A stretch of 64,000 nucleotides of DNA from Bradyrhizobium sp. LLZ17 (lineage in GTDB: Bacteria; Pseudomonadota; Alphaproteobacteria; Rhizobiales; Xanthobacteraceae), in contig NZ_CP165734.1 of NCBI RefSeq assembly GCF_041200145.1, forward strand, positions 1,922,001 to 1,986,000. The letters run 5' to 3'. The notes beneath the pieces were generated by a model. That model searched no databases, was not told the DNA's origin, and was given only the letters and a program-made list of their open reading frames with translations. Below, piece after piece: positions 1 to 64,000 of this stretch (positions are counted from its first letter, which is position 1; each line of letters opens with the position of its first letter). The position numbers and the translations under genes were made by a program.

Positions 1-583
1 ATATCATCTTGGCGGCGACGTCGACGAGGTTGATCAGCGGTGCCGCGCGTTCACCGAGTTGCACCAGCGCAAAACCACACAGCACGGAGATGAAGAGGAC
101 CTGGAGGATGTTGCCCTCGGCAAAGGCACCAATGAAGGTCGCGGGCACGATGTTCGTCAGGAACGGCACGAAGCCGATCACAGCGGTCTGCTTTACATAA
201 GGCTCGACCGCACTGGCGTTGATGCTGGCGGGATCGATGTTCATGCCGACCCCGGGCTTCAGCACATTGACCGCAATCAGGCCGATCACCAGCGCGATCG
301 TGGTCATGATCTCGAAATAGATGATGGCCTTGACCGCGACCCGTCCGACACGGGCCATGTCGGCCATATGCGCGATGCCGTGCACGGCGGTGCAAAAGAT
401 GATCGGTGCGATCAACATCCGGATTGCCTTGATGAAGGCATCGCCGAGCGGCTGCATCTTGGCTGCCGCCTCGGGACTGACGATCCCAAGCGCGATGCCG
501 GCCGCCATGGCGATCAGCACCTGGATCCAGAGCTCCTTCCACCAGGCGCGCCCGCGTGGCTTGTCGATCGCCAGCGCCGTCAT
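1..583 (-). CDS. DctA-type sodium/proton:dicarboxylate symporter, N-terminal part (runs off the window)
   Basis: The reverse-strand reading starts at ATG 583-581 and stays open to the window edge, giving about 194 residues of the N-terminal half. After a short basic N-tail with WWKELW come hydrophobic segments and the family-typical stretch AFIKAIRMLIAPIIFCTAVHG (residues about 46-66), then GRVAVKAIIYFEIMTTIAL. This is the pattern of the dicarboxylate/amino acid:cation symporter (DAACS) family of inner-membrane importers. The start codon overlaps the stop of the upstream amidohydrolase by 4 nt (ATGA), so it is very probably co-translated with it. The context suggests import of a carboxylate substrate for the two LigI-like hydrolases. 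The substrate itself cannot be read from the sequence. The C-terminal half lies outside the window. Confidence 0.85.
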   Translation of the reverse strand, partial: MTALAIDKPRGRAWWKELWIQVLIAMAAGIALGIVSPEAAAKMQPLGDAFIKAIRMLIAPIIFCTAVHGIAHMADMARVGRVAVKAIIYFEIMTTIALVIGLIAVNVLKPGVGMNIDPASINASAVEPYVKQTAVIGFVPFLTNIVPATFIGAFAEGNILQVLFISVLCGFALVQLGERAAPLINLVDVAAKMI

Positions 584-1464
584 TCGCCAAACCCGAACAG
601 GCGCGCCGGATTGCTGACCAGAATCTTCTGCTGAAACTCCACCTCGGGCGCAAACAGCGGGATCAGGTCGACGAGATCGCCGTCATTCGGCATCGCCTTG
701 ACGTTGGGATGGGGCCAATCGGTGCCCCAGATGACGCGGTCGGGCGCGGTCTCGACGATTTTTCGCGCGAATGGCACCGCATCGGTGAACGGCGGGCCAG
801 CCGAGGACACGCGCTCGGAGCCGCAAATCTTCACCCAGCACTTCTCGTCGCGCTGCATCAGCTCGATCAGTATCCTGAACGGAAGCTGGTCGAGCCCCTT
901 AGACGCCTTCACCCGACCCATATGGTCGATCGTATAGCTCAGCGGCAGCCTTGCCAGCATATCGGCATACTCGGGGAGATCGATCGCATCGAAATGCAGA
1001 TCGATATGCCAGCCGAACGGCGCGACCATTGCGATGACCCGGTTGAAGACGCTCTTGTCGGGAACGCCGCCGAGATGGCGGACGAAATTGAAGCGGCAGC
1101 CGCGGAAGCCGCCTTCGTGCAGCGCACGAAGCTCGCGCTCGGTGATGGTGTCGTCGATGTTGGCAACCGCGCGGTAGGCGCCGTTGCTTTGCGCGATGGC
1201 ATCGAGCGCCACCGTATTGTCGGTGCCATGCACGCTGGCATTGACGATGACGGCGCGCTCCACGCCGAGTTTGGCGTGCAACGCCTTGAAATCCTCGAGC
1301 GGCGCATCCGGTGGCGTGTAGGAGCGATCCGGCGCGTAAGGATATTTCGCGCCGGGCCCGAAGATGTGGCAATGCGCGTCGCACGATAGTTTTGGCAGCT
1401 TGAATTTCGGCGTGCGCGTATTCGGATCAGGCGGCGGAATGGTGGGGATATAAGTCATTGTCAT
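580..1464 (-). CDS. Amidohydrolase, LigI-like (2-pyrone-4,6-dicarboxylate hydrolase family)
   Basis: This 294-residue protein belongs to the amidohydrolase_2 superfamily and most resembles 2-pyrone-4,6-dicarboxylate lactonase. Visible motifs are the N-terminal metal or active-site pair CDAHCHIFGP (His31, His33), RHLGGVPD in the middle, DHMGR, and the C-terminal GTDWPHPN carrying the catalytic Asp. There is no signal peptide, so it should be cytoplasmic. It hydrolyses a lactone or cyclic ester of a carboxylated compound; the true substrate is unknown. Its ATG overlaps the stop of the next upstream paralogue by 1 nt, and its stop overlaps the symporter start, so the three genes form one translationally coupled unit. 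The whole unit reads away from the TetR gene. Confidence 0.85.
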   Translation of the reverse strand: MTMTYIPTIPPPDPNTRTPKFKLPKLSCDAHCHIFGPGAKYPYAPDRSYTPPDAPLEDFKALHAKLGVERAVIVNASVHGTDNTVALDAIAQSNGAYRAVANIDDTITERELRALHEGGFRGCRFNFVRHLGGVPDKSVFNRVIAMVAPFGWHIDLHFDAIDLPEYADMLARLPLSYTIDHMGRVKASKGLDQLPFRILIELMQRDEKCWVKICGSERVSSAGPPFTDAVPFARKIVETAPDRVIWGTDWPHPNVKAMPNDGDLVDLIPLFAPEVEFQQKILVSNPARLFGFGE

Positions 1465-2421
1465 CAGCCGAACTTGAACAGGCGTGCCGGATTGTCGACC
1501 AGCAGCTTCTGCCGGACCGCGCTATCCTGCGCATAGAGCGGAATCAGGTCGACGAGTTCGCCGTCATTGGGCATGATCTTGACGTTCGGGTGTGGCCAGT
1601 CGGTACCCCAGATGACGCGATCGGGCGCGTTCTCGATCAAGGCCTTCGCAAACGGCACCGCATCGTGAAACGGCTTGCCGGTGGCGGACGCGCGCTCGAG
1701 ACCCGTGATCTTGACCCAGCACTTCTCGTCCTTCTGAAGGTCGAGCAATGCGGTGAAGGCGGGATCGGCGAGCCCCTTCCCCGCCTGCACCGTCGCCATG
1801 TGATCGATCACGTAAGGCGTTGGCAGCGCAGTGAGGATCGGCGCGAATTCGGCGATCGTGCCCGGCTCGAAATAGACGTCGACATGCCAGCCGAGCTCGG
1901 CAACGCGATGCACGATGTGCTGAAATGTGGCCATGTCGCCGACACCGCCGAGGCGCTTCAGGAAGGCGAAGCGGCAGCCGCAGATGCCGGCCTTGTCGAG
2001 CGCGGCAAGGTCTTTGTCAGACATCTCGTCGCTGACGTTCGCGATGCCCTTGTAGGCGCCTTCGCTCTGCGCAATCGCGTCGGTTACGACACGATTGTCG
2101 GTGCCGTGCACAGTGGCATTGACGACCACGCAGCGCTCAACGCCGATTTTTTCGTGCACGCTGCGAAACGTTTCCAGCGGCGCATCGGCCGTGTTGTAGG
2201 GCCGGTTCGGCGAAAAAGGGATAGCGCGCGGCCGGCCCGAAGATATGGGTGTGAGTGTCGCAGGACTTCGGCGGCAGCTTGAACGAAGGCACCTTTGGAT
2301 TTGGATCCGGCGGGTCGATGGTCGGCATCGCCTTCGGCCCAGCGGTTTGCGCGCGCGTTTCGCTCGTCAACGCCGCGCCGGCCAATCCGGTCAAGAGATG
2401 CAAGCATTCGCGCCTGTTCAT
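1464..2421 (-). pseudogene. Second LigI-like amidohydrolase with an N-terminal twin-Arg leader, frameshifted
   Basis: The gene is readable only in two frames. Codons from 2421 give MNRRECLHLLTGLAGAALTS followed by ETRAQ, a Tat-like or lipoprotein-like leader, then CDTHTHIFGPAARYPF. After an A5 run at 2213-2217 (T5 in the coding sense) the frame shifts. The rest (PNRPYNTADAPLETF..., HGTDN, GTDWPHPN) continues to 1464. Removing one T restores YPFSPNRPYNTADAP and an open frame of 318 codons. Everything else is intact, so this is either a recent inactivation or a homopolymer sequencing error. It is a paralogue of the downstream gene but, unlike it, appears to be exported. It is probably co-transcribed with TetR (71-nt gap) and the downstream genes. 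Confidence 0.8.
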
Positions 2422-2492
2422 TTCCTCAACACCCAGTCACATGGTCCGCTTGCGAGAGGAAACGCTGAGCGCGTCCGCCTCGACGGTTTCTT

Positions 2493-3200
2493 TCAAGTCT
2501 TGCTTGTAACGGGCCGCCGTCGTGCCGGCGCGGCCTGATCCAGCGCCGGCGCCTGGAAGGCGGCAACCGTGGCCTGCACCAGCTGCTCGATAGCGCTGGC
2601 GGCATCGCTGCCATCGGCCTCGCCGCGCGACAGGCGCGAGACGCGATCCGGCGTCACCAGCGAATAATACAGCGCGCCGAGCAGGAAGTGGCTGCGCCAC
2701 ACGATCTCGGTGCGCGGAACATGCGGCACGCTCTCGTGGACCGCATCGATGAAAGCGTGGCTGGTATCGTCGAAAGTCTGCGCAATGATTTTTCGCGCGA
2801 CCTCGTTGCCTTCCGCTGACATCACTGCGCGCAGCCGCGTAAAGCGCGCCCCGCCGCCGGCGAGATCGCTGCCCGAGGTGAACGCCGGCACCACATAGGC
2901 GCGCACGATCGCCTCCAGCCGGTCCTGGAGATCGCGTACCCGCTTGGCGGCGGCCAGCAACTCCGAACGGCGGAGATTCATCGGTCCGCAATGGCGCCGG
3001 TAGATCTCCAGCAGCAAGCCGTCCTTGGTCGTGAAATGATAGGTCACGCTGCCGGGATTGGCGCCGGCGGCGTGTGCGATGTCGCGCACCGAGACGGCGT
3101 TGAAGCCGTTGGTGGCGAACAGCTCTTCGGCCGCAGCGAGGATCGCCTCGCGCATGTTCGGCTTGCGGGCCGTTTTCTTGCTGGTGGGCTTGCGTACCAT
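2493..3200 (-). CDS. TetR/AcrR-family transcriptional repressor
   Basis: A 235-residue regulator. A basic N-tail (MVRKPTSKKTARKPN) precedes the canonical TetR helix-turn-helix (REAILAAAEELFATNGFNAVSV to RDIAHAAGANPGSVTYHFTTKDGLL, residues about 17-62). The rest is an all-alpha ligand and dimer domain. The start at 3200 is the only ATG that keeps the whole DNA-binding domain with a normal tail. A longer open frame upstream crosses the operator and is not used. A perfect palindrome lies only 5 nt upstream of this ATG, leaving no room for a Shine-Dalgarno sequence, so translation may be leaderless. It is divergent from the TctC-type binding protein and heads the amidohydrolase-symporter unit, which it probably controls together with itself. 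Confidence 0.88.
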   Translation of the reverse strand: MVRKPTSKKTARKPNMREAILAAAEELFATNGFNAVSVRDIAHAAGANPGSVTYHFTTKDGLLLEIYRRHCGPMNLRRSELLAAAKRVRDLQDRLEAIVRAYVVPAFTSGSDLAGGGARFTRLRAVMSAEGNEVARKIIAQTFDDTSHAFIDAVHESVPHVPRTEIVWRSHFLLGALYYSLVTPDRVSRLSRGEADGSDAASAIEQLVQATVAAFQAPALDQAAPARRRPVTSKT

Positions 3201-3204
3201 GTGA

Positions 3205-3222
3205 TTTGTACTATCGTACAAA
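3205..3222. promoter_or_regulatory. Palindromic operator TTTGTAC-N4-GTACAAA
   Basis: A perfect inverted repeat (TTTGTAC TATC GTACAAA) lies between the divergent TetR gene and the TctC-type receptor gene. Its size and position suit a TetR autoregulatory site. The same 7-nt arms with a 4-nt spacer recur at 25508-25529, upstream of the extradiol dioxygenase. Binding by the adjacent TetR is inference. Confidence 0.75.
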
Positions 3223-3313
3223 AGATCAGGTCTCGTCAACAAAAACCATGGGCAATGTCCGGGCGGCTCAGAAACGGGCGCAAGGACGCGAATGCCTCGA
3301 GGAGTGCTCCAGA

Positions 3314-4291
3314 ATGCCGGGTTTGAACAAGACGATCGGCGGGTTCGCGGTCGTTGCGGGTTTGCTGCTCGCAGCGAGCGCCGCGCATGCCGCCAATTAT
3401 CCCAGCAAGCCAGTTCACATCCTCGTGCCCTATGCGGCCGGCGGCGCCGTCGATGTGCTCGCGCGCACGCTCGGCCAGGCGCTGGCCAAGACCTGGGACC
3501 AGCAGCCCGTGATCGACAACCGCCCGGGTGCCGGCGGCATCGTCGCCTCGCAGGCGCTGACGCAGGCCGCACCCGACGGCACCACGCTGATCCTGGTCGC
3601 GAGCGGTCATCCGCTCAACCAGTTCATCTATCCGAGCGTGCCGTATGACACGTTCAAGGATTTTACCGCGATCAGCGAAGTCGCCTCGTCGCCGCTTGCC
3701 ATCGTGGTGGCGAAGGACAGCCCTTACAAGACACTCGGCGATCTCCTGGCTGCCGCAAAGAAGGATCCCGACAAGCTCTCCTACGGCATGTCCGGCAATG
3801 GCACCTCGGCGCATCTCGCCGGCGAGCTCCTGAAGCACATGTCCGGCACGAAAATGGTTGCGATCCCCTACAAGGGCGGCGCGCCGGCGCTGACCGCGGT
3901 GATCGCGGGTGAAATCCCGCTCAGCATCAATCCGCTGGCTGAAGCGATCGGCCAGCTCGACGGCGGCCCGGTCCGCGCGCTCGCGGTGACCTCGGCCGAG
4001 CGCTCCAAGGTCCTGCCCGATGTTCCGACCGTCGCCGAGGCCGGCGTGCCCGGCTACGATGTCTCGGTCTGGTGGGGCGTACTGGGCCCGGCGAAGATGC
4101 CGCCGGAGATCGTGGCAAAGCTCGAAACCGATTTGAAAGCGGCGCTACAAGATCCGAACGTCATGTCGACTCTCGGCAAGATCGGCGCCGCCCCCGTCGG
4201 CTCGTCTGCCAAGGACTTTGACGCCTACATGCACAGCGAGGCAACCAAATGGGAACCGGTACTGAAGGCCGCCGACATCCACGCGCAGTGA
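3314..4291 (+). CDS. Tripartite tricarboxylate transporter (TctC/Bug) substrate-binding protein
   Basis: A 325-residue periplasmic solute receptor. The start at ATG 3314 is preceded by CGAGGAG at 3298-3304 and gives a clean signal peptide (GGFAVVAGLLLAASAAHA, cleavage before ANYPSKPV). Upstream in-frame ATGs would add a non-signal tail. Bug-family landmarks are YPSKPVHILVPYAAGGAVDVLAR, VIDNRPGAGGIVASQALTQA, VAIPYKGGAPALTAVIAGE and LPDVPTVAEAGVPGYDV. The TctAB membrane partners are not in this window, as is common for Bug orphans. It is divergent from the TetR gene across a shared palindromic operator, so it is probably induced with the LigI-like hydrolases and the DctA-type symporter. The ligand is probably a carboxylate or aromatic acid but cannot be read. 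Confidence 0.88.
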   Translation: MPGLNKTIGGFAVVAGLLLAASAAHAANYPSKPVHILVPYAAGGAVDVLARTLGQALAKTWDQQPVIDNRPGAGGIVASQALTQAAPDGTTLILVASGHPLNQFIYPSVPYDTFKDFTAISEVASSPLAIVVAKDSPYKTLGDLLAAAKKDPDKLSYGMSGNGTSAHLAGELLKHMSGTKMVAIPYKGGAPALTAVIAGEIPLSINPLAEAIGQLDGGPVRALAVTSAERSKVLPDVPTVAEAGVPGYDVSVWWGVLGPAKMPPEIVAKLETDLKAALQDPNVMSTLGKIGAAPVGSSAKDFDAYMHSEATKWEPVLKAADIHAQ

Positions 4292-4338
4292 GGCGGCCCT
4301 GACGCTCCCCTGCCCGCGCCGGCTCATCGCGCCCTCGT

Positions 4339-5481
4339 TCAATTCCGCGCGTTCGCCCGCATCTTCTCCGGCGCGGCCGGCCGCCGCATGTAATCGGCGT
4401 CGTCGCCTCCTGCTGATGGAATCAGGATTGCGCGTTCGCGCGGCAGAGCCTCCGGCATCTCGTCGCGAATGAAGGCGATAAGCTTTTCCCTCATTTCGCA
4501 GCGCAGGTCCCAGGATTGCGGCGCATTCCGCGCGCTGACCAATACACGAAGTTCGATGGTGCGCAGATCCGCGTCGATCACCTGGAGATTGACCACCGCG
4601 CCGTCCCAAAGCTTGGATTCCTTGACCGCCTCCTCCAGCCAGCGCCGGATGCGCGGCACATCAGCGCGATAGTCGACATGAAACGCGATCACACCGATCA
4701 GGGATGCGGTATCGCGTGTCCAGTTCTGGAACGGTTTTTCGATGAAGTAGGACAACGGCACCACCATGCGGCGCCAGTCCCACAGCCGGATCACAACATA
4801 GGTCGAGGCGATGTCCTCGACCCACCCCCACTCGTTCTCGATGATCACGGCATCCTCGATGCGGATCGGCTGGGTGATCGCGATCTGCAGACCTGCAATC
4901 AGATTGCTGAGCAGCGGCCGCGCGGCAAGACCGACGATGATACCGGCTGCGCCGGCCGAGGCGAACAGGCTGACGCCATATTGCCTCACCGAGTCGAACG
5001 TCATCAGCGCGGTGGAGACCGTGATGATGACGATGATGGTGTCGGTCACGCGCTTGAATACCCGGATCTGCGTCACGTGCTTGCGCGCGATGAGGTTCTC
5101 GGTGACGTCGCGAAAGTTGCGCAGATAGCGCGCCGCGCTCATGTCCACGATCCGGATCGATATCCAACCCATCAGCGCGATGAAGGCGACCACGAACAGA
5201 CGCATCAGCGGCGTCCGGATCGTATCGTCGAGCGGCGCCAGCGGCAGCACGAGCGCAACGGCTGCCAGACACAAAGCGAGTTGGGCCGGACCGGCGGTAC
5301 GCTCAATGAACACGCCGACGAGAGGAAGTGTGCCAAAGGCGCGATTGAGCAGCCATACCGCCAACCGATAGAAGACCAGGGCCAGCAAAATCGCACCGGC
5401 GATCAGGCTGAAGCCGATCAGCCACGACGGTACCCAGCCGAGCATCTCGTCGATGTCGGCCATAACGGCATGCAAATTCAT
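4339..5481 (-). CDS. Mechanosensitive ion channel of the MscS family
   Basis: About 380 residues. Hydrophobic transmembrane segments fill the N-terminal half (WLIGFSLIAGAILLALVFYRL, LALCLAAVALVLPLAPL, LMRLFVVAFIALMGWISIRIV). Next comes the MscS pore and beta-domain core: LFASAGAAGIIVGLAARPLLSNLIAGLQI, then QPIRIEDAVIIENEWGWVEDI and RRMVVPLSYFIEKPFQNWTR. A cytoplasmic C-domain follows. It should release solutes under hypo-osmotic shock at the inner membrane. I chose ATG 5481; the open frame extends to a TTG at 5517 and another ATG lies at 5463, so the start is uncertain by about 12 residues. The gene is divergent from the DUF763 gene. Confidence 0.85.
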   Translation of the reverse strand: MNLHAVMADIDEMLGWVPSWLIGFSLIAGAILLALVFYRLAVWLLNRAFGTLPLVGVFIERTAGPAQLALCLAAVALVLPLAPLDDTIRTPLMRLFVVAFIALMGWISIRIVDMSAARYLRNFRDVTENLIARKHVTQIRVFKRVTDTIIVIITVSTALMTFDSVRQYGVSLFASAGAAGIIVGLAARPLLSNLIAGLQIAITQPIRIEDAVIIENEWGWVEDIASTYVVIRLWDWRRMVVPLSYFIEKPFQNWTRDTASLIGVIAFHVDYRADVPRIRRWLEEAVKESKLWDGAVVNLQVIDADLRTIELRVLVSARNAPQSWDLRCEMREKLIAFIRDEMPEALPRERAILIPSAGGDDADYMRRPAAPEKMRANARN

Positions 5482-5606
5482 CCATATCCCCGCAACGCAT
5501 TCGCCTAGGGCGCTCAACGCATTCCCAGCGGCTTCGCTCCCCCCGCTCAGTGCAACGCAGCATCCCTCTGGTGCAACCGTCCCCGAACTGCGCTATCTCT
5601 CGATTC

Positions 5607-6857
5607 ATGACTCGACGAACCGGCAGCGCCGACCTTCCCCTGCACAACGGCCGGGTTCCCCCCTGGCTCGCGACCCGCATGGCTTCACTTGGCGCGATCG
5701 TCACGCAGGCGATCGTGCATCACTACGGGCGCGATGCGTTCCTCCAGCGGCTGTCACACCCGTTCTGGTTCCAGTCGTTCGGCGCTGTGATGGGTATGGA
5801 CTGGCATTCCTCCGGCATCACGACATCGGTGATTGGCGCGCTGAAGCGCGGGCTAGGTCCGCTCCAGAACGAGCTCGGCATCTATGTCTGCGGCGGCCGC
5901 GGCCAGCATTCGCGCAAGACACCGGACGAATTGATGCAGCTCGGTGACCGCGTCGGGTTCGACGGCGCAAAGCTCACGCGGGCCAGTCGTTTGGTAGCCA
6001 AAGTCGATAGCGCGGCGGTGCAGGACGGATTCGACCTCTATCTCCACGGCTTCTTTGTCACCGCCGATGCCAAATGGACCGTGGTGCAGCAGGGCATGAA
6101 CGGCGACAAGCGGCAGGCCCGGCGCTACCATTGGCATTCCGAGGCACTGAAGAGTTTTGTCGATGCGCCGCACAGCGCGATCGACGGCCCGCAGCAAGGC
6201 GAGATCGTCAATCTGACCGACCACCGCGCCGACGTCTCGCGCAATGCGCAGCTCGAGCTTTTGAGCGATCTCGGCCCCGATCGCATCGTCACCGAATTCG
6301 AACGGCTCAACGGCACGGCGGCCACGCCGGCGCAGGCGATGCTGCCGCATCTGATCATGCCGGCGCATCACGACGTGCGGCCCAAGGACGTGTTCGCGCG
6401 CCGCCTGCACGGCACGCTGGCGGCAGCCGCAGAGCGCGGCCCTGTCGACTTCCCGGATCTGCTGCTGACGCCCGGTGTCGGCGCGCGCACCGTGCGCTCG
6501 CTGGCGATGGTCGCCGAGGTCGTGCATGGCGCGCCCTATCGCTTCAACGATCCCGCGCGCTTCTCGCTCGCCCACGGCGGCAAGGACCGGCATCCCTATC
6601 CCGTCCCGATCAAGGTCTATGACGAGACCATCCGCGTGCTGAAGGACGCGATCCAGAACGCAAAACTCGGACGCGACGAAGAAATGCAGGCGATCAAGCG
6701 GCTCGACGACCAGGCGCGGCGGCTGGAGCGGACGGTGCGCGGGCCTTCCGTGCAGTCGTTCATCGCAGGTGAACGCGCGGCCTCGCCGGAGCTCGACGGC
6801 CGGTCCGTGTTCGGCTGGGAACGCGATCTCGCGCCAACAAAAAAGCGGACCGGCTGA
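5607..6857 (+). CDS. DUF763 domain-containing protein
   Basis: About 416 residues, starting at ATG 5607 (MTRRTGSADLPLHNGRVPPWL), which matches the usual DUF763 beginning; the open frame extends a little further upstream. Conserved blocks seen are RTGSADLPLHNG, QSFGAVMGMDWHSSGITT, CGGRGQHSRKTP, HGFFVTADAKWTVVQQGMN and LLLTPGVGARTVRSLAMVAEV. The last resembles a helix-hairpin-helix or DNA-binding-like GVG turn. There is no signal peptide or membrane segment. The family is widespread in archaea and bacteria and has no assigned biochemical function that I know of. It stands alone on the plus strand. Its last codons overlap a terminator that serves the opposite-strand genes. Confidence 0.8.
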   Translation: MTRRTGSADLPLHNGRVPPWLATRMASLGAIVTQAIVHHYGRDAFLQRLSHPFWFQSFGAVMGMDWHSSGITTSVIGALKRGLGPLQNELGIYVCGGRGQHSRKTPDELMQLGDRVGFDGAKLTRASRLVAKVDSAAVQDGFDLYLHGFFVTADAKWTVVQQGMNGDKRQARRYHWHSEALKSFVDAPHSAIDGPQQGEIVNLTDHRADVSRNAQLELLSDLGPDRIVTEFERLNGTAATPAQAMLPHLIMPAHHDVRPKDVFARRLHGTLAAAAERGPVDFPDLLLTPGVGARTVRSLAMVAEVVHGAPYRFNDPARFSLAHGGKDRHPYPVPIKVYDETIRVLKDAIQNAKLGRDEEMQAIKRLDDQARRLERTVRGPSVQSFIAGERAASPELDGRSVFGWERDLAPTKKRTG

Positions 6858-6869
6858 ACACCGGTCCGC
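6839..6869 (-). terminator. Rho-independent terminator for the small-gene unit 6893-7674
   Basis: Read on the minus strand, a perfect 9-bp stem (GCGGACCGG / CCGGTCCGC, 6845-6853 and 6861-6869) with a 7-nt loop is followed directly by six T residues (6844-6839). It sits just after the stop at 6893 and overlaps the 3' end of the DUF763 coding sequence on the other strand. Confidence 0.8.
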
Positions 6870-6892
6870 GAGTTGCTCGGGAGGAACGTCTC

Positions 6893-7138
6893 TCAGGTCT
6901 CGTCGCCCGCTCCGTCTTCGTCTGCGAGTCGGTTGGCCGAGTGATCCTGATACTGATCGGTCTGGATGGCCTTTCCATCCATGCCGCGGATGTCCGAGTG
7001 CTGAGCCTTGTCGCGGTTCGACAGCACCATGTTGTCGCCGATCTTCTCCTTCGGGACGTCCGTGAGCCCGCCGGTGCCGTCGCCCTTGCCGTGCATGCCC
7101 GATCTGAAATGCGTCTTGCTGCCATGACCACCTGGCAT
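6893..7138 (-). CDS. Small hydrophilic hypothetical protein (81 aa)
   Basis: I do not recognise the family. The start at ATG 7138 follows AGGAGAG at good spacing; an upstream extension to 7171 is possible but less likely. The product begins MPGGHGSKTHFRSGMHGKGDGTGG and is glycine-, aspartate- and histidine-rich, with no hydrophobic segment, so it looks intrinsically disordered. It is the last of three tandem minus-strand small genes that end at a strong terminator. Such tiny hydrophilic genes in Bradyrhizobium are often stress-linked, but nothing here proves that. Confidence 0.65.
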   Translation of the reverse strand: MPGGHGSKTHFRSGMHGKGDGTGGLTDVPKEKIGDNMVLSNRDKAQHSDIRGMDGKAIQTDQYQDHSANRLADEDGAGDET

Positions 7139-7173
7139 CGGTCTCTCCTGTTGCGTTGATCGTCCCTGCAAGT

Positions 7174-7437
7174 TCAGTGCTTCTCCTGTGCCGGCGTTGG
7201 CTTCAGCGGCTTGTGGCCGCTCTGGCCGCCGTCGTTGTGCTTGTTGTGGTCGCTCTCCTGATTGAGGCCACCCCGGCTCACCGGAAACTCGCTCTGACGT
7301 GCCTGGCGGTTGATCTGGTGAACGGCGTTGTCCTCTGGATTGTGCCCGATCGCCTGCTCGACCTGGCGCTGATCCGGAACATCGGCTTTCCGTTCGAGGA
7401 TGCGCAGTTGCTGCTCGTGTGTCTTGCTGCCTTGCAT
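7174..7437 (-). CDS. Small hydrophilic hypothetical protein (87 aa)
   Basis: No family recognised. The start at ATG 7437 is preceded by GGAGG at ideal spacing, a strong argument that it is real. The product (MQGSKTHEQQLRILERKADVP...) is very rich in Q, N, H, D and K. It contains VEQAIGHNPEDNAVHQINRQARQ, ends in GGQSGHKPLKPTPAQEKH, and has no membrane or signal segment. It is the middle gene of the small-gene trio, 35 nt upstream of the 81-aa gene's start. It is probably disordered. Confidence 0.65.
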   Translation of the reverse strand: MQGSKTHEQQLRILERKADVPDQRQVEQAIGHNPEDNAVHQINRQARQSEFPVSRGGLNQESDHNKHNDGGQSGHKPLKPTPAQEKH

Positions 7438-7452
7438 GGGTGCCTCCAGTCT

Positions 7453-7674
7453 TCAGCGCCGGTGGGCGCCGCTGCGCGCGACATCCTTGTCGATGCCTCC
7501 CGCCGCGTTGACGTCGTTCTCGAGATCACCTTCGATCGTGTTCTCGCCCAAGACGTCTTCCAAATCGTCAGGCGATGCGCCGGCCATAGTGACACCCTTC
7601 GATCCGCCGATCAGCGGATTGTCGCGCATGTCTTTTTCGCTCGGGGTATATAGCTTTGGTTGCTTGTTGCTCAT
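7453..7674 (-). CDS. Small acidic hypothetical protein (73 aa)
   Basis: First gene of the trio. ATG 7674 gives MSNKQPKLYTPSEKDMRDNP, with the acidic stretch SPDDLEDVLGENTIEGDLENDV. A GGAGCG precedes the ATG. The open frame extends further upstream, but that part has no plausible start with a ribosome-binding site. No family is recognised. It is hydrophilic and probably unstructured, and separated by only 15 nt from the next gene, so the three genes are likely one transcript ending at 6839. Confidence 0.6.
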   Translation of the reverse strand: MSNKQPKLYTPSEKDMRDNPLIGGSKGVTMAGASPDDLEDVLGENTIEGDLENDVNAAGGIDKDVARSGAHRR

Positions 7675-7801
7675 GATCTGTTCGCTCCGCTTCGCCCTCG
7701 GCGCCTCTGGCCCACAATGACGCTTCGTGCTCTCGCTGCCGGTGGTGGGAACCCTTCGGCGCCCGGGCTCCACTGACAACAGGAAGCGCCGGACGTCGTT
7801 C

Positions 7802-9106
7802 CTAGCGGTGGAGATTTCCAAAAAATCCGGATGTCAGTTTGCCGCCGCGAAGGGCCGATCGGTCATCGCTTGCGTCTGACGCGCCGCAAGTGTTCCGCCT
7901 TCGTCTGCGACGACGGGAAGCTGCGCGATGGCGCAGAATCCCCGGCCGCTTGCGCCATTGGATCCGCGCGGGATCGACAGCGAGGCTGAGCTTTGGCCAG
8001 CGCGCGAACAGCGCCTCGAGCGCGCAAACCGCCTCGATCCGCGCCAGCTGGTGGCCGAGACAGAAGTGAATTCCCGTCCCGAACGAGATGTGGCGGTTCG
8101 GCTTGCGTTCGAGATCGAGCCGTTCAGGCGCATCGTGGACCGCCGGATCCATGTTCGCGGCGGCGAGCATGACCATGACGCGATCGCCCTTCTTCAAGCG
8201 CACGCCTTCGAGCTCGACATCGTGCCGCACATAGCGCGGCTTCGAGAACTGCACCGGCGAGACGAAGCGCAGGAACTCCTCGACCGCGAGCCCGACCCGG
8301 CTCCAGTCCTCCTCCAGCCAATCGCGCAGACCAGGATTTCGGAGCAGCTCGTAAACCGAACCGCTGATGAGATGCGTGGTGGTTTCCGAGCCCGCTGCGA
8401 GCAGCAGAAACAGCATCGACACCATTTCGTCCGGGGTGATCTGACCGCCTTCGCGTTCGACCTGGACCAGTTCGGCGATCAGGCCCTCACCGCCCCGTAC
8501 GCGAGCAAGCTGCAACCGCTCTGCAAGATAGTCGCGCATCTTGCGGAATGCGAACAGCAGTCGGAAGAAGCTGACGACGTTCGTCAGCGACGACATGGCG
8601 TTGGCCCAGGCGATGAACCTCGGACGATCGGCCGCCGGCAGCCCCAGCAGTTCGGAGATCACCGACAGCGGCAGGATGCGTGCATAGCGCTGGACGAGAT
8701 CGGCGGGGCGGCCTTCTGCAAACAGGTCGGCCGCGAGATCATCGGCAATGGCGCGAATACGTGGCTGCATGTCCATAATCGCACGCCGGCGAAAGGCTTC
8801 GTCCACGATGCTGCGCAGCCTTGTGTGATCCGGCTCGTCCATGGTCAGCATATTCTTGGCGATGGTTGCGACGAGCCTTGGCATCCACCAGCGCAAGCCG
8901 GCGACTTCGCCATCCTCCTTGCGCAGCGTGAATGTCGCGCCGTCCTTCAGCACCTGCGCGGTGGCATCGTGCGTGGTGGTGACCCAGACATCGCCGACCA
9001 GAGGGAAATGTGTCGCAACCACGGGGCCGGCTGCGCGCAGCTTCGCGATCGCCTTGGGCGTATCGCGGAAGAAGGTCTCGCTGGTGAAATCGAGGCGCGG
9101 TGCCAT
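7802..9106 (-). CDS. Cytochrome P450 with a probable frameshift at its C-terminus
   Basis: A bacterial P450 monooxygenase of about 430 residues. Seen are the I-helix AGSETTTHLI, the K-helix ExxR in VEEFLRFVSP, and the heme loop FGTGIHFCLGHQLARIE with Cys349 as thiolate ligand. No ferredoxin or reductase partner is adjacent. After RKRPGI the given frame turns into an arginine-rich tail (ASRRRRRRRNT...), unlike any P450. Dropping one C from the C4 run at 7940-7943 instead yields GFCAIAQLPVVADEGG, the normal family ending, stopping at 7834 (423 aa). I take that as the original C-terminus. The substrate is unknown, and it shares no visible operator with the nicotinate genes. Confidence 0.85.
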   Translation of the reverse strand: MAPRLDFTSETFFRDTPKAIAKLRAAGPVVATHFPLVGDVWVTTTHDATAQVLKDGATFTLRKEDGEVAGLRWWMPRLVATIAKNMLTMDEPDHTRLRSIVDEAFRRRAIMDMQPRIRAIADDLAADLFAEGRPADLVQRYARILPLSVISELLGLPAADRPRFIAWANAMSSLTNVVSFFRLLFAFRKMRDYLAERLQLARVRGGEGLIAELVQVEREGGQITPDEMVSMLFLLLAAGSETTTHLISGSVYELLRNPGLRDWLEEDWSRVGLAVEEFLRFVSPVQFSKPRYVRHDVELEGVRLKKGDRVMVMLAAANMDPAVHDAPERLDLERKPNRHISFGTGIHFCLGHQLARIEAVCALEALFARWPKLSLAVDPARIQWRKRPGILRHRAASRRRRRRRNTCGASDASDDRSALRGGKLTSGFFGNLHR

Positions 9107-9181
9107 GGGATCACCGGAGTGGCTGGGGGCGCCTCATCGAGATGGTGTGCGGGGAGTAACGCGCAAGGGTCGGAACCGACG

Positions 9182-9508
9182 CTATCCGCGCCCGGGCGAG
9201 CGCGGCCCCGGCTTGCGCTGCCGCTGGCCGGTGTAGGAATCCCAATGACTCCAGCTGCCGTTGCTCAGGCTTTGCAGGTCAGTGGTGAGCGGACGGCGCG
9301 TGCGCTTGTCGTACTCGGCGATCGAGCGCTCCGATTGCGCGATCTTGCGCTTGAGTTCCGCAATCGCCTTCTGGGTCTCGCCGTTACGTTTCGACGAGGC
9401 GATTTCGCCCATCGTGAAGCGGGCGGTCTCGAGCGCCTTCAACTCGGCGCGGTTCCTCTTTAACTGGACCCGCTGCCAGGCGATGTTGCTGTCGCTGTCC
9501 GCAACCAT
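9182..9508 (-). CDS. Small coiled-coil hypothetical protein (108 aa)
   Basis: The start at ATG 9508 (MVADSDSNIAWQRVQLKRNR) leaves out an unconvincing upstream extension. The sequence is a charged helix from about residue 8 to 80 (RAELKALETARFTMGE, QKAIAELKRKIAQSERSIAEY) with coiled-coil character. A low-complexity tail follows (SGSWSHWDSYTGQRQRKPG-like). There is no signal peptide or membrane segment. I do not recognise a characterised family. It is isolated between the P450 gene and the ferredoxin reductase, on the same strand as both but separated from each by a gap, so it is unlikely to belong to either. Confidence 0.55.
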   Translation of the reverse strand: MVADSDSNIAWQRVQLKRNRAELKALETARFTMGEIASSKRNGETQKAIAELKRKIAQSERSIAEYDKRTRRPLTTDLQSLSNGSWSHWDSYTGQRQRKPGPRSPGRG

Positions 9509-9637
9509 GTGGGAACTCCGCTGATTCGCTCCCACAGTGTATCGCGCGCCGAGATCGACGCCGCAACGCCCGTACGAGGGCGAAAATGCGGTGTTATTGC
9601 GCGACCAGCGCCCCGGATCGGGGCTCTAGATCTTGTC

Positions 9638-9687
9638 TTGACGCGTTTTCTTTACGCGAACCGGTACCCGCTTCGCTCGAAAACGCT
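9638..9687. repeat. Intergenic palindromic repeat (GCGTTTTC...GAAAACGC type)
   Basis: Arms TTGACGCGTTTTCTTTACGCGAA and TTCGCTCGAAAACGCT enclose CCGGTACCCG. This is the short AGCGTTTTC...GAAAACGC interspersed palindrome common in Bradyrhizobium and its relatives. It ends exactly at the stop codon of the ferredoxin reductase and may protect or terminate that transcript. Confidence 0.65.
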
Positions 9688-10461
9688 CTAACGTTCCGCG
9701 AAGGCCTTTTCGACCACGAACTGGGCCGGCTCGCCGTGATTGCCCTCGATGAAACCGCGCTCACCCAGCAGCGAGCGGGTGTCGGCCACCAGCGCCGGGC
9801 TGCCGCAGATCATGACGCGGTCATGGGCCGCTTCCAGGTCCGGCAGGCCGATATCGGCGAACAGCTTGCCGGAGGTGATGAGGTCGGTGATACGGCCGCG
9901 GTTGCGGAACGGGTCGCGCGTCACGGTCGGATAGTAGATTAGCTGAGCGCGGATGTAGTCGCCCAGCAGTTCGTCGTTCGGCAGCTTCTCGGTGATCATC
10001 TCGCCATAGGCGAGCTCCTTGACGTGGCGGCAGCCGTGCAGCAGCACCACCTTCTCGAAACGCTCGTAGGTTTCGGGGTCCTTGATCACGCTCAGGAACG
10101 GCGCGAGCCCGGTGCCGGTGCCGATCAGATAGAGGTTGCGCCCCTCCTCCAGATTGTCGATCACCAGCGTCCCGGTCGCCTTGCGGCTGACGATGATCTC
10201 GTCGCCTTGCTTGAGGTGCTGGAGCCGCGAGGTCAGCGGGCCGTCCGGCACCTTGATGGAGAAGAACTCCAGCGTGTCCTCGTAATTGGCGCTGGCGACG
10301 CTGTAGGCCCGCAGCAGCGGCTTCTCGCCGACCTTGAGCCCGATCATGGTGAATTCGCCGTTGCGGAAACGGAACGTCGGGCTGCGGGTGGTCTTGAAGG
10401 AGAACAGCGTGTCGGTCCAGTGGTGGACGCTCAAAACGCTTTCCTGATTGAAATTGCTCAT
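9688..10461 (-). CDS. fpr: Ferredoxin/flavodoxin-NADP+ reductase
   Basis: A 257-residue FAD enzyme that moves electrons between NADPH and ferredoxin or flavodoxin. Motifs: FRNGEFTMIGL, the FAD-binding RAYSVAS, the NADP-binding GTGTGLAPFLSVIKDP, HGCRHVKELAY, MICGSPALV, and the C-terminal QFVVEKAFAER typical of the bacterial Fpr subclass. The length is normal. Its ATG lies 53 nt from a perfect 30-bp palindrome that it shares with the divergent enamidase gene, so it appears to belong to the nicotinate regulon rather than to an oxidative-stress (SoxR-type) regulon. I infer that it supplies low-potential electrons to 6-hydroxynicotinate reductase through a ferredoxin or flavodoxin encoded elsewhere. 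A general housekeeping role remains possible. Confidence 0.9.
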   Translation of the reverse strand: MSNFNQESVLSVHHWTDTLFSFKTTRSPTFRFRNGEFTMIGLKVGEKPLLRAYSVASANYEDTLEFFSIKVPDGPLTSRLQHLKQGDEIIVSRKATGTLVIDNLEEGRNLYLIGTGTGLAPFLSVIKDPETYERFEKVVLLHGCRHVKELAYGEMITEKLPNDELLGDYIRAQLIYYPTVTRDPFRNRGRITDLITSGKLFADIGLPDLEAAHDRVMICGSPALVADTRSLLGERGFIEGNHGEPAQFVVEKAFAER

Positions 10462-10513
10462 CTCACCCTTCCGTGTCGCTTCATTGCGGTTTTCGAGGCG
10501 GTCAGCTATGCGT

Positions 10514-10543
10514 CATTTGTATACGATCATTCGTATACAAATG
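10514..10543. promoter_or_regulatory. Large perfect palindromic operator between fpr and enamidase
   Basis: A 30-bp perfect inverted repeat: arms CATTTGTATACGA and TCGTATACAAATG around a TCAT spacer. Each arm contains a GTATAC core (10519-10524 and 10533-10538, 14 bp apart), so it may be two adjacent sites. The GTATAC core recurs upstream of hnr at 20200-20205. It probably binds the MarR regulator encoded at 11933-12406 (inference). Confidence 0.8.
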
Positions 10544-10618
10544 AATAATCCAGCTTGATCCCGCGGTCAAGGCTGCCCAAGATCGAAAGCGTTGCAGTTA
10601 AGGACAAGGACCCCTTCC

Positions 10619-11815
10619 ATGGCGCATGACGCACCGCAGGCCGCCGGACCCTCGAAGCTCGTGATCCGCAATATCGGCCTGATCCTGTCGGGCGCGCTGG
10701 AAAAGCCGATCCTGGACGGCGACACCATCGTCGCCGAGAACGGCAAGATCAGCGCCATCGGCCGCTTCAAGGACCTCGACACGGAAGGCGCGACCACGAT
10801 CGTCGACGCCAACGGCACCACCGTCGCGCCCGGTCTGATCGACAGCCACGTCCATCCGGTCGCCGGCGACTGGACGCCGCGGCAGAACCAGATCGGCTGG
10901 ATCGACAGCAACCTGCATGGCGGCGTCACCACCATGATCTCGGCCGGCGAGGTTCACATGCCAGGCCGCCCGCGCGACGTCGTCGGTCTCAAGGCGATGG
11001 CCATCTTCGCCCAGCGCGCTTTCTGGAATTTGCGGCCCGGCGGCGTGAAGGTTCATGCCGGCGCGCCGGTGATCGAATGCGAAATGGTGGAAGAGGACTT
11101 CAAGGAGTTGGCCGCAGCCGGCGTCAAGCTGCTCGGCGAAGTCGGCCTCGGCGGCGTCAAGGACGGACCGACCGCGCGCAGAATGGTCGGCTGGGCCCGC
11201 AAATACGGCATCCAGAGCACGATCCACACCGGCGGCCCCTCGATCCCCGGCTCCGGCCTGATCGACAAGGACGTAGTGCTGGAAGCCGATACCGACGTGG
11301 TCGGTCACATCAATGGCGGCCACACCGCGCTGCCCGACGACCAGATCCGCTGCATCTGCGAGGGCTGCAAGCGTGGGCTCGAGCTCGTTCACAACGGCAA
11401 TGAGCGCTCCGCTTTGTTCACACTGCGCACCGCGCGCGAGATGGGCGATTTGCATCGCGTCATCCTCGGCACCGACGCGCCGGCCGGATCGGGCGTGCAG
11501 CCGCTCGGCATTCTGCGCATGGTCTCGATGTTGTCCTCGCTCGGCGACCTGCCGGCCGAACTCGCCTTCTGCCTGGCCACCGGCAACACCGCGCGGATGC
11601 GCGAGCTCGATTGCGGCCTGATCGAAATCGGCCGCTCCGCCGATTTCGTCATCATGGACAAGGCGCAGCATTCACCGGGCAAGAACATCCTGGAGAGCGT
11701 CCAGCTCGGCGATCTCCCCGGCATCGGCATGACCATCATCGACGGCATCGTACGAACGCAGCGGAGTCGCAACACGCCGCCGGCGGGGAGAGTGCCGGAG
11801 ATGGTGGCGAAGTAG
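10619..11815 (+). CDS. ena: Enamidase (1,4,5,6-tetrahydro-6-oxonicotinate amidohydrolase)
   Basis: A 398-residue metal-dependent amidohydrolase that matches enamidase, which opens 1,4,5,6-tetrahydro-6-oxonicotinate to 2-formylglutarate and ammonia. The start at ATG 10619 has AAGGA 8 nt upstream; an upstream non-ATG extension is not needed. Motifs: APGLIDSHVHPVAGDW (His77, His79), HGGVTTMISAGEVH, STIHTGGPSIPG (His203), VGHINGGHTALPDDQ (His230, His235) and VILGTDAPAGSG (Asp286), which fit a binuclear metal site. The C-terminal beta-domain includes SADFVIMDKAQHSP. It is divergent from fpr across a shared operator and 7 kb from hnr, the preceding step. The alternative reading is a generic dihydroorotase or imidazolonepropionase-like enzyme. 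The hnr/nicAB context argues strongly for enamidase. Confidence 0.88.
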   Translation: MAHDAPQAAGPSKLVIRNIGLILSGALEKPILDGDTIVAENGKISAIGRFKDLDTEGATTIVDANGTTVAPGLIDSHVHPVAGDWTPRQNQIGWIDSNLHGGVTTMISAGEVHMPGRPRDVVGLKAMAIFAQRAFWNLRPGGVKVHAGAPVIECEMVEEDFKELAAAGVKLLGEVGLGGVKDGPTARRMVGWARKYGIQSTIHTGGPSIPGSGLIDKDVVLEADTDVVGHINGGHTALPDDQIRCICEGCKRGLELVHNGNERSALFTLRTAREMGDLHRVILGTDAPAGSGVQPLGILRMVSMLSSLGDLPAELAFCLATGNTARMRELDCGLIEIGRSADFVIMDKAQHSPGKNILESVQLGDLPGIGMTIIDGIVRTQRSRNTPPAGRVPEMVAK

Positions 11816-11832
11816 GCCGGACAGACGGTGCC

Positions 11833-11922
11833 GTAGGGTGGGCAAAGCGTAGCGTGCCCACCAATACTCTCGCACGCGATGAAAGATGGTGGGCGCGGCG
11901 CTTTGCGCCTTTGCCCACCTAC
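11833..11922. repeat. Intergenic inverted repeat, GTAGGGTGGGC...GCCCACCTAC family
   Basis: GTAGGGTGGGCAAAGCG and a second internal hairpin (GTGCCCACCA / TGGTGGGC) close with TTTGCCCACCTAC. It lies between the convergent ends of enamidase and the MarR gene, where the RNA hairpin could act as a bidirectional terminator. Related copies are at 15835-15949 and 56795-56886. Confidence 0.75.
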
Positions 11923-11932
11923 AAGACCTGCA

Positions 11933-12406
11933 TCACCTCAGCTTATTAAGAAGCGCCATCAAGGTCTCGCGCTCCTTCGCGTCGAGCGGGGCCAGCGTCT
12001 CGCGGCTGATCGCCAGCGCATTCGGCGCCAGCTTTTCGGCAAGCTGCTGCCCTGCGCGCGTCAGGCTGACCAGCAGCCGCCTGCCATCGCCGGGATCCTG
12101 GCTCGTCTCCGTCAGGCCGCGCACCGAGAGCCGGTCGATCACGCCCTTGATGGTCGCGACATCCATCGACGTCAGCCGCCCGAGCTGGTTCTGCGAGCAC
12201 GGCCCGGTCTCGGCGAGTTTTGACAGCGCCGCCCATTGCGTGGGCGTCAGATTGGTGCCGATGTCGCGGGAGAAGATCGAACTGTGGCGCTGCCAGACCT
12301 GGCGCAGGATGAAGCCGACCTGCTCGTCGAGCACATAAGACGGCTTTGTCTGCTTGACGCTCTTCTTCGCCGCCACACTTCTCGCCATCCGCTCCCCGCC
12401 CCTCAC
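11933..12406 (-). CDS. MarR-family regulator of the nicotinate locus (NicR-like)
   Basis: A winged-helix MarR protein of 151-157 residues. The longer form starts at GTG 12406 and overlaps the livF-type stop; an ATG lies at 12388 (MARSVAAKK). The core shows QVGFILRQVWQRHSSIFSRDIG, LTPTQWAALSKLAETGPCSQNQLGRLTSMDVATIKGVIDRL and the wing RGLTETSQDPGDGRRLLVSLT. It is the last gene of a likely operon running from hnr through the ABC importer. In Pseudomonas putida a MarR protein (NicR) represses nicotinate genes in response to 6-hydroxynicotinate, so a matching role here is likely. It is the best candidate to bind the GTATAC palindromes at 10514 and 20193. The effector cannot be read. Confidence 0.85.
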   Translation of the reverse strand: MRGGERMARSVAAKKSVKQTKPSYVLDEQVGFILRQVWQRHSSIFSRDIGTNLTPTQWAALSKLAETGPCSQNQLGRLTSMDVATIKGVIDRLSVRGLTETSQDPGDGRRLLVSLTRAGQQLAEKLAPNALAISRETLAPLDAKERETLMALLNKLR

Positions 12407-13107
12407 AACGACAGATGCGCGTCACGGATGTCCGGACGCGCATCGAGCTCGGCCATGGTGCCGCCGAAACAGATGCGGCCACGCTCGATGATGTAGGCGC
12501 GATCGGAAATCAATCGCGCAAAATGCAAATTCTGCTCGGAGACGACGATGCTGACGCCCTCCTTCTTCATGGTCAGGATGGCATCGACCATCTGCTCCAC
12601 GATCTTCGGCGACAGGCCCTCCGAGGGCTCATCGAGCAGCACCAGCGACGGATTGCCCATCAGCGTGCGCGCGATCGTCAGCATCTGCTGCTCGCCGCCG
12701 CTCATGCGGCCGCCCGGACGGTGTTTCATCTCGCCCAGATTTGGAAACAACGCGAACAGTTTTTCCCGGGTCCAGTATGGCGCATTCGGACGCTTCGGCT
12801 GGCGGCCGACCTCGAGGTTCTCCTCCACCGTCAGGTCGGTGAAGATGCGCCGTTCCTCCGGTACATAGCCGAGCCCGTCCCGCACGATCTCGTGAGTGGG
12901 ACGTGCCGAGACATCCCTGCCTTCGAACATGATACGTCCCGTGCGCTGCGCAACCAGGCCGACGATCGAGCGGAACGTCGTCGACTTGCCGGCCCCGTTG
13001 CGACCCAGGAGCGCCACGACCTCGCCGTCTCCGACCTCGAAGCCGATGTCGAACAGGATATGCGCCGGGCCATAGTGACTGTTGAGGTCCTGCACCGTGA
13101 GCTTCAT
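12403..13107 (-). CDS. Branched-chain-type ABC importer ATP-binding protein (LivF-like)
   Basis: A 234-residue ATPase with Walker A GRNGAGKST, Q-loop region, signature SGGEQQML and Walker B LVLLDEPSEGLSPKIV, the LivF-specific wording. It powers import together with the LivG-like ATPase and the fused permease. The ATG overlaps the upstream ATPase stop and its own stop overlaps the MarR start, giving a fully coupled unit. Because the unit continues to hnr, the substrate is likely nicotinate or 6-hydroxynicotinate rather than a branched-chain amino acid. That is inference from context; the ATPase gives no specificity. Confidence 0.9.
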   Translation of the reverse strand: MKLTVQDLNSHYGPAHILFDIGFEVGDGEVVALLGRNGAGKSTTFRSIVGLVAQRTGRIMFEGRDVSARPTHEIVRDGLGYVPEERRIFTDLTVEENLEVGRQPKRPNAPYWTREKLFALFPNLGEMKHRPGGRMSGGEQQMLTIARTLMGNPSLVLLDEPSEGLSPKIVEQMVDAILTMKKEGVSIVVSEQNLHFARLISDRAYIIERGRICFGGTMAELDARPDIRDAHLSL

Positions 13108-13895
13108 GCCGAGGCTCCCTCGCGGTGCTCTGCATCGTAAAGCAGGCCCTCGCCGAGATAGACCGCCTGGACCTGTGGGTTGCCGCGCACCTCGGCCGGC
13201 GAACCCTCGGCGATCAGCGTGCCGCGGTTGAGGACGATGATGCGGTCGGCATGCTCGAACACCACGTCCATGTCGTGCTCGGTAAAGAGCACGCCGATCG
13301 ACTTGTCCCGCGCAATGCTTGCGGTGAGCCGCATCAGGTCGACGCGTTCGCGCGGTGCCATGCCGGCGGTCGGCTCGTCCATCAACAGCAATCTTGGCTG
13401 GTTGGCGAGCGCGACCGCGAGCTCGAGCCGCTTGAGGTCGCCATAGGCGAGCTCGCCGCAGGGGCGATCCGCGTAGCCGCTCATGCCGACCAGCTCGAGC
13501 AGGCGACCGGCCTCGCCGCGGTCGACATTGGGCGCCGAGCCCCAGAGGTCGAACAATTGCTGGCCATGCGAAATCAGCGCGACCTGCACATTCTCGCGCA
13601 CCGTCATGGTCGCGAACGTTGCCGTAATCTGGAAAGTGCGCCCGACGCCGAGCCGCCAGACCTCGCGCGGCTTCTTGCCCGTGGTTTCCTCGCCAAGCAG
13701 GCGGACATGGCCCGAATCCGGCCGGTTCTGGCCATTAAGCATGTCGAAGCAGGTGCTCTTGCCCGCGCCGTTCGGGCCGATCAGCGCCAGAATTTCGCCG
13801 GCCCGCAGCGAGAACGAGACGCCGCGCACCGCATGGATGCCGCCATAGGACTTGGTCAGACCTTCGACCGCGAGAAGTGGGGGTGCAACGCTCAT
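13104..13895 (-). CDS. Branched-chain-type ABC importer ATP-binding protein (LivG-like)
   Basis: 263 residues starting at ATG 13895 (MSVAPPLLAVEGLTKSYGGI). That ATG overlaps the permease stop by 4 nt, so the much longer open frame upstream is not used. Walker A is GPNGAGKST, followed by the LivG-type insert LLGEETTGKKPREVWRLGVGRTFQI. Where LivG normally has its LSxGxQ signature this protein reads CGELAYGDLKRLELAVAL, and Walker B is LLLMDEPTAGMAPRERVDLM. The degenerate AYGDLKR-type signature is usual for this subfamily. It forms the ATPase pair with the downstream LivF-like subunit at the inner membrane, and the C-terminal extension (VQAVYLGEGLLYDAE) is typical of LivG. Confidence 0.9.
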   Translation of the reverse strand: MSVAPPLLAVEGLTKSYGGIHAVRGVSFSLRAGEILALIGPNGAGKSTCFDMLNGQNRPDSGHVRLLGEETTGKKPREVWRLGVGRTFQITATFATMTVRENVQVALISHGQQLFDLWGSAPNVDRGEAGRLLELVGMSGYADRPCGELAYGDLKRLELAVALANQPRLLLMDEPTAGMAPRERVDLMRLTASIARDKSIGVLFTEHDMDVVFEHADRIIVLNRGTLIAEGSPAEVRGNPQVQAVYLGEGLLYDAEHREGASA

Positions 13896-15781
13896 TCGGC
13901 GGACTCGATCGGCTTGGCCAGCAAGGGTGATCCCGGCGGGGACGTCTTCCTGCGCCGCTGCGCCAGCATTTCCAGCATGCCGACGATGCCTTTGGGGAAG
14001 ACAACGACGATCAGCACGATGAAGCCGCCGAGCACGAGCTTCGAGAGATCGGTCTGGCTGATCAGCCAGATGCTGAGCGCCTTGTAGACGATGGCCCCGA
14101 TCACCGCGCCCGATACCGTCTCGACGCCGCCGAGCAGCACCATCACCAGCGCGTCGACCGAGAGCGAGATGCCGAGATTGTCGGGGAAGACGCTGCCTTT
14201 GAGGTAAGCGAACAGCGCGCCGCCGATGCCGGCGGTCGTTCCGGCAATCACGAAGGCGGTCCACTGCATCCGCTTGGCATTGATGCCGATCGCCTCGCTG
14301 CGCAGCACCGAATCGCGCGTGGCCCGGAGCGCGTAGCCGAACGGCGAGAACACCGCGATCCGCAAGGCGATCGTGACCAGCGCCGCGACGCCGAGCGCCA
14401 GCCAATAAAAATGGGACGGGCTCGCCGCCCAGCTCGAAGGCCAGACGCCGAGAATGCCGTTATCGCCGCCGGTCACGCTCACCCACTGGAACGCGATCGA
14501 CCACACGATCTGCGCGAAGGCCAGCGTCAGCATCGCGAAATAGACGCCGGAGAGTTGCACGGCGAAGAAGCCGAACACGGCGGCACCCATACAGCCCAGC
14601 AACGGCCCGAGCAGGAGACACACGATCATCGGCAGCCCCGCCATCTTGGCGAGGAAGGCGACGCCGTAGGCGCCGAGCCCGAAATAAGCAGCGTGGCCGA
14701 ACGACGCGAGCCCGCCGACCGACATCAGAAAATGCAGACTGACGGCGAAGATCACGAAGATCGCGATCTCCGAGCCGACCGTGAGCGCGTAATTGCCGGC
14801 GAACAATGGCAGCGTCGCCGCGATGACCAGCGCTGCCAGCGCAGCCAGCCGCTCGTTCGACGTCAGCGGGCGCCAGGGATTGACGGTCAGGCCGGGCGTT
14901 TTGCGTGCGGGCGCCTCGGGCTTGCCGAACAGGCCCCAGGGCCGCACGATCAGCACCGCCGCCATCACCAGAAAGACCAGGATGATCGAGATCTTCGGAA
15001 AGATCAGGATGCCGAAGGCGTTCAATTCGGAGACCAGTACCGCGGCGACGAACGCGCCGATGATGCTGCCGAGGCCGCCGATCACGACGACGACGAAGAC
15101 CTCGACGATGATGCGCAGATCCATCGCGTGATGCACGGCGTCGCGCGGGATCTGGAGCGCGCCGCCGAGCGCGGCCAGGAACACGCCGACCGCAAACACA
15201 GAGGTGAACAGCCATTTCTGATTGACGCCGAGCGCTGCGACCATGTCGCGATCCTGCGTCGCGGCGCGCACCAGCACGCCCCAACGGGTGCGCTGGAACA
15301 GCAGCCAGAGAACGCCGAGCACCACGGGGCCGAGCACGATCAGGAACAAATCGTAACTCGGAATGTTCTGGCCGAAGAAATCGATCGCGCCCTTGAAGCC
15401 CGGCGCCCGGCGCCCGACGAGATCGTCAGGCCCCCAGATCAGGACAACGAGATCCTCGACCATCAGCGTCAGGCCAAAGGTCGCGAGCAGCTGGAACAGT
15501 TCGGGCGCGTGATAGATGCGCCGAAGCAGGACCATCTCGACCAGCACGCCGATCAGCGCCACGGCGAGCGCCGCAATCACGATTGCGCCCCAGAAGCCGA
15601 ACGCGCCGGACAGCCGTTCGGTCAGCGTGAAGGCGATGTAGGCGCCGATCATGTAGAACGCGCCATGCGCGAAATTCACGATCCGCGTCACGCCGAAGAT
15701 GATCGACAGGCCCGACGCCACCAGGAACAGCGACGCTGCGCTGGCGAGACCGGTCAGAAACTGTACGACGTAAAAGGCCAT
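13892..15781 (-). CDS. Fused branched-chain-type ABC permease (LivH-LivM)
   Basis: 629 residues, about twice a single permease. The N-terminal half reads like LivH (MAFYVVQFLTGLASAASLFL, GVTRIVNFAHGAFYMIGAYIA, GGLGSIIGAFVAAVLVSELN). After a linker near residue 295 (KPEAPARKTPGLTVNPW) the C-terminal half reads like LivM (GGLASFGHAAYFGLGAYGVAFLAKMAG, LRATRDSVLRSEAIGINAKR, GVETVSGAVIGAIVYKAL). The two membrane subunits are therefore one polypeptide. The gene is coupled to both ATPases. It follows the binding protein by a 190-nt gap holding a palindromic repeat, which may lower its expression relative to the receptor. Confidence 0.92.
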   Translation of the reverse strand: MAFYVVQFLTGLASAASLFLVASGLSIIFGVTRIVNFAHGAFYMIGAYIAFTLTERLSGAFGFWGAIVIAALAVALIGVLVEMVLLRRIYHAPELFQLLATFGLTLMVEDLVVLIWGPDDLVGRRAPGFKGAIDFFGQNIPSYDLFLIVLGPVVLGVLWLLFQRTRWGVLVRAATQDRDMVAALGVNQKWLFTSVFAVGVFLAALGGALQIPRDAVHHAMDLRIIVEVFVVVVIGGLGSIIGAFVAAVLVSELNAFGILIFPKISIILVFLVMAAVLIVRPWGLFGKPEAPARKTPGLTVNPWRPLTSNERLAALAALVIAATLPLFAGNYALTVGSEIAIFVIFAVSLHFLMSVGGLASFGHAAYFGLGAYGVAFLAKMAGLPMIVCLLLGPLLGCMGAAVFGFFAVQLSGVYFAMLTLAFAQIVWSIAFQWVSVTGGDNGILGVWPSSWAASPSHFYWLALGVAALVTIALRIAVFSPFGYALRATRDSVLRSEAIGINAKRMQWTAFVIAGTTAGIGGALFAYLKGSVFPDNLGISLSVDALVMVLLGGVETVSGAVIGAIVYKALSIWLISQTDLSKLVLGGFIVLIVVVFPKGIVGMLEMLAQRRRKTSPPGSPLLAKPIESAE

Positions 15782-15834
15782 CGGCGGTCCGGGTTGGGTT
15801 TCAACGCGCTCCCCACGCGGAGAGCGGGAACTTC

Positions 15835-15949
15835 GTAGGGTGGGTTAGCCTTGCGACTGCGCGAAGCGCAGTTCGCTGGGCGTAACCCACCATTTTCTTT
15901 CATCGCGGAGCGACCGCGGTGGGTTACGCCTTCGGCTAACCCACCCTAC
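15835..15949. repeat. Intergenic inverted repeat inside the nicotinate operon (GTAGGGTGGGTTAGCC type)
   Basis: The outer arms GTAGGGTGGGTTAGCC and GGCTAACCCACCCTAC are perfect inverses, and nested arms (GGCGTAACCCACCA, GGTGGGTTACGCC) form a second hairpin. It fills the 190-nt gap between the binding-protein and permease genes. On RNA this would be a very stable structure. Confidence 0.85.
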
Positions 15950-15970
15950 GGCAGCGGTGGAAAGTCGCGA

Positions 15971-17173
15971 TCAATCCTTCGGCCGCAGCTTCTCGACTTC
16001 GGCGTCACCAGGCAGATAGTCCGAGCCCTTCTTGTAGGTGGAGTCGACCATCACGCCCTTGCCGTCCTTCAGCGCGGTCTTGCCGACATAAGCACCGAGC
16101 GTCGACTGGTGGTCGATCTTGCGGAAGGTGATTTCACCGAACGGCGACGGCACCGACAGCCCTTCCGCAGCAGTGATCAGCTTCTCCGGATCGGTCGAGC
16201 CGGCCTTGGCAAGGATCGCCGCCGCCGACTTGATGGTCTGGTAGCCGACGATGGAGCCAAGACGCGGATAGTCGTTGTACTTGGCCTGATAGGCCTTCAG
16301 GAACGCGTCATGCTCGGGCGTCTTGATCGAGTACCAGGGATAGCCGGTGACGATCCAACCCTCGGGCGTCTCCTCCTTGAGCGGATCGAGATATTCCGGC
16401 TCGCCGGTCAGGAACGAGACGACCTCGCGACCCTTGAACAGGCCGCGGGTGTTGCCTTCACGCACGAGCTTGACGAGATCAGCACCGAAGGTGACGTTGA
16501 GGATCGCTTCGGGATTGGCGGCGGCAACGGCCTGCACCACCGGGCCGGCGTCGATCTTGCCCTGCGGCGGCCATTGTTCGTCGACCCACTGGATGTCCGG
16601 ACGCTTCTCCGACATCAGCTTCTTGAACACCGCGACCGCCGACTGGCCGTATTCATAATTCGGCGCGATCGTCGCCCAGCGTTTTGCCGGCAGCTTGCTG
16701 GCTGCTTCCACCAGCATTGCCGCCTGCATGTAGTTGGAGGGACGCAGGCGGAAGGTGTACTTGTTGCCCTTCGACCAGGTGATGGCGTCCGTCAACGGCT
16801 CGGCCGCGAGGAAAAACACCTTTTTCTGGTTGGCGAAGTCGCTGACCGCAAGGCCGATGTTCGACAGGAACGTGCCCGTGAGCATCGCGACGCCCTCGCT
16901 CGAGACGAGCTCGTTGGCCGCGGTCTGCGCATCGGCCGGCTTGCCGCCGTCGTCCTTGGAGATGACGACGAGCTTCTTGCCGTTGATGCCGCCGGCCGCG
17001 TTGATCTCTTCGACCGCGAGCTGCCATCCCTTGCGATAGGGGTCGGTGAAGGCCGGCAGCAGCGAGTAGCTGTTGATCTCGCCGATCTTGATCTCCTGCG
17101 CCAGGGCCGAATGAGCCATGCCGCCGGCCAGAAGCGCGAAGGCCGCGCCGACAAAATAGGTTCTTGCTCGCAT
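15971..17173 (-). CDS. ABC importer periplasmic substrate-binding protein (LivK-like; probable nicotinate/6-hydroxynicotinate receptor)
   Basis: A 400-residue type I periplasmic binding protein. The start at ATG 17173 has GGAGG upstream and a signal peptide (MRARTYFVGAAFALLAGGMA, cleavage near ALAQ-EIKIG). Family features: IKIGEINSYSLLPAFTDPYRKG, AVEEINAAGGINGKKLVVISKDDGG, LTGTFLSNIGLAVSDFA, ATIAPNYEYGQSAV, SIVGYQTIKSAAAIL. It resembles the aromatic-compound and urea-type LivK homologues more than true leucine receptors. It is 39 nt downstream of the DUF1185 gene and upstream of the fused permease. I infer from the operon that it captures nicotinate or a pyridine relative. Confidence 0.88.
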   Translation of the reverse strand: MRARTYFVGAAFALLAGGMAHSALAQEIKIGEINSYSLLPAFTDPYRKGWQLAVEEINAAGGINGKKLVVISKDDGGKPADAQTAANELVSSEGVAMLTGTFLSNIGLAVSDFANQKKVFFLAAEPLTDAITWSKGNKYTFRLRPSNYMQAAMLVEAASKLPAKRWATIAPNYEYGQSAVAVFKKLMSEKRPDIQWVDEQWPPQGKIDAGPVVQAVAAANPEAILNVTFGADLVKLVREGNTRGLFKGREVVSFLTGEPEYLDPLKEETPEGWIVTGYPWYSIKTPEHDAFLKAYQAKYNDYPRLGSIVGYQTIKSAAAILAKAGSTDPEKLITAAEGLSVPSPFGEITFRKIDHQSTLGAYVGKTALKDGKGVMVDSTYKKGSDYLPGDAEVEKLRPKD

Positions 17174-17212
17174 CCCAACCTCCAGTTTTGAACTCACTAC
17201 CTCAGACCGTCT

Positions 17213-17797
17213 TTATCTCAGACCGTCTTCGCCCTTGATCTCCGCAACGGTCAGCCCGCCAACACGCGGCAGCGGACGGCCGCTGTCGGTGACGGCGACC
17301 GCGACCATGATTTCGTTGGCGCGCGGGGCGTCGTTGATCTGGACTTCCATCCCGTCGAAATGGCTGCGCACGAACGCCGCATCCTTGTGGCCGAGGGGAA
17401 TGTCGAGCGTCGTGCCCGGGCCGCTGCGCTTCTTCGAGGACGGGATCAGCGCCGCGCCCTTGCTCAAAACCTTGCGCACTGGCGCGCCCATTTTGGGGTG
17501 AAGAATCGCGGCCGCATGTTCCAGCTCGCCGTTTTCGCCGACGGCCGCCGCCTTGCCATAGCTCTGCGCCTTGGAACCATCGATGCCGAGTGCCGCCACG
17601 GCGCGCTTCGACAGGAGTTCGCCCAGCTCCTCGCCGATCGCGATCAGCGGCGAGAGATCCTCGACATATTGTCCGGCAAAGGGATTTTCGATCACGGCAA
17701 TGGCCGCGGCGCGCCGCGTCGGCGGCGACACCGGGCGGCCCATCTCCATCTGCGTCTCTTCGACGACGGTGACGATCTTGCGAATGATCGCGCTCAT
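17213..17797 (-). CDS. DUF1185 family protein (so-called amino acid synthesis protein)
   Basis: A 194-residue protein matching the DUF1185/AA_synth family: RKIVTVVEETQMEMGRPVSPP, RRAAAIAVIENPFAGQYVEDL, GEELGELLSKRAVAALG, GKAAAVGENGELEHAAAILHPKMG, GPGTTLDIPLGHKDAAFVRSHFD, and a conserved tail PLPRVGGLTVAEIKGEDG. It is cytoplasmic, with no membrane segment. The family name comes from old genetics and no reaction is established that I know of. It lies 15 nt after the UPF0280 gene and 39 nt before the importer receptor, so it sits inside the nicotinate operon. That suggests a step such as processing of a ring or formylglutarate intermediate, which is speculation. Confidence 0.82.
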   Translation of the reverse strand: MSAIIRKIVTVVEETQMEMGRPVSPPTRRAAAIAVIENPFAGQYVEDLSPLIAIGEELGELLSKRAVAALGIDGSKAQSYGKAAAVGENGELEHAAAILHPKMGAPVRKVLSKGAALIPSSKKRSGPGTTLDIPLGHKDAAFVRSHFDGMEVQINDAPRANEIMVAVAVTDSGRPLPRVGGLTVAEIKGEDGLR

Positions 17798-17812
17798 GTT
17801 CCACGTCCCTGC

Positions 17813-18712
17813 TCAGGCATGATTCGCATTTTCCAGCACAGCCGGGCGCGATCGTTGCCGCTCAATGTCCTTTGTTCCGATGACAAGCATATCACCACAA
17901 AGCTGCAACACGGCACCTTCGATCAATCCACGGTCGAACAATTCCCGTGCACATTCCGCGCCAGATTCGAGCGCCGTGGCGATCTCGGCCCGCGACAATT
18001 CACCGACCTCGCGGGTCACGAGACGTGCGCCGAGATCGCTGTCGGGCTGAAGCGCGTTCGCAGGCTGCCGGATGATCGCAGGATGCCCGGGCAGATCGAC
18101 AGCATTGGCGATGATCGTCGCCGCCGCATCAGCCTGCGACGCGGTCAGGGCCAGCACCGTCACGGCATCCGCAATTCCGAGCGAAAAGCTGCGGCCGTGA
18201 CGTCCGCTGGTCGCGATGCCGCGCACGGGATCGTTTGCATTGACCTTCATCGTTCGCATCACGCCATCGCGATCGAGGCGGTCCATCAGGCCGACCGAAA
18301 AGTGCTCGCCTTCGCCGAGATAGATCGCGATGTCGCCGCCGTTATTGACATAGGCCTGATCGAGCGATGCCGCCGCCAGCATGGCACCGAGGATCTCCTC
18401 CGCCACGCTTCCGGCAACCGCCGCCATCGGCGTGATGAAGCAATCGCCGGCATGCGCGGAGACGGCTGCGTGCATGCGTCGTGCAACAACGCCGTTCAGT
18501 GCGCACGTCCCCGGCACCACCGCCTTGCGCAATTCGGTCAGCTCGGCGCAGAGTTCATCGAGCAGACCGGTGAAACGGCGCGCCGCCGCCTCGTAAGCCG
18601 CACGCACGTGGTGCCCGCGCCCCCTCGCCTCCACGATCAAATCAATCGGTCCATCCTGCAAATGCAGCCGCCGGCCATCAGACAGCAATGCGATTTGCGG
18701 GAGCCTTGTCAT
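17813..18712 (-). CDS. UPF0280 family protein, ApbE-like (candidate flavin transferase for Hnr)
   Basis: 299 residues of the UPF0280 family, which is related to the ApbE FAD:protein FMN transferase fold. Seen are GTCALNGVVARRMHAAVSAHAGD, MAAVAGSVAEEILGAML, the ApbE-like YVNNGGDIAIYLGEGE (GGD at 125-127) and SLGIADAVTVLALTASQADAA near the position of the ApbE C-terminal DALST block. No signal peptide is present, so it acts in the cytoplasm. Its ATG overlaps the hnr stop by 4 nt. 6-Hydroxynicotinate reductase from E. barkeri was reported to carry covalent flavin (recalled, not checked). A dedicated flavin-attachment role is therefore attractive but unproven. Confidence 0.75.
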   Translation of the reverse strand: MTRLPQIALLSDGRRLHLQDGPIDLIVEARGRGHHVRAAYEAAARRFTGLLDELCAELTELRKAVVPGTCALNGVVARRMHAAVSAHAGDCFITPMAAVAGSVAEEILGAMLAAASLDQAYVNNGGDIAIYLGEGEHFSVGLMDRLDRDGVMRTMKVNANDPVRGIATSGRHGRSFSLGIADAVTVLALTASQADAAATIIANAVDLPGHPAIIRQPANALQPDSDLGARLVTREVGELSRAEIATALESGAECARELFDRGLIEGAVLQLCGDMLVIGTKDIERQRSRPAVLENANHA

Positions 18713-20166
18713 GCTCGCCGTCCTGGAATCGGGTTCTGCCAGGGCAACTGGCGGACATCATCACCGCCCCTCACCTCGGACAGCGGCTTCACGTAATCCA
18801 TGTGCCCGCCGAGCGCGGCATAATCGGTCAGTTTCATCGTGAACTCGATCGGCGCGACCAGCGCCGGGGTCGGCACGTAGCCGAACGCGCCTGAAGGCAT
18901 CTGCGTCACGTCGACCATGTAGGTGATGCCGCCGCCCGGCCAGACGTAGACCGGCGCGCCGCCGCTGGTGACGCGCGTCAACGCGTCTTTCACCGAGCGC
19001 GTCAGCCGCACCGGATTGTCGGTGACGCCCGCGCGCAACGAGCCGCCGGCACCCGCCATAAACAGCACCGTGCACAGCGCCGGCTCGCAATTCTCCTGGA
19101 TACGCTCGACCGAGAACTTCAGATCCGGCGGCATCTCGGTCTCGACCGGCTTCAAGGCCGCGTCGAGCACATAATAAGACGAATGCTCGCCGGTCGTGGA
19201 GACCATCAGGATCGTCAGCCCAGGCCTGGCTTCCTTGGCGTCGAACGGTCCGAGGATCGCCAGCGGATCGGAGATGTTGGTGCCGCCCCAGCCCGTTCCG
19301 GGATCGGCGACCTGGAAATAGCGGCCGGGCGTCGAGCGCCGGCCCTTCATCTTGATGCCGGTATCGGCGATATCGAGCAGCTTGCCGGCCTGGTGCTCGC
19401 TGAGCACGCCGGTGATGTGGTCGTCGACCACGACGACTTCGTCGACCTTGCCGTGCCATTGCTTGGCGAACATGCCGATGGTCGCCGAGCCGCAACCGAC
19501 GCGCATGCGCTCTTCCTTGGCGCCGTTGACGACCGGCGGCTGGCCGGCCTGCACCACCACGGTCGCACCGCCGTCCACAGTGAGTTCGACGGGCTTGCAA
19601 TTGGCGAGGTCCATCAGCGTGTCGCAGGTGACCCGGCCCTCTTTCTTGGAACCGCCGGTCAGATGATGCACTCCGCCGAGCGAGAGCATCTGCGAGCCGT
19701 ATTCGCTGGTGGTGACGTGGCCGACCGCTTCGCCCTGCGCGCGCACGGTCGCGGTTTCCGGCCCGAGATAGCGGTCGGTGTCGATCTTCACCTTGATGCC
19801 GCAATAGGAGAAGATGCCTTCGGTGACGACGGTCACCATGTCGACGCCGTCGACCTCGGACGACACGATGAACGGCGCGGGCTTGTAATCGGGATAGGTG
19901 GTGCCGGCGCCGATCGCGGTCACGAAGGTCGAGGGCTCGTGGACGATCTTGCCGTCCCAATCTTCGGTGCGGCTGAACGGCACCAGCTTGCCGCCCTGCG
20001 ACACCGTGCGTTCAAGGATGATGTGCGGATCGACGCGAACGAGCTTGCCGTCGTCATTGGCATAGCGGTCGCAGGCGCCCGCCGCGCCTGGCTTAATGTA
20101 GCACATCACCGGACAGGCATCGCAGCGGATCTTGTCGGTGGCGGCGCTCGTCGTTTCAGTCACCAT
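18709..20166 (-). CDS. hnr: 6-Hydroxynicotinate reductase
   Basis: 485 residues. It reduces 6-hydroxynicotinate to 1,4,5,6-tetrahydro-6-oxonicotinate, the substrate of enamidase. The N-terminus holds an Fe-S motif, Cys15-x2-Cys18-x3-Cys22 and Cys32 (RCDACPVMCYIKPGAAGACDRY). Further conserved cysteines are in FSYCGIKV, VTCDTLMDLANC, RVGCGSATIG and ENCEPALC. Flavin- or glycine-rich blocks include HLTGGSKKEGR, DPGTGWGGTNI and MAGAGGSLRAGV. The start at ATG 20166 puts a GTATAC palindrome 27-46 nt upstream. It heads the long minus-strand operon UPF0280-DUF1185-ABC importer-MarR and is divergent from nicAB. In E. barkeri reduced ferredoxin is the donor, which makes the co-regulated fpr a natural partner. 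Confidence 0.88.
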   Translation of the reverse strand: MVTETTSAATDKIRCDACPVMCYIKPGAAGACDRYANDDGKLVRVDPHIILERTVSQGGKLVPFSRTEDWDGKIVHEPSTFVTAIGAGTTYPDYKPAPFIVSSEVDGVDMVTVVTEGIFSYCGIKVKIDTDRYLGPETATVRAQGEAVGHVTTSEYGSQMLSLGGVHHLTGGSKKEGRVTCDTLMDLANCKPVELTVDGGATVVVQAGQPPVVNGAKEERMRVGCGSATIGMFAKQWHGKVDEVVVVDDHITGVLSEHQAGKLLDIADTGIKMKGRRSTPGRYFQVADPGTGWGGTNISDPLAILGPFDAKEARPGLTILMVSTTGEHSSYYVLDAALKPVETEMPPDLKFSVERIQENCEPALCTVLFMAGAGGSLRAGVTDNPVRLTRSVKDALTRVTSGGAPVYVWPGGGITYMVDVTQMPSGAFGYVPTPALVAPIEFTMKLTDYAALGGHMDYVKPLSEVRGGDDVRQLPWQNPIPGRRA

Positions 20167-20192
20167 GTCAAAGCCAGCGGATCACGACGGTT

Positions 20193-20212
20193 ATCATTCG
20201 TATACGAACGAT
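20193..20212. promoter_or_regulatory. Near-perfect palindromic operator upstream of hnr
   Basis: A perfect 12-bp core TTCGTATACGAA (20197-20208) lies inside the 20-bp near-palindrome ATCA...CGAT, which has one mismatched pair. It is 27 nt from the hnr ATG, in the promoter or leader. It shares the CGTATAC core with the fpr/enamidase operator at 10514-10543. Confidence 0.75.
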
Positions 20213-20346
20213 GTTGCGCGCGCTCCGGATAGCTGTCAAGCGGCGCCGCAGGCGAAAAGACGCCGCTGCCGAATAAAACCCCATTTGCCTCCCGGCGCTG
20301 TCCACAAAGCGGGCAGTTGCGCTGCACTGCGGGATGGCGGCTTGCA

Positions 20347-20362
20347 CGTTTGTGTACAAACG
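20347..20362. promoter_or_regulatory. Palindrome CGTTTGT-GT-ACAAACG upstream of nicAB
   Basis: Seven-nt inverted arms around a 2-nt centre, 68 nt upstream of the nicA ATG. The TTTGT/ACAAA arms match the outer arms of the fpr/enamidase operator but lack the GTATAC core, so a second regulator or a weaker site is possible. It is the only clear palindrome close to the nicAB start. Confidence 0.65.
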
Positions 20363-20430
20363 GTATCGTCGCGACATACGACTTGCGACCGCGGTCGCCA
20401 GAGCTTGAGAACCAGAGCTTGGAAACGAGG

Positions 20431-20913
20431 ATGACGCAGACACCGAGCCGCCTCACCGTGAACGGCAGGATCCACGACGTCGCGGCGGCGCCGCAGACGC
20501 CGCTGCTCTATGTGCTGCGCAACGATCTTCAACTCAATAGCCCGAAATATGGCTGCGGCCTCGGCGAATGCGGCACCTGCACTGTCCTGATCGACGGCGC
20601 CCCGGCGCGCTCCTGCGTGATTCCCGTCGGCGGCTGCACGGGACGCGACATCGTCACGCTCGAAGGACTCGGCACAAGCGACAAGCCGGATGTGGTGCAG
20701 CAGGCCTTCATCGACGAGCAGGCCGCGCAGTGCGGCTACTGCCTCAACGGCATGATCATGACCACGAAGGCGCTGCTCGCGATCAATCCGCGGCCGACCC
20801 AGCAGGAGGCACTGGCGGCGCTACGCTACAATCTCTGCCGCTGCGGCACGCATGTCGAAATCCTCCGCGCGGTGATGCGCGCATCGGGCCAGCTCGCCGG
20901 GGCCTGTGACTGA
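20431..20913 (+). CDS. nicA: Nicotinate dehydrogenase (hydroxylase) small subunit, [2Fe-2S]
   Basis: A 160-residue iron-sulfur subunit of the xanthine dehydrogenase family, like P. putida NicA. An N-terminal plant-type ferredoxin domain has the cluster ligands in YGCGLGECGTCTVLIDG and ARSCVIPVGGC. A C-terminal helical domain has the second [2Fe-2S] site in QCGYCLNGMIM and NLCRCGTHVEIL. The start at ATG 20431 gives the normal NicA length; the open frame upstream covers the operator and is not used. It passes electrons from the molybdenum centre of NicB to the c-type hemes. The stop overlaps the nicB ATG (TGATG), so the two subunits are coupled. Its control site is the palindrome at 20347. Confidence 0.92.
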   Translation: MTQTPSRLTVNGRIHDVAAAPQTPLLYVLRNDLQLNSPKYGCGLGECGTCTVLIDGAPARSCVIPVGGCTGRDIVTLEGLGTSDKPDVVQQAFIDEQAAQCGYCLNGMIMTTKALLAINPRPTQQEALAALRYNLCRCGTHVEILRAVMRASGQLAGACD

Positions 20914-23900
20914 TGGCCTCCGCTGTTTCGAACGGAGCTGAGCGGGCATCCGGCTCGCTTGTCGTGGTCCGCACCGTGGACGAGGTCACGTCCGAGACCT
21001 TCGTGCGGATCACCGCCGACGGCTCCGTCGCCGCCTATAATGGCCATGTCGATCTCGGCACCGGCATCCGCACTGCGCTCGGCCAGATCGTCGCCGAGGA
21101 ACTGGACGTCTCCTTTGCCCGCGTCGTGGTGGTGCTCGGCGACACCGCCATTGTGCCGAACCAGGGCGCGACGATTGCGAGCGAAACCATCCAGATTACC
21201 GCTGTCCCTCTGCGCAAGGCCGCAGCGCAAGCGCGGCACTTCCTGATCGCGCGCGCGGCGGAGCGCCTAGAGCTGCCGGCGATCGACCTCGAGATCGAGG
21301 ACGGCCTCGTCCGCGGACACAATCGCAGCGTCAGCTATGGCGAGTTGATCGGCGATGCGACCATTCGCCTCGAGCTTGATGACGACGTGCACGTCAAGGC
21401 CGTCAGCGACTACGCCATCGTCGGCCAGTCGATGCCCCGCGTTGATCTCCCAGCAAAGGCCACGGGCGAGCTGACCTTCGTGCACGACATCCGCGTGCCC
21501 GGCATGCTGCACGGCCGCGTCGTGCGTCCACCCTATGCCGGCGTCGATGCCGGTCCGTTCGTCGGCACCAGCCTGATCGCCGTCGACGAATCATCGGTGC
21601 GCGACATTCCCGGCCTCACTGCCGTCGTGCGGGTCGGCGATTTCGTCGGCGTGGTCGCCGAGCGCGAAGAGAATGCGATTCGCGCTGCCGAGCAGCTCAA
21701 GTTGAGCTGGAAGCCGACACCGGCGCTGACCGACCTCGCCGACGTCGAGACGGCGCTGCGCGCCAATCCGTCGACGCCGCGCACGCTGATCGACAAGGGC
21801 GACGTGACCATGGCGATTGCCGGGGCGGCCAAGCCGATCCAGCGCACTTACGTCTGGCCGTATCAGATGCACGCTTCGATCGGCCCCTCCTGCGCGGTCG
21901 CCGACTTCCAGAACGGCAACATCCGAGTCTGGTCGGGTACCCAAAATCCGCACCTGCTGCGCGGCGACCTTGCCCTGCTGATCGAGCGCCCGGAGAGCGA
22001 GATCGAGGTGATCCGGCTCGAGGCCGCCGGCTGCTATGGCCGCAACTGCGCCGACGATGTCACTGCGGATGCGCTGCTGCTGTCGCGCGCGGTCGGTCGT
22101 CCCGTGCGCGTGCAATTGACACGCGAGCAGGAGCACGCCTGGGAGCCCAAGGGCACCGCGCAGCTCATCGATGTCAATGGCGGCCTGAATGCCGAAGGCG
22201 GCGTCGCGGCTTACGATCTCGCCACGCGCTATCCGTCGAACGCGGCGCCGACGCTGGCGCTGTTGCTGACGGGACGGATCTCGCCCGAGCCCGCCGTCCT
22301 CCAGATGGGCGATCGCACCGCGATCCCGCCCTACGATTACGACCATATGCGCGTCGTCGCCCACGACATGGCGCCGATCGTGCGCGCGTCCTGGCTTCGC
22401 GGCGTCTCGGCGCTGCCGAACACCTTTGCGCACGAATCCTACATCGACGAGCTCGCCAACGAGGCCGGCGTCGATCCAATCGAATACCGCCTGCGCTACC
22501 TCAGGGATCAGCGCGCGGTCGATCTCGTCAATGCGGTCGCCGAGCGCGCGGGTTGGACGCCACGGCCGGTGCGCGAGGAGAAAGACGGCGAGGTCGTGCA
22601 CGGGCGCGGCTTCGCCTATGCGCTCTATGTCCACAGCAAGTTTCCCGGCTATGGCGCGGCGTGGTCGGCCTGGGTGGCCGACGTTGCCGTCAACAAGACC
22701 ACCGGCGATGTCAGCGTGACGCGTGTGATCGCGGGACAAGACTCCGGATTGATGATCAATCCGGATGGCGTGCGCCACCAGATCCACGGCAATGTCATCC
22801 AATCGACCAGCCGCGCGCTGATGGAGGAAGTCTCGTTCGAGCGCGGCGCGGTGGCGGCGCGCGAATGGGGCGCCTATCCGATCATTCCCTTCCCCGACAT
22901 ACCCAAGATCGACGTGTTGTTGCTGCCGCGGCCGGACCAGCCGCCACTCGGCGTCGGCGAGTCCGCCTCCGTGCCGAGCGCTGCGGCGATTGCCAATGCA
23001 ATCTTCGACGCCACCGGCGTGCGCTTTCGCGAACCTCCGTTTACGCCGGAGCGTATCCTGAGGGGACTGCGTGGCGACGCAGCAGCCAGGCCGCAAGCCC
23101 TGCCCGCTCCGCCCAGGCCACAGCCGTCACGCATCTGGCAAAATCCGTTCGCCAAGCGCACCGGCATGTTCGCGACGATTGCAGCTGTCTGCACCGCTGC
23201 GATCGGTATCGGAACAGCGCTGCTGCCCGGTCGCGCCATCGCGCCGATCGCGCAGCCGGATGCGTCAGTCTATTCCGCGGCGACGATCGCGCGCGGCCAG
23301 CAGCTCGCGGCGCTCGGCAATTGCGCGGAGTGCCACACCAATGTCCGTGGTGCGCCCAATGCCGGCGGCCGCGCGCTGGAGACGCCGTTCGGCACGATCT
23401 ACGCAACCAACATCACGCCCGACGTCGAAACCGGAATCGGTGCCTGGTCCTATCCGGCCTTCGAGCGCGCGATGCGCGACGGGCTGCATCGCGACGGTCG
23501 GCAGCTCTATCCGGCTTTTCCCTACACGCATTTTTCTAAGACGAGCGATGCCGACCTTCAGGCGCTCTACGCCTATTTGATGGCGCAGCCTGCGGTGCGG
23601 GCCACGGCGCCTGCGAACACGCTGGCCTTCCCGTTCAACCTTCGTCCGCTGCTTGCGGGATGGAATGCGCTGTTCCACCGGCCCAACGAGTTCAAGCCCG
23701 ATCCCGCAAAATCCGAGCAGTGGAATCGCGGCGCCTATCTGGTCGAGGGCCTCGGCCATTGCAGCGCCTGCCACTCGCCGCGCAACGCGCTCGGCGCCGA
23801 GCGGCGCAACGCCTATCTCGCCGGCGGCTTTGCCGAGGGCTGGGAGGCGCCGGCGCTCACCTCGCTCTCGCTCGCGCCGATCCCGTGGAGCGAGGACGAG

Positions 23901-24440
23901 CTGTTCGCCTATTTGCGCACCGGCCAGTCGCGCTATCACGGCGTCGCCGCCGGCCCGATGGCTCCGATCATCAGGGATCTCACGGCGCTGCCCGACCACG
24001 AGATCCGTGCGATGGCGGTCTATCTCAACTCATTCAGCGACGCTGCGACCGACCGGCAGACGCAGGATGCGCTCGCTGCGGAGCTCGAAGCGGCGACGCA
24101 AGTCACCGTCGCGGCGTCCGCCGGCGCGCGGCTCTATCAGGGCGCCTGCGCGGTCTGCCACGAGGTCGGTGGCCTGCCGCTGTTCGGCAGCCGGCCCTCG
24201 CTCGCGCTCAACAGCAATCTGCACAGCGCGACGCCGGACAACCTTGTGCAAGTCATCCTGCACGGCATCACCGAGCCGGCCTCCAGCGATCTCGGCTACA
24301 TGCCCGCTTTCAGGAACAGCATGAGCGACGCGCAGCTCGAAGCGCTCGTCACGTTCCTGCGCCGGCAGTTTGCGCCCGACAGGCCGGCGTGGAGCGGCGT
24401 CCGCGAGACGATTGCGCGCGTGCGCACGTCAACTCACTAA
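20913..24440 (+). CDS. nicB: Nicotinate dehydrogenase large subunit, molybdopterin domain fused to a triheme cytochrome c
   Basis: 1175 residues. The first about 720 form a xanthine dehydrogenase-type Mo-cofactor domain: YNGHVDLGTGIRTALGQIVAEE near the start, RVDLPAKATGELTFVHDIRVPGMLHGRVVR, EAAGCYGRNCADDV, and GVGESASVPSAAAIANAIFDATG with the catalytic GVGE glutamate near residue 690. A membrane anchor follows (MFATIAAVCTAAIGIGTALL from residue 752). Then come three c-type heme motifs: CAECH (804), CSACH (950) and CAVCH (1079). This is the architecture of P. putida NicB, which hydroxylates nicotinate to 6-hydroxynicotinate and sends electrons to the respiratory chain. The start of the Mo domain comes before the usual order of aldehyde-oxidase domains, as in other isoquinoline or nicotinate-type relatives. 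Its stop overlaps the convergent dioxygenase stop. Confidence 0.92.
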   Translation: MASAVSNGAERASGSLVVVRTVDEVTSETFVRITADGSVAAYNGHVDLGTGIRTALGQIVAEELDVSFARVVVVLGDTAIVPNQGATIASETIQITAVPLRKAAAQARHFLIARAAERLELPAIDLEIEDGLVRGHNRSVSYGELIGDATIRLELDDDVHVKAVSDYAIVGQSMPRVDLPAKATGELTFVHDIRVPGMLHGRVVRPPYAGVDAGPFVGTSLIAVDESSVRDIPGLTAVVRVGDFVGVVAEREENAIRAAEQLKLSWKPTPALTDLADVETALRANPSTPRTLIDKGDVTMAIAGAAKPIQRTYVWPYQMHASIGPSCAVADFQNGNIRVWSGTQNPHLLRGDLALLIERPESEIEVIRLEAAGCYGRNCADDVTADALLLSRAVGRPVRVQLTREQEHAWEPKGTAQLIDVNGGLNAEGGVAAYDLATRYPSNAAPTLALLLTGRISPEPAVLQMGDRTAIPPYDYDHMRVVAHDMAPIVRASWLRGVSALPNTFAHESYIDELANEAGVDPIEYRLRYLRDQRAVDLVNAVAERAGWTPRPVREEKDGEVVHGRGFAYALYVHSKFPGYGAAWSAWVADVAVNKTTGDVSVTRVIAGQDSGLMINPDGVRHQIHGNVIQSTSRALMEEVSFERGAVAAREWGAYPIIPFPDIPKIDVLLLPRPDQPPLGVGESASVPSAAAIANAIFDATGVRFREPPFTPERILRGLRGDAAARPQALPAPPRPQPSRIWQNPFAKRTGMFATIAAVCTAAIGIGTALLPGRAIAPIAQPDASVYSAATIARGQQLAALGNCAECHTNVRGAPNAGGRALETPFGTIYATNITPDVETGIGAWSYPAFERAMRDGLHRDGRQLYPAFPYTHFSKTSDADLQALYAYLMAQPAVRATAPANTLAFPFNLRPLLAGWNALFHRPNEFKPDPAKSEQWNRGAYLVEGLGHCSACHSPRNALGAERRNAYLAGGFAEGWEAPALTSLSLAPIPWSEDELFAYLRTGQSRYHGVAAGPMAPIIRDLTALPDHEIRAMAVYLNSFSDAATDRQTQDALAAELEAATQVTVAASAGARLYQGACAVCHEVGGLPLFGSRPSLALNSNLHSATPDNLVQVILHGITEPASSDLGYMPAFRNSMSDAQLEALVTFLRRQFAPDRPAWSGVRETIARVRTSTH

Positions 24441-25405
24441 GCGTGCTTCTTCGCCTCCACGGGCGGCGTGCCGTGGGTGTGGAACGACTCGATCGTCTTC
24501 AATCCCCAAGCCTGGCCCTTCTTGCGCTCCTCCTCCGTCCATACGATCGGCTTCCAGTCGGGCGCCAGGATCAGCCGCGCGCCGGCATTGGCGACTTCGA
24601 TGCGGTTGCCGCCGGGCTCGTAGACATAGAGGAAGAAGGTCTGCTGGATCGCGTGCTTGTGCGGCCCGGTCTCGATGTGAACGCCGTTCTCCAGAAAGAT
24701 GTCTGCAGCGCGAAGAATCTCCTCGCGGCTGTCGAGCGCGTAGGTGACGTGGTGAAAGCGGCCGGGGGTGCCCGAGTGGTCGAGGGAATAGGCAAAGTCG
24801 TAGCTCTTGTTCGACATCGTCAGCCACATCGCGGCTTCCCGACCGTCATTGAGCACGATCTGCTCGGTCAGCCGGCAGCCGAGGTAAGTCTCGAAGAACT
24901 CGCGGTTGGCCTTGATGTCCACGGCGAGGCAGTTGAGATGATCGAGACGGCGGACGTTGACGCCGCGCGCGGGAAAGCGCTGCGCTTGGTTCTTCAGCGC
25001 CGGCTTCAGCTCCGGCGGCGCCCGATACCATTCGGTCTCGTAATAGAGCTCGACGATGTGGCCGTCGGGATCGCGGCAGCGGAAGGTCGGGCCCTGCCCC
25101 ATGTCGCCATCGATCCAGCCGAGGTCGAAGCCGGATCCCTTCAGCGCGGCGACGCGGCGCTCCAGCGCCTGCTGGCTGCGCGCACGCAGGGCCATGTGCT
25201 CCATGCCGGAGGTTTTCGAGGCAGTGAGCTTGAGCGAATAGCGCTCATAATCGTCCCAGCCGCGCAGATAGACCGACTCGCCCTTCTGCCCGCTGACGGT
25301 CATGCCCATGACGTCGACGAAGAATTTCAGGCTCTCGTCAGGCTTCGGCGTCAGCAGTTCCATGTGGCCGAGATGGGCGAGATCGAGGATGGGTTCGGGC
25401 TGCAT
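24437..25405 (-). CDS. Extradiol (catechol 2,3-dioxygenase-type) ring-cleavage dioxygenase
   Basis: A 322-residue two-domain vicinal oxygen chelate protein. The N-domain is LAHLGHMELLTPKPDESLKFF. The C-domain carries the metal triad blocks LDHLNCLAVDI, FHHVTYALDS and GGNRIEVAN (His-His-Glu), with FFLYVYEPGG next to the Glu. This fits a type I Fe(II) extradiol dioxygenase cleaving a catechol or hydroxypyridine-like diol. The gene is convergent with nicB, and the stop codons overlap by a few bases, but the control regions differ. A palindrome with the same arms as the TetR-gene operator lies 103 nt upstream of its ATG. A role with the LigI-like hydrolases at 0.6-2.4 kb is more likely than one in nicotinate breakdown. 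The ring substrate is unknown. Confidence 0.85.
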   Translation of the reverse strand: MQPEPILDLAHLGHMELLTPKPDESLKFFVDVMGMTVSGQKGESVYLRGWDDYERYSLKLTASKTSGMEHMALRARSQQALERRVAALKGSGFDLGWIDGDMGQGPTFRCRDPDGHIVELYYETEWYRAPPELKPALKNQAQRFPARGVNVRRLDHLNCLAVDIKANREFFETYLGCRLTEQIVLNDGREAAMWLTMSNKSYDFAYSLDHSGTPGRFHHVTYALDSREEILRAADIFLENGVHIETGPHKHAIQQTFFLYVYEPGGNRIEVANAGARLILAPDWKPIVWTEEERKKGQAWGLKTIESFHTHGTPPVEAKKHA

Positions 25406-25838
25406 GCTTCCTCCAACGCGTCGCTGCGATCCGCTTCTGCGGAACGCGCAAATCGGGCAGCGACGCCATCATTGTTGGCGCGCCTGGGCTGGCGCTGACG
25501 CCGGGTACATTTGTACTAATGTACAAATGATTAGCTCCCGTCAACAAACCAGGCCTCCGCTGCCCTGCCGTGGTGCTACCGGCCGCGAGCTGCGAACCCG
25601 CGCGACGTTCGGCCGACTGCCCGAATGGTAAAATCTTCCTTAAGTGCTTCCGAGCCGACCGGGTCTGAAAAAGCAGCCATTTTGGGGCGATTGCCCGTCA
25701 AATAGGCATTAGGAACAAACCTGTTAGCCGAATTATCGCGGATTTAACAAAGCGCCCGCGCCTGCCGTTTAACCGTTTGTCCAGCCGCAGCTTGCATAGT
25801 CAGGGCCAGATTCCTCGCTCTTGCCAGGTTCATCCATC
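25406..25838. other. Intergenic region between the divergent dioxygenase and HerA-like ATPase
   Basis: About 430 nt without a convincing gene. It holds the palindrome at 25508-25529 near the dioxygenase side. The rest (about 25620-25780) is AT-richer than the neighbours, with stretches such as AATTATCGCGGATTTAACAAAG, and is probably the promoter and leader of the HerA-like gene. Nothing else is recognised. Confidence 0.6.
25508..25529. promoter_or_regulatory. Palindromic operator CATTTGTAC-N4-GTACAAATG upstream of the dioxygenase
   Basis: A perfect 22-bp inverted repeat with a TAAT spacer. Its inner arms TTTGTAC/GTACAAA and spacer length equal those of the TetR-gene operator at 3205-3222. 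This suggests that one TetR regulator controls two loci about 22 kb apart. Confidence 0.78.
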
Positions 25839-27579
25839 GTGACATCCTTTGGACGCGTGATTTCGGTACGCGGGTCGCTCGCCCGGGTCGGACTTCTGGC
25901 GGAAAGCCGGATGCCGGTCTCGGAGGTTCGGGCCACCGTTGGCCGCTTCGTCAGCATCCGCGGCGCCAGCTCGGTCATCGTCGCGATGATCACCGAGGTG
26001 TCCTGCGAAAACCTCTCGAGCACCGACAATCTGATCGCGATCGCGTCGGTCGACCTGCTCGGCGAGATCCACAACGCCGCCGACAAGGCCAAATTCCAGC
26101 GCGGCGTCACCAACTATCCGACGATCGGCGATTCAGTCGACCTGATCACGAGCCAGGAGCTGCGCACGATTTACGCGCCGACCGGATCGGACCAGATCAA
26201 TGTCGGTTTCCTCCAGCAGGACCGTTCCGTCATCGCCTATGTCGATATCGAGGAAATGCTGTCCAAGCATTTCGCGGTGCTGGGATCGACCGGCGTCGGC
26301 AAATCCACCGGCGTGTCGCTGCTGCTCAACGAGATCCTCAAGGCACGGCCGAACCTTCGCATCTTCCTGCTCGACGTCCACAACGAATATGGCCGCTGCT
26401 TCGGCGACCGCGCGCTGGTAATCAACCCGCGAAACCTGAAACTGCCGTTCTGGCTGTTCAATTTCGAGGAAATCGTCGACGTGCTGTTCGGGGGCCGCGC
26501 CGGAGTCCCTGGAGGAGCTCGACGTTCTCGCCGAGGTGATCCCGATCGCCAAGGCCATCTACACGCAGTACCAGAACACCGACCGCCTCGGCCTGAAGCG
26601 CATTGATCCCAAGCAGGTCGGCTTCACCGTCGACACGCCCGTGCCATACCGCTTGGTCGATTTGATCTCGCTGATCGACGAGCGCATGGGCAAGCTGGAA
26701 AACCGCTCCTCGCGCATCGTCTATCACAAGCTGATCTCGCGCATCGAAGCGGTCCGCAATGATCCGCGCTACGCCTTCATGTTCGACAACGCCAATGTCG
26801 GCGGCGACACCATGGCCGAGGTGATCAGTCATCTGTTCCGCCTGCCCGCCAACGGCAAGCCGATGACGGTCATGCAGCTCGCCGGCTTCCCGGCCGAGGT
26901 GATCGATTCCGTCGTCTCGGTGTTGTGCCGCATGGCCTTCGACTTCGGCCTCTGGAGCGATGGCGTTTCGCCGATGCTGTTCGTCTGCGAGGAAGCCCAT
27001 CGCTATGCCTCCGCCGACCGCAATGTCGGCTTCGGGCCGACCCGCAAGGCGGTGTCGCGCATCGCCAAGGAGGGCCGCAAATACGGCGTCTATCTCGGCC
27101 TCATTACGCAGCGCCCGGCCGAGCTCGACGCCACCATCATCTCCCAATGCAACACGCTGTTCACGATGCGTCTCGCCAACGAGCGCGACCAGGCCCTGCT
27201 CCGCGCCGCGGTGTCGGATGCGGCCGCTAATCTACTGTCCTTCGTGCCCTCACTCGGCACCCGCGAGGTGCTGGCGTTCGGCGAAGGCGTCGCGCTGCCG
27301 ACGCGCCTGCGCTTCAAGGAGGTGCCACCGCACCAATTGCCGCGCGGCGAAGCCACCATCAGCAGCGTTCCTTCCGTGACATCGGGTCATGACATGCATT
27401 TCGTCGGCGCCGTGCTCGAGCGCTGGCGCGGCGCGACGTCGCAGCGCGACGTGCCGAACGACCCGGTGTTTTCGGCGCCGCCCGCCAGGACGCTCGCCCC
27501 CGCCGAAGTCCCGATGCTGCAACCGTCGATGGGGCTCGATCCGGACCGCTTCTCGCTGCTGAAGAAGCCGCTACGGTAG
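25839..27579 (+). pseudogene. HerA-like (DUF87) P-loop ATPase, single-base frameshift
   Basis: A HerA/FtsK-type ATPase of about 579 residues when repaired. GTG 25839 (VTSFGRVISVRGS) is the likeliest start; TTG 25821 is possible. A small beta-barrel N-domain precedes Walker A FAVLGSTGVGKSTGVSLLL and LLDVHNEYGRCF. In the second frame come VIPIAKAIYTQYQNTDRLGL, Walker B MLFVCEEAHRYAS and ITQRPAELDATIISQCNTLF. The break is at the G5 run 26490-26494. Removing one G gives DVLFGAAPESLEELDVLAEVIP with no other damage, so a sequencing or assembly error is likely. HerA translocases usually pair with the nuclease NurA for DNA end processing, but no nurA is adjacent here. Confidence 0.82.
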
Positions 27580-27609
27580 GCGGCGGACACCGCTTCCGCA
27601 AACTCCGCC

Positions 27610-27708
27610 GTCATGCCCGCGAAAGCGGGCATCCAGTACGCCGCAGCCTCTCCCTATCCCATCGCTGTCTCTGGAATACTGGATCGCCCGATTAAATCGG
27701 GCGATGAC
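27610..27708. repeat. Intergenic palindromic repeat (GTCATGCCCGC...GGGCGATGAC type)
   Basis: GTCATGCCCGCGAAAGCGGGCATCCAGTA opens the element and TACTGGATCGCCCGATTAAATCGGGCGATGAC closes it. Each half is itself a hairpin, and the outer ends are inverses of each other. It is a BIME-like interspersed element between the HerA-like and AhpD-like genes. Partial relatives are at 35517-35600 and 56735-56770. Confidence 0.8.
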
Positions 27709-27778
27709 ACTGGTGCCCCGTGGCACGTTGAGCCCCGCGCCCGCATCGACTATGTTTGCCGGCTGCAATCCGGAAAAC

Positions 27779-28366
27779 ATGCCAATGACACAGCCCGCCG
27801 AGCAACGCTTCCCCGCACCCGCCCTCGACACGTTGCCGGAGGACATCCGCACGAGGCTGTTCGCCGTACAGGAGAAGAGCGGCTTCGTGCCGAACGTATT
27901 TCTGACGCTGGCCTATCGCCCCGACGAATTCCGTGCCTTCTTTGCCTATCACGACGCGCTGATGGAAAAGGACGGCGGCCTGACCAAGGCCGAGCGCGAG
28001 ATGATCGTGGTGGCGACCTCAGCAGCCAATCAGTGCCAGTATTGCGTGATCGCGCACGGTGCGATCCTGCGCATCCGCGCCAAGAACCCTCTGATCGCCG
28101 ACCAGATCGCGGTCAATTACCGCAAGGCCGACATCACGCCGCGCGAGAGGGCGATGCTCGATTTCGCGATGAAGATCTCGGCGGACGCGCAGCGGATTTG
28201 CGATGACGATTTTGCCGCGCTCGCCCCGCACGGCTTCAGCAACGACGACATCTGGGACATCGCCGCAATCTCCGCCTTCTTTGCGCTGTCGAACCGACTG
28301 GCGAATTTCACCGGCATGCGGCCAAACGACGAGTTCTATCTGATGGGACGCCTGCCGAAGAAATGA
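27779..28366 (+). CDS. AhpD-like peroxidase-related protein (carboxymuconolactone decarboxylase fold)
   Basis: 195 residues from ATG 27779 (an in-frame ATG also lies at 27785). Core motifs: LTKAEREMIVVATSAANQCQYCVIAHGAIL with the redox pair Cys86/Cys89 and His93, as in AhpD and the peroxidase-related subfamily, then ITPRERAMLDFAMKIS and FSNDDIWDIAAISAFFALSNRLANFTG. It probably acts as a thiol peroxidase or disulfide reductase in the cytoplasm. The open frame continues upstream into the repeat, but those residues are not family-like. A perfect terminator follows the stop, so the gene is a single unit. Confidence 0.85.
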   Translation: MPMTQPAEQRFPAPALDTLPEDIRTRLFAVQEKSGFVPNVFLTLAYRPDEFRAFFAYHDALMEKDGGLTKAEREMIVVATSAANQCQYCVIAHGAILRIRAKNPLIADQIAVNYRKADITPRERAMLDFAMKISADAQRICDDDFAALAPHGFSNDDIWDIAAISAFFALSNRLANFTGMRPNDEFYLMGRLPKK

Positions 28367-28386
28367 CCGGCCGCCGTCACCGGCGA

Positions 28387-28419
28387 CGAGTTCCCGTTTG
28401 ACGGGAACTCGGGTTTTTT
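28387..28419 (+). terminator. Rho-independent terminator after the AhpD-like gene
   Basis: A perfect 11-bp stem (CGAGTTCCCGT / ACGGGAACTCG, 28387-28397 and 28401-28411) with a TTG loop is followed by GG and six T residues (28414-28419). It is 20 nt after the stop codon at 28366. Confidence 0.9.
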
Positions 28420-28537
28420 GCAATCGCACACGTTTTGTTAAGAGACTCACCCTCAACTAGCACAAACGCTTTGGCACAACTTGCACAGTTTCCATCATCG
28501 GAGACGCGGATGAGTCGTGCCTTGAGAGGGCCGTCTC

Positions 28538-29461
28538 ATGAACGTGCGGGCATTTCTTGTCGCAACCAGCATCGGCGCGGCATTCTTCGCGGCCGGATAT
28601 GTCTGGAATTATCAGCCCGAGGTCATGGAGGCCAGCAACATATGGAGCATGCTTGGATCGGAGCACGGCAAGGCGCGGGCCGCCGTCTCACGTGTGCTGA
28701 TTGCGCCGAATTCAGCTCATTTCAACGGCCTGCGAACGGTCGATGCAGACAAGGCCAGATATGTGTGCGGCGCCGTGAAGGCGATGGATCAAAAGGGGCA
28801 GTATGTCGAGACCGCCTTCGTCTACACCGTCGCAATCGATTTTGCCCGTATCGACGACGACGGCCGGATCACGTCGCAGCGTTCGACATACAGGCCGTGC
28901 CCAGCCGCGACTGACGACAAGATAGCCGACCGGAACAAGTTGATATCGCCAGGCGCGCTATCGGTGATCACGACCGTTGAAAACATCATCCCGAAGTCCA
29001 GCGGCGGGACCATGGAACAACAGCTTGGCCAACTCGCTGGACAGACAGCGGCCGTCGCGCCGAAATCGGCGGGCTCGTCAGGTTCGACAGCCTCGGCCGG
29101 GTCAGGATGGGCGCCGGCAACCCAGCACTCAGGTTCGAGCGTCGTGGCCCCCTTGGGAGACGAACAGACCTGGCCTATCGACCAGCCGCCGGCCGCTTGG
29201 CCAACGTTCCCCTCCGGCCATGCGCTGGCGAAACCAACGCAGAAGCGGACGAGCGCCGAAGCCATGGCTTTCGCGAAAAATGTCGAGGCTCGTTGGGAGG
29301 AAGCGAAATCATCCGGGATTCCGACCCGGCGTCCTTCGCCCGAGGAGATCAAGGAAGCATGCCGCGCGCTGCTCGCGATTGATCCCAAGGATAACGAATA
29401 TCCACGGGCCTGGGCCGCCTTCGTGCGCTTGCGGAAGATCGACCGCGATACGGCTGCTTGA
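28538..29461 (+). CDS. Membrane-anchored hypothetical protein (307 aa)
   Basis: No characterised family recognised. The start at ATG 28538 gives an N-terminal membrane anchor or uncleaved signal (FLVATSIGAAFFAAGYVWNY). A compact domain follows, with two cysteines (YVCGAVKAMDQKGQYVET, YRPCPAATDDK). Next is a Ser/Gly/Ala-rich linker (about 165-195), then a helical C-terminal part (SAEAMAFAKNVEARWEEAK, SPEEIKEACRALLAIDPKDNEYPRAW). The central part (RVLIAPNSAHFNGLRTV) resembles proteins that measure or bind something in the periplasm, but I cannot name it. It stands alone, flanked by the terminator at 28419 and a tiny opposite-strand gene. Confidence 0.7.
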   Translation: MNVRAFLVATSIGAAFFAAGYVWNYQPEVMEASNIWSMLGSEHGKARAAVSRVLIAPNSAHFNGLRTVDADKARYVCGAVKAMDQKGQYVETAFVYTVAIDFARIDDDGRITSQRSTYRPCPAATDDKIADRNKLISPGALSVITTVENIIPKSSGGTMEQQLGQLAGQTAAVAPKSAGSSGSTASAGSGWAPATQHSGSSVVAPLGDEQTWPIDQPPAAWPTFPSGHALAKPTQKRTSAEAMAFAKNVEARWEEAKSSGIPTRRPSPEEIKEACRALLAIDPKDNEYPRAWAAFVRLRKIDRDTAA

Positions 29462-29513
29462 AGCGGAACGGCGAGTCCGCGCCGCGACAGTTTAGCGCCG
29501 ATGCACCGGACCG

Positions 29514-29669
29514 CTAGCGCTTCGCCATCAGCTCGACCGCCGGGGCAAAGCGTTCGGAGAAAGTCGCAGCTTTGGTCGCGTGAGCAGCAGCAAGCGACGC
29601 GGAGACAAAACTGTAACCCCCGACTGAGGCGACTGCGAGCAAAACGGCGGCGAAGACCAGACGACGCAT
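29514..29669 (-). CDS. Tiny secreted or membrane peptide (51 aa)
   Basis: The product begins MRRLVFAAVLLAVASVGGYS and continues FVSASLAAAHATKAATFSER, ending FAPAVELMAKR. The start at ATG 29669 has a strong GGAGGATGA just upstream. The N-terminal 28 residues look like a signal peptide or a single membrane helix. The remaining tail is short and polar. No family is recognised. Codon use is like the neighbours, and the strong ribosome-binding site makes a real gene likely. Confidence 0.6.
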   Translation of the reverse strand: MRRLVFAAVLLAVASVGGYSFVSASLAAAHATKAATFSERFAPAVELMAKR

Positions 29670-29804
29670 TTCATCCTCCTTCGTGGGTGACAGCCACGAA
29701 GCATCGAACCGCTTTGTTTCAGGACGTTTTCGTGCGGCAGAAGAATGACTTCGCTCAAGCGACTGTGATGTGCCGCAGTTCGCAACGCCGCCCGAGCGTT
29801 GCGC

Positions 29805-30431
29805 CTAATCGTCCGACGCCGGCCCGCACCAGCCCGGCAGATAGATCGCATCCTTGCTCTTGGCCGCGGCCAGCCCCTTCTCCAGCGCCTTGTCGAAATT
29901 GGCGTCCACCGCCTTGCGCGATAGCTTTCGACGCAGAAAATCGGCCCACAAGAATTCGGAGAACGGTGTGGTGTCCTTGGCGAAGCCGCCCATGCGGCGG
30001 AGCTCGCCGGCGAGACTGCGGAACGGATCGTCCTTGAGATCGACGACAGATTTCGGCAGGTCGCGAAATGGACGGCGTTCGCCCTTGGCGTCGTAAGGAT
30101 AAACCCAGCGCTTGTTGTCCATCACGCCCCAGAACGCTTCGCGCTCGACCATCCTGAGATCGCCGACGACGGTCACCAGCACCTCCTTGATGCCCTCGTC
30201 GTGCAGCGCGCGGCCGAGATGGTGATGATCGATCACGTAGTAGCGCTCGTCCGGCCCATGCACGACCGGAATCATGTGGGTGCCAAGCAGGTCGGACTGC
30301 TTCTTCTTGCCGTGCTCGCGCCAACGCTTGCGCTTCTCCTTGACCTCGCGCATGCCCACCGTCATCTGCGTCGGCCGGAGCGACAGGATCGGCACCGGAT
30401 GCACTCTCGGCTCGCGCGCGTTTGTGGTCAT
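29805..30431 (-). CDS. ParB-like nuclease-domain protein (ParBc_2 family)
   Basis: 208 residues from ATG 30431. The core follows the ParB-like nuclease domain pattern: PVPILSLRPTQMTVGMREVKEKRKRW, then IPVVHGPDERYYVIDHHHLGRALHDEGI. This is the substrate and nucleotide-binding GxxHR-like segment, here DHHHLGR. Further on are VVGDLRMVEREAFWGVMDNKRWVYPYD and SEFLWADFLRRKL. It lacks the helix-turn-helix of true ParB partition proteins and there is no parA, so a role in chromosome partitioning is unlikely. It resembles the stand-alone COG4318 group. It is isolated, with 281 nt of gene-free DNA upstream. Function unknown. Confidence 0.72.
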   Translation of the reverse strand: MTTNAREPRVHPVPILSLRPTQMTVGMREVKEKRKRWREHGKKKQSDLLGTHMIPVVHGPDERYYVIDHHHLGRALHDEGIKEVLVTVVGDLRMVEREAFWGVMDNKRWVYPYDAKGERRPFRDLPKSVVDLKDDPFRSLAGELRRMGGFAKDTTPFSEFLWADFLRRKLSRKAVDANFDKALEKGLAAAKSKDAIYLPGWCGPASDD

Positions 30432-30712
30432 GATGGAAGGGCCTCTCGTCTGGTTGCAAGTTGGTGGTCCAGGGTTCCCTATTATGCCATGGGCGTTGCG
30501 ACGGCAAAATGCGCTCGCGCAAGCGCTATCGCGCGTTGTGCAGCGCAACGGGTGCATTCCAGACAGCGGGACCACAACCAGTTCGGCTGGTCTTCGCGAC
30601 GCCCCGTGCCCGATCATGCGGACGCGCAAGGCACGTGCTGGTCGCGAATATTTTCTGCAACCCCGGTGTCCCCTATGCTATTTAAAAGCTGCTTCGGAGA
30701 AATCCCCGCGCC

Positions 30713-31054
30713 ATGACATCCCAGCGGCCCATAACCTCGGACGAGGAGCACCGGGTGCTCCAGTTCAGGCCGCGCACCACGCCGTCCCCGGTGGTCCACC
30801 GGGGCAGCGGCATCGTGCAACCGCTGCACGCAGTTCCCGAGCCGCTCGATCTGTCACGCTATGAGCAGCCCCGCGAGGAGCCCGACGATTTCCGCCATCG
30901 GATGCTCGCCAATATCGCGGCGCTGGCCTTCACCATCGCGCTGACCGCGATCGGAATCTGGCTCGCCGTCAGCATTGCCGACCTGCGCCGGACCCAGGAT
31001 TGCGTGCTGATGGGCCGGCGGGACTGCGTCAGGATCACGACACCGCATATCTAG
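30713..31054 (+). CDS. Single-pass membrane hypothetical protein (113 aa)
   Basis: ATG 30713 follows GGAGAAA. A hydrophilic, proline-rich cytoplasmic N-tail (about 65 residues: VLQFRPRTTPSPVVHRGSGI...) leads into one strong membrane helix (NIAALAFTIALTAIGIWLAV). A short C-terminal tail with two cysteines follows (RTQDCVLMGRRDCVRI). No characterised family is recognised. Proteins of this shape are common and conserved in Bradyrhizobium. It lies on the same strand as the lipid A fatty acid operon but 209 nt before it. Confidence 0.7.
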   Translation: MTSQRPITSDEEHRVLQFRPRTTPSPVVHRGSGIVQPLHAVPEPLDLSRYEQPREEPDDFRHRMLANIAALAFTIALTAIGIWLAVSIADLRRTQDCVLMGRRDCVRITTPHI

Positions 31055-31263
31055 GCGCGGCCCCGGGCCGGAGGCGCTGCAACCGGCATCCCCAGCCCTG
31101 TCCGCGCCCTGTCCCGCTCCATTGAACTCAAGGCGGCGCTCCGATATACGGGCTTCCGACCCAACCAGAGGGGGTTTGAGGGCGTCATTCGGGGCGCGAT
31201 GCCCACCCACCCTGCCACTCTGGAATATCTGACAAATACCCGCAATATATCAAAGGCTTAGTG

Positions 31264-31551
31264 ATGTCCTCCACATTCGATCAGGTCGCTACGATCATCG
31301 CTGAAACCTGCGACATCCCGCGCGACACGATCACGCCGGATAGCCATGCCATCGATGATCTCGGCATCGACAGCCTCGATTTCCTGGACATCGCGTTCGC
31401 GATCGACAAGCAGTTCGGTATCAAGCTGCCGCTCGAAAAGTGGACCCAGGAGGTCAATGACGGCAAGGCGACCACCGAGCAGTATTTCGTGCTGAAGAAC
31501 CTGTGCGCCCGCATCGACGAACTGGTTGCGGCCAAGGGCGCGAGCGCCTAA
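31264..31551 (+). CDS. acpXL: Acyl carrier protein for very-long-chain fatty acids (AcpXL)
   Basis: 95 residues from ATG 31264, with AAAGG at 31252-31256 upstream (a GTG just before the ATG is a weaker alternative). The phosphopantetheine site is Ser37 in [15 protein letters not shown]. The longer C-terminal part ([37 protein letters not shown]) marks the AcpXL type rather than housekeeping AcpP. It carries the growing C26-C30 hydroxylated acyl chain that LpxXL later attaches to lipid A. It is the first gene of a five-gene, tightly packed plus-strand cluster. Confidence 0.92.
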
Positions 31552-31561
31552 TCGGGCGGTC

Positions 31562-32032
31562 ATGCAACTCGAATACTTCCACATGATCGATCGCATCGTC
31601 GACCTCAAGGTCGACGAGAGGAAGATCGTCGTCGAAGCGCAGGTCCCGACCGAAAGCACCGTCTTCGAGGGCCACTTCCCGGGCTATCCGCTGATGCCCG
31701 GCGTGCTCCTGATCGAAACGATGGCGCAGGCCTCGGGCTGGCTGCTGCTCGGCGCCCTGAAGTTCGAGCGCATGCCGATTCTCGCCGCCGTCAAGGAAGG
31801 CAAGGTCCGTGGTTCCGTGTTTCCGGGCGATCTCATGAGCATCGAGGCAACACTGGCCCATGAGGGCTCGGGCTACGCCATGACCGAGGCCAAGATCAGG
31901 GTCGCCGGCAAGCTGCGTGCGAACTCGGCGCTCACCTTCACACTGATCCCCTTTCCCAATCCGGATATGCGCGGATACATGGAGGCGGTCGCCAAGCGCG
32001 TCGGCTTTCCGCAACAGGCCGTATCGCCATGA
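31562..32032 (+). CDS. fabZXL: 3-Hydroxyacyl-ACP dehydratase, FabZ type, VLCFA pathway
   Basis: 156 residues from ATG 31562. A hot-dog fold dehydratase with the family hallmark FEGHFPGYPLMPGVLLIETMAQASGWLLL, where His and the downstream Glu are catalytic. Further conserved parts are ILAAVKEGKVRGSVFPGDLM and GYAMTEAKIRVAGKL. It follows acpXL by 10 nt and overlaps the next gene by 4 nt (ATGA). It removes water from 3-hydroxyacyl-AcpXL during chain extension. A short upstream extension in frame overlaps acpXL and is not used. Confidence 0.9.
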   Translation: MQLEYFHMIDRIVDLKVDERKIVVEAQVPTESTVFEGHFPGYPLMPGVLLIETMAQASGWLLLGALKFERMPILAAVKEGKVRGSVFPGDLMSIEATLAHEGSGYAMTEAKIRVAGKLRANSALTFTLIPFPNPDMRGYMEAVAKRVGFPQQAVSP

Positions 32033-33237
32033 CTGACACTGCTGCTTCGAAGCCCGGCCAGACAGAAGTCTGGATCACAGGCATTGGGCTCGCCACCTCG
32101 CTCGGGGAAGGGCTCGACGCCAACTGGACCGCGCTCCAGGAGAGGCGCATCAACGTCGACGAAAAGGGCTTTGCGCCGTTCATCGTGCATCCCTTGCTGC
32201 CGGTGTCCTTTGACAGCCAGATCCCGAAAAAGGGCGACCAGCGCCAGATGGAAGCCTGGCAGCGCATCGGCGTCTATGCCGCAGGCCTTGCGCTGGATTC
32301 CGCAGGCATAAAGGGCAACAAGGACATCCTCTCGAAGATCGACATGGTGGTCGCCGCAGGTGGTGGCGAGCGCGATCTCAACGTCGACACCGGCGTGCTC
32401 ACGGCCGAGGCCAAGGGCGCCAACGCGCCTGGCTTCCTCAACGAGCGGCTGATGAGCGATCTGCGGCCGACGCTGTTTTTGGCCCAGCTCTCCAATCTGC
32501 TCGCCGGCAACATCGCCATCGTGCACGGCTTGGGCGGCACCTCGCGCACCTTCATGGGCGAAGAGGTCGCGGGCGCGGATGCCGCGCGTATTGCCCTGTC
32601 GCGCATCGCCTCCGGCGAGAGCGACATCGCGCTGATCGGCGGCTCGCACAATGGCGAACGCAAGGACCTGATGGTCCTCTACGAATTCGGCGACTTCAAC
32701 CTGAAGGACAAGTTCGCACCGGTCTGGGCGCGCAATGATCACGCCGGCTTCGCGCTCGGCTCGGCCGGCGCCTTCCTGGTGCTGGAATCGAAGGCGCATG
32801 CGGAAGCGCGCGGCGCAAAGCCATTTGCAAAACTGTCGAGCGTGGTGGCCGATCTCGCCCGGCGCAAGCAGGATGGCGACATGGCCGCGACCCTGGAGAA
32901 GCTGTGGGCGAAGCTGCCCAAGCGCGAGGGCAAGGGTGCGATCATCACGGGCGCGACCGGCGCGGAGCCGGCGACCACGGAAGAGCGCGGCTTCCTGAAC
33001 AACCATTCCGAATTCCCGGTGCGCTCGACCGGCACGATGTTCGGCCACACCATGGAGACGCAATTTCCGCTCGGGATTGCGCTTGCAGCGCTCGCGATCT
33101 CGCGTGGCGCGCTATTCCCGCCGAACGATTCGACGGGGACCGAGATTGAAATGCAGGGCGCGCCCACCCAGATTGTGGTCGTGGGAGCCGGACACTGGCG
33201 CGGCGAAGGCATGGCGCTGGTCGAGGCGGTTCGCTAA
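32029..33237 (+). CDS. fabF2XL: Ketoacyl synthase-like partner lacking the active-site Cys (FabF2XL)
   Basis: 402 residues of the thiolase/KAS fold. N-terminal TEVWITGIGLATSLGEGLDANW and C-terminal HSEFPVRSTGTMFGHTMETQFPLGIALA with the KAS-type GHT histidine are clear. At the nucleophile elbow, where KAS enzymes have TACASG, this protein reads IVHGLGGTSRTF (residues 164-174), so the catalytic cysteine is absent. That is the pattern of chain-length factors (KS-beta) in type II systems. I infer it pairs with the Cys-containing FabF1XL encoded next, helping to set the very long chain. Translation is coupled to fabZXL. Confidence 0.87.
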   Translation: MTDTAASKPGQTEVWITGIGLATSLGEGLDANWTALQERRINVDEKGFAPFIVHPLLPVSFDSQIPKKGDQRQMEAWQRIGVYAAGLALDSAGIKGNKDILSKIDMVVAAGGGERDLNVDTGVLTAEAKGANAPGFLNERLMSDLRPTLFLAQLSNLLAGNIAIVHGLGGTSRTFMGEEVAGADAARIALSRIASGESDIALIGGSHNGERKDLMVLYEFGDFNLKDKFAPVWARNDHAGFALGSAGAFLVLESKAHAEARGAKPFAKLSSVVADLARRKQDGDMAATLEKLWAKLPKREGKGAIITGATGAEPATTEERGFLNNHSEFPVRSTGTMFGHTMETQFPLGIALAALAISRGALFPPNDSTGTEIEMQGAPTQIVVVGAGHWRGEGMALVEAVR

Positions 33238-33280
33238 AGCGCGTCGCGCTTTGGCAGGTTGTTGATTGAGCGGGGACTCC

Positions 33281-34558
33281 ATGACTGCACCACGCGACAA
33301 ACTCGGACGTCCCGTCGTCGTCGTCACCGGCATGGGCATCATGACCTCGCTCGGCGCCGGCAAGACCGACAATTGGGCGAAGCTCGTGGCCGGCGAATCC
33401 GGCATCCGCACCATCACGCGCTTTCCGGTCGACGGCCTGAAGACCACGATGGCCGGCACGGTCGATTTCGTCAGCGTCGATCCGTTCTCCTCCACGGGCC
33501 TGTCCGAGCGGATGGCCGAGCTGGTGACGGAGGAAGCGCTGGAGCAGGCCGGCATCGGGGCCAAGTGCGATTTTCCGGGCCCGCTGTTTCTCGCGGTCGC
33601 GCCGGTCGAGGTCGAATGGCCGCAGCGGCGCGAGCTTGGCCGCGCCGTGGGCAGGCCGGACTTCACCTATGACGATCTGCTGCGCATCTCGGGCGGCGGC
33701 AAGTACAGCGCCTATCATCACCGCTTCATGTTCGGCTCGGTGGCCGCCTACCTCGCAGAGACCTTCGGCACCAAGGGCTCGCCGATCTCGCTGTCGACGG
33801 CCTGCGCCTCGGGCGCGACCTCGATCCAGCTCGGCGTCGAGGCGATCCGCCGCGGCGAAACCGACGCTGCGCTTTGCGTGGCGACCGACGGCACGGTCAA
33901 CCCGGAAGCGCTGGTGCGCTTCTCCCTGCTCTCCGCGCTGTCGACCCAGAACGAGCCGCCTCAGGCGGCCTCCCGTCCCTTCTCCAAGAATCGCGACGGT
34001 TTTGTCATGGCCGAAGGCGCAGGCGCCCTCGTGCTGGAGAGCTATGAAGCGGCAACCGCGCGCGGCGCAAAGATCCTCGGCGTCATCGCGGGCTGTGGCG
34101 AGCTCACCGATTCCTTCCATCGCACCCGCTCTTCGCCTGACGGCAAGCCGATCATCGGCTGCATGAACAAGACGCTGGCCGATGCCGGCATGACGCCGGA
34201 CCAGATCGACCACATCAACGCACACGGCACGGCGACGCCTGAAAACGACAAGATGGAATACAATACGACATCGGCCGTGTTCGGTGATCTCGTCTCCAAG
34301 ATTCCGGTCACGTCGAACAAGTCGATGGTCGGCCACACCATCTCGGCCGCGGGCGCGGTGGAGGCGATCTTTTCGCTGCTCACACTCGAGCATCAGCGAA
34401 TTCCGCCGACGATCAACTACGACACTCCGGATCCCACGATCCTGTTCGACGTCGTCGGCAACAAGGCGCGCGACGCCCGCGTCACCGCTGTCATGTCGAA
34501 CTCGTTCGGCTTCGGCGGCCAGAACGCCTCGCTGATCCTGACCCGCGAACCGGCCTGA
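33281..34558 (+). CDS. fabF1XL: Beta-ketoacyl-ACP synthase II-type, VLCFA pathway (FabF1XL)
   Basis: 425 residues from ATG 33281. An active condensing enzyme: nucleophile Cys175 in SLSTACASGATSIQLGVEAI, the first catalytic His in HINAHGTATPENDKMEYN, and the second in NKSMVGHTISAAGAVEAIFS. The C-terminal SNSFGFGGQNASLIL is also standard. It extends acyl-AcpXL by two carbons per round. It is 43 nt after fabF2XL; the gap contains a small AAAGCGC/GCGCTTT hairpin at 33236-33252. It lies 8 nt before lpxXL. The upstream non-ATG start at 33266 is not needed. Confidence 0.92.
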   Translation: MTAPRDKLGRPVVVVTGMGIMTSLGAGKTDNWAKLVAGESGIRTITRFPVDGLKTTMAGTVDFVSVDPFSSTGLSERMAELVTEEALEQAGIGAKCDFPGPLFLAVAPVEVEWPQRRELGRAVGRPDFTYDDLLRISGGGKYSAYHHRFMFGSVAAYLAETFGTKGSPISLSTACASGATSIQLGVEAIRRGETDAALCVATDGTVNPEALVRFSLLSALSTQNEPPQAASRPFSKNRDGFVMAEGAGALVLESYEAATARGAKILGVIAGCGELTDSFHRTRSSPDGKPIIGCMNKTLADAGMTPDQIDHINAHGTATPENDKMEYNTTSAVFGDLVSKIPVTSNKSMVGHTISAAGAVEAIFSLLTLEHQRIPPTINYDTPDPTILFDVVGNKARDARVTAVMSNSFGFGGQNASLILTREPA

Positions 34559-34566
34559 CCGGACGC

Positions 34567-35499
34567 ATGGCGCTGCTTCCTGCGAGCATGAAGGCCCGCG
34601 CGCGGGAGGCGGCCAAGTCGATCGGCGGCAGCCTGATCGGGGCCGCCACCGTCGGCATGCTGCGCACCACGCGCTATTTCGATCCGGTGAAGACCTCGGA
34701 CTTCTTCGCGCGCGTCACCAAGCTGATCGGTCCGCGCCTGCGCGAGCATCGTATCGGCCGCGCCAACCTGATCGCTGCCGTTCCCGAGAAGTCGCCGGAG
34801 GAGATCGAAAGCATCTTGATGGGCGTGTGGGACAATCTCGGCCGCGTCGGCGCCGAGTTCGCCCATATGGACCAGGTCTGGGATTATGATCGGGAGCACC
34901 CCGAGCGAAGTCGCATCACATTGTCGCCGCGCAGCATCGAGCTGTTCGACCACATCAGGGACGACGGCAAGCCAGCGCTGATTTTTGCAGCGCATCTCGC
35001 CAATTGGGAATTGCCGGCGCTCGCCGCCGTCGCGCATGGGCTGGATACCGCGATCCTCTACCGCCGCCCGAACATCGCGTCCGCCGACCGCATCATCCAG
35101 GAGATGCGCCAGGTCAACATGGGCACGCTGATCCCGGCGGGGCGCGATGCGCCACTGCGGCTCGCGCAGGCGCTCAAGGACGGCAAGCACGTCGCCATGC
35201 TGATCGACCAGTATCTCACCGGTGGGGTCGAGGTCACCTTCTTCGGCCGCAAGACCCGCGCCAATCCGATGCTGGCGCGGCTGCTGCGCCAGGTCGAATG
35301 CCCCATCCACGGCGTCCGCATCATCCGCCAGCCCGGCGGCCGCTTCACTGCGGAATTGACGGAAGAGGTCAAGCCGGTGCGCGATGCCGGCGGCAAGATC
35401 GACATCCAGGGCACGACGCAGGCGGTCACGGACGTGGTGGAAGGCTGGGTGCGCGAGCATCCGGAGCAATGGCTGTGGCTGCACCGCAGGTGGCGGTAG
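34567..35499 (+). CDS. lpxXL: Lipid A very-long-chain acyltransferase (LpxXL)
   Basis: 310 residues of the LpxL/HtrB lauroyl acyltransferase family. It has the catalytic His-x4-Glu pair in FAAHLANWELP (His143, Glu148), followed by ILYRRPNIASADRII, the substrate block KDGKHVAMLIDQYLTGGVEVTFFG, and the C-terminal EQWLWLHRRWR shared by HtrB proteins. A short N-terminal hydrophobic or amphipathic stretch should place it at the inner membrane face. Position at the end of the acpXL cluster supports a role moving the very-long-chain hydroxy acid from AcpXL to lipid A. The cluster usually also carries an alcohol dehydrogenase gene (adh2XL) before lpxXL, which is missing here. Confidence 0.92.
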   Translation: MALLPASMKARAREAAKSIGGSLIGAATVGMLRTTRYFDPVKTSDFFARVTKLIGPRLREHRIGRANLIAAVPEKSPEEIESILMGVWDNLGRVGAEFAHMDQVWDYDREHPERSRITLSPRSIELFDHIRDDGKPALIFAAHLANWELPALAAVAHGLDTAILYRRPNIASADRIIQEMRQVNMGTLIPAGRDAPLRLAQALKDGKHVAMLIDQYLTGGVEVTFFGRKTRANPMLARLLRQVECPIHGVRIIRQPGGRFTAELTEEVKPVRDAGGKIDIQGTTQAVTDVVEGWVREHPEQWLWLHRRWR

Positions 35500-35516
35500 C
35501 GGACGCAACTCTTTCC

Positions 35517-35600
35517 GTCATGGCCGGGCTTGTCCCGGCCATCCACGCATCGCCACGCAGCAGGAAAGACGTGGATGCCCGGGACGAGCCCGGGCATGAC
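35517..35600. repeat. Intergenic palindromic repeat (GTCATGGCCGGG...CCCGGGCATGAC type)
   Basis: GTCATGGCCGGGCTTGTCCCGGCCATCCACG forms one hairpin and CGTGGATGCCCGGGACGAGCCCGGGCATGAC the other. The two are near inverse copies. It lies between the convergent lpxXL and the polyamine-binding protein gene, where it may serve as a transcription end or RNA stabiliser. Confidence 0.85.
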
Positions 35601-35637
35601 GAATGAGCAAGGTGAGCGTCCGCTTCCTCTCAGCCGC

Positions 35638-36750
35638 TCACCGTCCCGTCTTCACTTTGGTCCACAGCCGATTGATGACGCGCTGGGTCGCCGGATCTCG
35701 CGCCGTGATGACGAACAGCTTTGAAAGCGTCGCCTCGTCCGGATAGATGTTCTTGTCGTTCAGGATTTTCGGATCGACCAGCTTCTGGCTGGCGAGGTTG
35801 CCGTTGGCGTAGGACAGGAAGTCCGAGTTCTTGGCGGCGACGTCGGGGCGGTAGAGATAGTTGATCAGTTCGTAGGCTTCCTTGACGTTCTTGGCGTCTG
35901 CCGGGATCGCGAGATTGTCGAAGAACATCTGCGCGCCCTCCTTCGGGATGGTGTAGCCGATCTCGATGCCTCGCTTGGCTTCGGCAGCGCGAGCACGGGC
36001 CTGCATGATGTCGCCGGACCAGCCGACCACGAAGCAGATCTCGCCGGTGGCGAGCGCGCTGAGATATTCGGAGGAGTGAAATTTTCGCACGTAAGGGCGG
36101 ACCTTGGCCACCACGTCGGCCGCCTTTTCGAGGTCCGCCTGCCTGGTCGAGTTCGGATCGAGCCCGAGATAGTTCAGCGCCGCCGGAAAGATATCGTCGG
36201 CGGAGTCGAGCATGTGCACGCCACAATCCCTGAACTTGGCGAGGTTCTCCGGCTTGAAGACGATGTCCCAGCTGTCGATCTTCGCGTCGGGCCCGAGGAT
36301 CTGCTTCAGCTTGGCAACGTTGTAGCCGATCCCGGTCGTGCCCCACATGTAGTTCGCGGCGTAGAGATTGCCGGGATCGTAGATGGCGAGCCGCTCGGTC
36401 ACCACCGGCCAGGCGTTAGCGAGGTTCGGCAGCTTCGACTTGTCGAGCTTCTGAAAGATGTTGGCCTTGATCTGACGTTGGAGGAAATACGCCGTGGGCA
36501 CCACGACGTCATAGCCGGACTTGCCGGCCATCAGGCGCGTCTCCAGCGTCTCGTTGGCGTCAAAGGTGTCGTAGACCACCTTGATGCCGGTCTCCTTGGT
36601 GAAGGCCTCCAAGACATCCGGCGCCATGTAATTGGACCAGTTGTAGAAGTTGACGACGCGTTCCTCGGCGGCCGCCTTTTGCGAGGGGAATGTCAGCGCT
36701 GCGGCGATCGCGAGACCAAGGCCAAAACCGTAGCGGCGGACATTCGTCAT
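35638..36750 (-). CDS. Polyamine ABC transporter periplasmic binding protein (PotF/PotD-type)
   Basis: 370 residues from ATG 36750. A signal peptide (RRYGFGLGLAIAAALTFPSQKAAA) is followed by VVNFYNWSNYMAPDVLEAFTKETGIKVVYDTFDANETLETRLMAG, the classic start of putrescine and spermidine receptors. WGTTGIGYNVAKLKQI, LGLDPNSTRQADLEKA and AYELINYLYRPDVAAKNSDFLSYANGN are also typical. No permease or ATPase genes are nearby, so it is an orphan receptor or uses a distant transporter. It lies 7 nt after the aminotransferase gene's stop, so the two are probably co-transcribed. Polyamine binding is from family resemblance; the exact ligand is unknown. Confidence 0.9.
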   Translation of the reverse strand: MTNVRRYGFGLGLAIAAALTFPSQKAAAEERVVNFYNWSNYMAPDVLEAFTKETGIKVVYDTFDANETLETRLMAGKSGYDVVVPTAYFLQRQIKANIFQKLDKSKLPNLANAWPVVTERLAIYDPGNLYAANYMWGTTGIGYNVAKLKQILGPDAKIDSWDIVFKPENLAKFRDCGVHMLDSADDIFPAALNYLGLDPNSTRQADLEKAADVVAKVRPYVRKFHSSEYLSALATGEICFVVGWSGDIMQARARAAEAKRGIEIGYTIPKEGAQMFFDNLAIPADAKNVKEAYELINYLYRPDVAAKNSDFLSYANGNLASQKLVDPKILNDKNIYPDEATLSKLFVITARDPATQRVINRLWTKVKTGR

Positions 36751-36757
36751 CTTGGTC

Positions 36758-37938
36758 CTACCTCTTGCGTCCGCGCACCGCGTCCGACAACCGCTCCAGC
36801 GCAGTGTCGAGCGTCTGGTCCTTCTTGGCAAAGCAGAACCGCACCACCGAGCTCACCGGGTCCTGCTCGTAGAACGCCGAGACCGGGATCGCCGCGACCT
36901 TGTAGTCCTTCACGATGCGCCAGCAGAACTCGGCATCGCTCTCATTGAGCCCGAGCGGCGACAGATCCACAGTCAGGAAGTAGGTGCCCTGCGACTTCAG
37001 CACGGGAAAGCCGAGGCTCTCCAATCCCTTGGTGAGACGGTCCCTGCTCAGCGTCAGATCCTTGCGCATTGACAGGAAATACTCGTCGGGCTTGCCGAGC
37101 CCGTAGGCCACCGCGGCCTGGAGGTTCGGCGCGGTGGTGAAGGTCAGGAACTGGTGCACCTTGGCCGCCACCCGAAGCAACGGCGGCGCGGCGCAGACGA
37201 AGCCGATCTTCCAGCCCGTCAGCGAGAAGATCTTGCCGGCCGAGCCGACCTTGATGGTGCGCTCCCGCATGCCGGGGATGGTGATCAGCGGGATGTGCTT
37301 GTGCTCGTCGAAGGTGACGTGCTCCCAGACCTCGTCGGTGATCGCGACGACGTCGAATTCCTGGCAGTAGCGCGCCAGCAGTTCGAGGTCCTCGCGCGGA
37401 TACACCACTGCCGACGGATTCAGGGGGTTGTTGAAGAGCACCGCCTTGGTCTTCGAGTTGAAGACGCTTTTCAGCATGTCCTCATTCAGCCGCCAGCCCG
37501 GCGGCTCGAGCCGCACCAGGCGCGGAATGCCGCCGGCCTGGCGGATGATCGGCAAATAGGGTCATAAACCGGCTGGAAGCAGACCACCTCGTCGCCGGGC
37601 TGCACCACCGCGAGGATGGCCGAGGTCAGCGCCTCGGTGCCGCCGGAGGTGACCATCACCTCGCTCATCGGATCGAGCTTCAGGCCATGCCAGTGGCCGT
37701 AATGGGTCGCGATCGCCTGGCGCAGCTCCGGGATGCCCATCATCGATGGATACTGGTTGTAGCCGTTGAGCGAGGCATCCGCCGCGGCGCGGCGGATGTC
37801 CTCAGGACCCGGATCGTCGGGAAAGCCCTGGCCGAGATTGATGGCGTTGTTGTCGCGCGCGGCCTGCGACATCGCCTCGAAGATGGTGACGGGAAGGTCG
37901 GCGAAGACCTTGTTCAGGGAAGCGCTCTTGGTCGTCAT
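36758..37938 (-). pseudogene. PLP-dependent class I/II aminotransferase, single-base frameshift
   Basis: Reads in two frames. The first part, from ATG 37938 (MTTKSASLNKVFADLPVTIF, INLGQGFPDDPGPEDIRRAAADA, MVTSGGTEALTSAILAVVQPGDEV), ends after FQPVYD. The second part starts inside LPIIRQAGGIPRLVRLEPPGWRL and includes TKAVLFNNPLNPSAVVY, ITDEVWEHVTFDEH and the PLP-lysine block KVGSAGKIFSLTGWKIGFV. One base is missing near 37559-37561; adding one G or C restores DPYLPIIR or DAYLPIIR and an open 393-codon gene. It resembles methionine and kynurenine-type aminotransferases (YbdL group). The damage is minimal, so sequencing error is likely. It sits between rhodanese and PotF-type genes. Confidence 0.85.
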
Positions 37939-37945
37939 CGCCGGG

Positions 37946-38272
37946 CTAGCCACCGACCTTGCTGGGAAGACCCGCCGCCTTCCAGCCCAGCATGCCGCCG
38001 GCCAGATGCTTGTCATAAGGCAGGCCCGCCGCCTGCGCCGCGAGCGAGGCGGTCACCGAACGCTTGCCCGAGCGGCAGGCGAACACGACCTCCTTGCCGG
38101 CGGGATCGGGGATCGCGTTCGGATCGAAGGTCGAAAGCGGCACGACCACGCCGTACGGATAGGCCTCGGCCTCGACCTCGTTCGGCTCGCGCACATCGAC
38201 GAGCAGATACCGCCCTTCAGCGATGCCCTTGGAGACCTCGTCCGGGGTCAGATCCTGTACCTGGTTCGCCAC
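37946..38272 (-). CDS. Rhodanese-like domain protein
   Basis: 108 residues from GTG 38272 (VANQVQDLTPDEVSKGIAEG), supported by GGAGG upstream. A longer open frame extends to 38425 but gives an arginine-rich, non-homologous N-tail. The single rhodanese domain has the substrate loop FACRSGKRSV with active-site Cys66 (CRSGKR) and the leading LLVDVREPNEVE. The family transfers sulfane sulfur; the substrate is unknown. The gene ends 7 nt before the aminotransferase ATG and is probably in the same transcript. Confidence 0.88.
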   Translation of the reverse strand: MANQVQDLTPDEVSKGIAEGRYLLVDVREPNEVEAEAYPYGVVVPLSTFDPNAIPDPAGKEVVFACRSGKRSVTASLAAQAAGLPYDKHLAGGMLGWKAAGLPSKVGG

Positions 38273-38436
38273 ATCATCCTCCAACGTCGCAGCCGCTCGC
38301 CGGCGATCCCGGCCGGCCGCAACCTCGCCTCTCGGCTCACGAAAATCAAGCGCTACAAAGGCTTGGGCTGCGCGGCGTAAGTTAAAGCTAAATCGCAGGG
38401 ACTTGAAGCACCGCTTTCGGAGCAACCCGAATCGTC

Positions 38437-38461
38437 AGCCTAGATCGTGAGCCTAGATCGT
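38437..38461. repeat. Tandem 13-bp direct repeat at the kup1 stop codon
   Basis: AGCCTAGATCGT occurs at 38437-38448 and 38450-38461, a 13-bp period. The second copy contains the kup1 stop (TAG on the minus strand), so the 3' end of the gene has been duplicated just beyond it, giving a second in-register stop-like copy. No function is proposed. Confidence 0.7.
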
Positions 38462-40381
38462 AACTTGCGTGCCGACCTCGACGACGCGGCCGCTCGGGAT
38501 CTGGAAGTAGTCAGTGGCGTCGTTGGCCGAGCGGCTCAGCGAGATGAACAGCCGGTCCTGCCAGCGCGGCATGCCGGAATGGGCCGCGGGCTTCAGCGCC
38601 CTCCGTGACAGGAAGAACGAGGTCGACATGATGTCGAACTGCCAGCCGAGCTTGCGGGCGATCGCCAGCGCCTTCGGCACGTTGGGCGATTCCATGAAGC
38701 CGAACTTCAGCGTCACCTTGGAGAAGGTCGGTGAGATCTGCTCCAGCTTGACGCGCTCGGCCGGATTGATGCGCGGCGTTTGCGCGGTCTCGATCGTGAG
38801 AATGACATTCTTCTCGTGAAGCACTTTGTAGTGTTTCAGACTGTGCATCAGCGCGGTCGGCGCGCTCAGAGGATCGCTGGTCAGGAACACGGCGGTTCCG
38901 GGCACGCGCTGCGGAGGCCGCTTCTCCAGCATCGTCACGAGGTCGGCGAGCGGGAATTCGAGCTTGCGCGACTTCTCGAACAGCAGCCGGCTGCCGCGCC
39001 GCCACGTGTACATCAAGAGGATCATGAGGGAGCCGAGCGCGAGCGGCACCCAACCACCCTCGAACACCTTGAGCAGGTTGGCGGCCAGGAACGTCAGGTC
39101 GAGGAACAGGAACGGCGCGATCAGGGCGGCGGCAGTCAACGGCGACCACCGCCACACCTTCCAGATCACGACAAAGCCCATCATCGCCGTGACCACCATC
39201 GTCCCCGTGACCGAGATGCCATAGGCCGAGGCCAACGCGCTGGAGGAGCGGAACAGCAGCACCAGCAGCATCACCGCGACCAGCAGCAGCTGGTTGATGC
39301 GCGGGATGAAGATCTGGCCGGAATGGGCTTCCGACGTATGGCGAATTTCAAAGCGCGGCATCAGCCCGAGCTGGATCGCCTGGCGCGTCAGCGAATAGGC
39401 GCCGGTGATAACGGCCTGGCTCGCGATGACAGTGGCGGCGGTGGCGAGGACGACCATGCCGCCGCGAGCCCAGCCTTGCGGAAACAATTGGAAGAACGGG
39501 CTTTCGATCGCCTGGGGATCGCCGAGGACGAGAGCGCCCTGCCCCAGATAGTTCAGTGCCAGCGACGGCAGAACGATGAACAGCCATGCGGTCTGGATCG
39601 GTCGCTTGCCGAAATGGCCGAGATCGGCATAGAGCGCCTCGGCGCCGGTGACCGCCAGGAACACAGCGCCGAGCGTCACGAAGCCGATGATGCCGTGATG
39701 AAGCATGAACGACACTGCGTACAGCGGGTTCAAAGCCAGCAGGATTTGCGGCTGCTGGACGATGGGATGGATCGCCGCCGCCGCGATCACGGCGAACCAG
39801 ACGCACATCACCGGGCCGAAAAAGGCAGCGACGCGGGCGGTGCCACGCGATTGCACGGCGAACAGGCCAACCAGGATGATGACCGTCAGCGGCACGACGT
39901 AAGGCTCGAACGTGGCGGTGACGTCCTTCATGCCTTCAACGGCCGACAGCACCGACAGTGCCGGCGTGATCACCGCGTCCCCGTAGAACAGGGCGCCGGA
40001 GATGATGCCGAGCAGGACGATGGTCGCCCCGCGGGTGCCGACCGCGCGTTGGGCCAGCGCCATCAGGGCGAGCGTGCCGCCCTCGCCATTGTTGTCGGCG
40101 CGCAGCAGGATGACGACGTATTTGAGCGTCACCACGACGATCAGCGCCCACAGGATCAGGGACACCACTCCGAGCACAGCCGCGGCGGTGGGCGCGCCCT
40201 CTGCACCCGACGCTGCCGTCACCGCCTCGCGGAACGCGTACAGCGGGCTGGTGCCGATGTCGCCATAGACCACGCCGATGCTGCCGAGCGTCAGCGCGCC
40301 GAAGCCAGCTGTAGTGTGGGCGTCGCCATGCCCGTTGCCCGCCGCCGTTTCCGGGGCGGGAATTGCTACGTCACTTGTCAT
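38453..40381 (-). CDS. kup: Potassium uptake protein Kup (copy 1)
   Basis: 642 residues. Multi-pass potassium/proton symporter of the Kup/HAK/KT family. Typical blocks: [103 protein letters not shown], and a cytoplasmic C-domain ending [22 protein letters not shown]. It imports potassium at low external pH or low potassium. A second, diverged copy lies 142 nt upstream on the same strand (about 55-60 percent identical by eye), so this is an old tandem duplication, not an assembly artefact. Confidence 0.93.
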
Positions 40382-40523
40382 GGGAGAGCCTGGTGGCCTC
40401 TAAAAATGCTTCACTGCACAACGGCGGAGGAGCGCGCGCGGCTTATAGTCTTGCGCTGGCGGCATAGCCTAGGCCGATTCTGGGCCCGCGGCATGCAAAT
40501 TTGCATAGGTGCGCCGATTGCGT

Positions 40524-42423
40524 TCAAATGGTGACTTGGGTCCCCACTTCAACCACCCGGCCGGTCGGAATCTGGAAATAGTCCGTGGCATCGTTGGCGG
40601 ACCGGCTAAGCGCGATGAACAGATGGTCCTGCCAGAGCGGCATGCCGGACTGCGCCGACGCCTTCAGCGACCGCCGCGAGACGAAGAACGACGTCGACAT
40701 GATGTCGAACTGCCAGCCCCTGCTTGCGCGCGATCGCCAGCGCCTTGGGGACATTCGGCTGCTCCATGAAGCCGAAGCGCAGGCGGACCTTCGAGAACTT
40801 GTCGCTGATCTTCTCCATGCGGAAGCGCTCGGACAGATCGACCCGCGGCGTTTGCGCGGTCTCGATGGTCAGGACCACATTGTGCTCGTGCAGCACCTTG
40901 TTGTGCTTGAGATTGTGCAACAGCGCGGTCGGCACGAAGGCGGGATCGCTGGTCAGGAAGACCGCCGTGCCCTTGACGATGTGCGGCGGCCGCTTCTCGA
41001 GACTGCGGATGAGATCGTCCAGCGGCACCTCGATGCGGCGCGTCTTCTGGATCAGGATTCCCGAGCCACGCCGCCAGGTCCAGATCGTGGCCGCCATCAC
41101 CACGCCGAACAGCAGCGGCACCCAGGCGCCTTCGAGCAGCTTCAGGAGATTGGCGCTGAAGAAGGTGATGTCGACCATGACGAAGGGCAGGATCACGACC
41201 GCGGCCGTGGCAACGCGCCAATTCCACAATTTCCAGATCACGATGAAGCCCATGATGCCGTCGGCGACCATGGTGGTGGACACCGCGATGCCGTAGGCCG
41301 AAGCGAGGCCGCTCGGCGTCCGGAACAACAGGACCAGCAGCATCACGCCGATCAGGAGCAGCCGGTTCACCCGGGGCAGATAGATCTGGCCGGCATGGGT
41401 TTCAGAGGTGTAACGCACCTCGAAGCGAGGCAGCAGCCCGAGCTGCACCGCCTGATAGACCAGCGAATAGGCGCCGGTGATCACGGCCTGACTCGCGATC
41501 ACAGTCGCCGCAGTCGCAAGCCCGACCAGCGGCAGCACCCAATGCTCGGGGACCATGCGATAGAAGGAGTGTTCGATTGCGCCCGGATCGGACAATACCA
41601 GCGCGCCCTGCCCGAAATAGTTGATCAGCAGCGACGGCAGCACGAAAAACATCCAGGCCGACTGGATCGGCTTGCGGCCGAAATGACCGAGATCGGCATA
41701 GAGCGCCTCGCCCCCGGTCACCGCCAGGAAGACGGCTCCTAACGTCACGAGACCGATCGTGCCGTGCGACAGCAGGAATTGCAGCGCATAATACGGATTG
41801 ATCGCGGCCAGCACCGAGGGGTCGTCGGCGATGTGGACGACGCCCAGCACGGCGAGGCAGGTGAACCAGACCACCATGACCGGCCCGAAGGCGGAAGCCA
41901 CCAGCGCCGTCCCCTTGCTCTGGACCGCGAACAGCAGCGCCAGGATGAAGACGGTGAGTGGCACGACATAGTGCTCGAACGCAGGCGTCGCGAGCTTGAG
42001 GCCGTCGACCGCCGACAGAACCGAGATCGCCGGCGTGATCATGGAATCGCCGATGAACATGGAAGCGCCAACCACGCCAAGGGCGAGCAGGAACCAGCTT
42101 CGGCGCCCGAGCGCGCGCTGGCCGAGCGCCATCAGCGAGAGCGTGCCGCCCTCCCCGTTGTTGTCGGCGCGCAGCAGCAACAGCACGTATTTGGCGGTGA
42201 CGACGATCAGCAGCGCCCACAGGATCAGCGAGAGCACGCCGAGCACCATGATCCGCGTAACCGGCTCGCCGTGAGCCGCGCCCCTGACCGCTTCGTGGAA
42301 TGCATAGAGCGGAGAGGTCCCGATGTCGCCGAAGACAACGCCGATGCTCCCCAGCGTCAGGGACCAAAAACCGGAGGTGACCGGCCCCTCGTGGGTCTCG
42401 GTCGATGTGATGCTCGCCGTCAT
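40524..42423 (-). pseudogene. kup: Potassium uptake protein Kup (copy 2), C-terminal frameshift
   Basis: The frame from ATG 42423 carries all transmembrane Kup blocks ([74 protein letters not shown]) but ends in a nonsense tail after ARKQGLAVR. From 40720 onward the normal ending ([18 protein letters not shown] to [12 protein letters not shown]) lies in another frame. Removing one base from the C4 run 40717-40720 restores 632 codons. The lost part is a conserved cytoplasmic domain. Either copy 2 is newly inactivated or this is a sequencing error; given seven similar cases in the window, the latter is favoured. Confidence 0.88.
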
Positions 42424-42596
42424 GAGGGTGGAGAACGCTTCGTCCCTAGAATTGATCCGGCGCGTTTCGACGCTTCCGGCGCGCCTGTCAATCGGCCTGC
42501 CACCATAGCAGCCGGCACGGCAGATGCTGTGACGGCGCGGCCACGTTCGTCGTCGTCGTGACGATCGAGCCTAGGTAAAATGGTAGCGCAAGGGAT

Positions 42597-43427
42597 TTAT
42601 GGCTTCAAGTTCGGCGGCAGGGGCGGATCTTCGCGCATCAGAGTGATCGTGACGCGGCGGTTGGCGGCCAGCGAAGGGTCGTCCGGAAACAACGGCTGGG
42701 TATCCGCCTTGCCGGAGACGGCGAAGACGTGCGCCGGCGGCAGGCCCTCGCGCTCGAGGATCTGACGCACAGCGTTGGCACGGTCGGCCGAGAGATCGAA
42801 CGCGCCGTAGTCGCTGCGGGTCGGCACGAAGCCGGCCGCCGTGTGGCCGGCGATGGAGACACGCAAGGGCGTCGCCTTCAGCGGGATCGCGAGCTTCTCG
42901 ATCAGGCGGCGGGTGCGGTCGTAGGGCACCTTGGAGCCGTCGGCAAACATCGAGCGGCCATCCTGGTCGACGATCTCGAGGTTGAGACCCTGCTTGGTCT
43001 CCTCGAACATGATGTGCTTGGACATCTCGGTCAGTTCCGGCATGTCCTGCAGCGCCTGCCGCAGCGAGGCTGCCGCCAGTGCGAAGTTGCGGTCGACCTT
43101 GATCTTCGCCCCCGAGGTGCGGTCGCGATCCTCCTGGTCCGGGGTCGGCGTATTGGAGGCATCCTCAGGCTCGATGTGATCGACGTTCTTGAGCCGCGGG
43201 CGGGTCGGCAGACCGTCCGACTCGACGATACCGGCGTAGCGCGCTTCGCTCTGGACGCCGAAAGCGTCGCGCATGGAGCCTGCGACCACCTTCAGCTTGT
43301 TGGCATCCTGGGTCGAGAACGCGACGAGCATCACGAAGAAGCTCATCATCAGGCCCATCAAGTCGGCGAAGGTCACGAACCAGCCGTGACCGCCTCCATG
43401 TGCATCGCCGCGCTTCTTCTTGGCCAT
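42597..43427 (-). CDS. motB: Flagellar motor stator protein MotB
   Basis: 276 residues. One N-terminal membrane helix (GWFVTFADLMGLMMSFFVMLVAF) contains the proton-relay aspartate Asp22. A charged periplasmic linker follows (about 60-110). Then comes an OmpA-like peptidoglycan-binding domain: MFADGSKVPYDRTRRLIEKLA, SIAGHTAAGFVP, FDLSADRANAVRQILEREGLPPAHVFAVSGKADTQPL and LAANRRVTITLMREDP. It anchors the stator to peptidoglycan. It is 22 nt after motA and ends a two-gene unit. No other flagellar gene is in the window, so this stator pair is unlinked from a flagellar cluster here. Confidence 0.9.
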   Translation of the reverse strand: MAKKKRGDAHGGGHGWFVTFADLMGLMMSFFVMLVAFSTQDANKLKVVAGSMRDAFGVQSEARYAGIVESDGLPTRPRLKNVDHIEPEDASNTPTPDQEDRDRTSGAKIKVDRNFALAAASLRQALQDMPELTEMSKHIMFEETKQGLNLEIVDQDGRSMFADGSKVPYDRTRRLIEKLAIPLKATPLRVSIAGHTAAGFVPTRSDYGAFDLSADRANAVRQILEREGLPPAHVFAVSGKADTQPLFPDDPSLAANRRVTITLMREDPPLPPNLKP

Positions 43428-43449
43428 CTTTCAGATCCCGGCGGCGGCG

Positions 43450-44223
43450 TTAGGCCGGCACCGGCTCGCCTTCGGCGTGGCGGTGCTTCTCGGGCAGATA
43501 GGCCAGCAGCATTTCGCGCACCAGCGTCGGGCTCTTGGAGTCACGGATCATCAAAATGCCGTCGATGATCAGCGTGCGGTTGGTCTCCTCGTCCAGGAGC
43601 TTGCCGTGCAATTTATCGGCGATCGGGATGCAGAACAGGTTCGCGACCAGCGCGCCGTAGAGCGTTGCGAGCAGCGCGGTCGCCATGAACGGGCCGAGCT
43701 TGGACGGATCGGTCATGTTGGCGAACATCTGCACCATGCCGATCAGCGTGCCGACCATGCCGAAAGCCGGAGCGCAATCGCCGACGGCGCGGTAGATCTT
43801 GCTGCCTTCGTCCAGATGCATCAGGAAATTGTCGCGGTCGCGCTCGAGATTGTCGCGGATGAAATCGAGGTCGTAGCCGTCGGCGACGTAGCGGATGCCC
43901 TTGGCGAGGAACGGCTCGTCGGTCTCGACTTTTTCCAACCCCACCGGGCCCTGCTTGCGGGCGATCTCGGCGATGCGGGCGAGTTCGTCGACCAGATCGT
44001 GCGCAGACAGACGGCTCATCGTGAAGGCGAATTTGGCGCCGAGCGGCAGGCCGTGCATCAGCGCCGAGAGCGGAAAGCGGATCATGGTCGCGGCCGTCGA
44101 GCCACCGAAGATGATGATCATCGCATGCTCGGAGATGAACATGTGAAGATCGCCGCCCAGCAGCATCATCACCGCGATGACGATAATGCCCGCCACGAGG
44201 CCGACGCTCGTCATGATATCCAT
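43450..44223 (-). CDS. motA: Flagellar motor stator protein MotA (PomA-like)
   Basis: 257 residues from ATG 44223, with GGAG 6 nt upstream. Membrane helices near both ends (SVGLVAGIIVIAVMMLLGGD, HAMIIIFGGSTAATMIRFPL, and CAPAFGMVGTLIGMVQMFANM plus ATALLATLYGALVANLFCIP) flank a charged cytoplasmic loop that contacts FliG (AHDLVDELARIAEIARKQGPV). The PAFGMVGTLIGMVQM segment is characteristic of the short PomA/MotP-type MotA. It forms the ion channel with MotB. The pair is monocistronic with motB and has 204 nt of upstream non-coding DNA. Confidence 0.9.
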   Translation of the reverse strand: MDIMTSVGLVAGIIVIAVMMLLGGDLHMFISEHAMIIIFGGSTAATMIRFPLSALMHGLPLGAKFAFTMSRLSAHDLVDELARIAEIARKQGPVGLEKVETDEPFLAKGIRYVADGYDLDFIRDNLERDRDNFLMHLDEGSKIYRAVGDCAPAFGMVGTLIGMVQMFANMTDPSKLGPFMATALLATLYGALVANLFCIPIADKLHGKLLDEETNRTLIIDGILMIRDSKSPTLVREMLLAYLPEKHRHAEGEPVPA

Positions 44224-44427
44224 GGGAGACTCCAACGCGAACGCAACAACGGCCGTCCTGGCCGATGGCGCAGTCCAACCCCGAACCGCATCGAAAACCC
44301 TAGTGGCGCGCGATTAAAGACGCGTAAAGGTTAAGTCCGGACAGTGCGGCACGCCGCCGCTGAACGAGCCGCGATTTGCCGTCAAGCGACAGGAATTTCA
44401 ACGCTTCGCTAACCATAACCGGATGGG

Positions 44428-45250
44428 CTAGGACGACAGGCCGGTCAGCTCCAGGCTGAGCGCGCGCAGGCGCTTGCGCGCGTCCGCGTCGTAGGCCTGC
44501 GGATTGGCGCGCATCTCGTTCATGCCGTTGAAGAACAGGCCGCTCTTGCCCGCGACGTCGTCGCCCTCGACCAGATGCAGGATCGCAGCACCACCCTGTT
44601 CGACGGTCGACATGGGCGTGATGCCGCCGGCCCGCACCATGGTCGTATTCATGTAGGTCGCCGGATGCAGCGCGTTCACCGTGATGCCGGCATCCCTAAG
44701 CTCTTCCGCGAGATCGATGGTGAACATGATCTGCGCGAGCTTGCTCTGGGCATAGGCGCGCGAGCCGCTGTAGCCCTTGGTGATCATGACGTCGTCGAAA
44801 TCGATCGGATGCTGGCCGAGGGACGCAACATTGACGATCCGCGACGGCGCCGCACTCTTGAGCAGCGGCAGCAGCAGACGGGCGAGCAGGAAGCCCGAGA
44901 GATAGTTGACGGCAAAGCGCAGCTCGTGACCGTCGCGGCTCTCCTGCCGCTGCGGCCCGTCGTTCTGCGAGCCGATGCCGGCATTGCTGACGAAGACGTC
45001 GATACGCCGATGATCGCGGATCACGGCTGCGGCGAGCTCGCGCGTGGCTGAAATCGACGACAGATCGGCCTGATAAAACGTCGGCGCGGCGTGGCCGGCC
45101 TTCACGATCGCGTCGATCAGCGTTTGCGCGCGCGGCGTCGCGGCCGTGGATCAGCACGCGCGCGCCCTCGGCGGCAAGACGACTTGCGACATAGCGCCCG
45201 ACACCATCGGTCGAGCCCGTGATCAGCACCGTCTTGCCGCGCATGTCCAT
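44428..45250 (-). pseudogene. Short-chain dehydrogenase/reductase (SDR), single-base frameshift
   Basis: From ATG 45250: MDMRGKTVLITGSTDGVGRYVASRLAAEGARVLIHGRDA, with the cofactor site TGSTDGVG, then nonsense. In the other frame from about 45130: AQTLIDAIVKAGHAAPTFYQADLSS, VSNAGIGSQN (NAG), IVNVASLG, and the catalytic YAQSK (Tyr-x3-Lys). The break is one extra base in the GC-repeat 45126-45134. Removing it gives a 273-codon gene resembling retinol dehydrogenase-like SDRs. Otherwise intact, so probably an assembly error. It ends the set downstream of the RraA-like gene, which starts on the same strand further right. Confidence 0.82.
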
Positions 45251-45265
45251 GGGATCACTCCGTGC

Positions 45266-45985
45266 TCAGTGAATCTCCGCCGAGCGCTTCAGCGCGGCCT
45301 TCAGCTTCTCCAGCGAGAAGTCGGGGCTGCGGGCGATCTCGAGGATCGGCGTCTCGCGGCGGCCGCAAAGCTCGGCCGCCTCCGGCAGTATCGCCGCAAT
45401 GTCGAGCGGGATCACGATGGCGCCATGCTGGTCGGCATGGATCAGGTCGTCCGATTTCACGGTCATGCCGGCAACGCGCACTTCGCCGCCGAAGCTTTCC
45501 GCATGCACCCATGCATGCGACGGGCCGATCGAGCCGGCCAGCGCCTGGAAGCCGGACGCCCATTGCGGGATGTCGCGGATCGAGCCGTCGGTGATGACGC
45601 CGAGGCAACCGAGCGCCTTGTGCACGTTGCTCTGCACCTCGCCCCAGAACGCGCCGTAGCCGACGTCAGGACCGTCGATGTCCTGGATCACCGAGATGCG
45701 CGGGCCGTGGCCGGTGCCGACATATTCGTAATAGTCGATGCGGCGCCTGGACTGCTCGTCCGGTGCAAGCGAGGACTTCAGCACCGAGCGGATCGCAACG
45801 GTGCGCGCATAGCCGACGATCGGCGGCAGACCGGGGAACGGGCAGACCAGCGGCTTGGTGGTGTAGCCGATCAGCCGGCGCTCGGGCGCCACGATCTCCA
45901 TCGCGTTGCAGATCGTCGGCGTATCGTAGCGACCCAGCGCTTCGAGCACGGAAGCAGGCAGCGGCCCGGTTGCGGTATCAGTCAC
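45266..45985 (-). CDS. RraA family protein (HMG/CHA aldolase-like)
   Basis: 239 residues from GTG 45985, chosen because a GGGGGAG lies just upstream; the longer frame to 46033 has no such site. Features: YDTPTICNAMEIVAPERRLIGY, PGLPPIVGYARTVAIRSV, GYGAFWGEVQSNVHKALGCLGVITDGSIRDI (the RraA TDGxxRD block), ADQHGAIVIPLDIAAILPEA. The RraA fold includes RNase E inhibitors and class II 4-hydroxy-4-methyl-2-oxoglutarate aldolases. This one has the extra metal or aldolase Asp/Arg residues, so a metabolic aldolase or decarboxylase is more likely. It is 15 nt before the SDR gene's start, so the two are likely co-expressed. Confidence 0.8.
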   Translation of the reverse strand: MTDTATGPLPASVLEALGRYDTPTICNAMEIVAPERRLIGYTTKPLVCPFPGLPPIVGYARTVAIRSVLKSSLAPDEQSRRRIDYYEYVGTGHGPRISVIQDIDGPDVGYGAFWGEVQSNVHKALGCLGVITDGSIRDIPQWASGFQALAGSIGPSHAWVHAESFGGEVRVAGMTVKSDDLIHADQHGAIVIPLDIAAILPEAAELCGRRETPILEIARSPDFSLEKLKAALKRSAEIH

Positions 45986-46106
45986 GGCATTCTCCCCCAG
46001 GTTGGCGGCTGATTGACGCGGTGCCGCCGGCACAGGGCGATATAGCCGAGATCGGGCCTCAACCCAACTCAGGAAGCTCTCATGGCAGATATCCGCGATC
46101 TGCCGT

Positions 46107-46985
46107 TCAGTGCAGCCGATCGGGCCGGTCGTCGCGCGGCGGCTCCGACAGGTTGGCCAGCGTCGGCGCCGAAGGCGGCGACGAGACCTCGCCCGCCACG
46201 GGCGCGGCGGCTTCCATCGCGCGCGCCTGGTCGCGATAGGATTTATAGCCGAGCGGCAGGGCGAGCAGATACAGCACCGTTCCGATCGTCAGCACCTGCC
46301 AGGGATAAGCGATCACAAGCGCGATGAAGACGACCACCGCGACGAACGCCGGCAGCACCAGTTCGGGCGGCACGCGCATGCGCTTGGTCTTGCCGGAGAA
46401 CACCGGCAGGCGCGACACCATCAGGAAGGCGATCAGCAGCGTGTAGGCGGCCGTCAGCGCCGCGGGCCAGCGGCCCAGATCGAGGAACGCGACATAGATC
46501 GGCAGCAGCACCGTGATCGCGCCGGCCGGCGCCGGCACGCCGGTGAAGAAATTGGCGGCGAAGGCCGGCTTGTTCGGATCGTCCATGGTGGCGTTGAAGC
46601 GCGCGAGCCGCAGGCCCCCGGAGATCGCAAACACCATCGCCGCGATCCAGCCGGCATTGCCGAGCTCGTGCAGCTGCCAGAAATACAGCATCAAGCCGGG
46701 CGCCACGCCGAAATTGACGAAGTCGGCGAGGCTGTCGAGCTCGGCGCCGAATTTGGACTGGCCCTTGATCATGCGGGCGACGCGGCCGTCGATGCCGTCG
46801 AGCGCGGCTGCAAACACGATGGCGTAGACGGCGAGCGTCATCCGCCCTTCGATCGACAGCCGGATCGCCGTCAGCCCGGCGCAGATCGCCAGCAGCGTGA
46901 TGACGTTGGGCACCAGCATCCGCACCGGGATCGGGCGGAACCGCCGGCGGCGCACGTCTGGATCTTTGAAGTCGTAGGGCGTCAT
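46107..46985 (-). CDS. pssA: CDP-diacylglycerol-serine O-phosphatidyltransferase
   Basis: 292 residues. CDP-alcohol phosphotransferase signature DGRVARMIKGQSKFGAELDSLAD (DG-x2-AR-x8-G-x3-D-x3-D) lies in the N-terminal half. Several membrane helices surround it (VPNVITLLAICAGLTAIRL, WIAAMVFAISGGLRLARF, TAAYTLLIAFLMVSRLPVFSG, FVAVVVFIALVIAYPWQVL). It converts CDP-diacylglycerol and serine to phosphatidylserine in the inner membrane. psd, the next step, is immediately upstream (87-nt gap), so both enzymes of phosphatidylethanolamine synthesis form a unit. The C-terminal tail (about residue 265 on) is low-complexity. Confidence 0.92.
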   Translation of the reverse strand: MTPYDFKDPDVRRRRFRPIPVRMLVPNVITLLAICAGLTAIRLSIEGRMTLAVYAIVFAAALDGIDGRVARMIKGQSKFGAELDSLADFVNFGVAPGLMLYFWQLHELGNAGWIAAMVFAISGGLRLARFNATMDDPNKPAFAANFFTGVPAPAGAITVLLPIYVAFLDLGRWPAALTAAYTLLIAFLMVSRLPVFSGKTKRMRVPPELVLPAFVAVVVFIALVIAYPWQVLTIGTVLYLLALPLGYKSYRDQARAMEAAAPVAGEVSSPPSAPTLANLSEPPRDDRPDRLH

Positions 46986-47072
46986 GGCTCGTCCTCACGT
47001 TAGGACGAGATATAGCAAGCCACGCTCCCCTCCGCCATTGCGGCGGAAGACCCCCGGCCTGGGCCCCAATGG

Positions 47073-47771
47073 TTAATTGGCGCGATAGGCGCGGGCCGTA
47101 TCATCCGAAACGAGGTCGGCCAGGATAGTTTCGCCGGCAATCGCGGTCTGCCCTTCGGAGACCAGCGCCTTGGTGCCGAGCGGCAGATAAACATCAAGCC
47201 GTGAGCCGAAGCGGATCAGGCCGAACCGCTCGCCGGCGCCGAGCGCCTGCCCTTCCCGGACGAAGCAGACGATGCGTTTGGCCACGAGGCCCGCGATCTG
47301 GATCACGCCGATGCGGCCTTGCGGCGTCGAGATGACCAGCGAATTGCGCTCATTGTCCTCGCTCGCCTTGTCGAGCTCGGCATTGATGAAGAGGCCCGGC
47401 CGGTAGGCTATGCGGTCCACCCTGCCCGCCACCGGGCTGCGGTTCACATGGCAGTTGAACACGCTCATGAAGACCGAGATGCGCGGCAGCGGCCGGTCGC
47501 CGAGCCCGAGCTCGGCAGGCGGCAGCGCCATTGTGATCATGGAAACGCGGCCGTCGGCCGGCGACACCACGAGCCCATCCCGTACCGGCGTGACGCGCAC
47601 GGGATCACGGAAGAATAGCGCGCACCAGACCGTGAGAATGGTGCCGATCCACCCGAGCGGCGACCACAGCCAGAACAGGACGAGGCTTGCCAGCGCAAAG
47701 CCGCCGATGAAGGGATAGCCCTCCTTGTGGATCGGCGGGATCTGCCGCTGGACGGAATCGAGAATGGACAT
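47073..47771 (-). CDS. psd: Phosphatidylserine decarboxylase, short (PSD-A) form
   Basis: 232 residues from ATG 47771. An N-terminal membrane helix ([31 protein letters not shown]) is followed by the PSD core: [63 protein letters not shown] and [11 protein letters not shown]. The self-cleavage site is the FGS motif (Gly-Ser), whose serine becomes the pyruvoyl group in this short bacterial class. It turns phosphatidylserine into phosphatidylethanolamine. It is upstream of pssA on the same strand. Confidence 0.93.
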
Positions 47772-47855
47772 CGCTATCTGCCGCAAAAAGGGGTGATGGC
47801 GCGGGTGGTCTCGCGCACGGGGTTGTTTAGGCCAGAGTTGGGACCGGAGACAAGC

Positions 47856-49811
47856 TCACTCCGCGGCGACCGGCGTCGTGAGGACGTCCTCGACCGGCGG
47901 CGGCTCCCGGTTCGGCGCCTCGCTGGTGTCGGCCATCTTGGCCAGTTTCTCGCGTGCGGCCTCGGCCTCGCGCTGCCTGTTCCACATGCTGGCATAGAGG
48001 CCACCCTGCGCCAGCAGCTGGGCATGCGTGCCGCGCTCGGCGATGCGGCCCTGGTCCAGCACGATGATCTCGTCGGCGCCGACGATGGTGGAGAGCCGGT
48101 GTGCGATCACCAGCGAGGTGCGGTTCTTGGCGACGCGGTCGAGCGCACCCTGGATCTCGTGCTCGGTGTGGGTGTCGAGCGCCGAGGTCGCCTCGTCCAG
48201 CACCAGGATCGGCGGCGCCTTCAGCACGGTCCGCGCGATCGCGACGCGCTGCTTCTCGCCGCCGGACAATTTCAGGCCGCGCTCGCCGACCTGGGTCTCA
48301 TAACCCTTCGGCGCCATGCGGATGAAACGGTCGATCTGCGCCAGCTGCGCCGCCTCTTCGACCGCGGGATCGTCAGCGTCCCAGCGGCCGTAGCGGATGT
48401 TGTAGCGGATGGTGTCGTTGAACAGCACGGTGTCCTGCGGCACCATGCCGATCGAGGCGCGCAGCGAAGCCTGCGTAACGTCGCGGATGTCCTGGCCGTC
48501 GATCAGGATCTTGCCGCCCGAGATATCGTAGAGCCGGAACAGCAGCCGCGAGATAGTCGACTTGCCGGCTCCGGACGGGCCGACGATCGCGACCGTCTTG
48601 CCGGCCGGCACCTCGAAGCTGATGCCTTTGAGGATCGGTCGCGCCGGCTCATAGGCAAAGCGCACGTCCTCGAAACGCAAATTTCCCGCGGAGACCACCA
48701 GCGGCTTTGCGCCGGGCGCGTCCTTGATCTCGGCCTCACGGCCGAGCACGTTGAACATCTTCTCGATGTCGATGATCGCCTGCTTGATCTCGCGATAAAC
48801 CATGCCCATGAAGTTCAGCGGCTGGTAGAGCTGGATCATCATGGCATTGACCAGCACGAAATCGCCGACCGTGTTGGTGCCGTTGCGCACGCCGATCGCG
48901 CACATCAGCATGGTCGCGGTCAGGCCCAGCGTGAAGATGACGGCTTGCCCGGTGTTAAGCACGGCGAGCGAGGTATAGGCCTGCACGCTCGCCTCCTCGT
49001 AGCGCGCGACCGAGCGGTCGTAACGCTGCGCCTCGCGTGCCTCGGCGCTGAAATATTTCACGGTCTCGTAGTTGAGCAGGGAGTCGATCGCCTTGGTGTT
49101 CGCCTCGGTGTCCGAATCGTTCATCTTGCGGCGAATGCCGATCCGCCACTCGGTCGCGACATAGGTGTAGTACATATAGACGGCGACGGTGATCAGCGTC
49201 GCCACCACGTAGCGCCAGTCGAACTGCCATAGCAGCACCGCCAGCAGCAACGAGACCTCGACGATAGTCGGGATCAGCTGGAGAATCACCATACGCACGA
49301 TGACTTCGATGCCGGAGCGGCCGCGCTCGAGCACGCGCGTCAGGCCGCCGGTCTTGCGCTCCAGGTGAAAGCGCAGCGAGAGCTCGTGCATGTGGATGAA
49401 AGTGATGGTGGCGAGCTTGCGGACCGCGTGCATGGCGACGCGCGCAAAGATGCCGTCGCGCCACTGCGTCAGCACCGCCATCAGGATGCGCGTCACGCCG
49501 TAGCTCGCCGTCAGCAGCAGCGGCGATGCGATCACCCAGAGGTGCCAGTTGTCAGGCTGCACCGGCGCGGTGTTGGCGCCGGTCAGCGCGTCCGTCGCCC
49601 ATTTGAAGCTGAAGGGAACCGTCAGCGTGATCAGCTTGGCCGCGAGCAGCAGCACCATCGACCAGACCACGCGCATCTTCAGGTCGAAGCGGTCGCCGGG
49701 CCAGATATAGGGCCACAAATGCGCCAGCGTGCCCATCAACGTGGCCCGCTCCAGCGCTCCGCCGGCAGGATCAGGAACGTCGGCGCCGCCGAGCGATTGA
49801 AGTTGGTCCAT
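47856..49811 (-). CDS. ABC transporter of the mitochondria Atm1/HMT1 type
   Basis: 651 residues from ATG 49811, a half-transporter with one membrane domain (about 1-350) and one ATPase domain. Membrane part: LKMRVVWSMVLLLAAKLITL, FIHMHELSLRFHLERKTGG (the Atm1 glutathione-pocket-type helix), LNYETVKYFSAEAREAQRY, MIQLYQPLNFMGMVYREIKQA. ATPase part: Walker A AIVGPSGAGKST, Q-loop, signature LSGGEKQRVAIART, Walker B PILVLDEATSALD. Members export glutathione-linked or iron-sulfur precursor compounds or heavy metals. It is a homodimer in the inner membrane. It lies on the psd-pssA strand but separated from psd by 84 nt. Confidence 0.9.
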   Translation of the reverse strand: MDQLQSLGGADVPDPAGGALERATLMGTLAHLWPYIWPGDRFDLKMRVVWSMVLLLAAKLITLTVPFSFKWATDALTGANTAPVQPDNWHLWVIASPLLLTASYGVTRILMAVLTQWRDGIFARVAMHAVRKLATITFIHMHELSLRFHLERKTGGLTRVLERGRSGIEVIVRMVILQLIPTIVEVSLLLAVLLWQFDWRYVVATLITVAVYMYYTYVATEWRIGIRRKMNDSDTEANTKAIDSLLNYETVKYFSAEAREAQRYDRSVARYEEASVQAYTSLAVLNTGQAVIFTLGLTATMLMCAIGVRNGTNTVGDFVLVNAMMIQLYQPLNFMGMVYREIKQAIIDIEKMFNVLGREAEIKDAPGAKPLVVSAGNLRFEDVRFAYEPARPILKGISFEVPAGKTVAIVGPSGAGKSTISRLLFRLYDISGGKILIDGQDIRDVTQASLRASIGMVPQDTVLFNDTIRYNIRYGRWDADDPAVEEAAQLAQIDRFIRMAPKGYETQVGERGLKLSGGEKQRVAIARTVLKAPPILVLDEATSALDTHTEHEIQGALDRVAKNRTSLVIAHRLSTIVGADEIIVLDQGRIAERGTHAQLLAQGGLYASMWNRQREAEAAREKLAKMADTSEAPNREPPPVEDVLTTPVAAE

Positions 49812-50003
49812 CAAGAAGCCTGAAGGCCCGCCGGATGCGGGCAGCGTTGCGATTTGCGATTTTCGTCCGACATATAGAGACTTCCAGATGCCAGTGCACC
49901 CCGCCAGATGGCGAATCTTCGATTGTTTGTCGCCATTTACCGGTAGATTTCCGGTGGGCCCGAATCACCGATTGGGCTTGACGCATCTTCGCTGCAATGC
50001 ATC

Positions 50004-50618
50004 ATGGCACCAATGAGCACGATCAAAACCGTCTGTGTCTATTGCGGCTCCGGCCCCGGAACCAATCCCCACTTCACCGAAGGCGCCAAGGCGTTCGGCA
50101 AGGCGCTCGCCGAGAACAACATCCGCCTGGTCTATGGCGGCGGCTCGCTCGGCCTGATGGGCTCGGTTGCGACCTCCGTGCTCGACCACGGCGGCACCGT
50201 CACCGGCATCATTCCCGAATTCCTGCGGAAGCGCGAGAACGCGCTGACCAGGGTGCAGGAGATGATCGTCACGCCCGACATGCACGAGCGCAAGCGGCTG
50301 ATGTTCGAGCGCTCCGACGCCTTCGTGGCGCTGCCGGGCGGCGTCGGCACGCTGGAGGAGCTGGTCGAGCAGTTGACCTGGAAGCAGCTCGGGCGCCACG
50401 CCAAGCCGGTGCTGCTCGCCAATATCGACAATTTCTGGGAGCCGCTGTTCTCCCTGCTGTCGCATATGCGCCAGACCGAGTTTATCCGCGCCGGTCTGTC
50501 CGTCGACATCATCAAAGCCGATCGGATCGAGGAGATATTGCCGAAGCTGAAAGCCGCGGCGACACAGATCGCCGAGTCGGAAAAGCAGATGGCCCCCGAA
50601 GTGGCGCGCAGGCTCTAA
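50004..50618 (+). CDS. LOG family protein (TIGR00730, nucleoside-monophosphate hydrolase)
   Basis: 204 residues from ATG 50004 (another ATG lies at 50013). Signature blocks: VCVYCGSGPGTNPHF, LVYGGGSLGLMGSVATSVLDHGG, VTPDMHERKRLMFERSDAFVALPGGVGTLEELVEQLTWKQLG with the catalytic PGGxGTxxE. It resembles cytokinin-activating LOG phosphoribohydrolases, which release bases such as adenine derivatives from nucleoside 5'-monophosphates. In bacteria the usual role may be AMP nucleosidase-like or unclear. For a plant-associated organism cytokinin release is possible but not shown. Confidence 0.9.
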   Translation: MAPMSTIKTVCVYCGSGPGTNPHFTEGAKAFGKALAENNIRLVYGGGSLGLMGSVATSVLDHGGTVTGIIPEFLRKRENALTRVQEMIVTPDMHERKRLMFERSDAFVALPGGVGTLEELVEQLTWKQLGRHAKPVLLANIDNFWEPLFSLLSHMRQTEFIRAGLSVDIIKADRIEEILPKLKAAATQIAESEKQMAPEVARRL

Positions 50619-50654
50619 GGATTGGCTGATTCGATATAGCCGCGGGCTCGGTCA

Positions 50655-50768
50655 CCTCTCCCGCTTGCGGGAGAGGTCGCCGCGCAGCGGCGGGTGAGGG
50701 TTCTCTCCTCGTTGGAATCTCTTTGCAGAGACACCCTCTCCCCAGCCCTCTCCCGCAAGCGGGAGAGG
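50655..50768. repeat. Intergenic hairpin repeat (CCTCTCCCGCTTGCGGGAGAGG type)
   Basis: A 22-nt palindrome at 50655-50676 and its inverse form CCTCTCCCGCAAGCGGGAGAGG at 50747-50768 flank a spacer. This is a known type of rhizobial interspersed element. It lies between the convergent LOG and glyoxalase-fold genes and may end both transcripts. Confidence 0.85.
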
Positions 50769-50815
50769 GAGCGCACCTCCTTCGCGTTCGATAGTTAGCA
50801 ATTGATCGTCACGCT

Positions 50816-51193
50816 CTACTCTGCCGGAAACGTCACCGCCTCGATGCGGTTGCCGTCGGGATCGACGACGAAGGCCGCGTAGTAGCGCACGCGGTCGTGC
50901 GGACGGATGCCCGGGGCACCATCCGATGCACCGCCGGCCGCAAGCGCCGCGGCGTGAAACGCATCGACTTCGCCCGTCGTCCTCGCCCGCAGGCAAATGT
51001 GCACGCCGCTCTCCGGCAGCACCCGCGGCATGCCCTCGCGCAGATTGACCCAGAATTCCGGATAAGCCTTGCCGAACCCGACCGTGCGCGGCCGCGTGAC
51101 CAGACGCGTGAGGCCGAGCGCGGCGAGGATTACTTCGTAGAATTTCGCGGAGCGATCGAGCTCGCTGACGCCGACGGAGATGTGATCGATCAT
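50816..51193 (-). CDS. Glyoxalase/VOC family protein
   Basis: 125 residues. One vicinal oxygen chelate domain: IDHISVGVSELDRSAKFYEVIL, LGLTRLVTRPRTVGFGKAYPEFW, GVHICLRARTTGEVDAFHAAALAAGG and FVVDPDGNRIEAVTFP (the DPDGNRIE metal-ligand end). It may act as a homodimeric lactoylglutathione lyase-like or resistance-type enzyme. The substrate cannot be read from sequence. It is alone, with palindromic elements on both sides (50655-50768 and 51211-51288). Confidence 0.85.
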   Translation of the reverse strand: MIDHISVGVSELDRSAKFYEVILAALGLTRLVTRPRTVGFGKAYPEFWVNLREGMPRVLPESGVHICLRARTTGEVDAFHAAALAAGGASDGAPGIRPHDRVRYYAAFVVDPDGNRIEAVTFPAE

Positions 51194-51210
51194 TGGCTGT
51201 CCCTCACGCA

Positions 51211-51288
51211 GTCATTCCGGGGCACGCAAAGCGTGAACCCGGAATCTCGAGATTCCGGGTTCGGTCCTGCGGACCGCCCCGGAATGAC
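51211..51288. repeat. Intergenic palindromic repeat (GTCATTCCGGGG...CCCCGGAATGAC type)
   Basis: The outer ends GTCATTCCGGGGC and GCCCCGGAATGAC are inverses, and a strong inner hairpin CCCGGAATCTCGAGATTCCGGG lies in the middle. It lies between the glyoxalase-fold gene and the cimA stop. Confidence 0.85.
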
Positions 51289-51299
51289 AAGGCAAAGCC

Positions 51300-52898
51300 C
51301 TACGCCGGCGCGCCCGACTTCACCAACTTGTAGATCACCGAATCCATCAGCGCCTGGAACGAGGCGTCGATGATGTTGGGCGAGACGCCGACCGTGGTCC
51401 AGCTATCGCCGTTCTCGTCCTCGCTCTCGATCAGCACGCGCGTGACCGCGCCGGTGCCGCCGTTGAGGATACGCACGCGATAGTCGATCAGCCTCAGGCC
51501 TTCGATGTATTTCTGGTACTTGCCGAGATCCTTGCGGAGCGCAACATCGAGCGCGTTGACGGGGCCGTTGCCTTCGGCGGCCGAGATCAAATGCTCGCCG
51601 GCGACGTCGACCTTGACCACGGCGAGCGCCACGGTGACGCGTTCGCCGAGCGCATTGTAGCGCTGCTCGACATTGACGTCGAACTGCTCGACCTCGAAAT
51701 ATTGCGGCACCTTACCGAGCGTGCGGCGCGCCAGCAGATCGAACGAGGCATTGGCGGACTCATAGGCGTAGCCCGCCGCTTCGCGCTCCTTCAATTCCTC
51801 CACCAGCCGCGTCAGCTTCGGATCGCTCTTCTCGTAGGCGATGCCGGCGCGGTCGAGCTCGGCGATGACATTGGAGCGGCCGGCCTGGTCGGACACCAGA
51901 ACCTTGCGGTGATTGCCGACCAGTTCCGGCAACACATGCTCATAGGTGTGCGGATCCTTCATCACGGCGGACGCGTGAATGCCGGTCTTGGTGACGAAGG
52001 CGCTCTCGCCGACATAGGCCGCATGCCGGTTCGGCACGCGGTTGAGCATGTCGTCGAGCGTGCGCGAGACCTTGACCAGGGTCGCGAGCTTCTCCGGCGT
52101 GACGCTGATCTCGAAGGCGTCGGCAAATTCCTTCTTCAGCTTCAAGGTCGGGATCAGCGAACACAGATTGGCGTTGCCGCAGCGTTCGCCAAGGCCGTTC
52201 AGCGTCCCCTGGATCTGCCGCGCGCCGGCACGCACCGCCGCGAGCGAATTCGCCACCGCCTGCTCGGTGTCGTTATGGGCGTGGATGCCGAGATGATCGC
52301 CGGGAATATGTTTCGTCACTTCGGTAACGATGGCCTCGATCTCATTCGGCATGGTGCCGCCATTGGTGTCGCACAGCACCACCCAGCGCGCGCCGGCCTC
52401 GTAGGCGGCTTTCGCGCAGGCGAGCGCAAAACTCGAATCCTCCTTGTAGCCGTCGAAGAAGTGCTCGCAATCGAGCATGACTTCGCGGCCGGCCGCTTTC
52501 GCAGCCGTCACGCTGTCGCGGATCGAAGCGAGGTTGTCCTCTTTCGTCGTCTCCAGTGCGACGCGCACCTGATAGGCGGAAGACTTCGCCACGAAGCAGA
52601 TCGCATCGGCCTTGGCGTCCAGCAGCCCGGCAACCCCGGGATCGTTGGAGACCGAGCGCCCCGCTCGCCGTGTCATGCCGAAGGCGGTAAAGCGCGCATG
52701 GTTCAGCTTCGGCCTGGTGCCGAAAAATTCCGTGTCGGTCGGGTTGGCGCCGGGATAGCCGCCCTCGACATAGTCGATGCCGAGCTCGTCGAGCATCGCG
52801 GCGATGATCTGCTTGTCGGCCAGCGTGAAATCGACGCCGTTGGTCTGCGCGCCGTCGCGCAGCGTGGTGTCGAAGAGATAAAGACGCTCTCTGCTCAT
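51300..52898 (-). CDS. cimA: (R)-citramalate synthase
   Basis: 532 residues from ATG 52898 (MSRERLYLFDTTLRDGAQTNG); the longer frame is not used because the ATG overlaps the upstream GNAT stop by 4 nt. HMGL-like TIM-barrel features: LYLFDTTLRDGAQTNGVDF, VLCDTNGGTMPNEI, LGIHAHNDTEQAVANSL, GTLNGLGERCGNANLCSLIP, and a C-terminal LeuA-type regulatory domain (AEGNGPVNALDVALRKDL, RVLIESEDENGDSWTTVGVSPNIIDASFQAL). It condenses pyruvate with acetyl-CoA toward 2-oxobutyrate and isoleucine. The GAQTNG wording and the second domain favour citramalate over isopropylmalate synthase. Confidence 0.9.
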   Translation of the reverse strand: MSRERLYLFDTTLRDGAQTNGVDFTLADKQIIAAMLDELGIDYVEGGYPGANPTDTEFFGTRPKLNHARFTAFGMTRRAGRSVSNDPGVAGLLDAKADAICFVAKSSAYQVRVALETTKEDNLASIRDSVTAAKAAGREVMLDCEHFFDGYKEDSSFALACAKAAYEAGARWVVLCDTNGGTMPNEIEAIVTEVTKHIPGDHLGIHAHNDTEQAVANSLAAVRAGARQIQGTLNGLGERCGNANLCSLIPTLKLKKEFADAFEISVTPEKLATLVKVSRTLDDMLNRVPNRHAAYVGESAFVTKTGIHASAVMKDPHTYEHVLPELVGNHRKVLVSDQAGRSNVIAELDRAGIAYEKSDPKLTRLVEELKEREAAGYAYESANASFDLLARRTLGKVPQYFEVEQFDVNVEQRYNALGERVTVALAVVKVDVAGEHLISAAEGNGPVNALDVALRKDLGKYQKYIEGLRLIDYRVRILNGGTGAVTRVLIESEDENGDSWTTVGVSPNIIDASFQALMDSVIYKLVKSGAPA

Positions 52899-53404
52899 TG
52901 CAGTGCTCCCGACGCGGGATTGGCCCCGAGCGTCTTTTGCATGGTGGTGTTGGCCAGCCACTCGTCGTTGACGGTGATGCTGTTACGCTGCATGGCGACA
53001 TAGCCGCGCTTGGCGAAAAAGCCCTGCGCGTTATCGCTGGCGTCGACCGTCAGCTTTTCCGCGCCGCGACCGCCGGCAAGCTTTTCCAGCGCATCGACGA
53101 GCATGGTCGCCAACCCCTGTCCGGCGACGGCCGGATGCACATAGAGCATGCGGATGTGATCCTTACCCTGCAGCGAGGCGAAGCCCACGGGCGAGCCCTC
53201 CAATGTTGCGATCAAGGTCAAATCGGCCGCGAGCCGTTTGCCGAACTCATCGTCCTCCGCCGCCGCCATCCAGGCTTGCTGCTGCGCCTCGTTATAATCG
53301 TCGCCGGTCAGCTCCTCGATGCTGGCCGTGAAGATCGCGGCGAGCACCGGTAGGTCATCCGGCAGGAACGGCCGCAAGCCCGGCTTTGGAACCGCTTGTG
53401 CCAT
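52895..53404 (-). CDS. GNAT family N-acetyltransferase
   Basis: 169 residues from ATG 53404. A typical GNAT core: LRPFLPDDLPVLAAIFTASIEELTGDDYNEAQQQAW, FASLQGKDHIRMLYVHPAVAGQGLATMLVDALEKLA (the acetyl-CoA pyrophosphate loop VAGQGLA) and LTVDASDNAQGFFAKRGYVAMQR. The substrate is unknown. It overlaps cimA by 4 nt and the cysS stop by 1 nt, so cysS, GNAT and cimA are one coupled unit. The protein may act on a small amine or amino acid; nothing in the sequence decides. Confidence 0.88.
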   Translation of the reverse strand: MAQAVPKPGLRPFLPDDLPVLAAIFTASIEELTGDDYNEAQQQAWMAAAEDDEFGKRLAADLTLIATLEGSPVGFASLQGKDHIRMLYVHPAVAGQGLATMLVDALEKLAGGRGAEKLTVDASDNAQGFFAKRGYVAMQRNSITVNDEWLANTTMQKTLGANPASGALQ

Positions 53405-54801
53405 CACGCCAGCTCCCACGTCGTCACCGGCTTGCCGTCGGCATCCTTACCGTCCTTCAGCACGACGCCCTTCGCGACGAGCTCGTCCCGGATGCGATCG
53501 GACTCCTTGAAATCCTTTCGCGCCCGCGCGGCTGCGCGTTCGGCAATCAGGCGATCGATCTCGCTTGCGTCCACGCCGCTTGCCTGCTGCTTGCGGCCTT
53601 CCCATTGCGCGGCGCTCTCGGAAAGAAAGCCGAGCAGACGTAGCGACGCGGCGAGGCCACGCGCGTCGGAATTGTTGCGCAGGCCGTGCAGCGCGGCGAT
53701 CGCCAGCGACGTGTTGAGATCGTCGAGCAACGGCTCGACCACGGTCTCCGCCGGCTTGCCGGGCGCGACGTCCGCCGCAAAGCGATACCAGTCGTTGAGC
53801 GTCCTGGCGCTTTCCTCCAGCGACTTCATGGTCCAATCGATCGGCGAAGTGTAATGCGTCTTCAGCATGTTCAGGCGCAGCACCTCGCCCGGCCAATCCG
53901 CGAGCAGTTCGTGGATGGTGACGAAGTTGCCGAGCGACTTCGACATCTTTTCGCTCTCGACCTGCAGGAAGCCGTTGTGCATCCAGTAGTTCGCCATCCG
54001 CTCTCGGTGGAAGGCGCAGCAGGTCTGCGCGATCTCGTTCTCGTGATGCGGAAACACGAGATCGATGCCGCCACCGTGGATATCAAAATGCTCCCCGAGA
54101 TGCTTCCAGGCCATGGCCGAGCACTCGATGTGCCAGCCCGGACGGCCCTCTGCCTTGATGCCCGCCGGCGACGGCCATGACGGCTCGCCCGGCTTGGACG
54201 GCTTCCACAACACGAAGTCGGTGGCGTCGCGCTTGTAGGGCGCGACGTCGACGCGGGCGCCGGCGATCATCTCGTCCAGCGAACGTTTGGACAGCGCACC
54301 GTAGCGCGGCAGCCCGGAGTTGGCCGCGTTCATGGCCTGCGGCGAGAACAGTACATGGTCCTCGGCGACATAGGCGAAACCGCCGGCGATCAGCTTTTCG
54401 ATGATCTCGCGCATCTCGCCGATATGCTCGGTCGCGCGTGGCTCGACGCTCGGCCGGAGCGCGCCGAGCGCATCCACGTCGGCGTGAAACTGCCGGCCGG
54501 TCTGCTCGGTGACCTTGCGAATGGCCTCGTTCAGCGGCAGGCCGGGGAAATCACGCGCCGCGCGGTCGTTGATCTTGTCGTCCACGTCGGTGATGTTGCG
54601 GACATACGTGACGTGCGCCTCGCCATAGAGATGGCGCAGCAGCCGAAACAGCACGTCGAACACGATCACCGGCCGGGCGTTGCCGATATGGGCGAAGTCA
54701 TAGACGGTCGGTCCGCAGACATACATGCGGACATTGTTCGGATCGAGCGGCACAAAGGCGCGCTTTTCCCGGCTCAGCGTATCGTAAAGACGCAATTCCA
54801 T
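53404..54801 (-). CDS. cysS: Cysteinyl-tRNA synthetase
   Basis: 465 residues from ATG 54801 ([20 protein letters not shown]). Class I synthetase: HIGN at 38-41 (FAHIGNARP, the HIGH-like site), zinc-ligand Cys29, [34 protein letters not shown], and KMSKSLGN. It charges tRNA-Cys. The length and motif order are normal. It is the first gene of the cysS-GNAT-cimA unit. Confidence 0.97.
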
Positions 54802-55092
54802 ATGACACCCGTCGGCTGTTGGCCGGGCGTCCAGTGCTCTCAATGTTTTTGAGAAAAGACGGCTCCAGCCAGCGAATCGCTAGCTCGTAATCTCGCGGCA
54901 AATGGCGCAAATGACGAGGAGACCGTTCATGGCGGAACATATGGGCTATGAGCCGGCCCCGCGTCAAGAGAGCCGCGGAAAAGCCGTGTTATCTCCGCAA
55001 TGCGCAGGCCACCCGCCTTGATGGTTCATCATCCTTAACTATTTGGGCCCATTCTGGAACTGGCAGTTCCCCTTTTTGCCCCCGGTGCTTTC

Positions 55093-55398
55093 ATGCGATC
55101 ATTGCTCGCGCTCATGTCCTGCGCCTCCATCCTTGCGGCATCCAGCGCTGTCGCCGAGACCCGCGTCTTCATCATTCCGAACCAGGCGGAGGGCTACGGC
55201 GTCGACCAGTGCCTGGCCAAGGGCGACAAATGCGGCGCGCAGGTCGCCCGCAACTACTGCCAGTCACGCGATTTTGCCCAGGCTTCCGCCTATCGCCGGG
55301 TCGATCCCGACGAAATTACCGGCTCTGTCCCCAAATCCGGCGCAAACTGCTCCCATGGCCATTGCGACGAATATGTCGCAATCACCTGCCAGCGCTGA
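55093..55398 (+). CDS. Secreted cysteine-rich hypothetical protein (101 aa)
   Basis: ATG 55093 gives a signal peptide (MRSLLALMSCASILAASSAV, cleavage before ETRVFIIPNQ). The mature part has about six cysteines (QCLAKGDKCG, NYCQSRDF, ANCSHGHCDEYVAITCQR), suggesting disulfide bonds and export to the periplasm. No characterised family is recognised. The gene is short, with 290 nt of gene-free DNA upstream and a clear stop. It is of the general type of small secreted proteins seen in Bradyrhizobium. Confidence 0.7.
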   Translation: MRSLLALMSCASILAASSAVAETRVFIIPNQAEGYGVDQCLAKGDKCGAQVARNYCQSRDFAQASAYRRVDPDEITGSVPKSGANCSHGHCDEYVAITCQR

Positions 55399-55541
55399 AT
55401 TCGCTCGGAACTGGCGGACCTTAGGACCAGTCTTCGGCCCCTGAAACGACGTGACGCTGCCGCAGGAAGCGGCTATTGGAGGGCGCGCTTCGGCCCCTCG
55501 AGTCACATTGGAAAGACACTTGGGGCCGTGACCTCGCTAGA

Positions 55542-56721
55542 ATGGCGGATATGCCTGAATTTTTGTCTCTCTCCCGTCCCCGCTCCTTCCTTGCCTGTGC
55601 GGTGCTCCTGAGCACGATCGTGCTCGCCGGCGATGCTCTCGCGCAGGCTGGCCCTCCCGGACCACCGCCTCCGGGTGCGCAAGGCGGGCCCGGACCGAAC
55701 CCGATGTGTGTACGCCTGGAAGGACAGCTCGCCGGGCTCGACCGTGGGACGAACGGCGACCCCGCGCGCGACGAACAGATCCGCCGCTACCAGGACTCTC
55801 AGGCCAAGCAGCAGGCCGAGCTCGACCGCGTCACCATGCAGGCCAAGCGCATGGGTTGCGATTCCTCCGGCTTCTTCTCGCTCTTCAGCGGCCAGTCGGC
55901 GCAATGCGGTCCGGTCAACACCCAGATCCAGCAGATGCGCGCCAATCTGGACCAGATCACCGGCAACCTCGAACGCCTGCGCGGCGGCGGTGCCGGCGGC
56001 GCCAGCCCCGAGCGCGACAGCCAGCGCCGTTCGGTGCTGATCGCGCTCGCGCAGAACAATTGCGGACCGCAATATGCCAACGCCGTGCAGTCGCAGGGTG
56101 GCAACTTCCTGAGCAATCTGTTCGGCGGCGGCAACAACCCCAACAATCCGCAAGGGGTGCCGCCCGCCGACCTCGGCCCGCAATCCGGCACCTATCGCAC
56201 CGTGTGCGTGCGTACCTGCGACGGCGCCTATTTCCCGATCTCGTTCGCCACCGTGCCGGCGCGCTTCCCCGATGACGAGAGGACCTGCAAGGCGTTGTGT
56301 CCGGCGGCCGAAGCCGTGCTCTACGCCCACCGCAATCCGGGCGAGGACATGAACTCCGCGGTCTCGATCAGCGGACAGCCCTACGGCGCTGCCGACCGCC
56401 TTCAAATTCCGCACCGAGTTCAACCCGTCCTGCTCCTGCAAGGCCGCCGGCCAGAGCTGGGCGGACGCGCTGAAGTCCGCCGACGACAAGGCCAGCGTCG
56501 AGCAGCAGGGCGACATCATCGTCACCGAGGAAAGCGCCAAGAAGATGCAGCAGCGGCAGCTCACCAAGGGCGCGACCGGCAAGAAGGGCGCCGCACCCGC
56601 GCCAACGGCGGCCAACGCGCCAGCCGCAGCCCCGCCTGCCGATACCGGCACGGCGGCTAGCTCGGAGAACAAGCCGATCCGCTCGGTCGGCCCGACTTTC
56701 CTGCCGCAGCAACAGAAGTAG
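55542..56721 (+). pseudogene. DUF2865 domain-containing secreted protein, single-base frameshift
   Basis: From ATG 55542 (or 55551): signal peptide SFLACAVLLSTIVLAGDALAQ, then proline-rich GPPPPGAQGG, the DUF2865-like NPMCVRLEGQLAGLDRG, CDSSGFFSLFSGQSAQCGPV, RTVCVRTCDGAYFPISFATVPARFPDDERTCKALCPAAEAVLYAHRNPGEDM, and SISGQPY. The frame shifts at 56384-56388 (one extra base). Reading on in the other frame gives LPTAFKFRTEFNPSCSCKAAGQSWADALKSADDKAS and ends at TAG 56719-56721, the normal ending. Repaired length 392 codons. It is probably periplasmic, with many Cys pairs. Function unknown. Confidence 0.8.
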
Positions 56722-56734
56722 AGGCGTTCTCCGC

Positions 56735-56770
56735 TGTCATGCTCCGCGAAGGCGGGGCATCCAGTACTCC
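56735..56770. repeat. Partial GTCATGC-type palindromic repeat
   Basis: GTCATGCTCCGCGAAGGCGGGGCATCCAGTA matches the first half of the repeat at 27610-27708, but the closing half is missing and a different repeat follows directly. Probably a truncated copy. Confidence 0.6.
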
Positions 56771-56794
56771 GCGGCGCGGATTGGAACAGGTCTC

Positions 56795-56886
56795 GCAGGG
56801 TGGGCAAAAGCGCGCAGCGCTGTGCCCACCATTTTTACGGCGATTGGAAAAGAAGTGGTGGGCACGCTTCGCTTTGCCCACCCTAC
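56795..56886. repeat. Intergenic inverted repeat, (G)CAGGGTGGGCAAA...TTTGCCCACCCTAC family
   Basis: The ends GCAGGGTGGGCAAAAGCG and CGCTTTGCCCACCCTAC are near inverses. An inner pair TGTGCCCACCA / TGGTGGGCACG makes a second hairpin. It lies between the convergent DUF2865 and nadE genes. Confidence 0.8.
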
Positions 56887-56895
56887 TCGATCAAC

Positions 56896-58653
56896 TCACC
56901 CTTCGAACGCGTCGATTGACGCCTGATTGCCGCGCGACACGAGTGTCTCGTCCGCCGCGGCCAGCGGCTCGCCGCTGTCGCGAAAGCGGTTGGTGATGGG
57001 ATAGCGGCGGTCGCGGCCGAAATTCCTGGGCGTCACCTTGACGCCGGGCGCGGCCTGGCGTCGCTTGTATTCGGCGACGTTGAGGAGATGATCGACACGC
57101 ACCACCGTCTCGCGATCGAAACCGGCGGCGATGATCTGGTCGAGCGGCTGTTCGCGTTCGACCAGACGCTCGAGGATCGCATCGAGTACCTCATAGGGCG
57201 GCAGCGAGTCCTGATCGGTCTGGTTCTCGCGCAACTCTGCGGTCGGCGGGCGCGTGATGATGTCGGGCGGAATCACCTCGCCCGCGGGCCCAAGTGCGCC
57301 GTCGGGCTTCCAGCTATTGCGTAGCGCTGCCAGCCGAAACACCTGCGTCTTGGAGATGTCCTTGATCGGATTGAAGCCGCCGTTCATGTCGCCATAGAGC
57401 GTGGCGTAACCGACCGACATTTCCGACTTGTTGCCGGTCGTCACCACCATCAGCCCGGTCTTGTTGGAGATCGCCATCAGCAGCGTGCCGCGGGTGCGGG
57501 CCTGAAGATTTTCCTCGGTCATATCAGGCGGCAGATTCTTGAAGATGCCTTCGAGGATGGCCTCAAAACCGTTCACGGCTTCCGCGATCGGCAGCACCTC
57601 GTAGCGGATCCCCAAATGCCCGGCGAGTTCGCCGGCATCAGCGATCGAGCTCGCCGCCGTGTAGCGGTAAGGCAGCATCACGCCGTGGACCTGATCGGCG
57701 CCGAGCGCATCCACGGCGATCGCCGCGCACAGCGCGGAATCGATGCCGCCGGAAATGCCGAGCAGCACACCGGGAAAGCCGTTCTTGCCGACGTAATCGC
57801 GCAGGCCGACCACACAGGCGGCATAGTCGGCATGGTCGCCCTCGGGCTGCTCGGCGATCGGCCCGGCGCAGCGCCAGTCGTCACCGGTCCTGGTGAACCG
57901 CAGCGTGGTGATGCTCTCTTCAAATGCGGGCAGTTGAGCAGCAAGCGAGAGATCGCCGTTGAGCGCGAACGACGCCCCATCGAACACCAGATCGTCCTGG
58001 CCGCAGACCTGGTTGAGCCAGACCAGCGGCAGGCCGCTTTCGGTGACCCGCGCCACCGCCACAGACAGTCGCACGTCGTTCTTGTCGCGGGCATAGGGCG
58101 AGCCGTTCGGCACCAGAATGATTTCGGCGCCGGTCTCGGCCAGCGTCTCGACCACGTTCTCGTAGTCCTCGGATTCTTCCAGCCAGATGTCCTCGCAGAT
58201 CGGTACGCCAATCCGCACGCCGCGCACGGTGACGGGCCCTGAGGCAGGTCCGCGCGAGAACAGCCGCTTCTCGTCGAACACGCCGTAGTTCGGCAGGTTG
58301 CACTTGAAGCGCAAGCTCGCGATGCGGCCGCCATCGAGCAGCGCGCAGGCATTGTAGAGATTGCCGTCCTCGACCCAGGGCGTGCCGACCAGCATGGCCG
58401 GCCCGCCATCGGCGGTCTCGCGCGCCAGCGTTTCAATCGCGGCGCGACAGGCGGCCTGGAACGCCGGCTTCTGCACGAGGTCCTCCGGCGGATAGCCGGC
58501 GATGAACAATTCCGGAAACAGCACGAGATCGGCGCCATCCGCGGCCGCCTGTGCGCGCGCAGCCCGCGCCTTCGCGGCGTTGCCCTCGATGTCGCCCACG
58601 ACCGGATTGAGCTGGGCGAGCGTGACCGCGAATGCGTCGAGACGTTCGGTCAT
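56896..58653 (-). CDS. nadE: Glutamine-dependent NAD+ synthetase
   Basis: 585 residues, the long form. The N-terminal nitrilase domain (about 1-270) has the Glu-Lys-Cys triad in LVLFPELFIAGYPPEDL, RFKCNLPNYGVFDEKRLF and GVPICEDIWLEESED, which releases ammonia from glutamine. The C-terminal synthetase has the ATP loop GVLLGISGGIDSALCAAI, YTAASSIADAGELAGHLG, TTGNKSEMSVGYATLYGDMNGGFNPIKDISKTQVF and AEYKRRQAAPGVKVTPRNFGRDRRYPI. It makes NAD+ from nicotinate adenine dinucleotide. It is on the same strand as dgkA but unlinked from the nicotinate-breakdown genes, so it does not suggest salvage coupling. Confidence 0.96.
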   Translation of the reverse strand: MTERLDAFAVTLAQLNPVVGDIEGNAAKARAARAQAAADGADLVLFPELFIAGYPPEDLVQKPAFQAACRAAIETLARETADGGPAMLVGTPWVEDGNLYNACALLDGGRIASLRFKCNLPNYGVFDEKRLFSRGPASGPVTVRGVRIGVPICEDIWLEESEDYENVVETLAETGAEIILVPNGSPYARDKNDVRLSVAVARVTESGLPLVWLNQVCGQDDLVFDGASFALNGDLSLAAQLPAFEESITTLRFTRTGDDWRCAGPIAEQPEGDHADYAACVVGLRDYVGKNGFPGVLLGISGGIDSALCAAIAVDALGADQVHGVMLPYRYTAASSIADAGELAGHLGIRYEVLPIAEAVNGFEAILEGIFKNLPPDMTEENLQARTRGTLLMAISNKTGLMVVTTGNKSEMSVGYATLYGDMNGGFNPIKDISKTQVFRLAALRNSWKPDGALGPAGEVIPPDIITRPPTAELRENQTDQDSLPPYEVLDAILERLVEREQPLDQIIAAGFDRETVVRVDHLLNVAEYKRRQAAPGVKVTPRNFGRDRRYPITNRFRDSGEPLAAADETLVSRGNQASIDAFEG

Positions 58654-58676
58654 GTGCGCCTTGTCCGATGTTGTCG

Positions 58677-59030
58677 CTAAACGAAACCCAACCGCTCGAC
58701 GATGGCAAGGATCCAGAATGCCCCGGCCATCAGCAGCGCGACGCCGACCGCGGCTGAGCCCATGTCCTTGACCCGCCCGATCTGCTTGTCGTGATCCAAG
58801 GTCAGGCGGTCAGCGAGCTTCTCGATCGCGGTGTTGAGCAATTCAACCACCAGAACGAACGCCACCGCACACACCAATTCGACCGCGCGCATCGCGGTCG
58901 CGGCGACGAACCAGGCCAGCGGCAGCGACAACAGGAGCGCAACAATCTCCTCGCGGACGGCCTGCTCCGAGCGGAACGCAAAGGCCAGACCGTTGCGGGA
59001 GTTGATCGTGGCCTTCCAGATCCGCAGCAA
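58677..59030 (-). CDS. dgkA: Diacylglycerol kinase (DgkA)
   Basis: 117 residues, three membrane helices. Features: IWKATINSRNGLAFAFRSEQAVREEIVALLL, LVCAVAFVLVVELLNTAIEKLADRL (the ELLNTAIEKL signature with the catalytic Glu) and HDKQIGRVKDMGSAAV. The start is TTG 59030; no ATG gives a family-like N-terminus. It phosphorylates diacylglycerol in the inner membrane, recycling it from lipid and glucan transfer. The TTG is 4 nt after the stop of the upstream DAHP synthase gene on the same strand, so the two are probably co-transcribed. Confidence 0.9.
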   Translation of the reverse strand: MLRIWKATINSRNGLAFAFRSEQAVREEIVALLLSLPLAWFVAATAMRAVELVCAVAFVLVVELLNTAIEKLADRLTLDHDKQIGRVKDMGSAAVGVALLMAGAFWILAIVERLGFV

Positions 59031-59034
59031 GGTC

Positions 59035-60423
59035 CTAGAGCCCCGCTGCGGCCGGCATCGGCCTGACCTTGCCGGCGCGTTCCTGCTTGAGCAGCTCCGC
59101 GACCAGGAAGGCCATATCTATGGATTGCTCGGCATTGAGGCGGGGATCACAGACCGTGTGGTAGCGGTCGTTGAGATCCTCGTCGGTGATGGCGCGGGCG
59201 CCGCCGATACACTCGGTGACGTCCTGACCGGTCATCTCCAGATGCACGCCGCCGGCGTGGGTGCCTTCGGCGGCGTGAATCGTGAAGAACGACTTCACCT
59301 CCGACAGCACGCGGTCGAACGGCCGCGTCTTGTAGCCCGAGGTCGAGGTGATGGTATTGCCGTGCATGGGATCGCACGACCAGACCACCACCCTGCCCTC
59401 GCGCTTCACGGCGCGGATCAGGTTCGGCAGGTGGTCGGCGACCTTGTCCGAGCCAAAGCGGTTGATCAGCGTCAGCCGGCCGGGCTCGTTGTCGGGATTG
59501 AGCACGTCGATCAGCCTCAACAATTCGTCCGGCTTGAGCGAGGGGCCGCATTTCAGGCCGATCGGGTTCTTGATGCCGCGGAAATATTCGACATGGGCGT
59601 GATCGAGCTGGCGGGTGCGGTCGCCGATCCAGATCATGTGGCCTGAGGTCGCGTACCAGTCGCCGGTGGTGGAATCGACCCGGGTCATGGCCTGCTCGTA
59701 GCCGAGCAGCAGCGCCTCGTGGCTGGTGTAGAAATCGGTGGCGCGCAGCTCAGGATGAGCTTCAAGATCAAGGCCGCAGGCGCGCATGAAGTTCAGCGCG
59801 TCCGAGATTCGGTCGGCCAATTCCTTGTAGCGGCGGGATTGAGGTGAATCCTTCAGGAACCCGAGCATCCATTGATGCACGCTGCCGAGATTGGCGTAGC
59901 CGCCGGTGGCGAACGCGCGCAGCAGGTTCAGCGTCGCGGCCGACTGGCGATAGGCCATCAGCTGACGCTGCGGGTCCGGCACGCGCGCTTCCTTGGTGAA
60001 GGCGATGTCGTTGACGATGTCGCCGCGATAGCTCGGCAGCTCGACGCCGTTGATCTTCTCGGTCGGCGAGGAGCGTGGCTTGGCGAATTGGCCGGCGACG
60101 CGGCCGACCTTCACCACCGGCACCGCGCCGGCATAGGTCAGCACGACGGCCATCTGGAGCAGCACGCGGAAGAAATCGCGGATGTTGTTGGCGCCGTGCT
60201 CGGCAAAACTCTCGGCACAGTCGCCGCCCTGGAGCAGGAAAGCCTCGCCGGCCGCCACGCGCGCCAGCGCCTTTTTCAGGTTGCGCGCCTCGCCCGCAAA
60301 CACCAGCGGCGGAAAGGTCGCAAGCTGCGCCTCGACGTCGGCCAGGGCCTTCGCATCGGGATAGTCCGGCACCTGTAGCACCGGCTTGCTGCGCCAGGAC
60401 TCGGGCGTCCACCGCTCGGACAT
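59035..60423 (-). CDS. Class II 3-deoxy-7-phosphoheptulonate (DAHP) synthase
   Basis: 462 residues from ATG 60423 ([20 protein letters not shown]), with GGAGAG upstream; the longer frame is not used. Class II plant/Mycobacterium-type signature: [87 protein letters not shown] and [21 protein letters not shown], including the metal ligands Cys and His. It is the first step of aromatic amino acid synthesis, from phosphoenolpyruvate and erythrose 4-phosphate. The length is normal. Confidence 0.95.
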
Positions 60424-60604
60424 CGCAATCTCTCCGTGAAGCAAAAAGTGCAACCTGATCTGTGGGTTGCGAGGGCCGCCTTATACACAGGCTGACCACG
60501 GGCCGCCAGTTGTAAATCCGTTTCGCACTGCAAACCCTTGCGGGGAAAGCTGAATTCGCATTTGCTGGGAGCCAGGGGAAACTCAGGCCAGACAGCTGGT
60601 GCCC

Positions 60605-61501
60605 ATGGACGCGGCGCGCGACGACGTTTTCATCGACGAGATCAGCTTCCCGGCGACCGACGGGTATGCGCTGAGCGGCACCCTGTTCCTGCCGCGCGGC
60701 ACCAAGCGCCATGCCGTGCTGATCAACTCCGCCACCGCTGTCCCGCGAAAAATCTACCGCGGCTTTGCCTCCTATCTCGCCCACCGCGGCTGCGCGGTGA
60801 TGACCTATGACTATCGCGGCATCGGCGATTCCCGGCGGCCCGCGATGGTCGGCTACAACCAGCCGAAATCGCTGGTCGGTTTCAAGGCCTCGATGTCGGA
60901 CTGGGCCGCACTCGACGTCACGGCCGCAGTGCGCTGGATGCGCGAGCGGTACACCACGCTGCCGTTTGCCTATGTCGGCCATTCCTTCGGCGGCCAGGCT
61001 CTTGGGCTGCTCGAAAACAATTCGGAAGTTTCGCGCGCCATGTTATTGGCCTCGCAGGCCGCGACCTGGCGGCTGATGACGTCGCCGGAAAAGTACCGCA
61101 TCTATGCCTTCATGAACTTTGTCGGCGTGCCGCTGGTCCACGCGCTCGGCTACGCGCCAGGCTGGGCCGGCATCGGCGAGGATTTGCCCAAGGGCGTGTT
61201 CCTGCAATGGGCCGAATGGGTCTCGAGCCCGCACTATCTGTTCGATTCCAAGCTGCCGGCGCTGGAGAATTTCGCCAAGTTCAAGGGCGAGCTGCGCGCG
61301 CTGTGCTTCTCCGACGATCCATGGGCAACGCGGCCTGCGGTGGAATTGCTCTCGAGTGGCTTTACCGCGATCAAGCCGGAGGTGCTGACCGTCAAACCAT
61401 CCGACGTCGGGGCCAAGGCGATCGGCCATTTCGGCTTCTTCCGCCCCGAGTACCGCGACACGCTCTGGCGCAGCGTGGCGGAATGGGTCCAGGGGGAGTG
61501 A
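60605..61501 (+). CDS. Alpha/beta hydrolase (COG4757-like)
   Basis: 298 residues from ATG 60605 (a GTG 6 nt upstream is possible). Seen are DEISFPATDGYALSGTLFLPRGTKRHAVLINSATAVPRKIYRGFASYLAHRGCAVMTYDYRGIGDS, the nucleophile elbow in PFAYVGHSFGGQALGLL, and later HFGFFRPEYRDTLWRSVAEWV with the likely catalytic His. This is typical of a small group of cytoplasmic esterase-like hydrolases. The substrate is unknown. It is alone on the plus strand between DAHP synthase (divergent) and the histidine kinase (convergent, 3-nt gap). Confidence 0.88.
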   Translation: MDAARDDVFIDEISFPATDGYALSGTLFLPRGTKRHAVLINSATAVPRKIYRGFASYLAHRGCAVMTYDYRGIGDSRRPAMVGYNQPKSLVGFKASMSDWAALDVTAAVRWMRERYTTLPFAYVGHSFGGQALGLLENNSEVSRAMLLASQAATWRLMTSPEKYRIYAFMNFVGVPLVHALGYAPGWAGIGEDLPKGVFLQWAEWVSSPHYLFDSKLPALENFAKFKGELRALCFSDDPWATRPAVELLSSGFTAIKPEVLTVKPSDVGAKAIGHFGFFRPEYRDTLWRSVAEWVQGE

Positions 61502-61504
61502 TCG

Positions 61505-62811
61505 TCAAACGGCTGCGGGCAATCTGGCGATGATCCTCAATCCGGTTCGCCCCGCTTCAGTGATGTTTACAGCTTCAATCGATCCGCCAAGCCGATCGAC
61601 CATCCGCTTGACGATCGAAAGGCCAAGACCGACGCCGTCGCCCTCCGGATGCTGGCCGCGGAAGAACGGCTCAAATATCCGATCGATCTCGTCCGGAGCC
61701 ACGCCGGACCCGGTGTCCTCGATCTGAAGGATCGCCGCCGCGCCGTCCCGGTCACACACGCATCGATCCGTCCGCCTCGCCGGGTGAAGCGCAGCGCATT
61801 GTCGAGGAGATTGCGGACCAGCGCGGCAAGCATCACCACTTCACCGCGAACCGCGACGGGTTCGACGCGCGCGAAGCCGAGATCGATGCCGCGATTGGCT
61901 GCTTCTGGCAACGTATCGGCGACGACCTCTTTCGCCACGCCATCAAGCGCCACGAGTGACATCGTCACACGGTCGTATGATCCCGCCTCCTGCCTTGCGA
62001 GCGCGAGCAATTGCTCCAGGAGACGTTTCGTCCTGCGAATTCCCTGCTGGAGCACCGCGACGCGATCGCGCGCGGCCGCGGGCAGATCGACCGGGTCAAG
62101 ATTCTCCGCTTGCAAGCTCAGCGCGGTGATCGGCGTACGCAATTCATGCGCCGCATCCGCAACGAAGCGCCGCTGCTGGTCCATCAAAAGGCGCACCCGT
62201 TGCAACAGCCCGTTGATCGACGCAATAAACGGATGCAGCTCGCTGGGCATCTGCGCCGTCGGCAGTGGCGTCATGTCGTCGGCACGTCTTCTGTCGAGAC
62301 TGCCGGCAAGGCGAACCATCGGCCGCAGCGAGCGCGCGATAACGATGGCGGTGACCAGCAGCAGGCAGGGAATGAGCGCCGCGATCGGCAGCACGGTGCG
62401 GAATCCCATGTCGCTTGCGATCTCGTCGCGCACCGAGGTGCGTTGCGCCACCGCAAAGCGCGTGCCGTCCGGCCGCGTTCGCAGCAGCACGCGGATGGGC
62501 TGTTCCCTTCGCGTTGCGAGCGCAAGACCGTCCTTGAGGCCCCAGAGCTTGAGCTCGCCATTGTCACTCGGCGGCGTGGCGGACTGTTCGATCAGCCACA
62601 CTTCGGCGTCCTCATCAACGCCGTGCAGCTCGCGACCGCCGGTGAGGTTCGCCGACTGGACGAGAGCCGCGATCTGGATCAGGACGGAGTCCTGCATCTC
62701 GATGGCCTCGTCGAAAGCCCAGTGATGAGCGAACAGGCCGCCGGCAATGCCGGTCAGCAGGATGATCGCGGTCAGGCCCGCGAAAAGACGCCCTCGCAAC
62801 GACCTGATCAT
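61505..62811 (-). pseudogene. Two-component sensor histidine kinase (QseC/PmrB-like), single-base frameshift
   Basis: The frame from ATG 62811: two membrane helices (LFAGLTAIILLTGIAGGLFAHHW and VLPIAALIPCLLLVTAIVIAR) around a periplasmic sensor domain, HAMP-like linker, H-box DAAHELRTPITALSLQ with phospho-acceptor His222, and N-box [10 protein letters not shown]. Then the frame breaks after RIDACVTG. In the other frame the G-boxes continue ([42 protein letters not shown]) to 61505. The break is one missing base in the CACACAC tract 61753-61759. Repaired length 435 codons. It overlaps the response regulator by 4 nt, so the pair is coupled. Confidence 0.85.
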
Positions 62812-63497
62812 AGGCGCCGATCCACCATCCAGCCGACGCCACGCACGTTGCGGATCGCATCGGTGCCGAGCTTCTTGCGCACCGCATGGATTAGGAATTC
62901 GATCGCGTTGCTCGCAACCTCCTCGTTCCAGCCATAGATCTGCCGTTCGAGCTCGCCCCGCGACAGGATCGCACCTGGGCGCGACAACAGCGCCTGGAGC
63001 AGTGCAAATTCGCGAGCGGTGAGCACCGCGGATTTCGTGAGATACGTGGCCTTCCGGCTCGCAGGGTCCAGGTTGAGCGTTCCATTGCCGAGCTGCGCCG
63101 GCGAGCCGCTGGCCTCGCGGCGGGTGACCGCACGCATCCGCGCCAGCAGTTCGCGGATCTCAAACGGCTTGACGAGATAATCGTCGGCACCGAGGTCGAG
63201 TCCCTCGATCCGGTCGTCGATCCCATCGCGCGCGGTCACAATGATGACGGGAAGCTTGCGGCCGCCCGCGCGCAACCGCCGCAAAATGTCCCGGCCGTCC
63301 ATATTCGGCAGGCCAAGATCGAGCAGCAGCACCTCATAGGCCTCGCTCGCGGCTGCAAGCAGCGCGGCCTCGCCGTCCCTGACCCAATCGACGGCATAAG
63401 CGGCGTCCTTCAGCGCCTGCTCGACGGCGGCCCCGACCATCCTGTCGTCCTCGATCAGCAGAACACGCAAAACCCGATCCTCAAAGTTCCCGGCCAT
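62808..63497 (-). CDS. OmpR-family response regulator (QseB/PmrA-like)
   Basis: 229 residues. Receiver domain: LRVLLIEDDRMVGAAVEQAL, phospho-acceptor Asp60 in VLLLDLGLPNMDGRD, Thr/Ser and Lys switch residues in VIIVTARDG and DDYLVKPFEIREL. A C-terminal winged-helix domain: LTAREFALLQALLSRPGAILSRGELERQIYGWNEEVASNAIEFLIHAVRKKLG and NVRGVGWMV. The organisation and partner kinase are of the QseBC/PmrAB group. Upstream (63498-63691) are two direct-repeat boxes in opposite orientation that fit its binding style. They may control itself and the divergent membrane protein gene. Confidence 0.93.
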   Translation of the reverse strand: MAGNFEDRVLRVLLIEDDRMVGAAVEQALKDAAYAVDWVRDGEAALLAAASEAYEVLLLDLGLPNMDGRDILRRLRAGGRKLPVIIVTARDGIDDRIEGLDLGADDYLVKPFEIRELLARMRAVTRREASGSPAQLGNGTLNLDPASRKATYLTKSAVLTAREFALLQALLSRPGAILSRGELERQIYGWNEEVASNAIEFLIHAVRKKLGTDAIRNVRGVGWMVDRRL

Positions 63498-63524
63498 TCG
63501 GCCCTCAAATCATGACCCTTCCGA

Positions 63525-63542
63525 CTTAGCCCGGAGTTAGGG
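63525..63542 (+). promoter_or_regulatory. Direct-repeat box CTTAG-N6-TTAGG, PmrA/QseB style (box 1)
   Basis: Two TTAG half-sites (63526-63529, 63537-63540) spaced exactly 11 bp apart, as in PmrA/QseB-type boxes (CTTAA-N6-CTTAA). It lies 28 nt upstream of the response regulator ATG. Box 2 at 63592-63609 is the same kind in the opposite orientation. Confidence 0.65.
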
Positions 63543-63591
63543 AGCCTCAGCGGGCCCGAATTGCGGCGAAGGCCGCCCTGCGCCGAAAAAT

Positions 63592-63609
63592 CCCTAAGCC
63601 GGGCCTAAG
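63592..63609 (-). promoter_or_regulatory. Direct-repeat box CTTAG-N6-CTTAGGG, PmrA/QseB style (box 2)
   Basis: Read on the minus strand, two TTAG half-sites (63608-63605 and 63597-63594) are 11 bp apart. It is close in sequence to the inverse of box 1 and lies between the regulator gene and the divergent membrane-protein gene (start 63692), so it may control the latter. Confidence 0.6.
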
Positions 63610-63691
63610 TTGCCTGCACCACAGTCCGGCATCGCTTCGGCTTTGGGAGATTTTGGGCGTGTCGCAATATTCGGTCTATGGCGCAAGACAG

Positions 63692-64000
63692 ATGCTGAAC
63701 AAGGTTCCGGAGGTCACCGCGATCTTCTGGGCCATTAAGATTCTCTCGACGACGGTCGGCGAGACCGGCGCCGACTATCTTGCGGTGCATGTCGGCCTCG
63801 GCGCCAGCCTGACGGCCATCTGCATGAGCGCCCTGCTGGTTGCCGCGCTGCTCATGCAACTGAGCCGCCGCGCCTATGTGCCCTGGATCTACTGGCTCAC
63901 CGTCATCCTCGTCAGCATCGTCGGCACGCAGCTCACTGATCTCCTCACCGACAAACTCGAGATCAGCCTCTATGTCAGTACCGCCGCGTTCGCCTGCGCG
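63692..64000 (+). CDS. COG4705-like multi-pass membrane protein, N-terminal part
   Basis: From ATG 63692 (an in-frame GTG is at 63659), the frame stays open to the window end. The product begins MLNKVPEVTAIFWAIKILST and continues TVGETGADYLAVHVGLG, the beginning of a family of membrane proteins of unknown function. Hydrophobic helices follow (LTAICMSALLVAALLMQLS, VPWIYWLTVILVSIVGTQL). The gene is divergent from the two-component system, and its upstream region carries box 2, so it may be a target of that system. The C-terminal half lies outside the window. Confidence 0.8.
   Translation, partial: MLNKVPEVTAIFWAIKILSTTVGETGADYLAVHVGLGASLTAICMSALLVAALLMQLSRRAYVPWIYWLTVILVSIVGTQLTDLLTDKLEISLYVSTAAFACA

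What the first reader, a model, noticed from the sequence alone, without database searches (positions are those of the whole stretch)
9688..24440. Hybrid nicotinate catabolism locus: aerobic NicAB front end joined to the reductive Hnr-enamidase route
Seen: nicA-nicB (Mo domain plus three hemes), hnr with a CxxCxxxC...C Fe-S motif, and enamidase, with importer and MarR in one 15-kb block. Known: P. putida NicAB feeds the oxidative maleamate route; Hnr and enamidase are known from anaerobic Eubacterium barkeri; a reductive aerobic nicotinate route was described biochemically in Azorhizobium caulinodans (recalled, not checked). Here genes for nicotinate to 6-hydroxynicotinate to tetrahydro-6-oxonicotinate to 2-formylglutarate lie together in a probable Bradyrhizobium, and the maleamate genes (nicC, nicX, nicD, nicF) are absent from the window. 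This may be a complete genetic description of the aerobic reductive pathway.
Basis: partly seen in the sequence, partly recalled or inferred. Interest (0 to 1): 0.8.

Follow-up and report, generated by a model that had tools for sequence, protein, structure and literature searches.

The report
Rhizobial nicotinate cluster with helper gene
This stretch is a gene cluster with which Bradyrhizobium-type soil bacteria probably break down vitamin B3 (nicotinate) by reducing its ring, a cluster type already published in 2012; what is new here is that the ring reductase keeps company with one unexplained partner gene that has the fold of a flavin-attaching enzyme.

Summary
Block 9688-24440 encodes a NicAB-type hydroxylase (Mo domain, three heme motifs), Hnr, an enamidase (E 4e-110 to PDB 2vun), an ABC importer, a MarR repressor and an FNR-type reductase. 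The pathway reading is supported: the MarR resembles BpsR (6-hydroxynicotinate-sensing), keeping 3 of its 4 ligand contacts. A palindrome TTYGTRTACRAA stands in both divergent promoter regions; of five distinct exact sites in the 7.8-Mb genome, a fourth precedes a nicotinamidase gene. But it is not new: PMC3511419 (2012) already described this cluster in Azorhizobium, B. [quoted passage not shown] Nor is it complete: no gene for the later decarboxylation and glutarate steps was recognised. One, a UPF0280 protein (17813-18712), is above its cut-off in exactly the 21 of 299 sampled Pseudomonadota genomes that have hnr, and accompanies hnr in 80 of 80 named loci (78 in the locus, 2 elsewhere in the genome). 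It has the ApbE flavin-transferase fold but lacks ApbE's histidine loop. I propose that it matures Hnr, most likely by attaching its flavin (about 0.45).

The parts
9688..10461 (-). FNR-type flavoprotein (best NCBIfam model: ferredoxin--NADP(+) reductase, 164 bits, below its cut-off of 390); proposed electron donor to Hnr
   Evidence: in 33 of 80 loci; a gene annotated ferredoxin--NADP reductase is near hnr in 3 of 3 plasmid loci read
10516..10541 (.). operator pair (10516-10527 one mismatch; 10530-10541 exact) between fnr and ena, motif TTYGTRTACRAA
10619..11815 (+). enamidase (ORF opens at 10592; ATG at 10619)
   Evidence: E 3.6e-110 to PDB 2vun; start
11933..12406 (-). MarR repressor, BpsR-like; Y24, R35, H41 match three 6-hydroxynicotinate contacts of BpsR, F32 stands for its His23
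12403..13107 (-). LivF-type ABC ATPase
13104..13895 (-). LivG-type ABC ATPase
   Evidence: start
13892..15781 (-). fused LivH-LivM type permease (two BPD_transp_2 stretches)
15971..17197 (-). periplasmic substrate-binding protein (best PDB match 3i45, E 4e-154)
17213..17797 (-). PF06684 (AA_synth, DUF1185) protein, role unknown
   Evidence: in 71 of 80 hnr loci and 20 of 21 hnr genomes
17813..18712 (-). UPF0280 (COG2122) protein, ApbE fold; proposed cofactor maturase of Hnr; its start overlaps the hnr stop by 4 bases
18709..20166 (-). hnr, 6-hydroxynicotinate reductase; CxxCxxxC-x9-C motif
   Evidence: 42% identity of the SG-6C homologue to the E. barkeri enzyme is from PMC3511419
20197..20208 (.). 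operator TTCGTATACGAA upstream of hnr
   Evidence: same motif upstream of hnr in 42 of 78 related loci
20349..20360 (.). operator TTTGTGTACAAA upstream of nicA
20431..20913 (+). NicA-like [2Fe-2S] subunit (ORF opens at 20317; ATG at 20431)
20913..24440 (+). NicB-like Mo-cofactor subunit with C-terminal three-heme cytochrome c region

Best explanation
The block is the reductive (Azorhizobium-type) nicotinate catabolic locus. Inferred operation: a branched-chain-type ABC importer brings in nicotinate; NicAB hydroxylates it to 6-hydroxynicotinate and passes the electrons through its c-hemes to the respiratory chain; Hnr reduces 6-hydroxynicotinate to 1,4,5,6-tetrahydro-6-oxonicotinate with electrons from the FNR-type reductase (perhaps through a ferredoxin); the enamidase opens the ring to 2-formylglutarate and ammonia. 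A BpsR-like MarR, probably released by 6-hydroxynicotinate, represses from TTYGTRTACRAA operators in front of hnr, nicA, ena/fnr and, elsewhere in the genome, an apparently exported nicotinamidase. The UPF0280 protein is a dedicated maturation partner of Hnr, most likely the enzyme that attaches Hnr's covalent flavin (my confidence in that sub-claim about 0.45; in 'works for Hnr' about 0.85). PF06684 may act on a downstream aldehyde or enol intermediate such as 2-formylglutarate (about 0.25). Shown here: gene content, conservation, co-occurrence, operator motifs, predicted fold. Inferred: all substrates, reactions and regulator-operator binding.
Against: For flavin attachment: ApbE's HIIDPxTG loop (I take its His to be the general base His257 described in PMC12052999) falls in a gap of the UPF0280 alignment. 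No DxxSGA[ST] or even [ST]GA[ST] motif exists in any of 80 Hnr sequences; the nearest conserved one is GCGSAT in 75 of 80. hhalign aligned only residues 109-200, in line with the printed remark that COG2122's homology to ApbE does not seem to reach the flavin-binding region (PMC5764234). UPF0280 is below the Pfam ApbE cut-off (24.1 against 25.6 bits). 11 of 21 hnr genomes do have a canonical ApbE. For the pathway: MarR has Phe for His23, whereas PMC6837509 says its BpsR homologues keep all four contacts; four full-length Bradyrhizobium loci lack the enamidase within the stretch held; hnr also occurs beside hydantoinase-type genes with no enamidase annotated in the stretch read, so Hnr homologues may take other substrates; no metabolite or mutant data. 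The fifth operator-like site lies by a GntR regulator and tcuA, so the motif may not be exclusive to this MarR.
Confidence: 0.8

Rival explanations
1. UPF0280 is needed by Hnr but not as a flavin transferase: it handles sulfur or Fe-S cluster loading, as proposed for COG2122 in methanogens, or is a stable subunit of the reductase.
For: ApbE's His loop and target motif missing. COG2122 works with DUF39 and NIL/ferredoxin proteins in homocysteine synthesis in Desulfovibrio vulgaris, and a persulfide role was suggested by others (PMC5764234 passages). Hnr has conserved cysteines beyond the N-terminal cluster, e.g. 224 and 359 in the numbering of alignment A2.
Against: DUF39 (PF01837) is in 0 of 299 Pseudomonadota genomes, so the homocysteine role cannot explain the gene there. 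The fold is that of flavin transferases; Ser169, Asp195 and Thr199, in the ATSG and ADxxxT motifs that align with ApbE's, are invariant in 42 of 42. No Pfam match of Hnr to DUF39 appeared in 36 members.
Confidence: 0.4
2. The block degrades another hydroxylated N-heterocycle, and the nicotinate reading follows only from annotation.
For: hnr modules with other XDH-like hydroxylases (28 of 80 loci) and one with hydantoinase-type genes suggest related substrates in other bacteria. NicB's best-scoring solved relatives are aldehyde dehydrogenase subunits (8gy3); the nicotinate dehydrogenase subunits 3hrd_B and 3hrd_A score 110 and 50 bits.
Against: This locus has the enamidase, the BpsR-like repressor and an operator shared with a nicotinamidase gene. 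Strain SG-6C, which has the published cluster, degrades 6-chloronicotinate through 6-hydroxynicotinate and the nicotinic acid pathway (start of abstract; passages).
Confidence: 0.07
3. Nicotinate is degraded in this strain mainly by an oxidative maleamate route encoded elsewhere.
For: Only one step was tested in the whole genome; nicC, nicD and nicF belong to large superfamilies and were not searched outside the window. The operator-linked amidohydrolase is of the isochorismatase family, to which maleamate amidohydrolase also belongs (recalled), although it exceeds the nicotinamidase model's cut-off.
Against: The only PF02073 locus of the genome (superfamily of NicX, recalled; two adjacent matches in different frames) is, by its larger piece, an aminopeptidase T/PepS relative. 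No nicC- or nicX-like protein was seen among the ten ORFs scanned around the two operator sites outside the block.
Confidence: 0.05

Closest known systems
Nicotinate degradation cluster of Azorhizobium caulinodans ORS571 (AZC_2804-2790), B. japonicum USDA110 (blr3818-3830), R. palustris HaA2, Bradyrhizobiaceae SG-6C (PMC3511419)
   Different: No difference of substance known; the published loci themselves were not fetched or compared. That their two unknowns are UPF0280 and PF06684 is inferred
Eubacterium barkeri nicotinate fermentation cluster (Alhapel 2006, recalled)
   Same: Hnr and enamidase steps
   Different: Front end: NicAB with three hemes instead of the Se/Mo nicotinate dehydrogenase (its subunits 3hrd_B/A match NicB at 110 and 50 bits); whether E. 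barkeri has UPF0280 was not tested
Pseudomonas putida nic cluster (oxidative maleamate route, recalled)
   Same: NicAB-type front end, MarR regulation
   Different: No ring-cleaving dioxygenase route recognised; the regulator resembles BpsR, which PMC6837509 says differs from NicR in the 6HNA-binding residues
ApbE flavin transferases (PDB 6nxi, 4xgv, 7esa)
   Different: No His loop, no DxxSGA[ST] target motif in Hnr
BpsR of Bordetella (PDB 6pco/6pcp)
   Same: MarR family, 3 of 4 6HNA contacts, tied to nicotinate genes
   Different: Phe in place of His23; for BpsR the recognised DNA sequence was reported unclear, here a palindrome is seen
COG2122 proteins of methanogens and Desulfovibrio (DVU1097, PDB 2o34)
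   Different: There linked to homocysteine synthesis with DUF39, which is absent here

Membership tests
Azorhizobium-type reductive nicotinate cluster | Hydroxylase, Hnr, enamidase and ABC importer genes together | tested here: met
   published cluster description
Azorhizobium-type reductive nicotinate cluster | Growth on nicotinate through tetrahydro-6-oxonicotinate | not testable with these tools
   needs culture and metabolites
Enamidase | Full-length homology to the solved enzyme | tested here: met
   E 3.6e-110, residues 21-403 to 2-384 of 2vun
6-hydroxynicotinate reductase | Homology to the biochemically characterised E. barkeri Hnr | not tested
   E. barkeri sequence not in hand; 42% for the SG-6C homologue is from PMC3511419
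6-hydroxynicotinate reductase | Covalent flavin and Fe-S clusters (recalled) | not testable with these tools
   Fe-S type cysteines conserved; flavin needs mass spectrometry
NicAB | Mo-cofactor subunit with C-terminal multi-heme cytochrome c | tested here: met
ApbE flavin transferase (PF02424) | ApbE fold | tested here: met
ApbE flavin transferase (PF02424) | Pfam gathering score | tested here: not met
   24.1 bits, cut-off 25.6
ApbE flavin transferase (PF02424) | Catalytic Ser and Asp | tested here: met
   ATSG and ADxxxT motifs align with ApbE; Ser169, Asp195, Thr199 invariant 42/42; equivalence to Ser241/Asp285 of V. cholerae ApbE is inferred
ApbE flavin transferase (PF02424) | Catalytic His (in HIIDPxTG) | tested here: not met
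   loop falls in an alignment gap
ApbE flavin transferase (PF02424) | Target motif DxxSGA[ST] in the partner protein | tested here: not met
   0 of 80 Hnr
BpsR-type repressor | Four 6HNA contacts Tyr15, His23, Arg26, His32 | tested here: not met
   three of four; His23 is Phe
COG2122 homocysteine system | DUF39 partner | tested here: not met
   PF01837 in 0 of 299 genomes, own genome included
Oxidative maleamate (nic) route | NicX-type dioxygenase (PF02073 superfamily, recalled) in the genome | tested here: inconclusive
   one PF02073 locus, closest to aminopeptidase T/PepS

The most novel reading that the evidence does not exclude
UPF0280/COG2122 is a divergent cofactor-transferase branch of the ApbE superfamily, dedicated to one client enzyme and, having no export signal in view, cytoplasmic. 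In Pseudomonadota it attaches the covalent flavin of Hnr at a non-classical site (for example in the conserved VGCGSAT stretch) without the classical histidine; the same chemistry on another client would explain why COG2122 is needed for homocysteine synthesis in Desulfovibrio and methanogens. Hnr, UPF0280 and PF06684 form a portable ring-reduction module that combines with different hydroxylases and ring-opening enzymes.
Probability: 0.4. Interest if true: 0.68.

Novelty: new member of a known kind. Interest (0 to 1): 0.42.

Why it matters
The cluster itself is of a published kind. The value lies in the helper: the close pairing of a ring-reducing Fe-S/flavoenzyme with an ApbE-fold protein gives a concrete, cheap test for what UPF0280/COG2122 does, a family that I found in print only in work on homocysteine and sulfur metabolism. 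The operator TTYGTRTACRAA and the nicotinamidase gene behind it suggest that nicotinamide use and nicotinate catabolism are tied in this strain, and give a handle for finding genes of the missing downstream steps.

Tried and rejected
Rejected: that the cluster is unreported (one search shows otherwise). Rejected: that UPF0280 here serves homocysteine synthesis (DUF39 absent from 299 genomes). Held unlikely: that the glyoxalase-family gene 24437-25405 and the P450 gene 7802-9106 belong to the pathway (found in 15 and 6 of 80 loci).

Led nowhere: the Hnr fold. The AlphaFold model is poor (pLDDT 65) and Foldseek's best E-value was 0.29; with a model this weak nothing follows. Pfam gives only a weak GCV_T_C match. 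A literature search for TgnF returned unrelated papers in the rows listed. The 120 Hnr relatives listed (8000 scored) were all close ones, so E. barkeri and other Firmicutes were not reached.

Absence of the operator directly upstream of hnr in the 28 other-hydroxylase loci is partly expected, because hnr there mostly lies directly downstream of the hydroxylase genes and may have no promoter of its own.

Full report
What is there. The block 9688-24440 reads as one catabolic locus with two divergent promoter regions. On the minus strand, from 20166 down to 11933, lie hnr, the UPF0280 gene, the PF06684 gene, a periplasmic binding protein, a fused permease, two ATPases and a MarR gene, tightly packed; hnr and the UPF0280 gene overlap by 4 bases. 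nicA and nicB run the other way from 20431. A second divergent pair is the FNR-type reductase (minus) and the enamidase (plus) around 10462-10618. NicB carries Mo-cofactor domains and three CxxCH motifs. Hnr has no Pfam family at the default threshold, only a weak GCV_T_C match. The enamidase matches PDB 2vun at E 3.6e-110. Over 80 loci selected for hnr, the enamidase is in 43 and the FNR gene in 33; many contigs end early, but four full-length Bradyrhizobium loci (L040, L046, L048, L049) also lack the enamidase in the stretch held.

Prior art. The glutarate half of the pathway is mentioned there and recalled from Kitts 1992 (not held); none of its genes was recognised in the block.

Independent support for nicotinate. 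The MarR is most similar to PDB 2nnn and then to BpsR, the 6-hydroxynicotinate-sensing repressor of Bordetella. Of BpsR's ligand contacts Tyr15, His23, Arg26 and His32 (PMC6837509 passages), three are kept (Y24, R35, H41) and one is not (F32); the paper says that the homologues it compared keep all four. The two divergent promoter regions share a palindrome. The pattern TTYGTRTACRAA has three distinct exact sites in the window, all here, mean 0.00 in shuffles. The whole genome holds only five distinct sites; the reversed pattern has 0 forward and 1 reverse match. The fourth site has 47 bases between it and the ATG of a nicotinamidase gene (NF008623, 194 bits, cut-off 174) whose N-terminus looks like a Tat signal (my reading of the DNA). 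The fifth lies between tcuA and a GntR/FCD regulator and may belong to that regulator. In relatives the motif stands within 300 bases upstream of hnr in 42 of 78 loci that hold that stretch: 40 of 45 with a NicB-type hydroxylase, 0 of 28 with another XDH-like hydroxylase, 2 of 5 with none in the locus; reversed-pattern control, one strand, 0 of 78 (2 of the 80 loci dropped for lack of upstream sequence).

The overlooked partner gene. UPF0280 above its curated cut-off occurs in 21 of 299 Pseudomonadota genomes, the same 21 that have hnr; one further genome, G293, has a weak 22-bit match. By genus, hnr is in 8 of 153. The matched stretches lie within 138 bases of each other in 20 of 21 genomes and 564 bases apart in one (my arithmetic). 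In 80 named loci the gene is in the locus in 78; 76 of these lie within about 300 bases, L099 at 1.5 kb, L078 at 8.3 kb. The two without it (L065 Acidisphaera, L083 a Bradyrhizobiaceae MAG) carry it elsewhere in the genome; the Acidisphaera copy has one in-frame TAG. So the pair is kept even where linkage is lost. The two samples overlap: L088 and G008 share a contig length of 159131. PF06684 is looser: 20 of 21 hnr genomes and 21 of 278 others. It is a tandem pair in the three plasmid loci read and beside hnr in G008 and G207; this genome has one copy.

PF06684. The family has a chorismate-mutase-like fold (PMC2954203 passages). PMC7913881 (passages) cites a homologue, TgnF, from trigonelline degradation that stimulates succinic semialdehyde oxidation, but reports that attempts to see such an effect with its own protein HcdD failed. 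Trigonelline and nicotinate breakdown both yield formyl-dicarboxylates (recalled), which suggests, weakly, a role on 2-formylglutarate. Against it: in the Pseudosulfitobacter locus PF06684 sits with hnr although no enamidase is annotated in the stretch.

Not in print, as far as searched: 'UPF0280' 0 papers, 'COG2122' 4 (one read in passages, three seen as listing), '6-hydroxynicotinate reductase' 2 (one read in passages), 'PF06684' 2 (both read in passages), all in the open-licence PMC library only. Most subscription papers are not held, so a prior proposal cannot be excluded.

Verdict. Observation confirmed; pathway supported; novelty claim not supported; completeness not supported. The interest that remains lies in the hnr-UPF0280 pair and in the operator regulon.

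Noticed in passing
L181:4531-5280 (G000:C1 about 4907530-4908279): Nicotinamidase gene outside the window with the same operator motif as the nic promoters and an N-terminus that looks like a Tat signal; might make nicotinate in the periplasm.
   Followed up: partly
L173 (Pseudosulfitobacter sp. DSM 107133 plasmid): hnr-UPF0280-PF06684-PF06684 near hydantoinase/oxoprolinase genes and a ring-hydroxylating dioxygenase, with no enamidase annotated in the stretch read: perhaps the same module for another N-heterocycle.
   Followed up: no
L063-L103 (28 loci): 28 of 80 hnr loci have a different XDH-like hydroxylase without heme segment, mostly directly upstream of hnr; hydroxylase types appear swapped between lineages.
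   Followed up: partly
L171, L172, L173; G008:C6, G207:C2 (beside hnr); G123:C11, G194:C11 (another contig than hnr): PF06684 genes as tandem pairs, while this genome has a single copy.
   Followed up: no
L127 (genome of L065, Acidisphaera sp. L21): UPF0280 copy unlinked from hnr, with one in-frame TAG.
   Followed up: no
G016:C1:2969820-2971240: hnr match in two overlapping pieces, as if frame-shifted (L021, L022).
   Followed up: no
window 25821-27579: HerA-type (DUF87) domain read in two overlapping ORFs of different frame, possibly a broken gene.
   Followed up: no
G000:C1:3274609-3274620 (L180): Fifth operator-like site TTTGTATACAAA between tcuA and a GntR/FCD regulator; maybe that regulator's own site.
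   Followed up: partly
window 18709-20166 (residues 121-157 in A2 numbering): Weak GCV_T_C (glycine cleavage T-protein barrel) match in 35 of 36 Hnr sequences, best E 3.2e-4.
   Followed up: no
G000:C1:5487829-5489033 (L169, L170): M29 aminopeptidase-like gene matched in two pieces in different frames, as if frame-shifted.
   Followed up: no
window 56896-58653: NAD synthetase (NadE type) gene in the same window; probably coincidence.
   Followed up: no
window 38453-42423: Two Kup-type potassium transporter genes in tandem.
   Followed up: no
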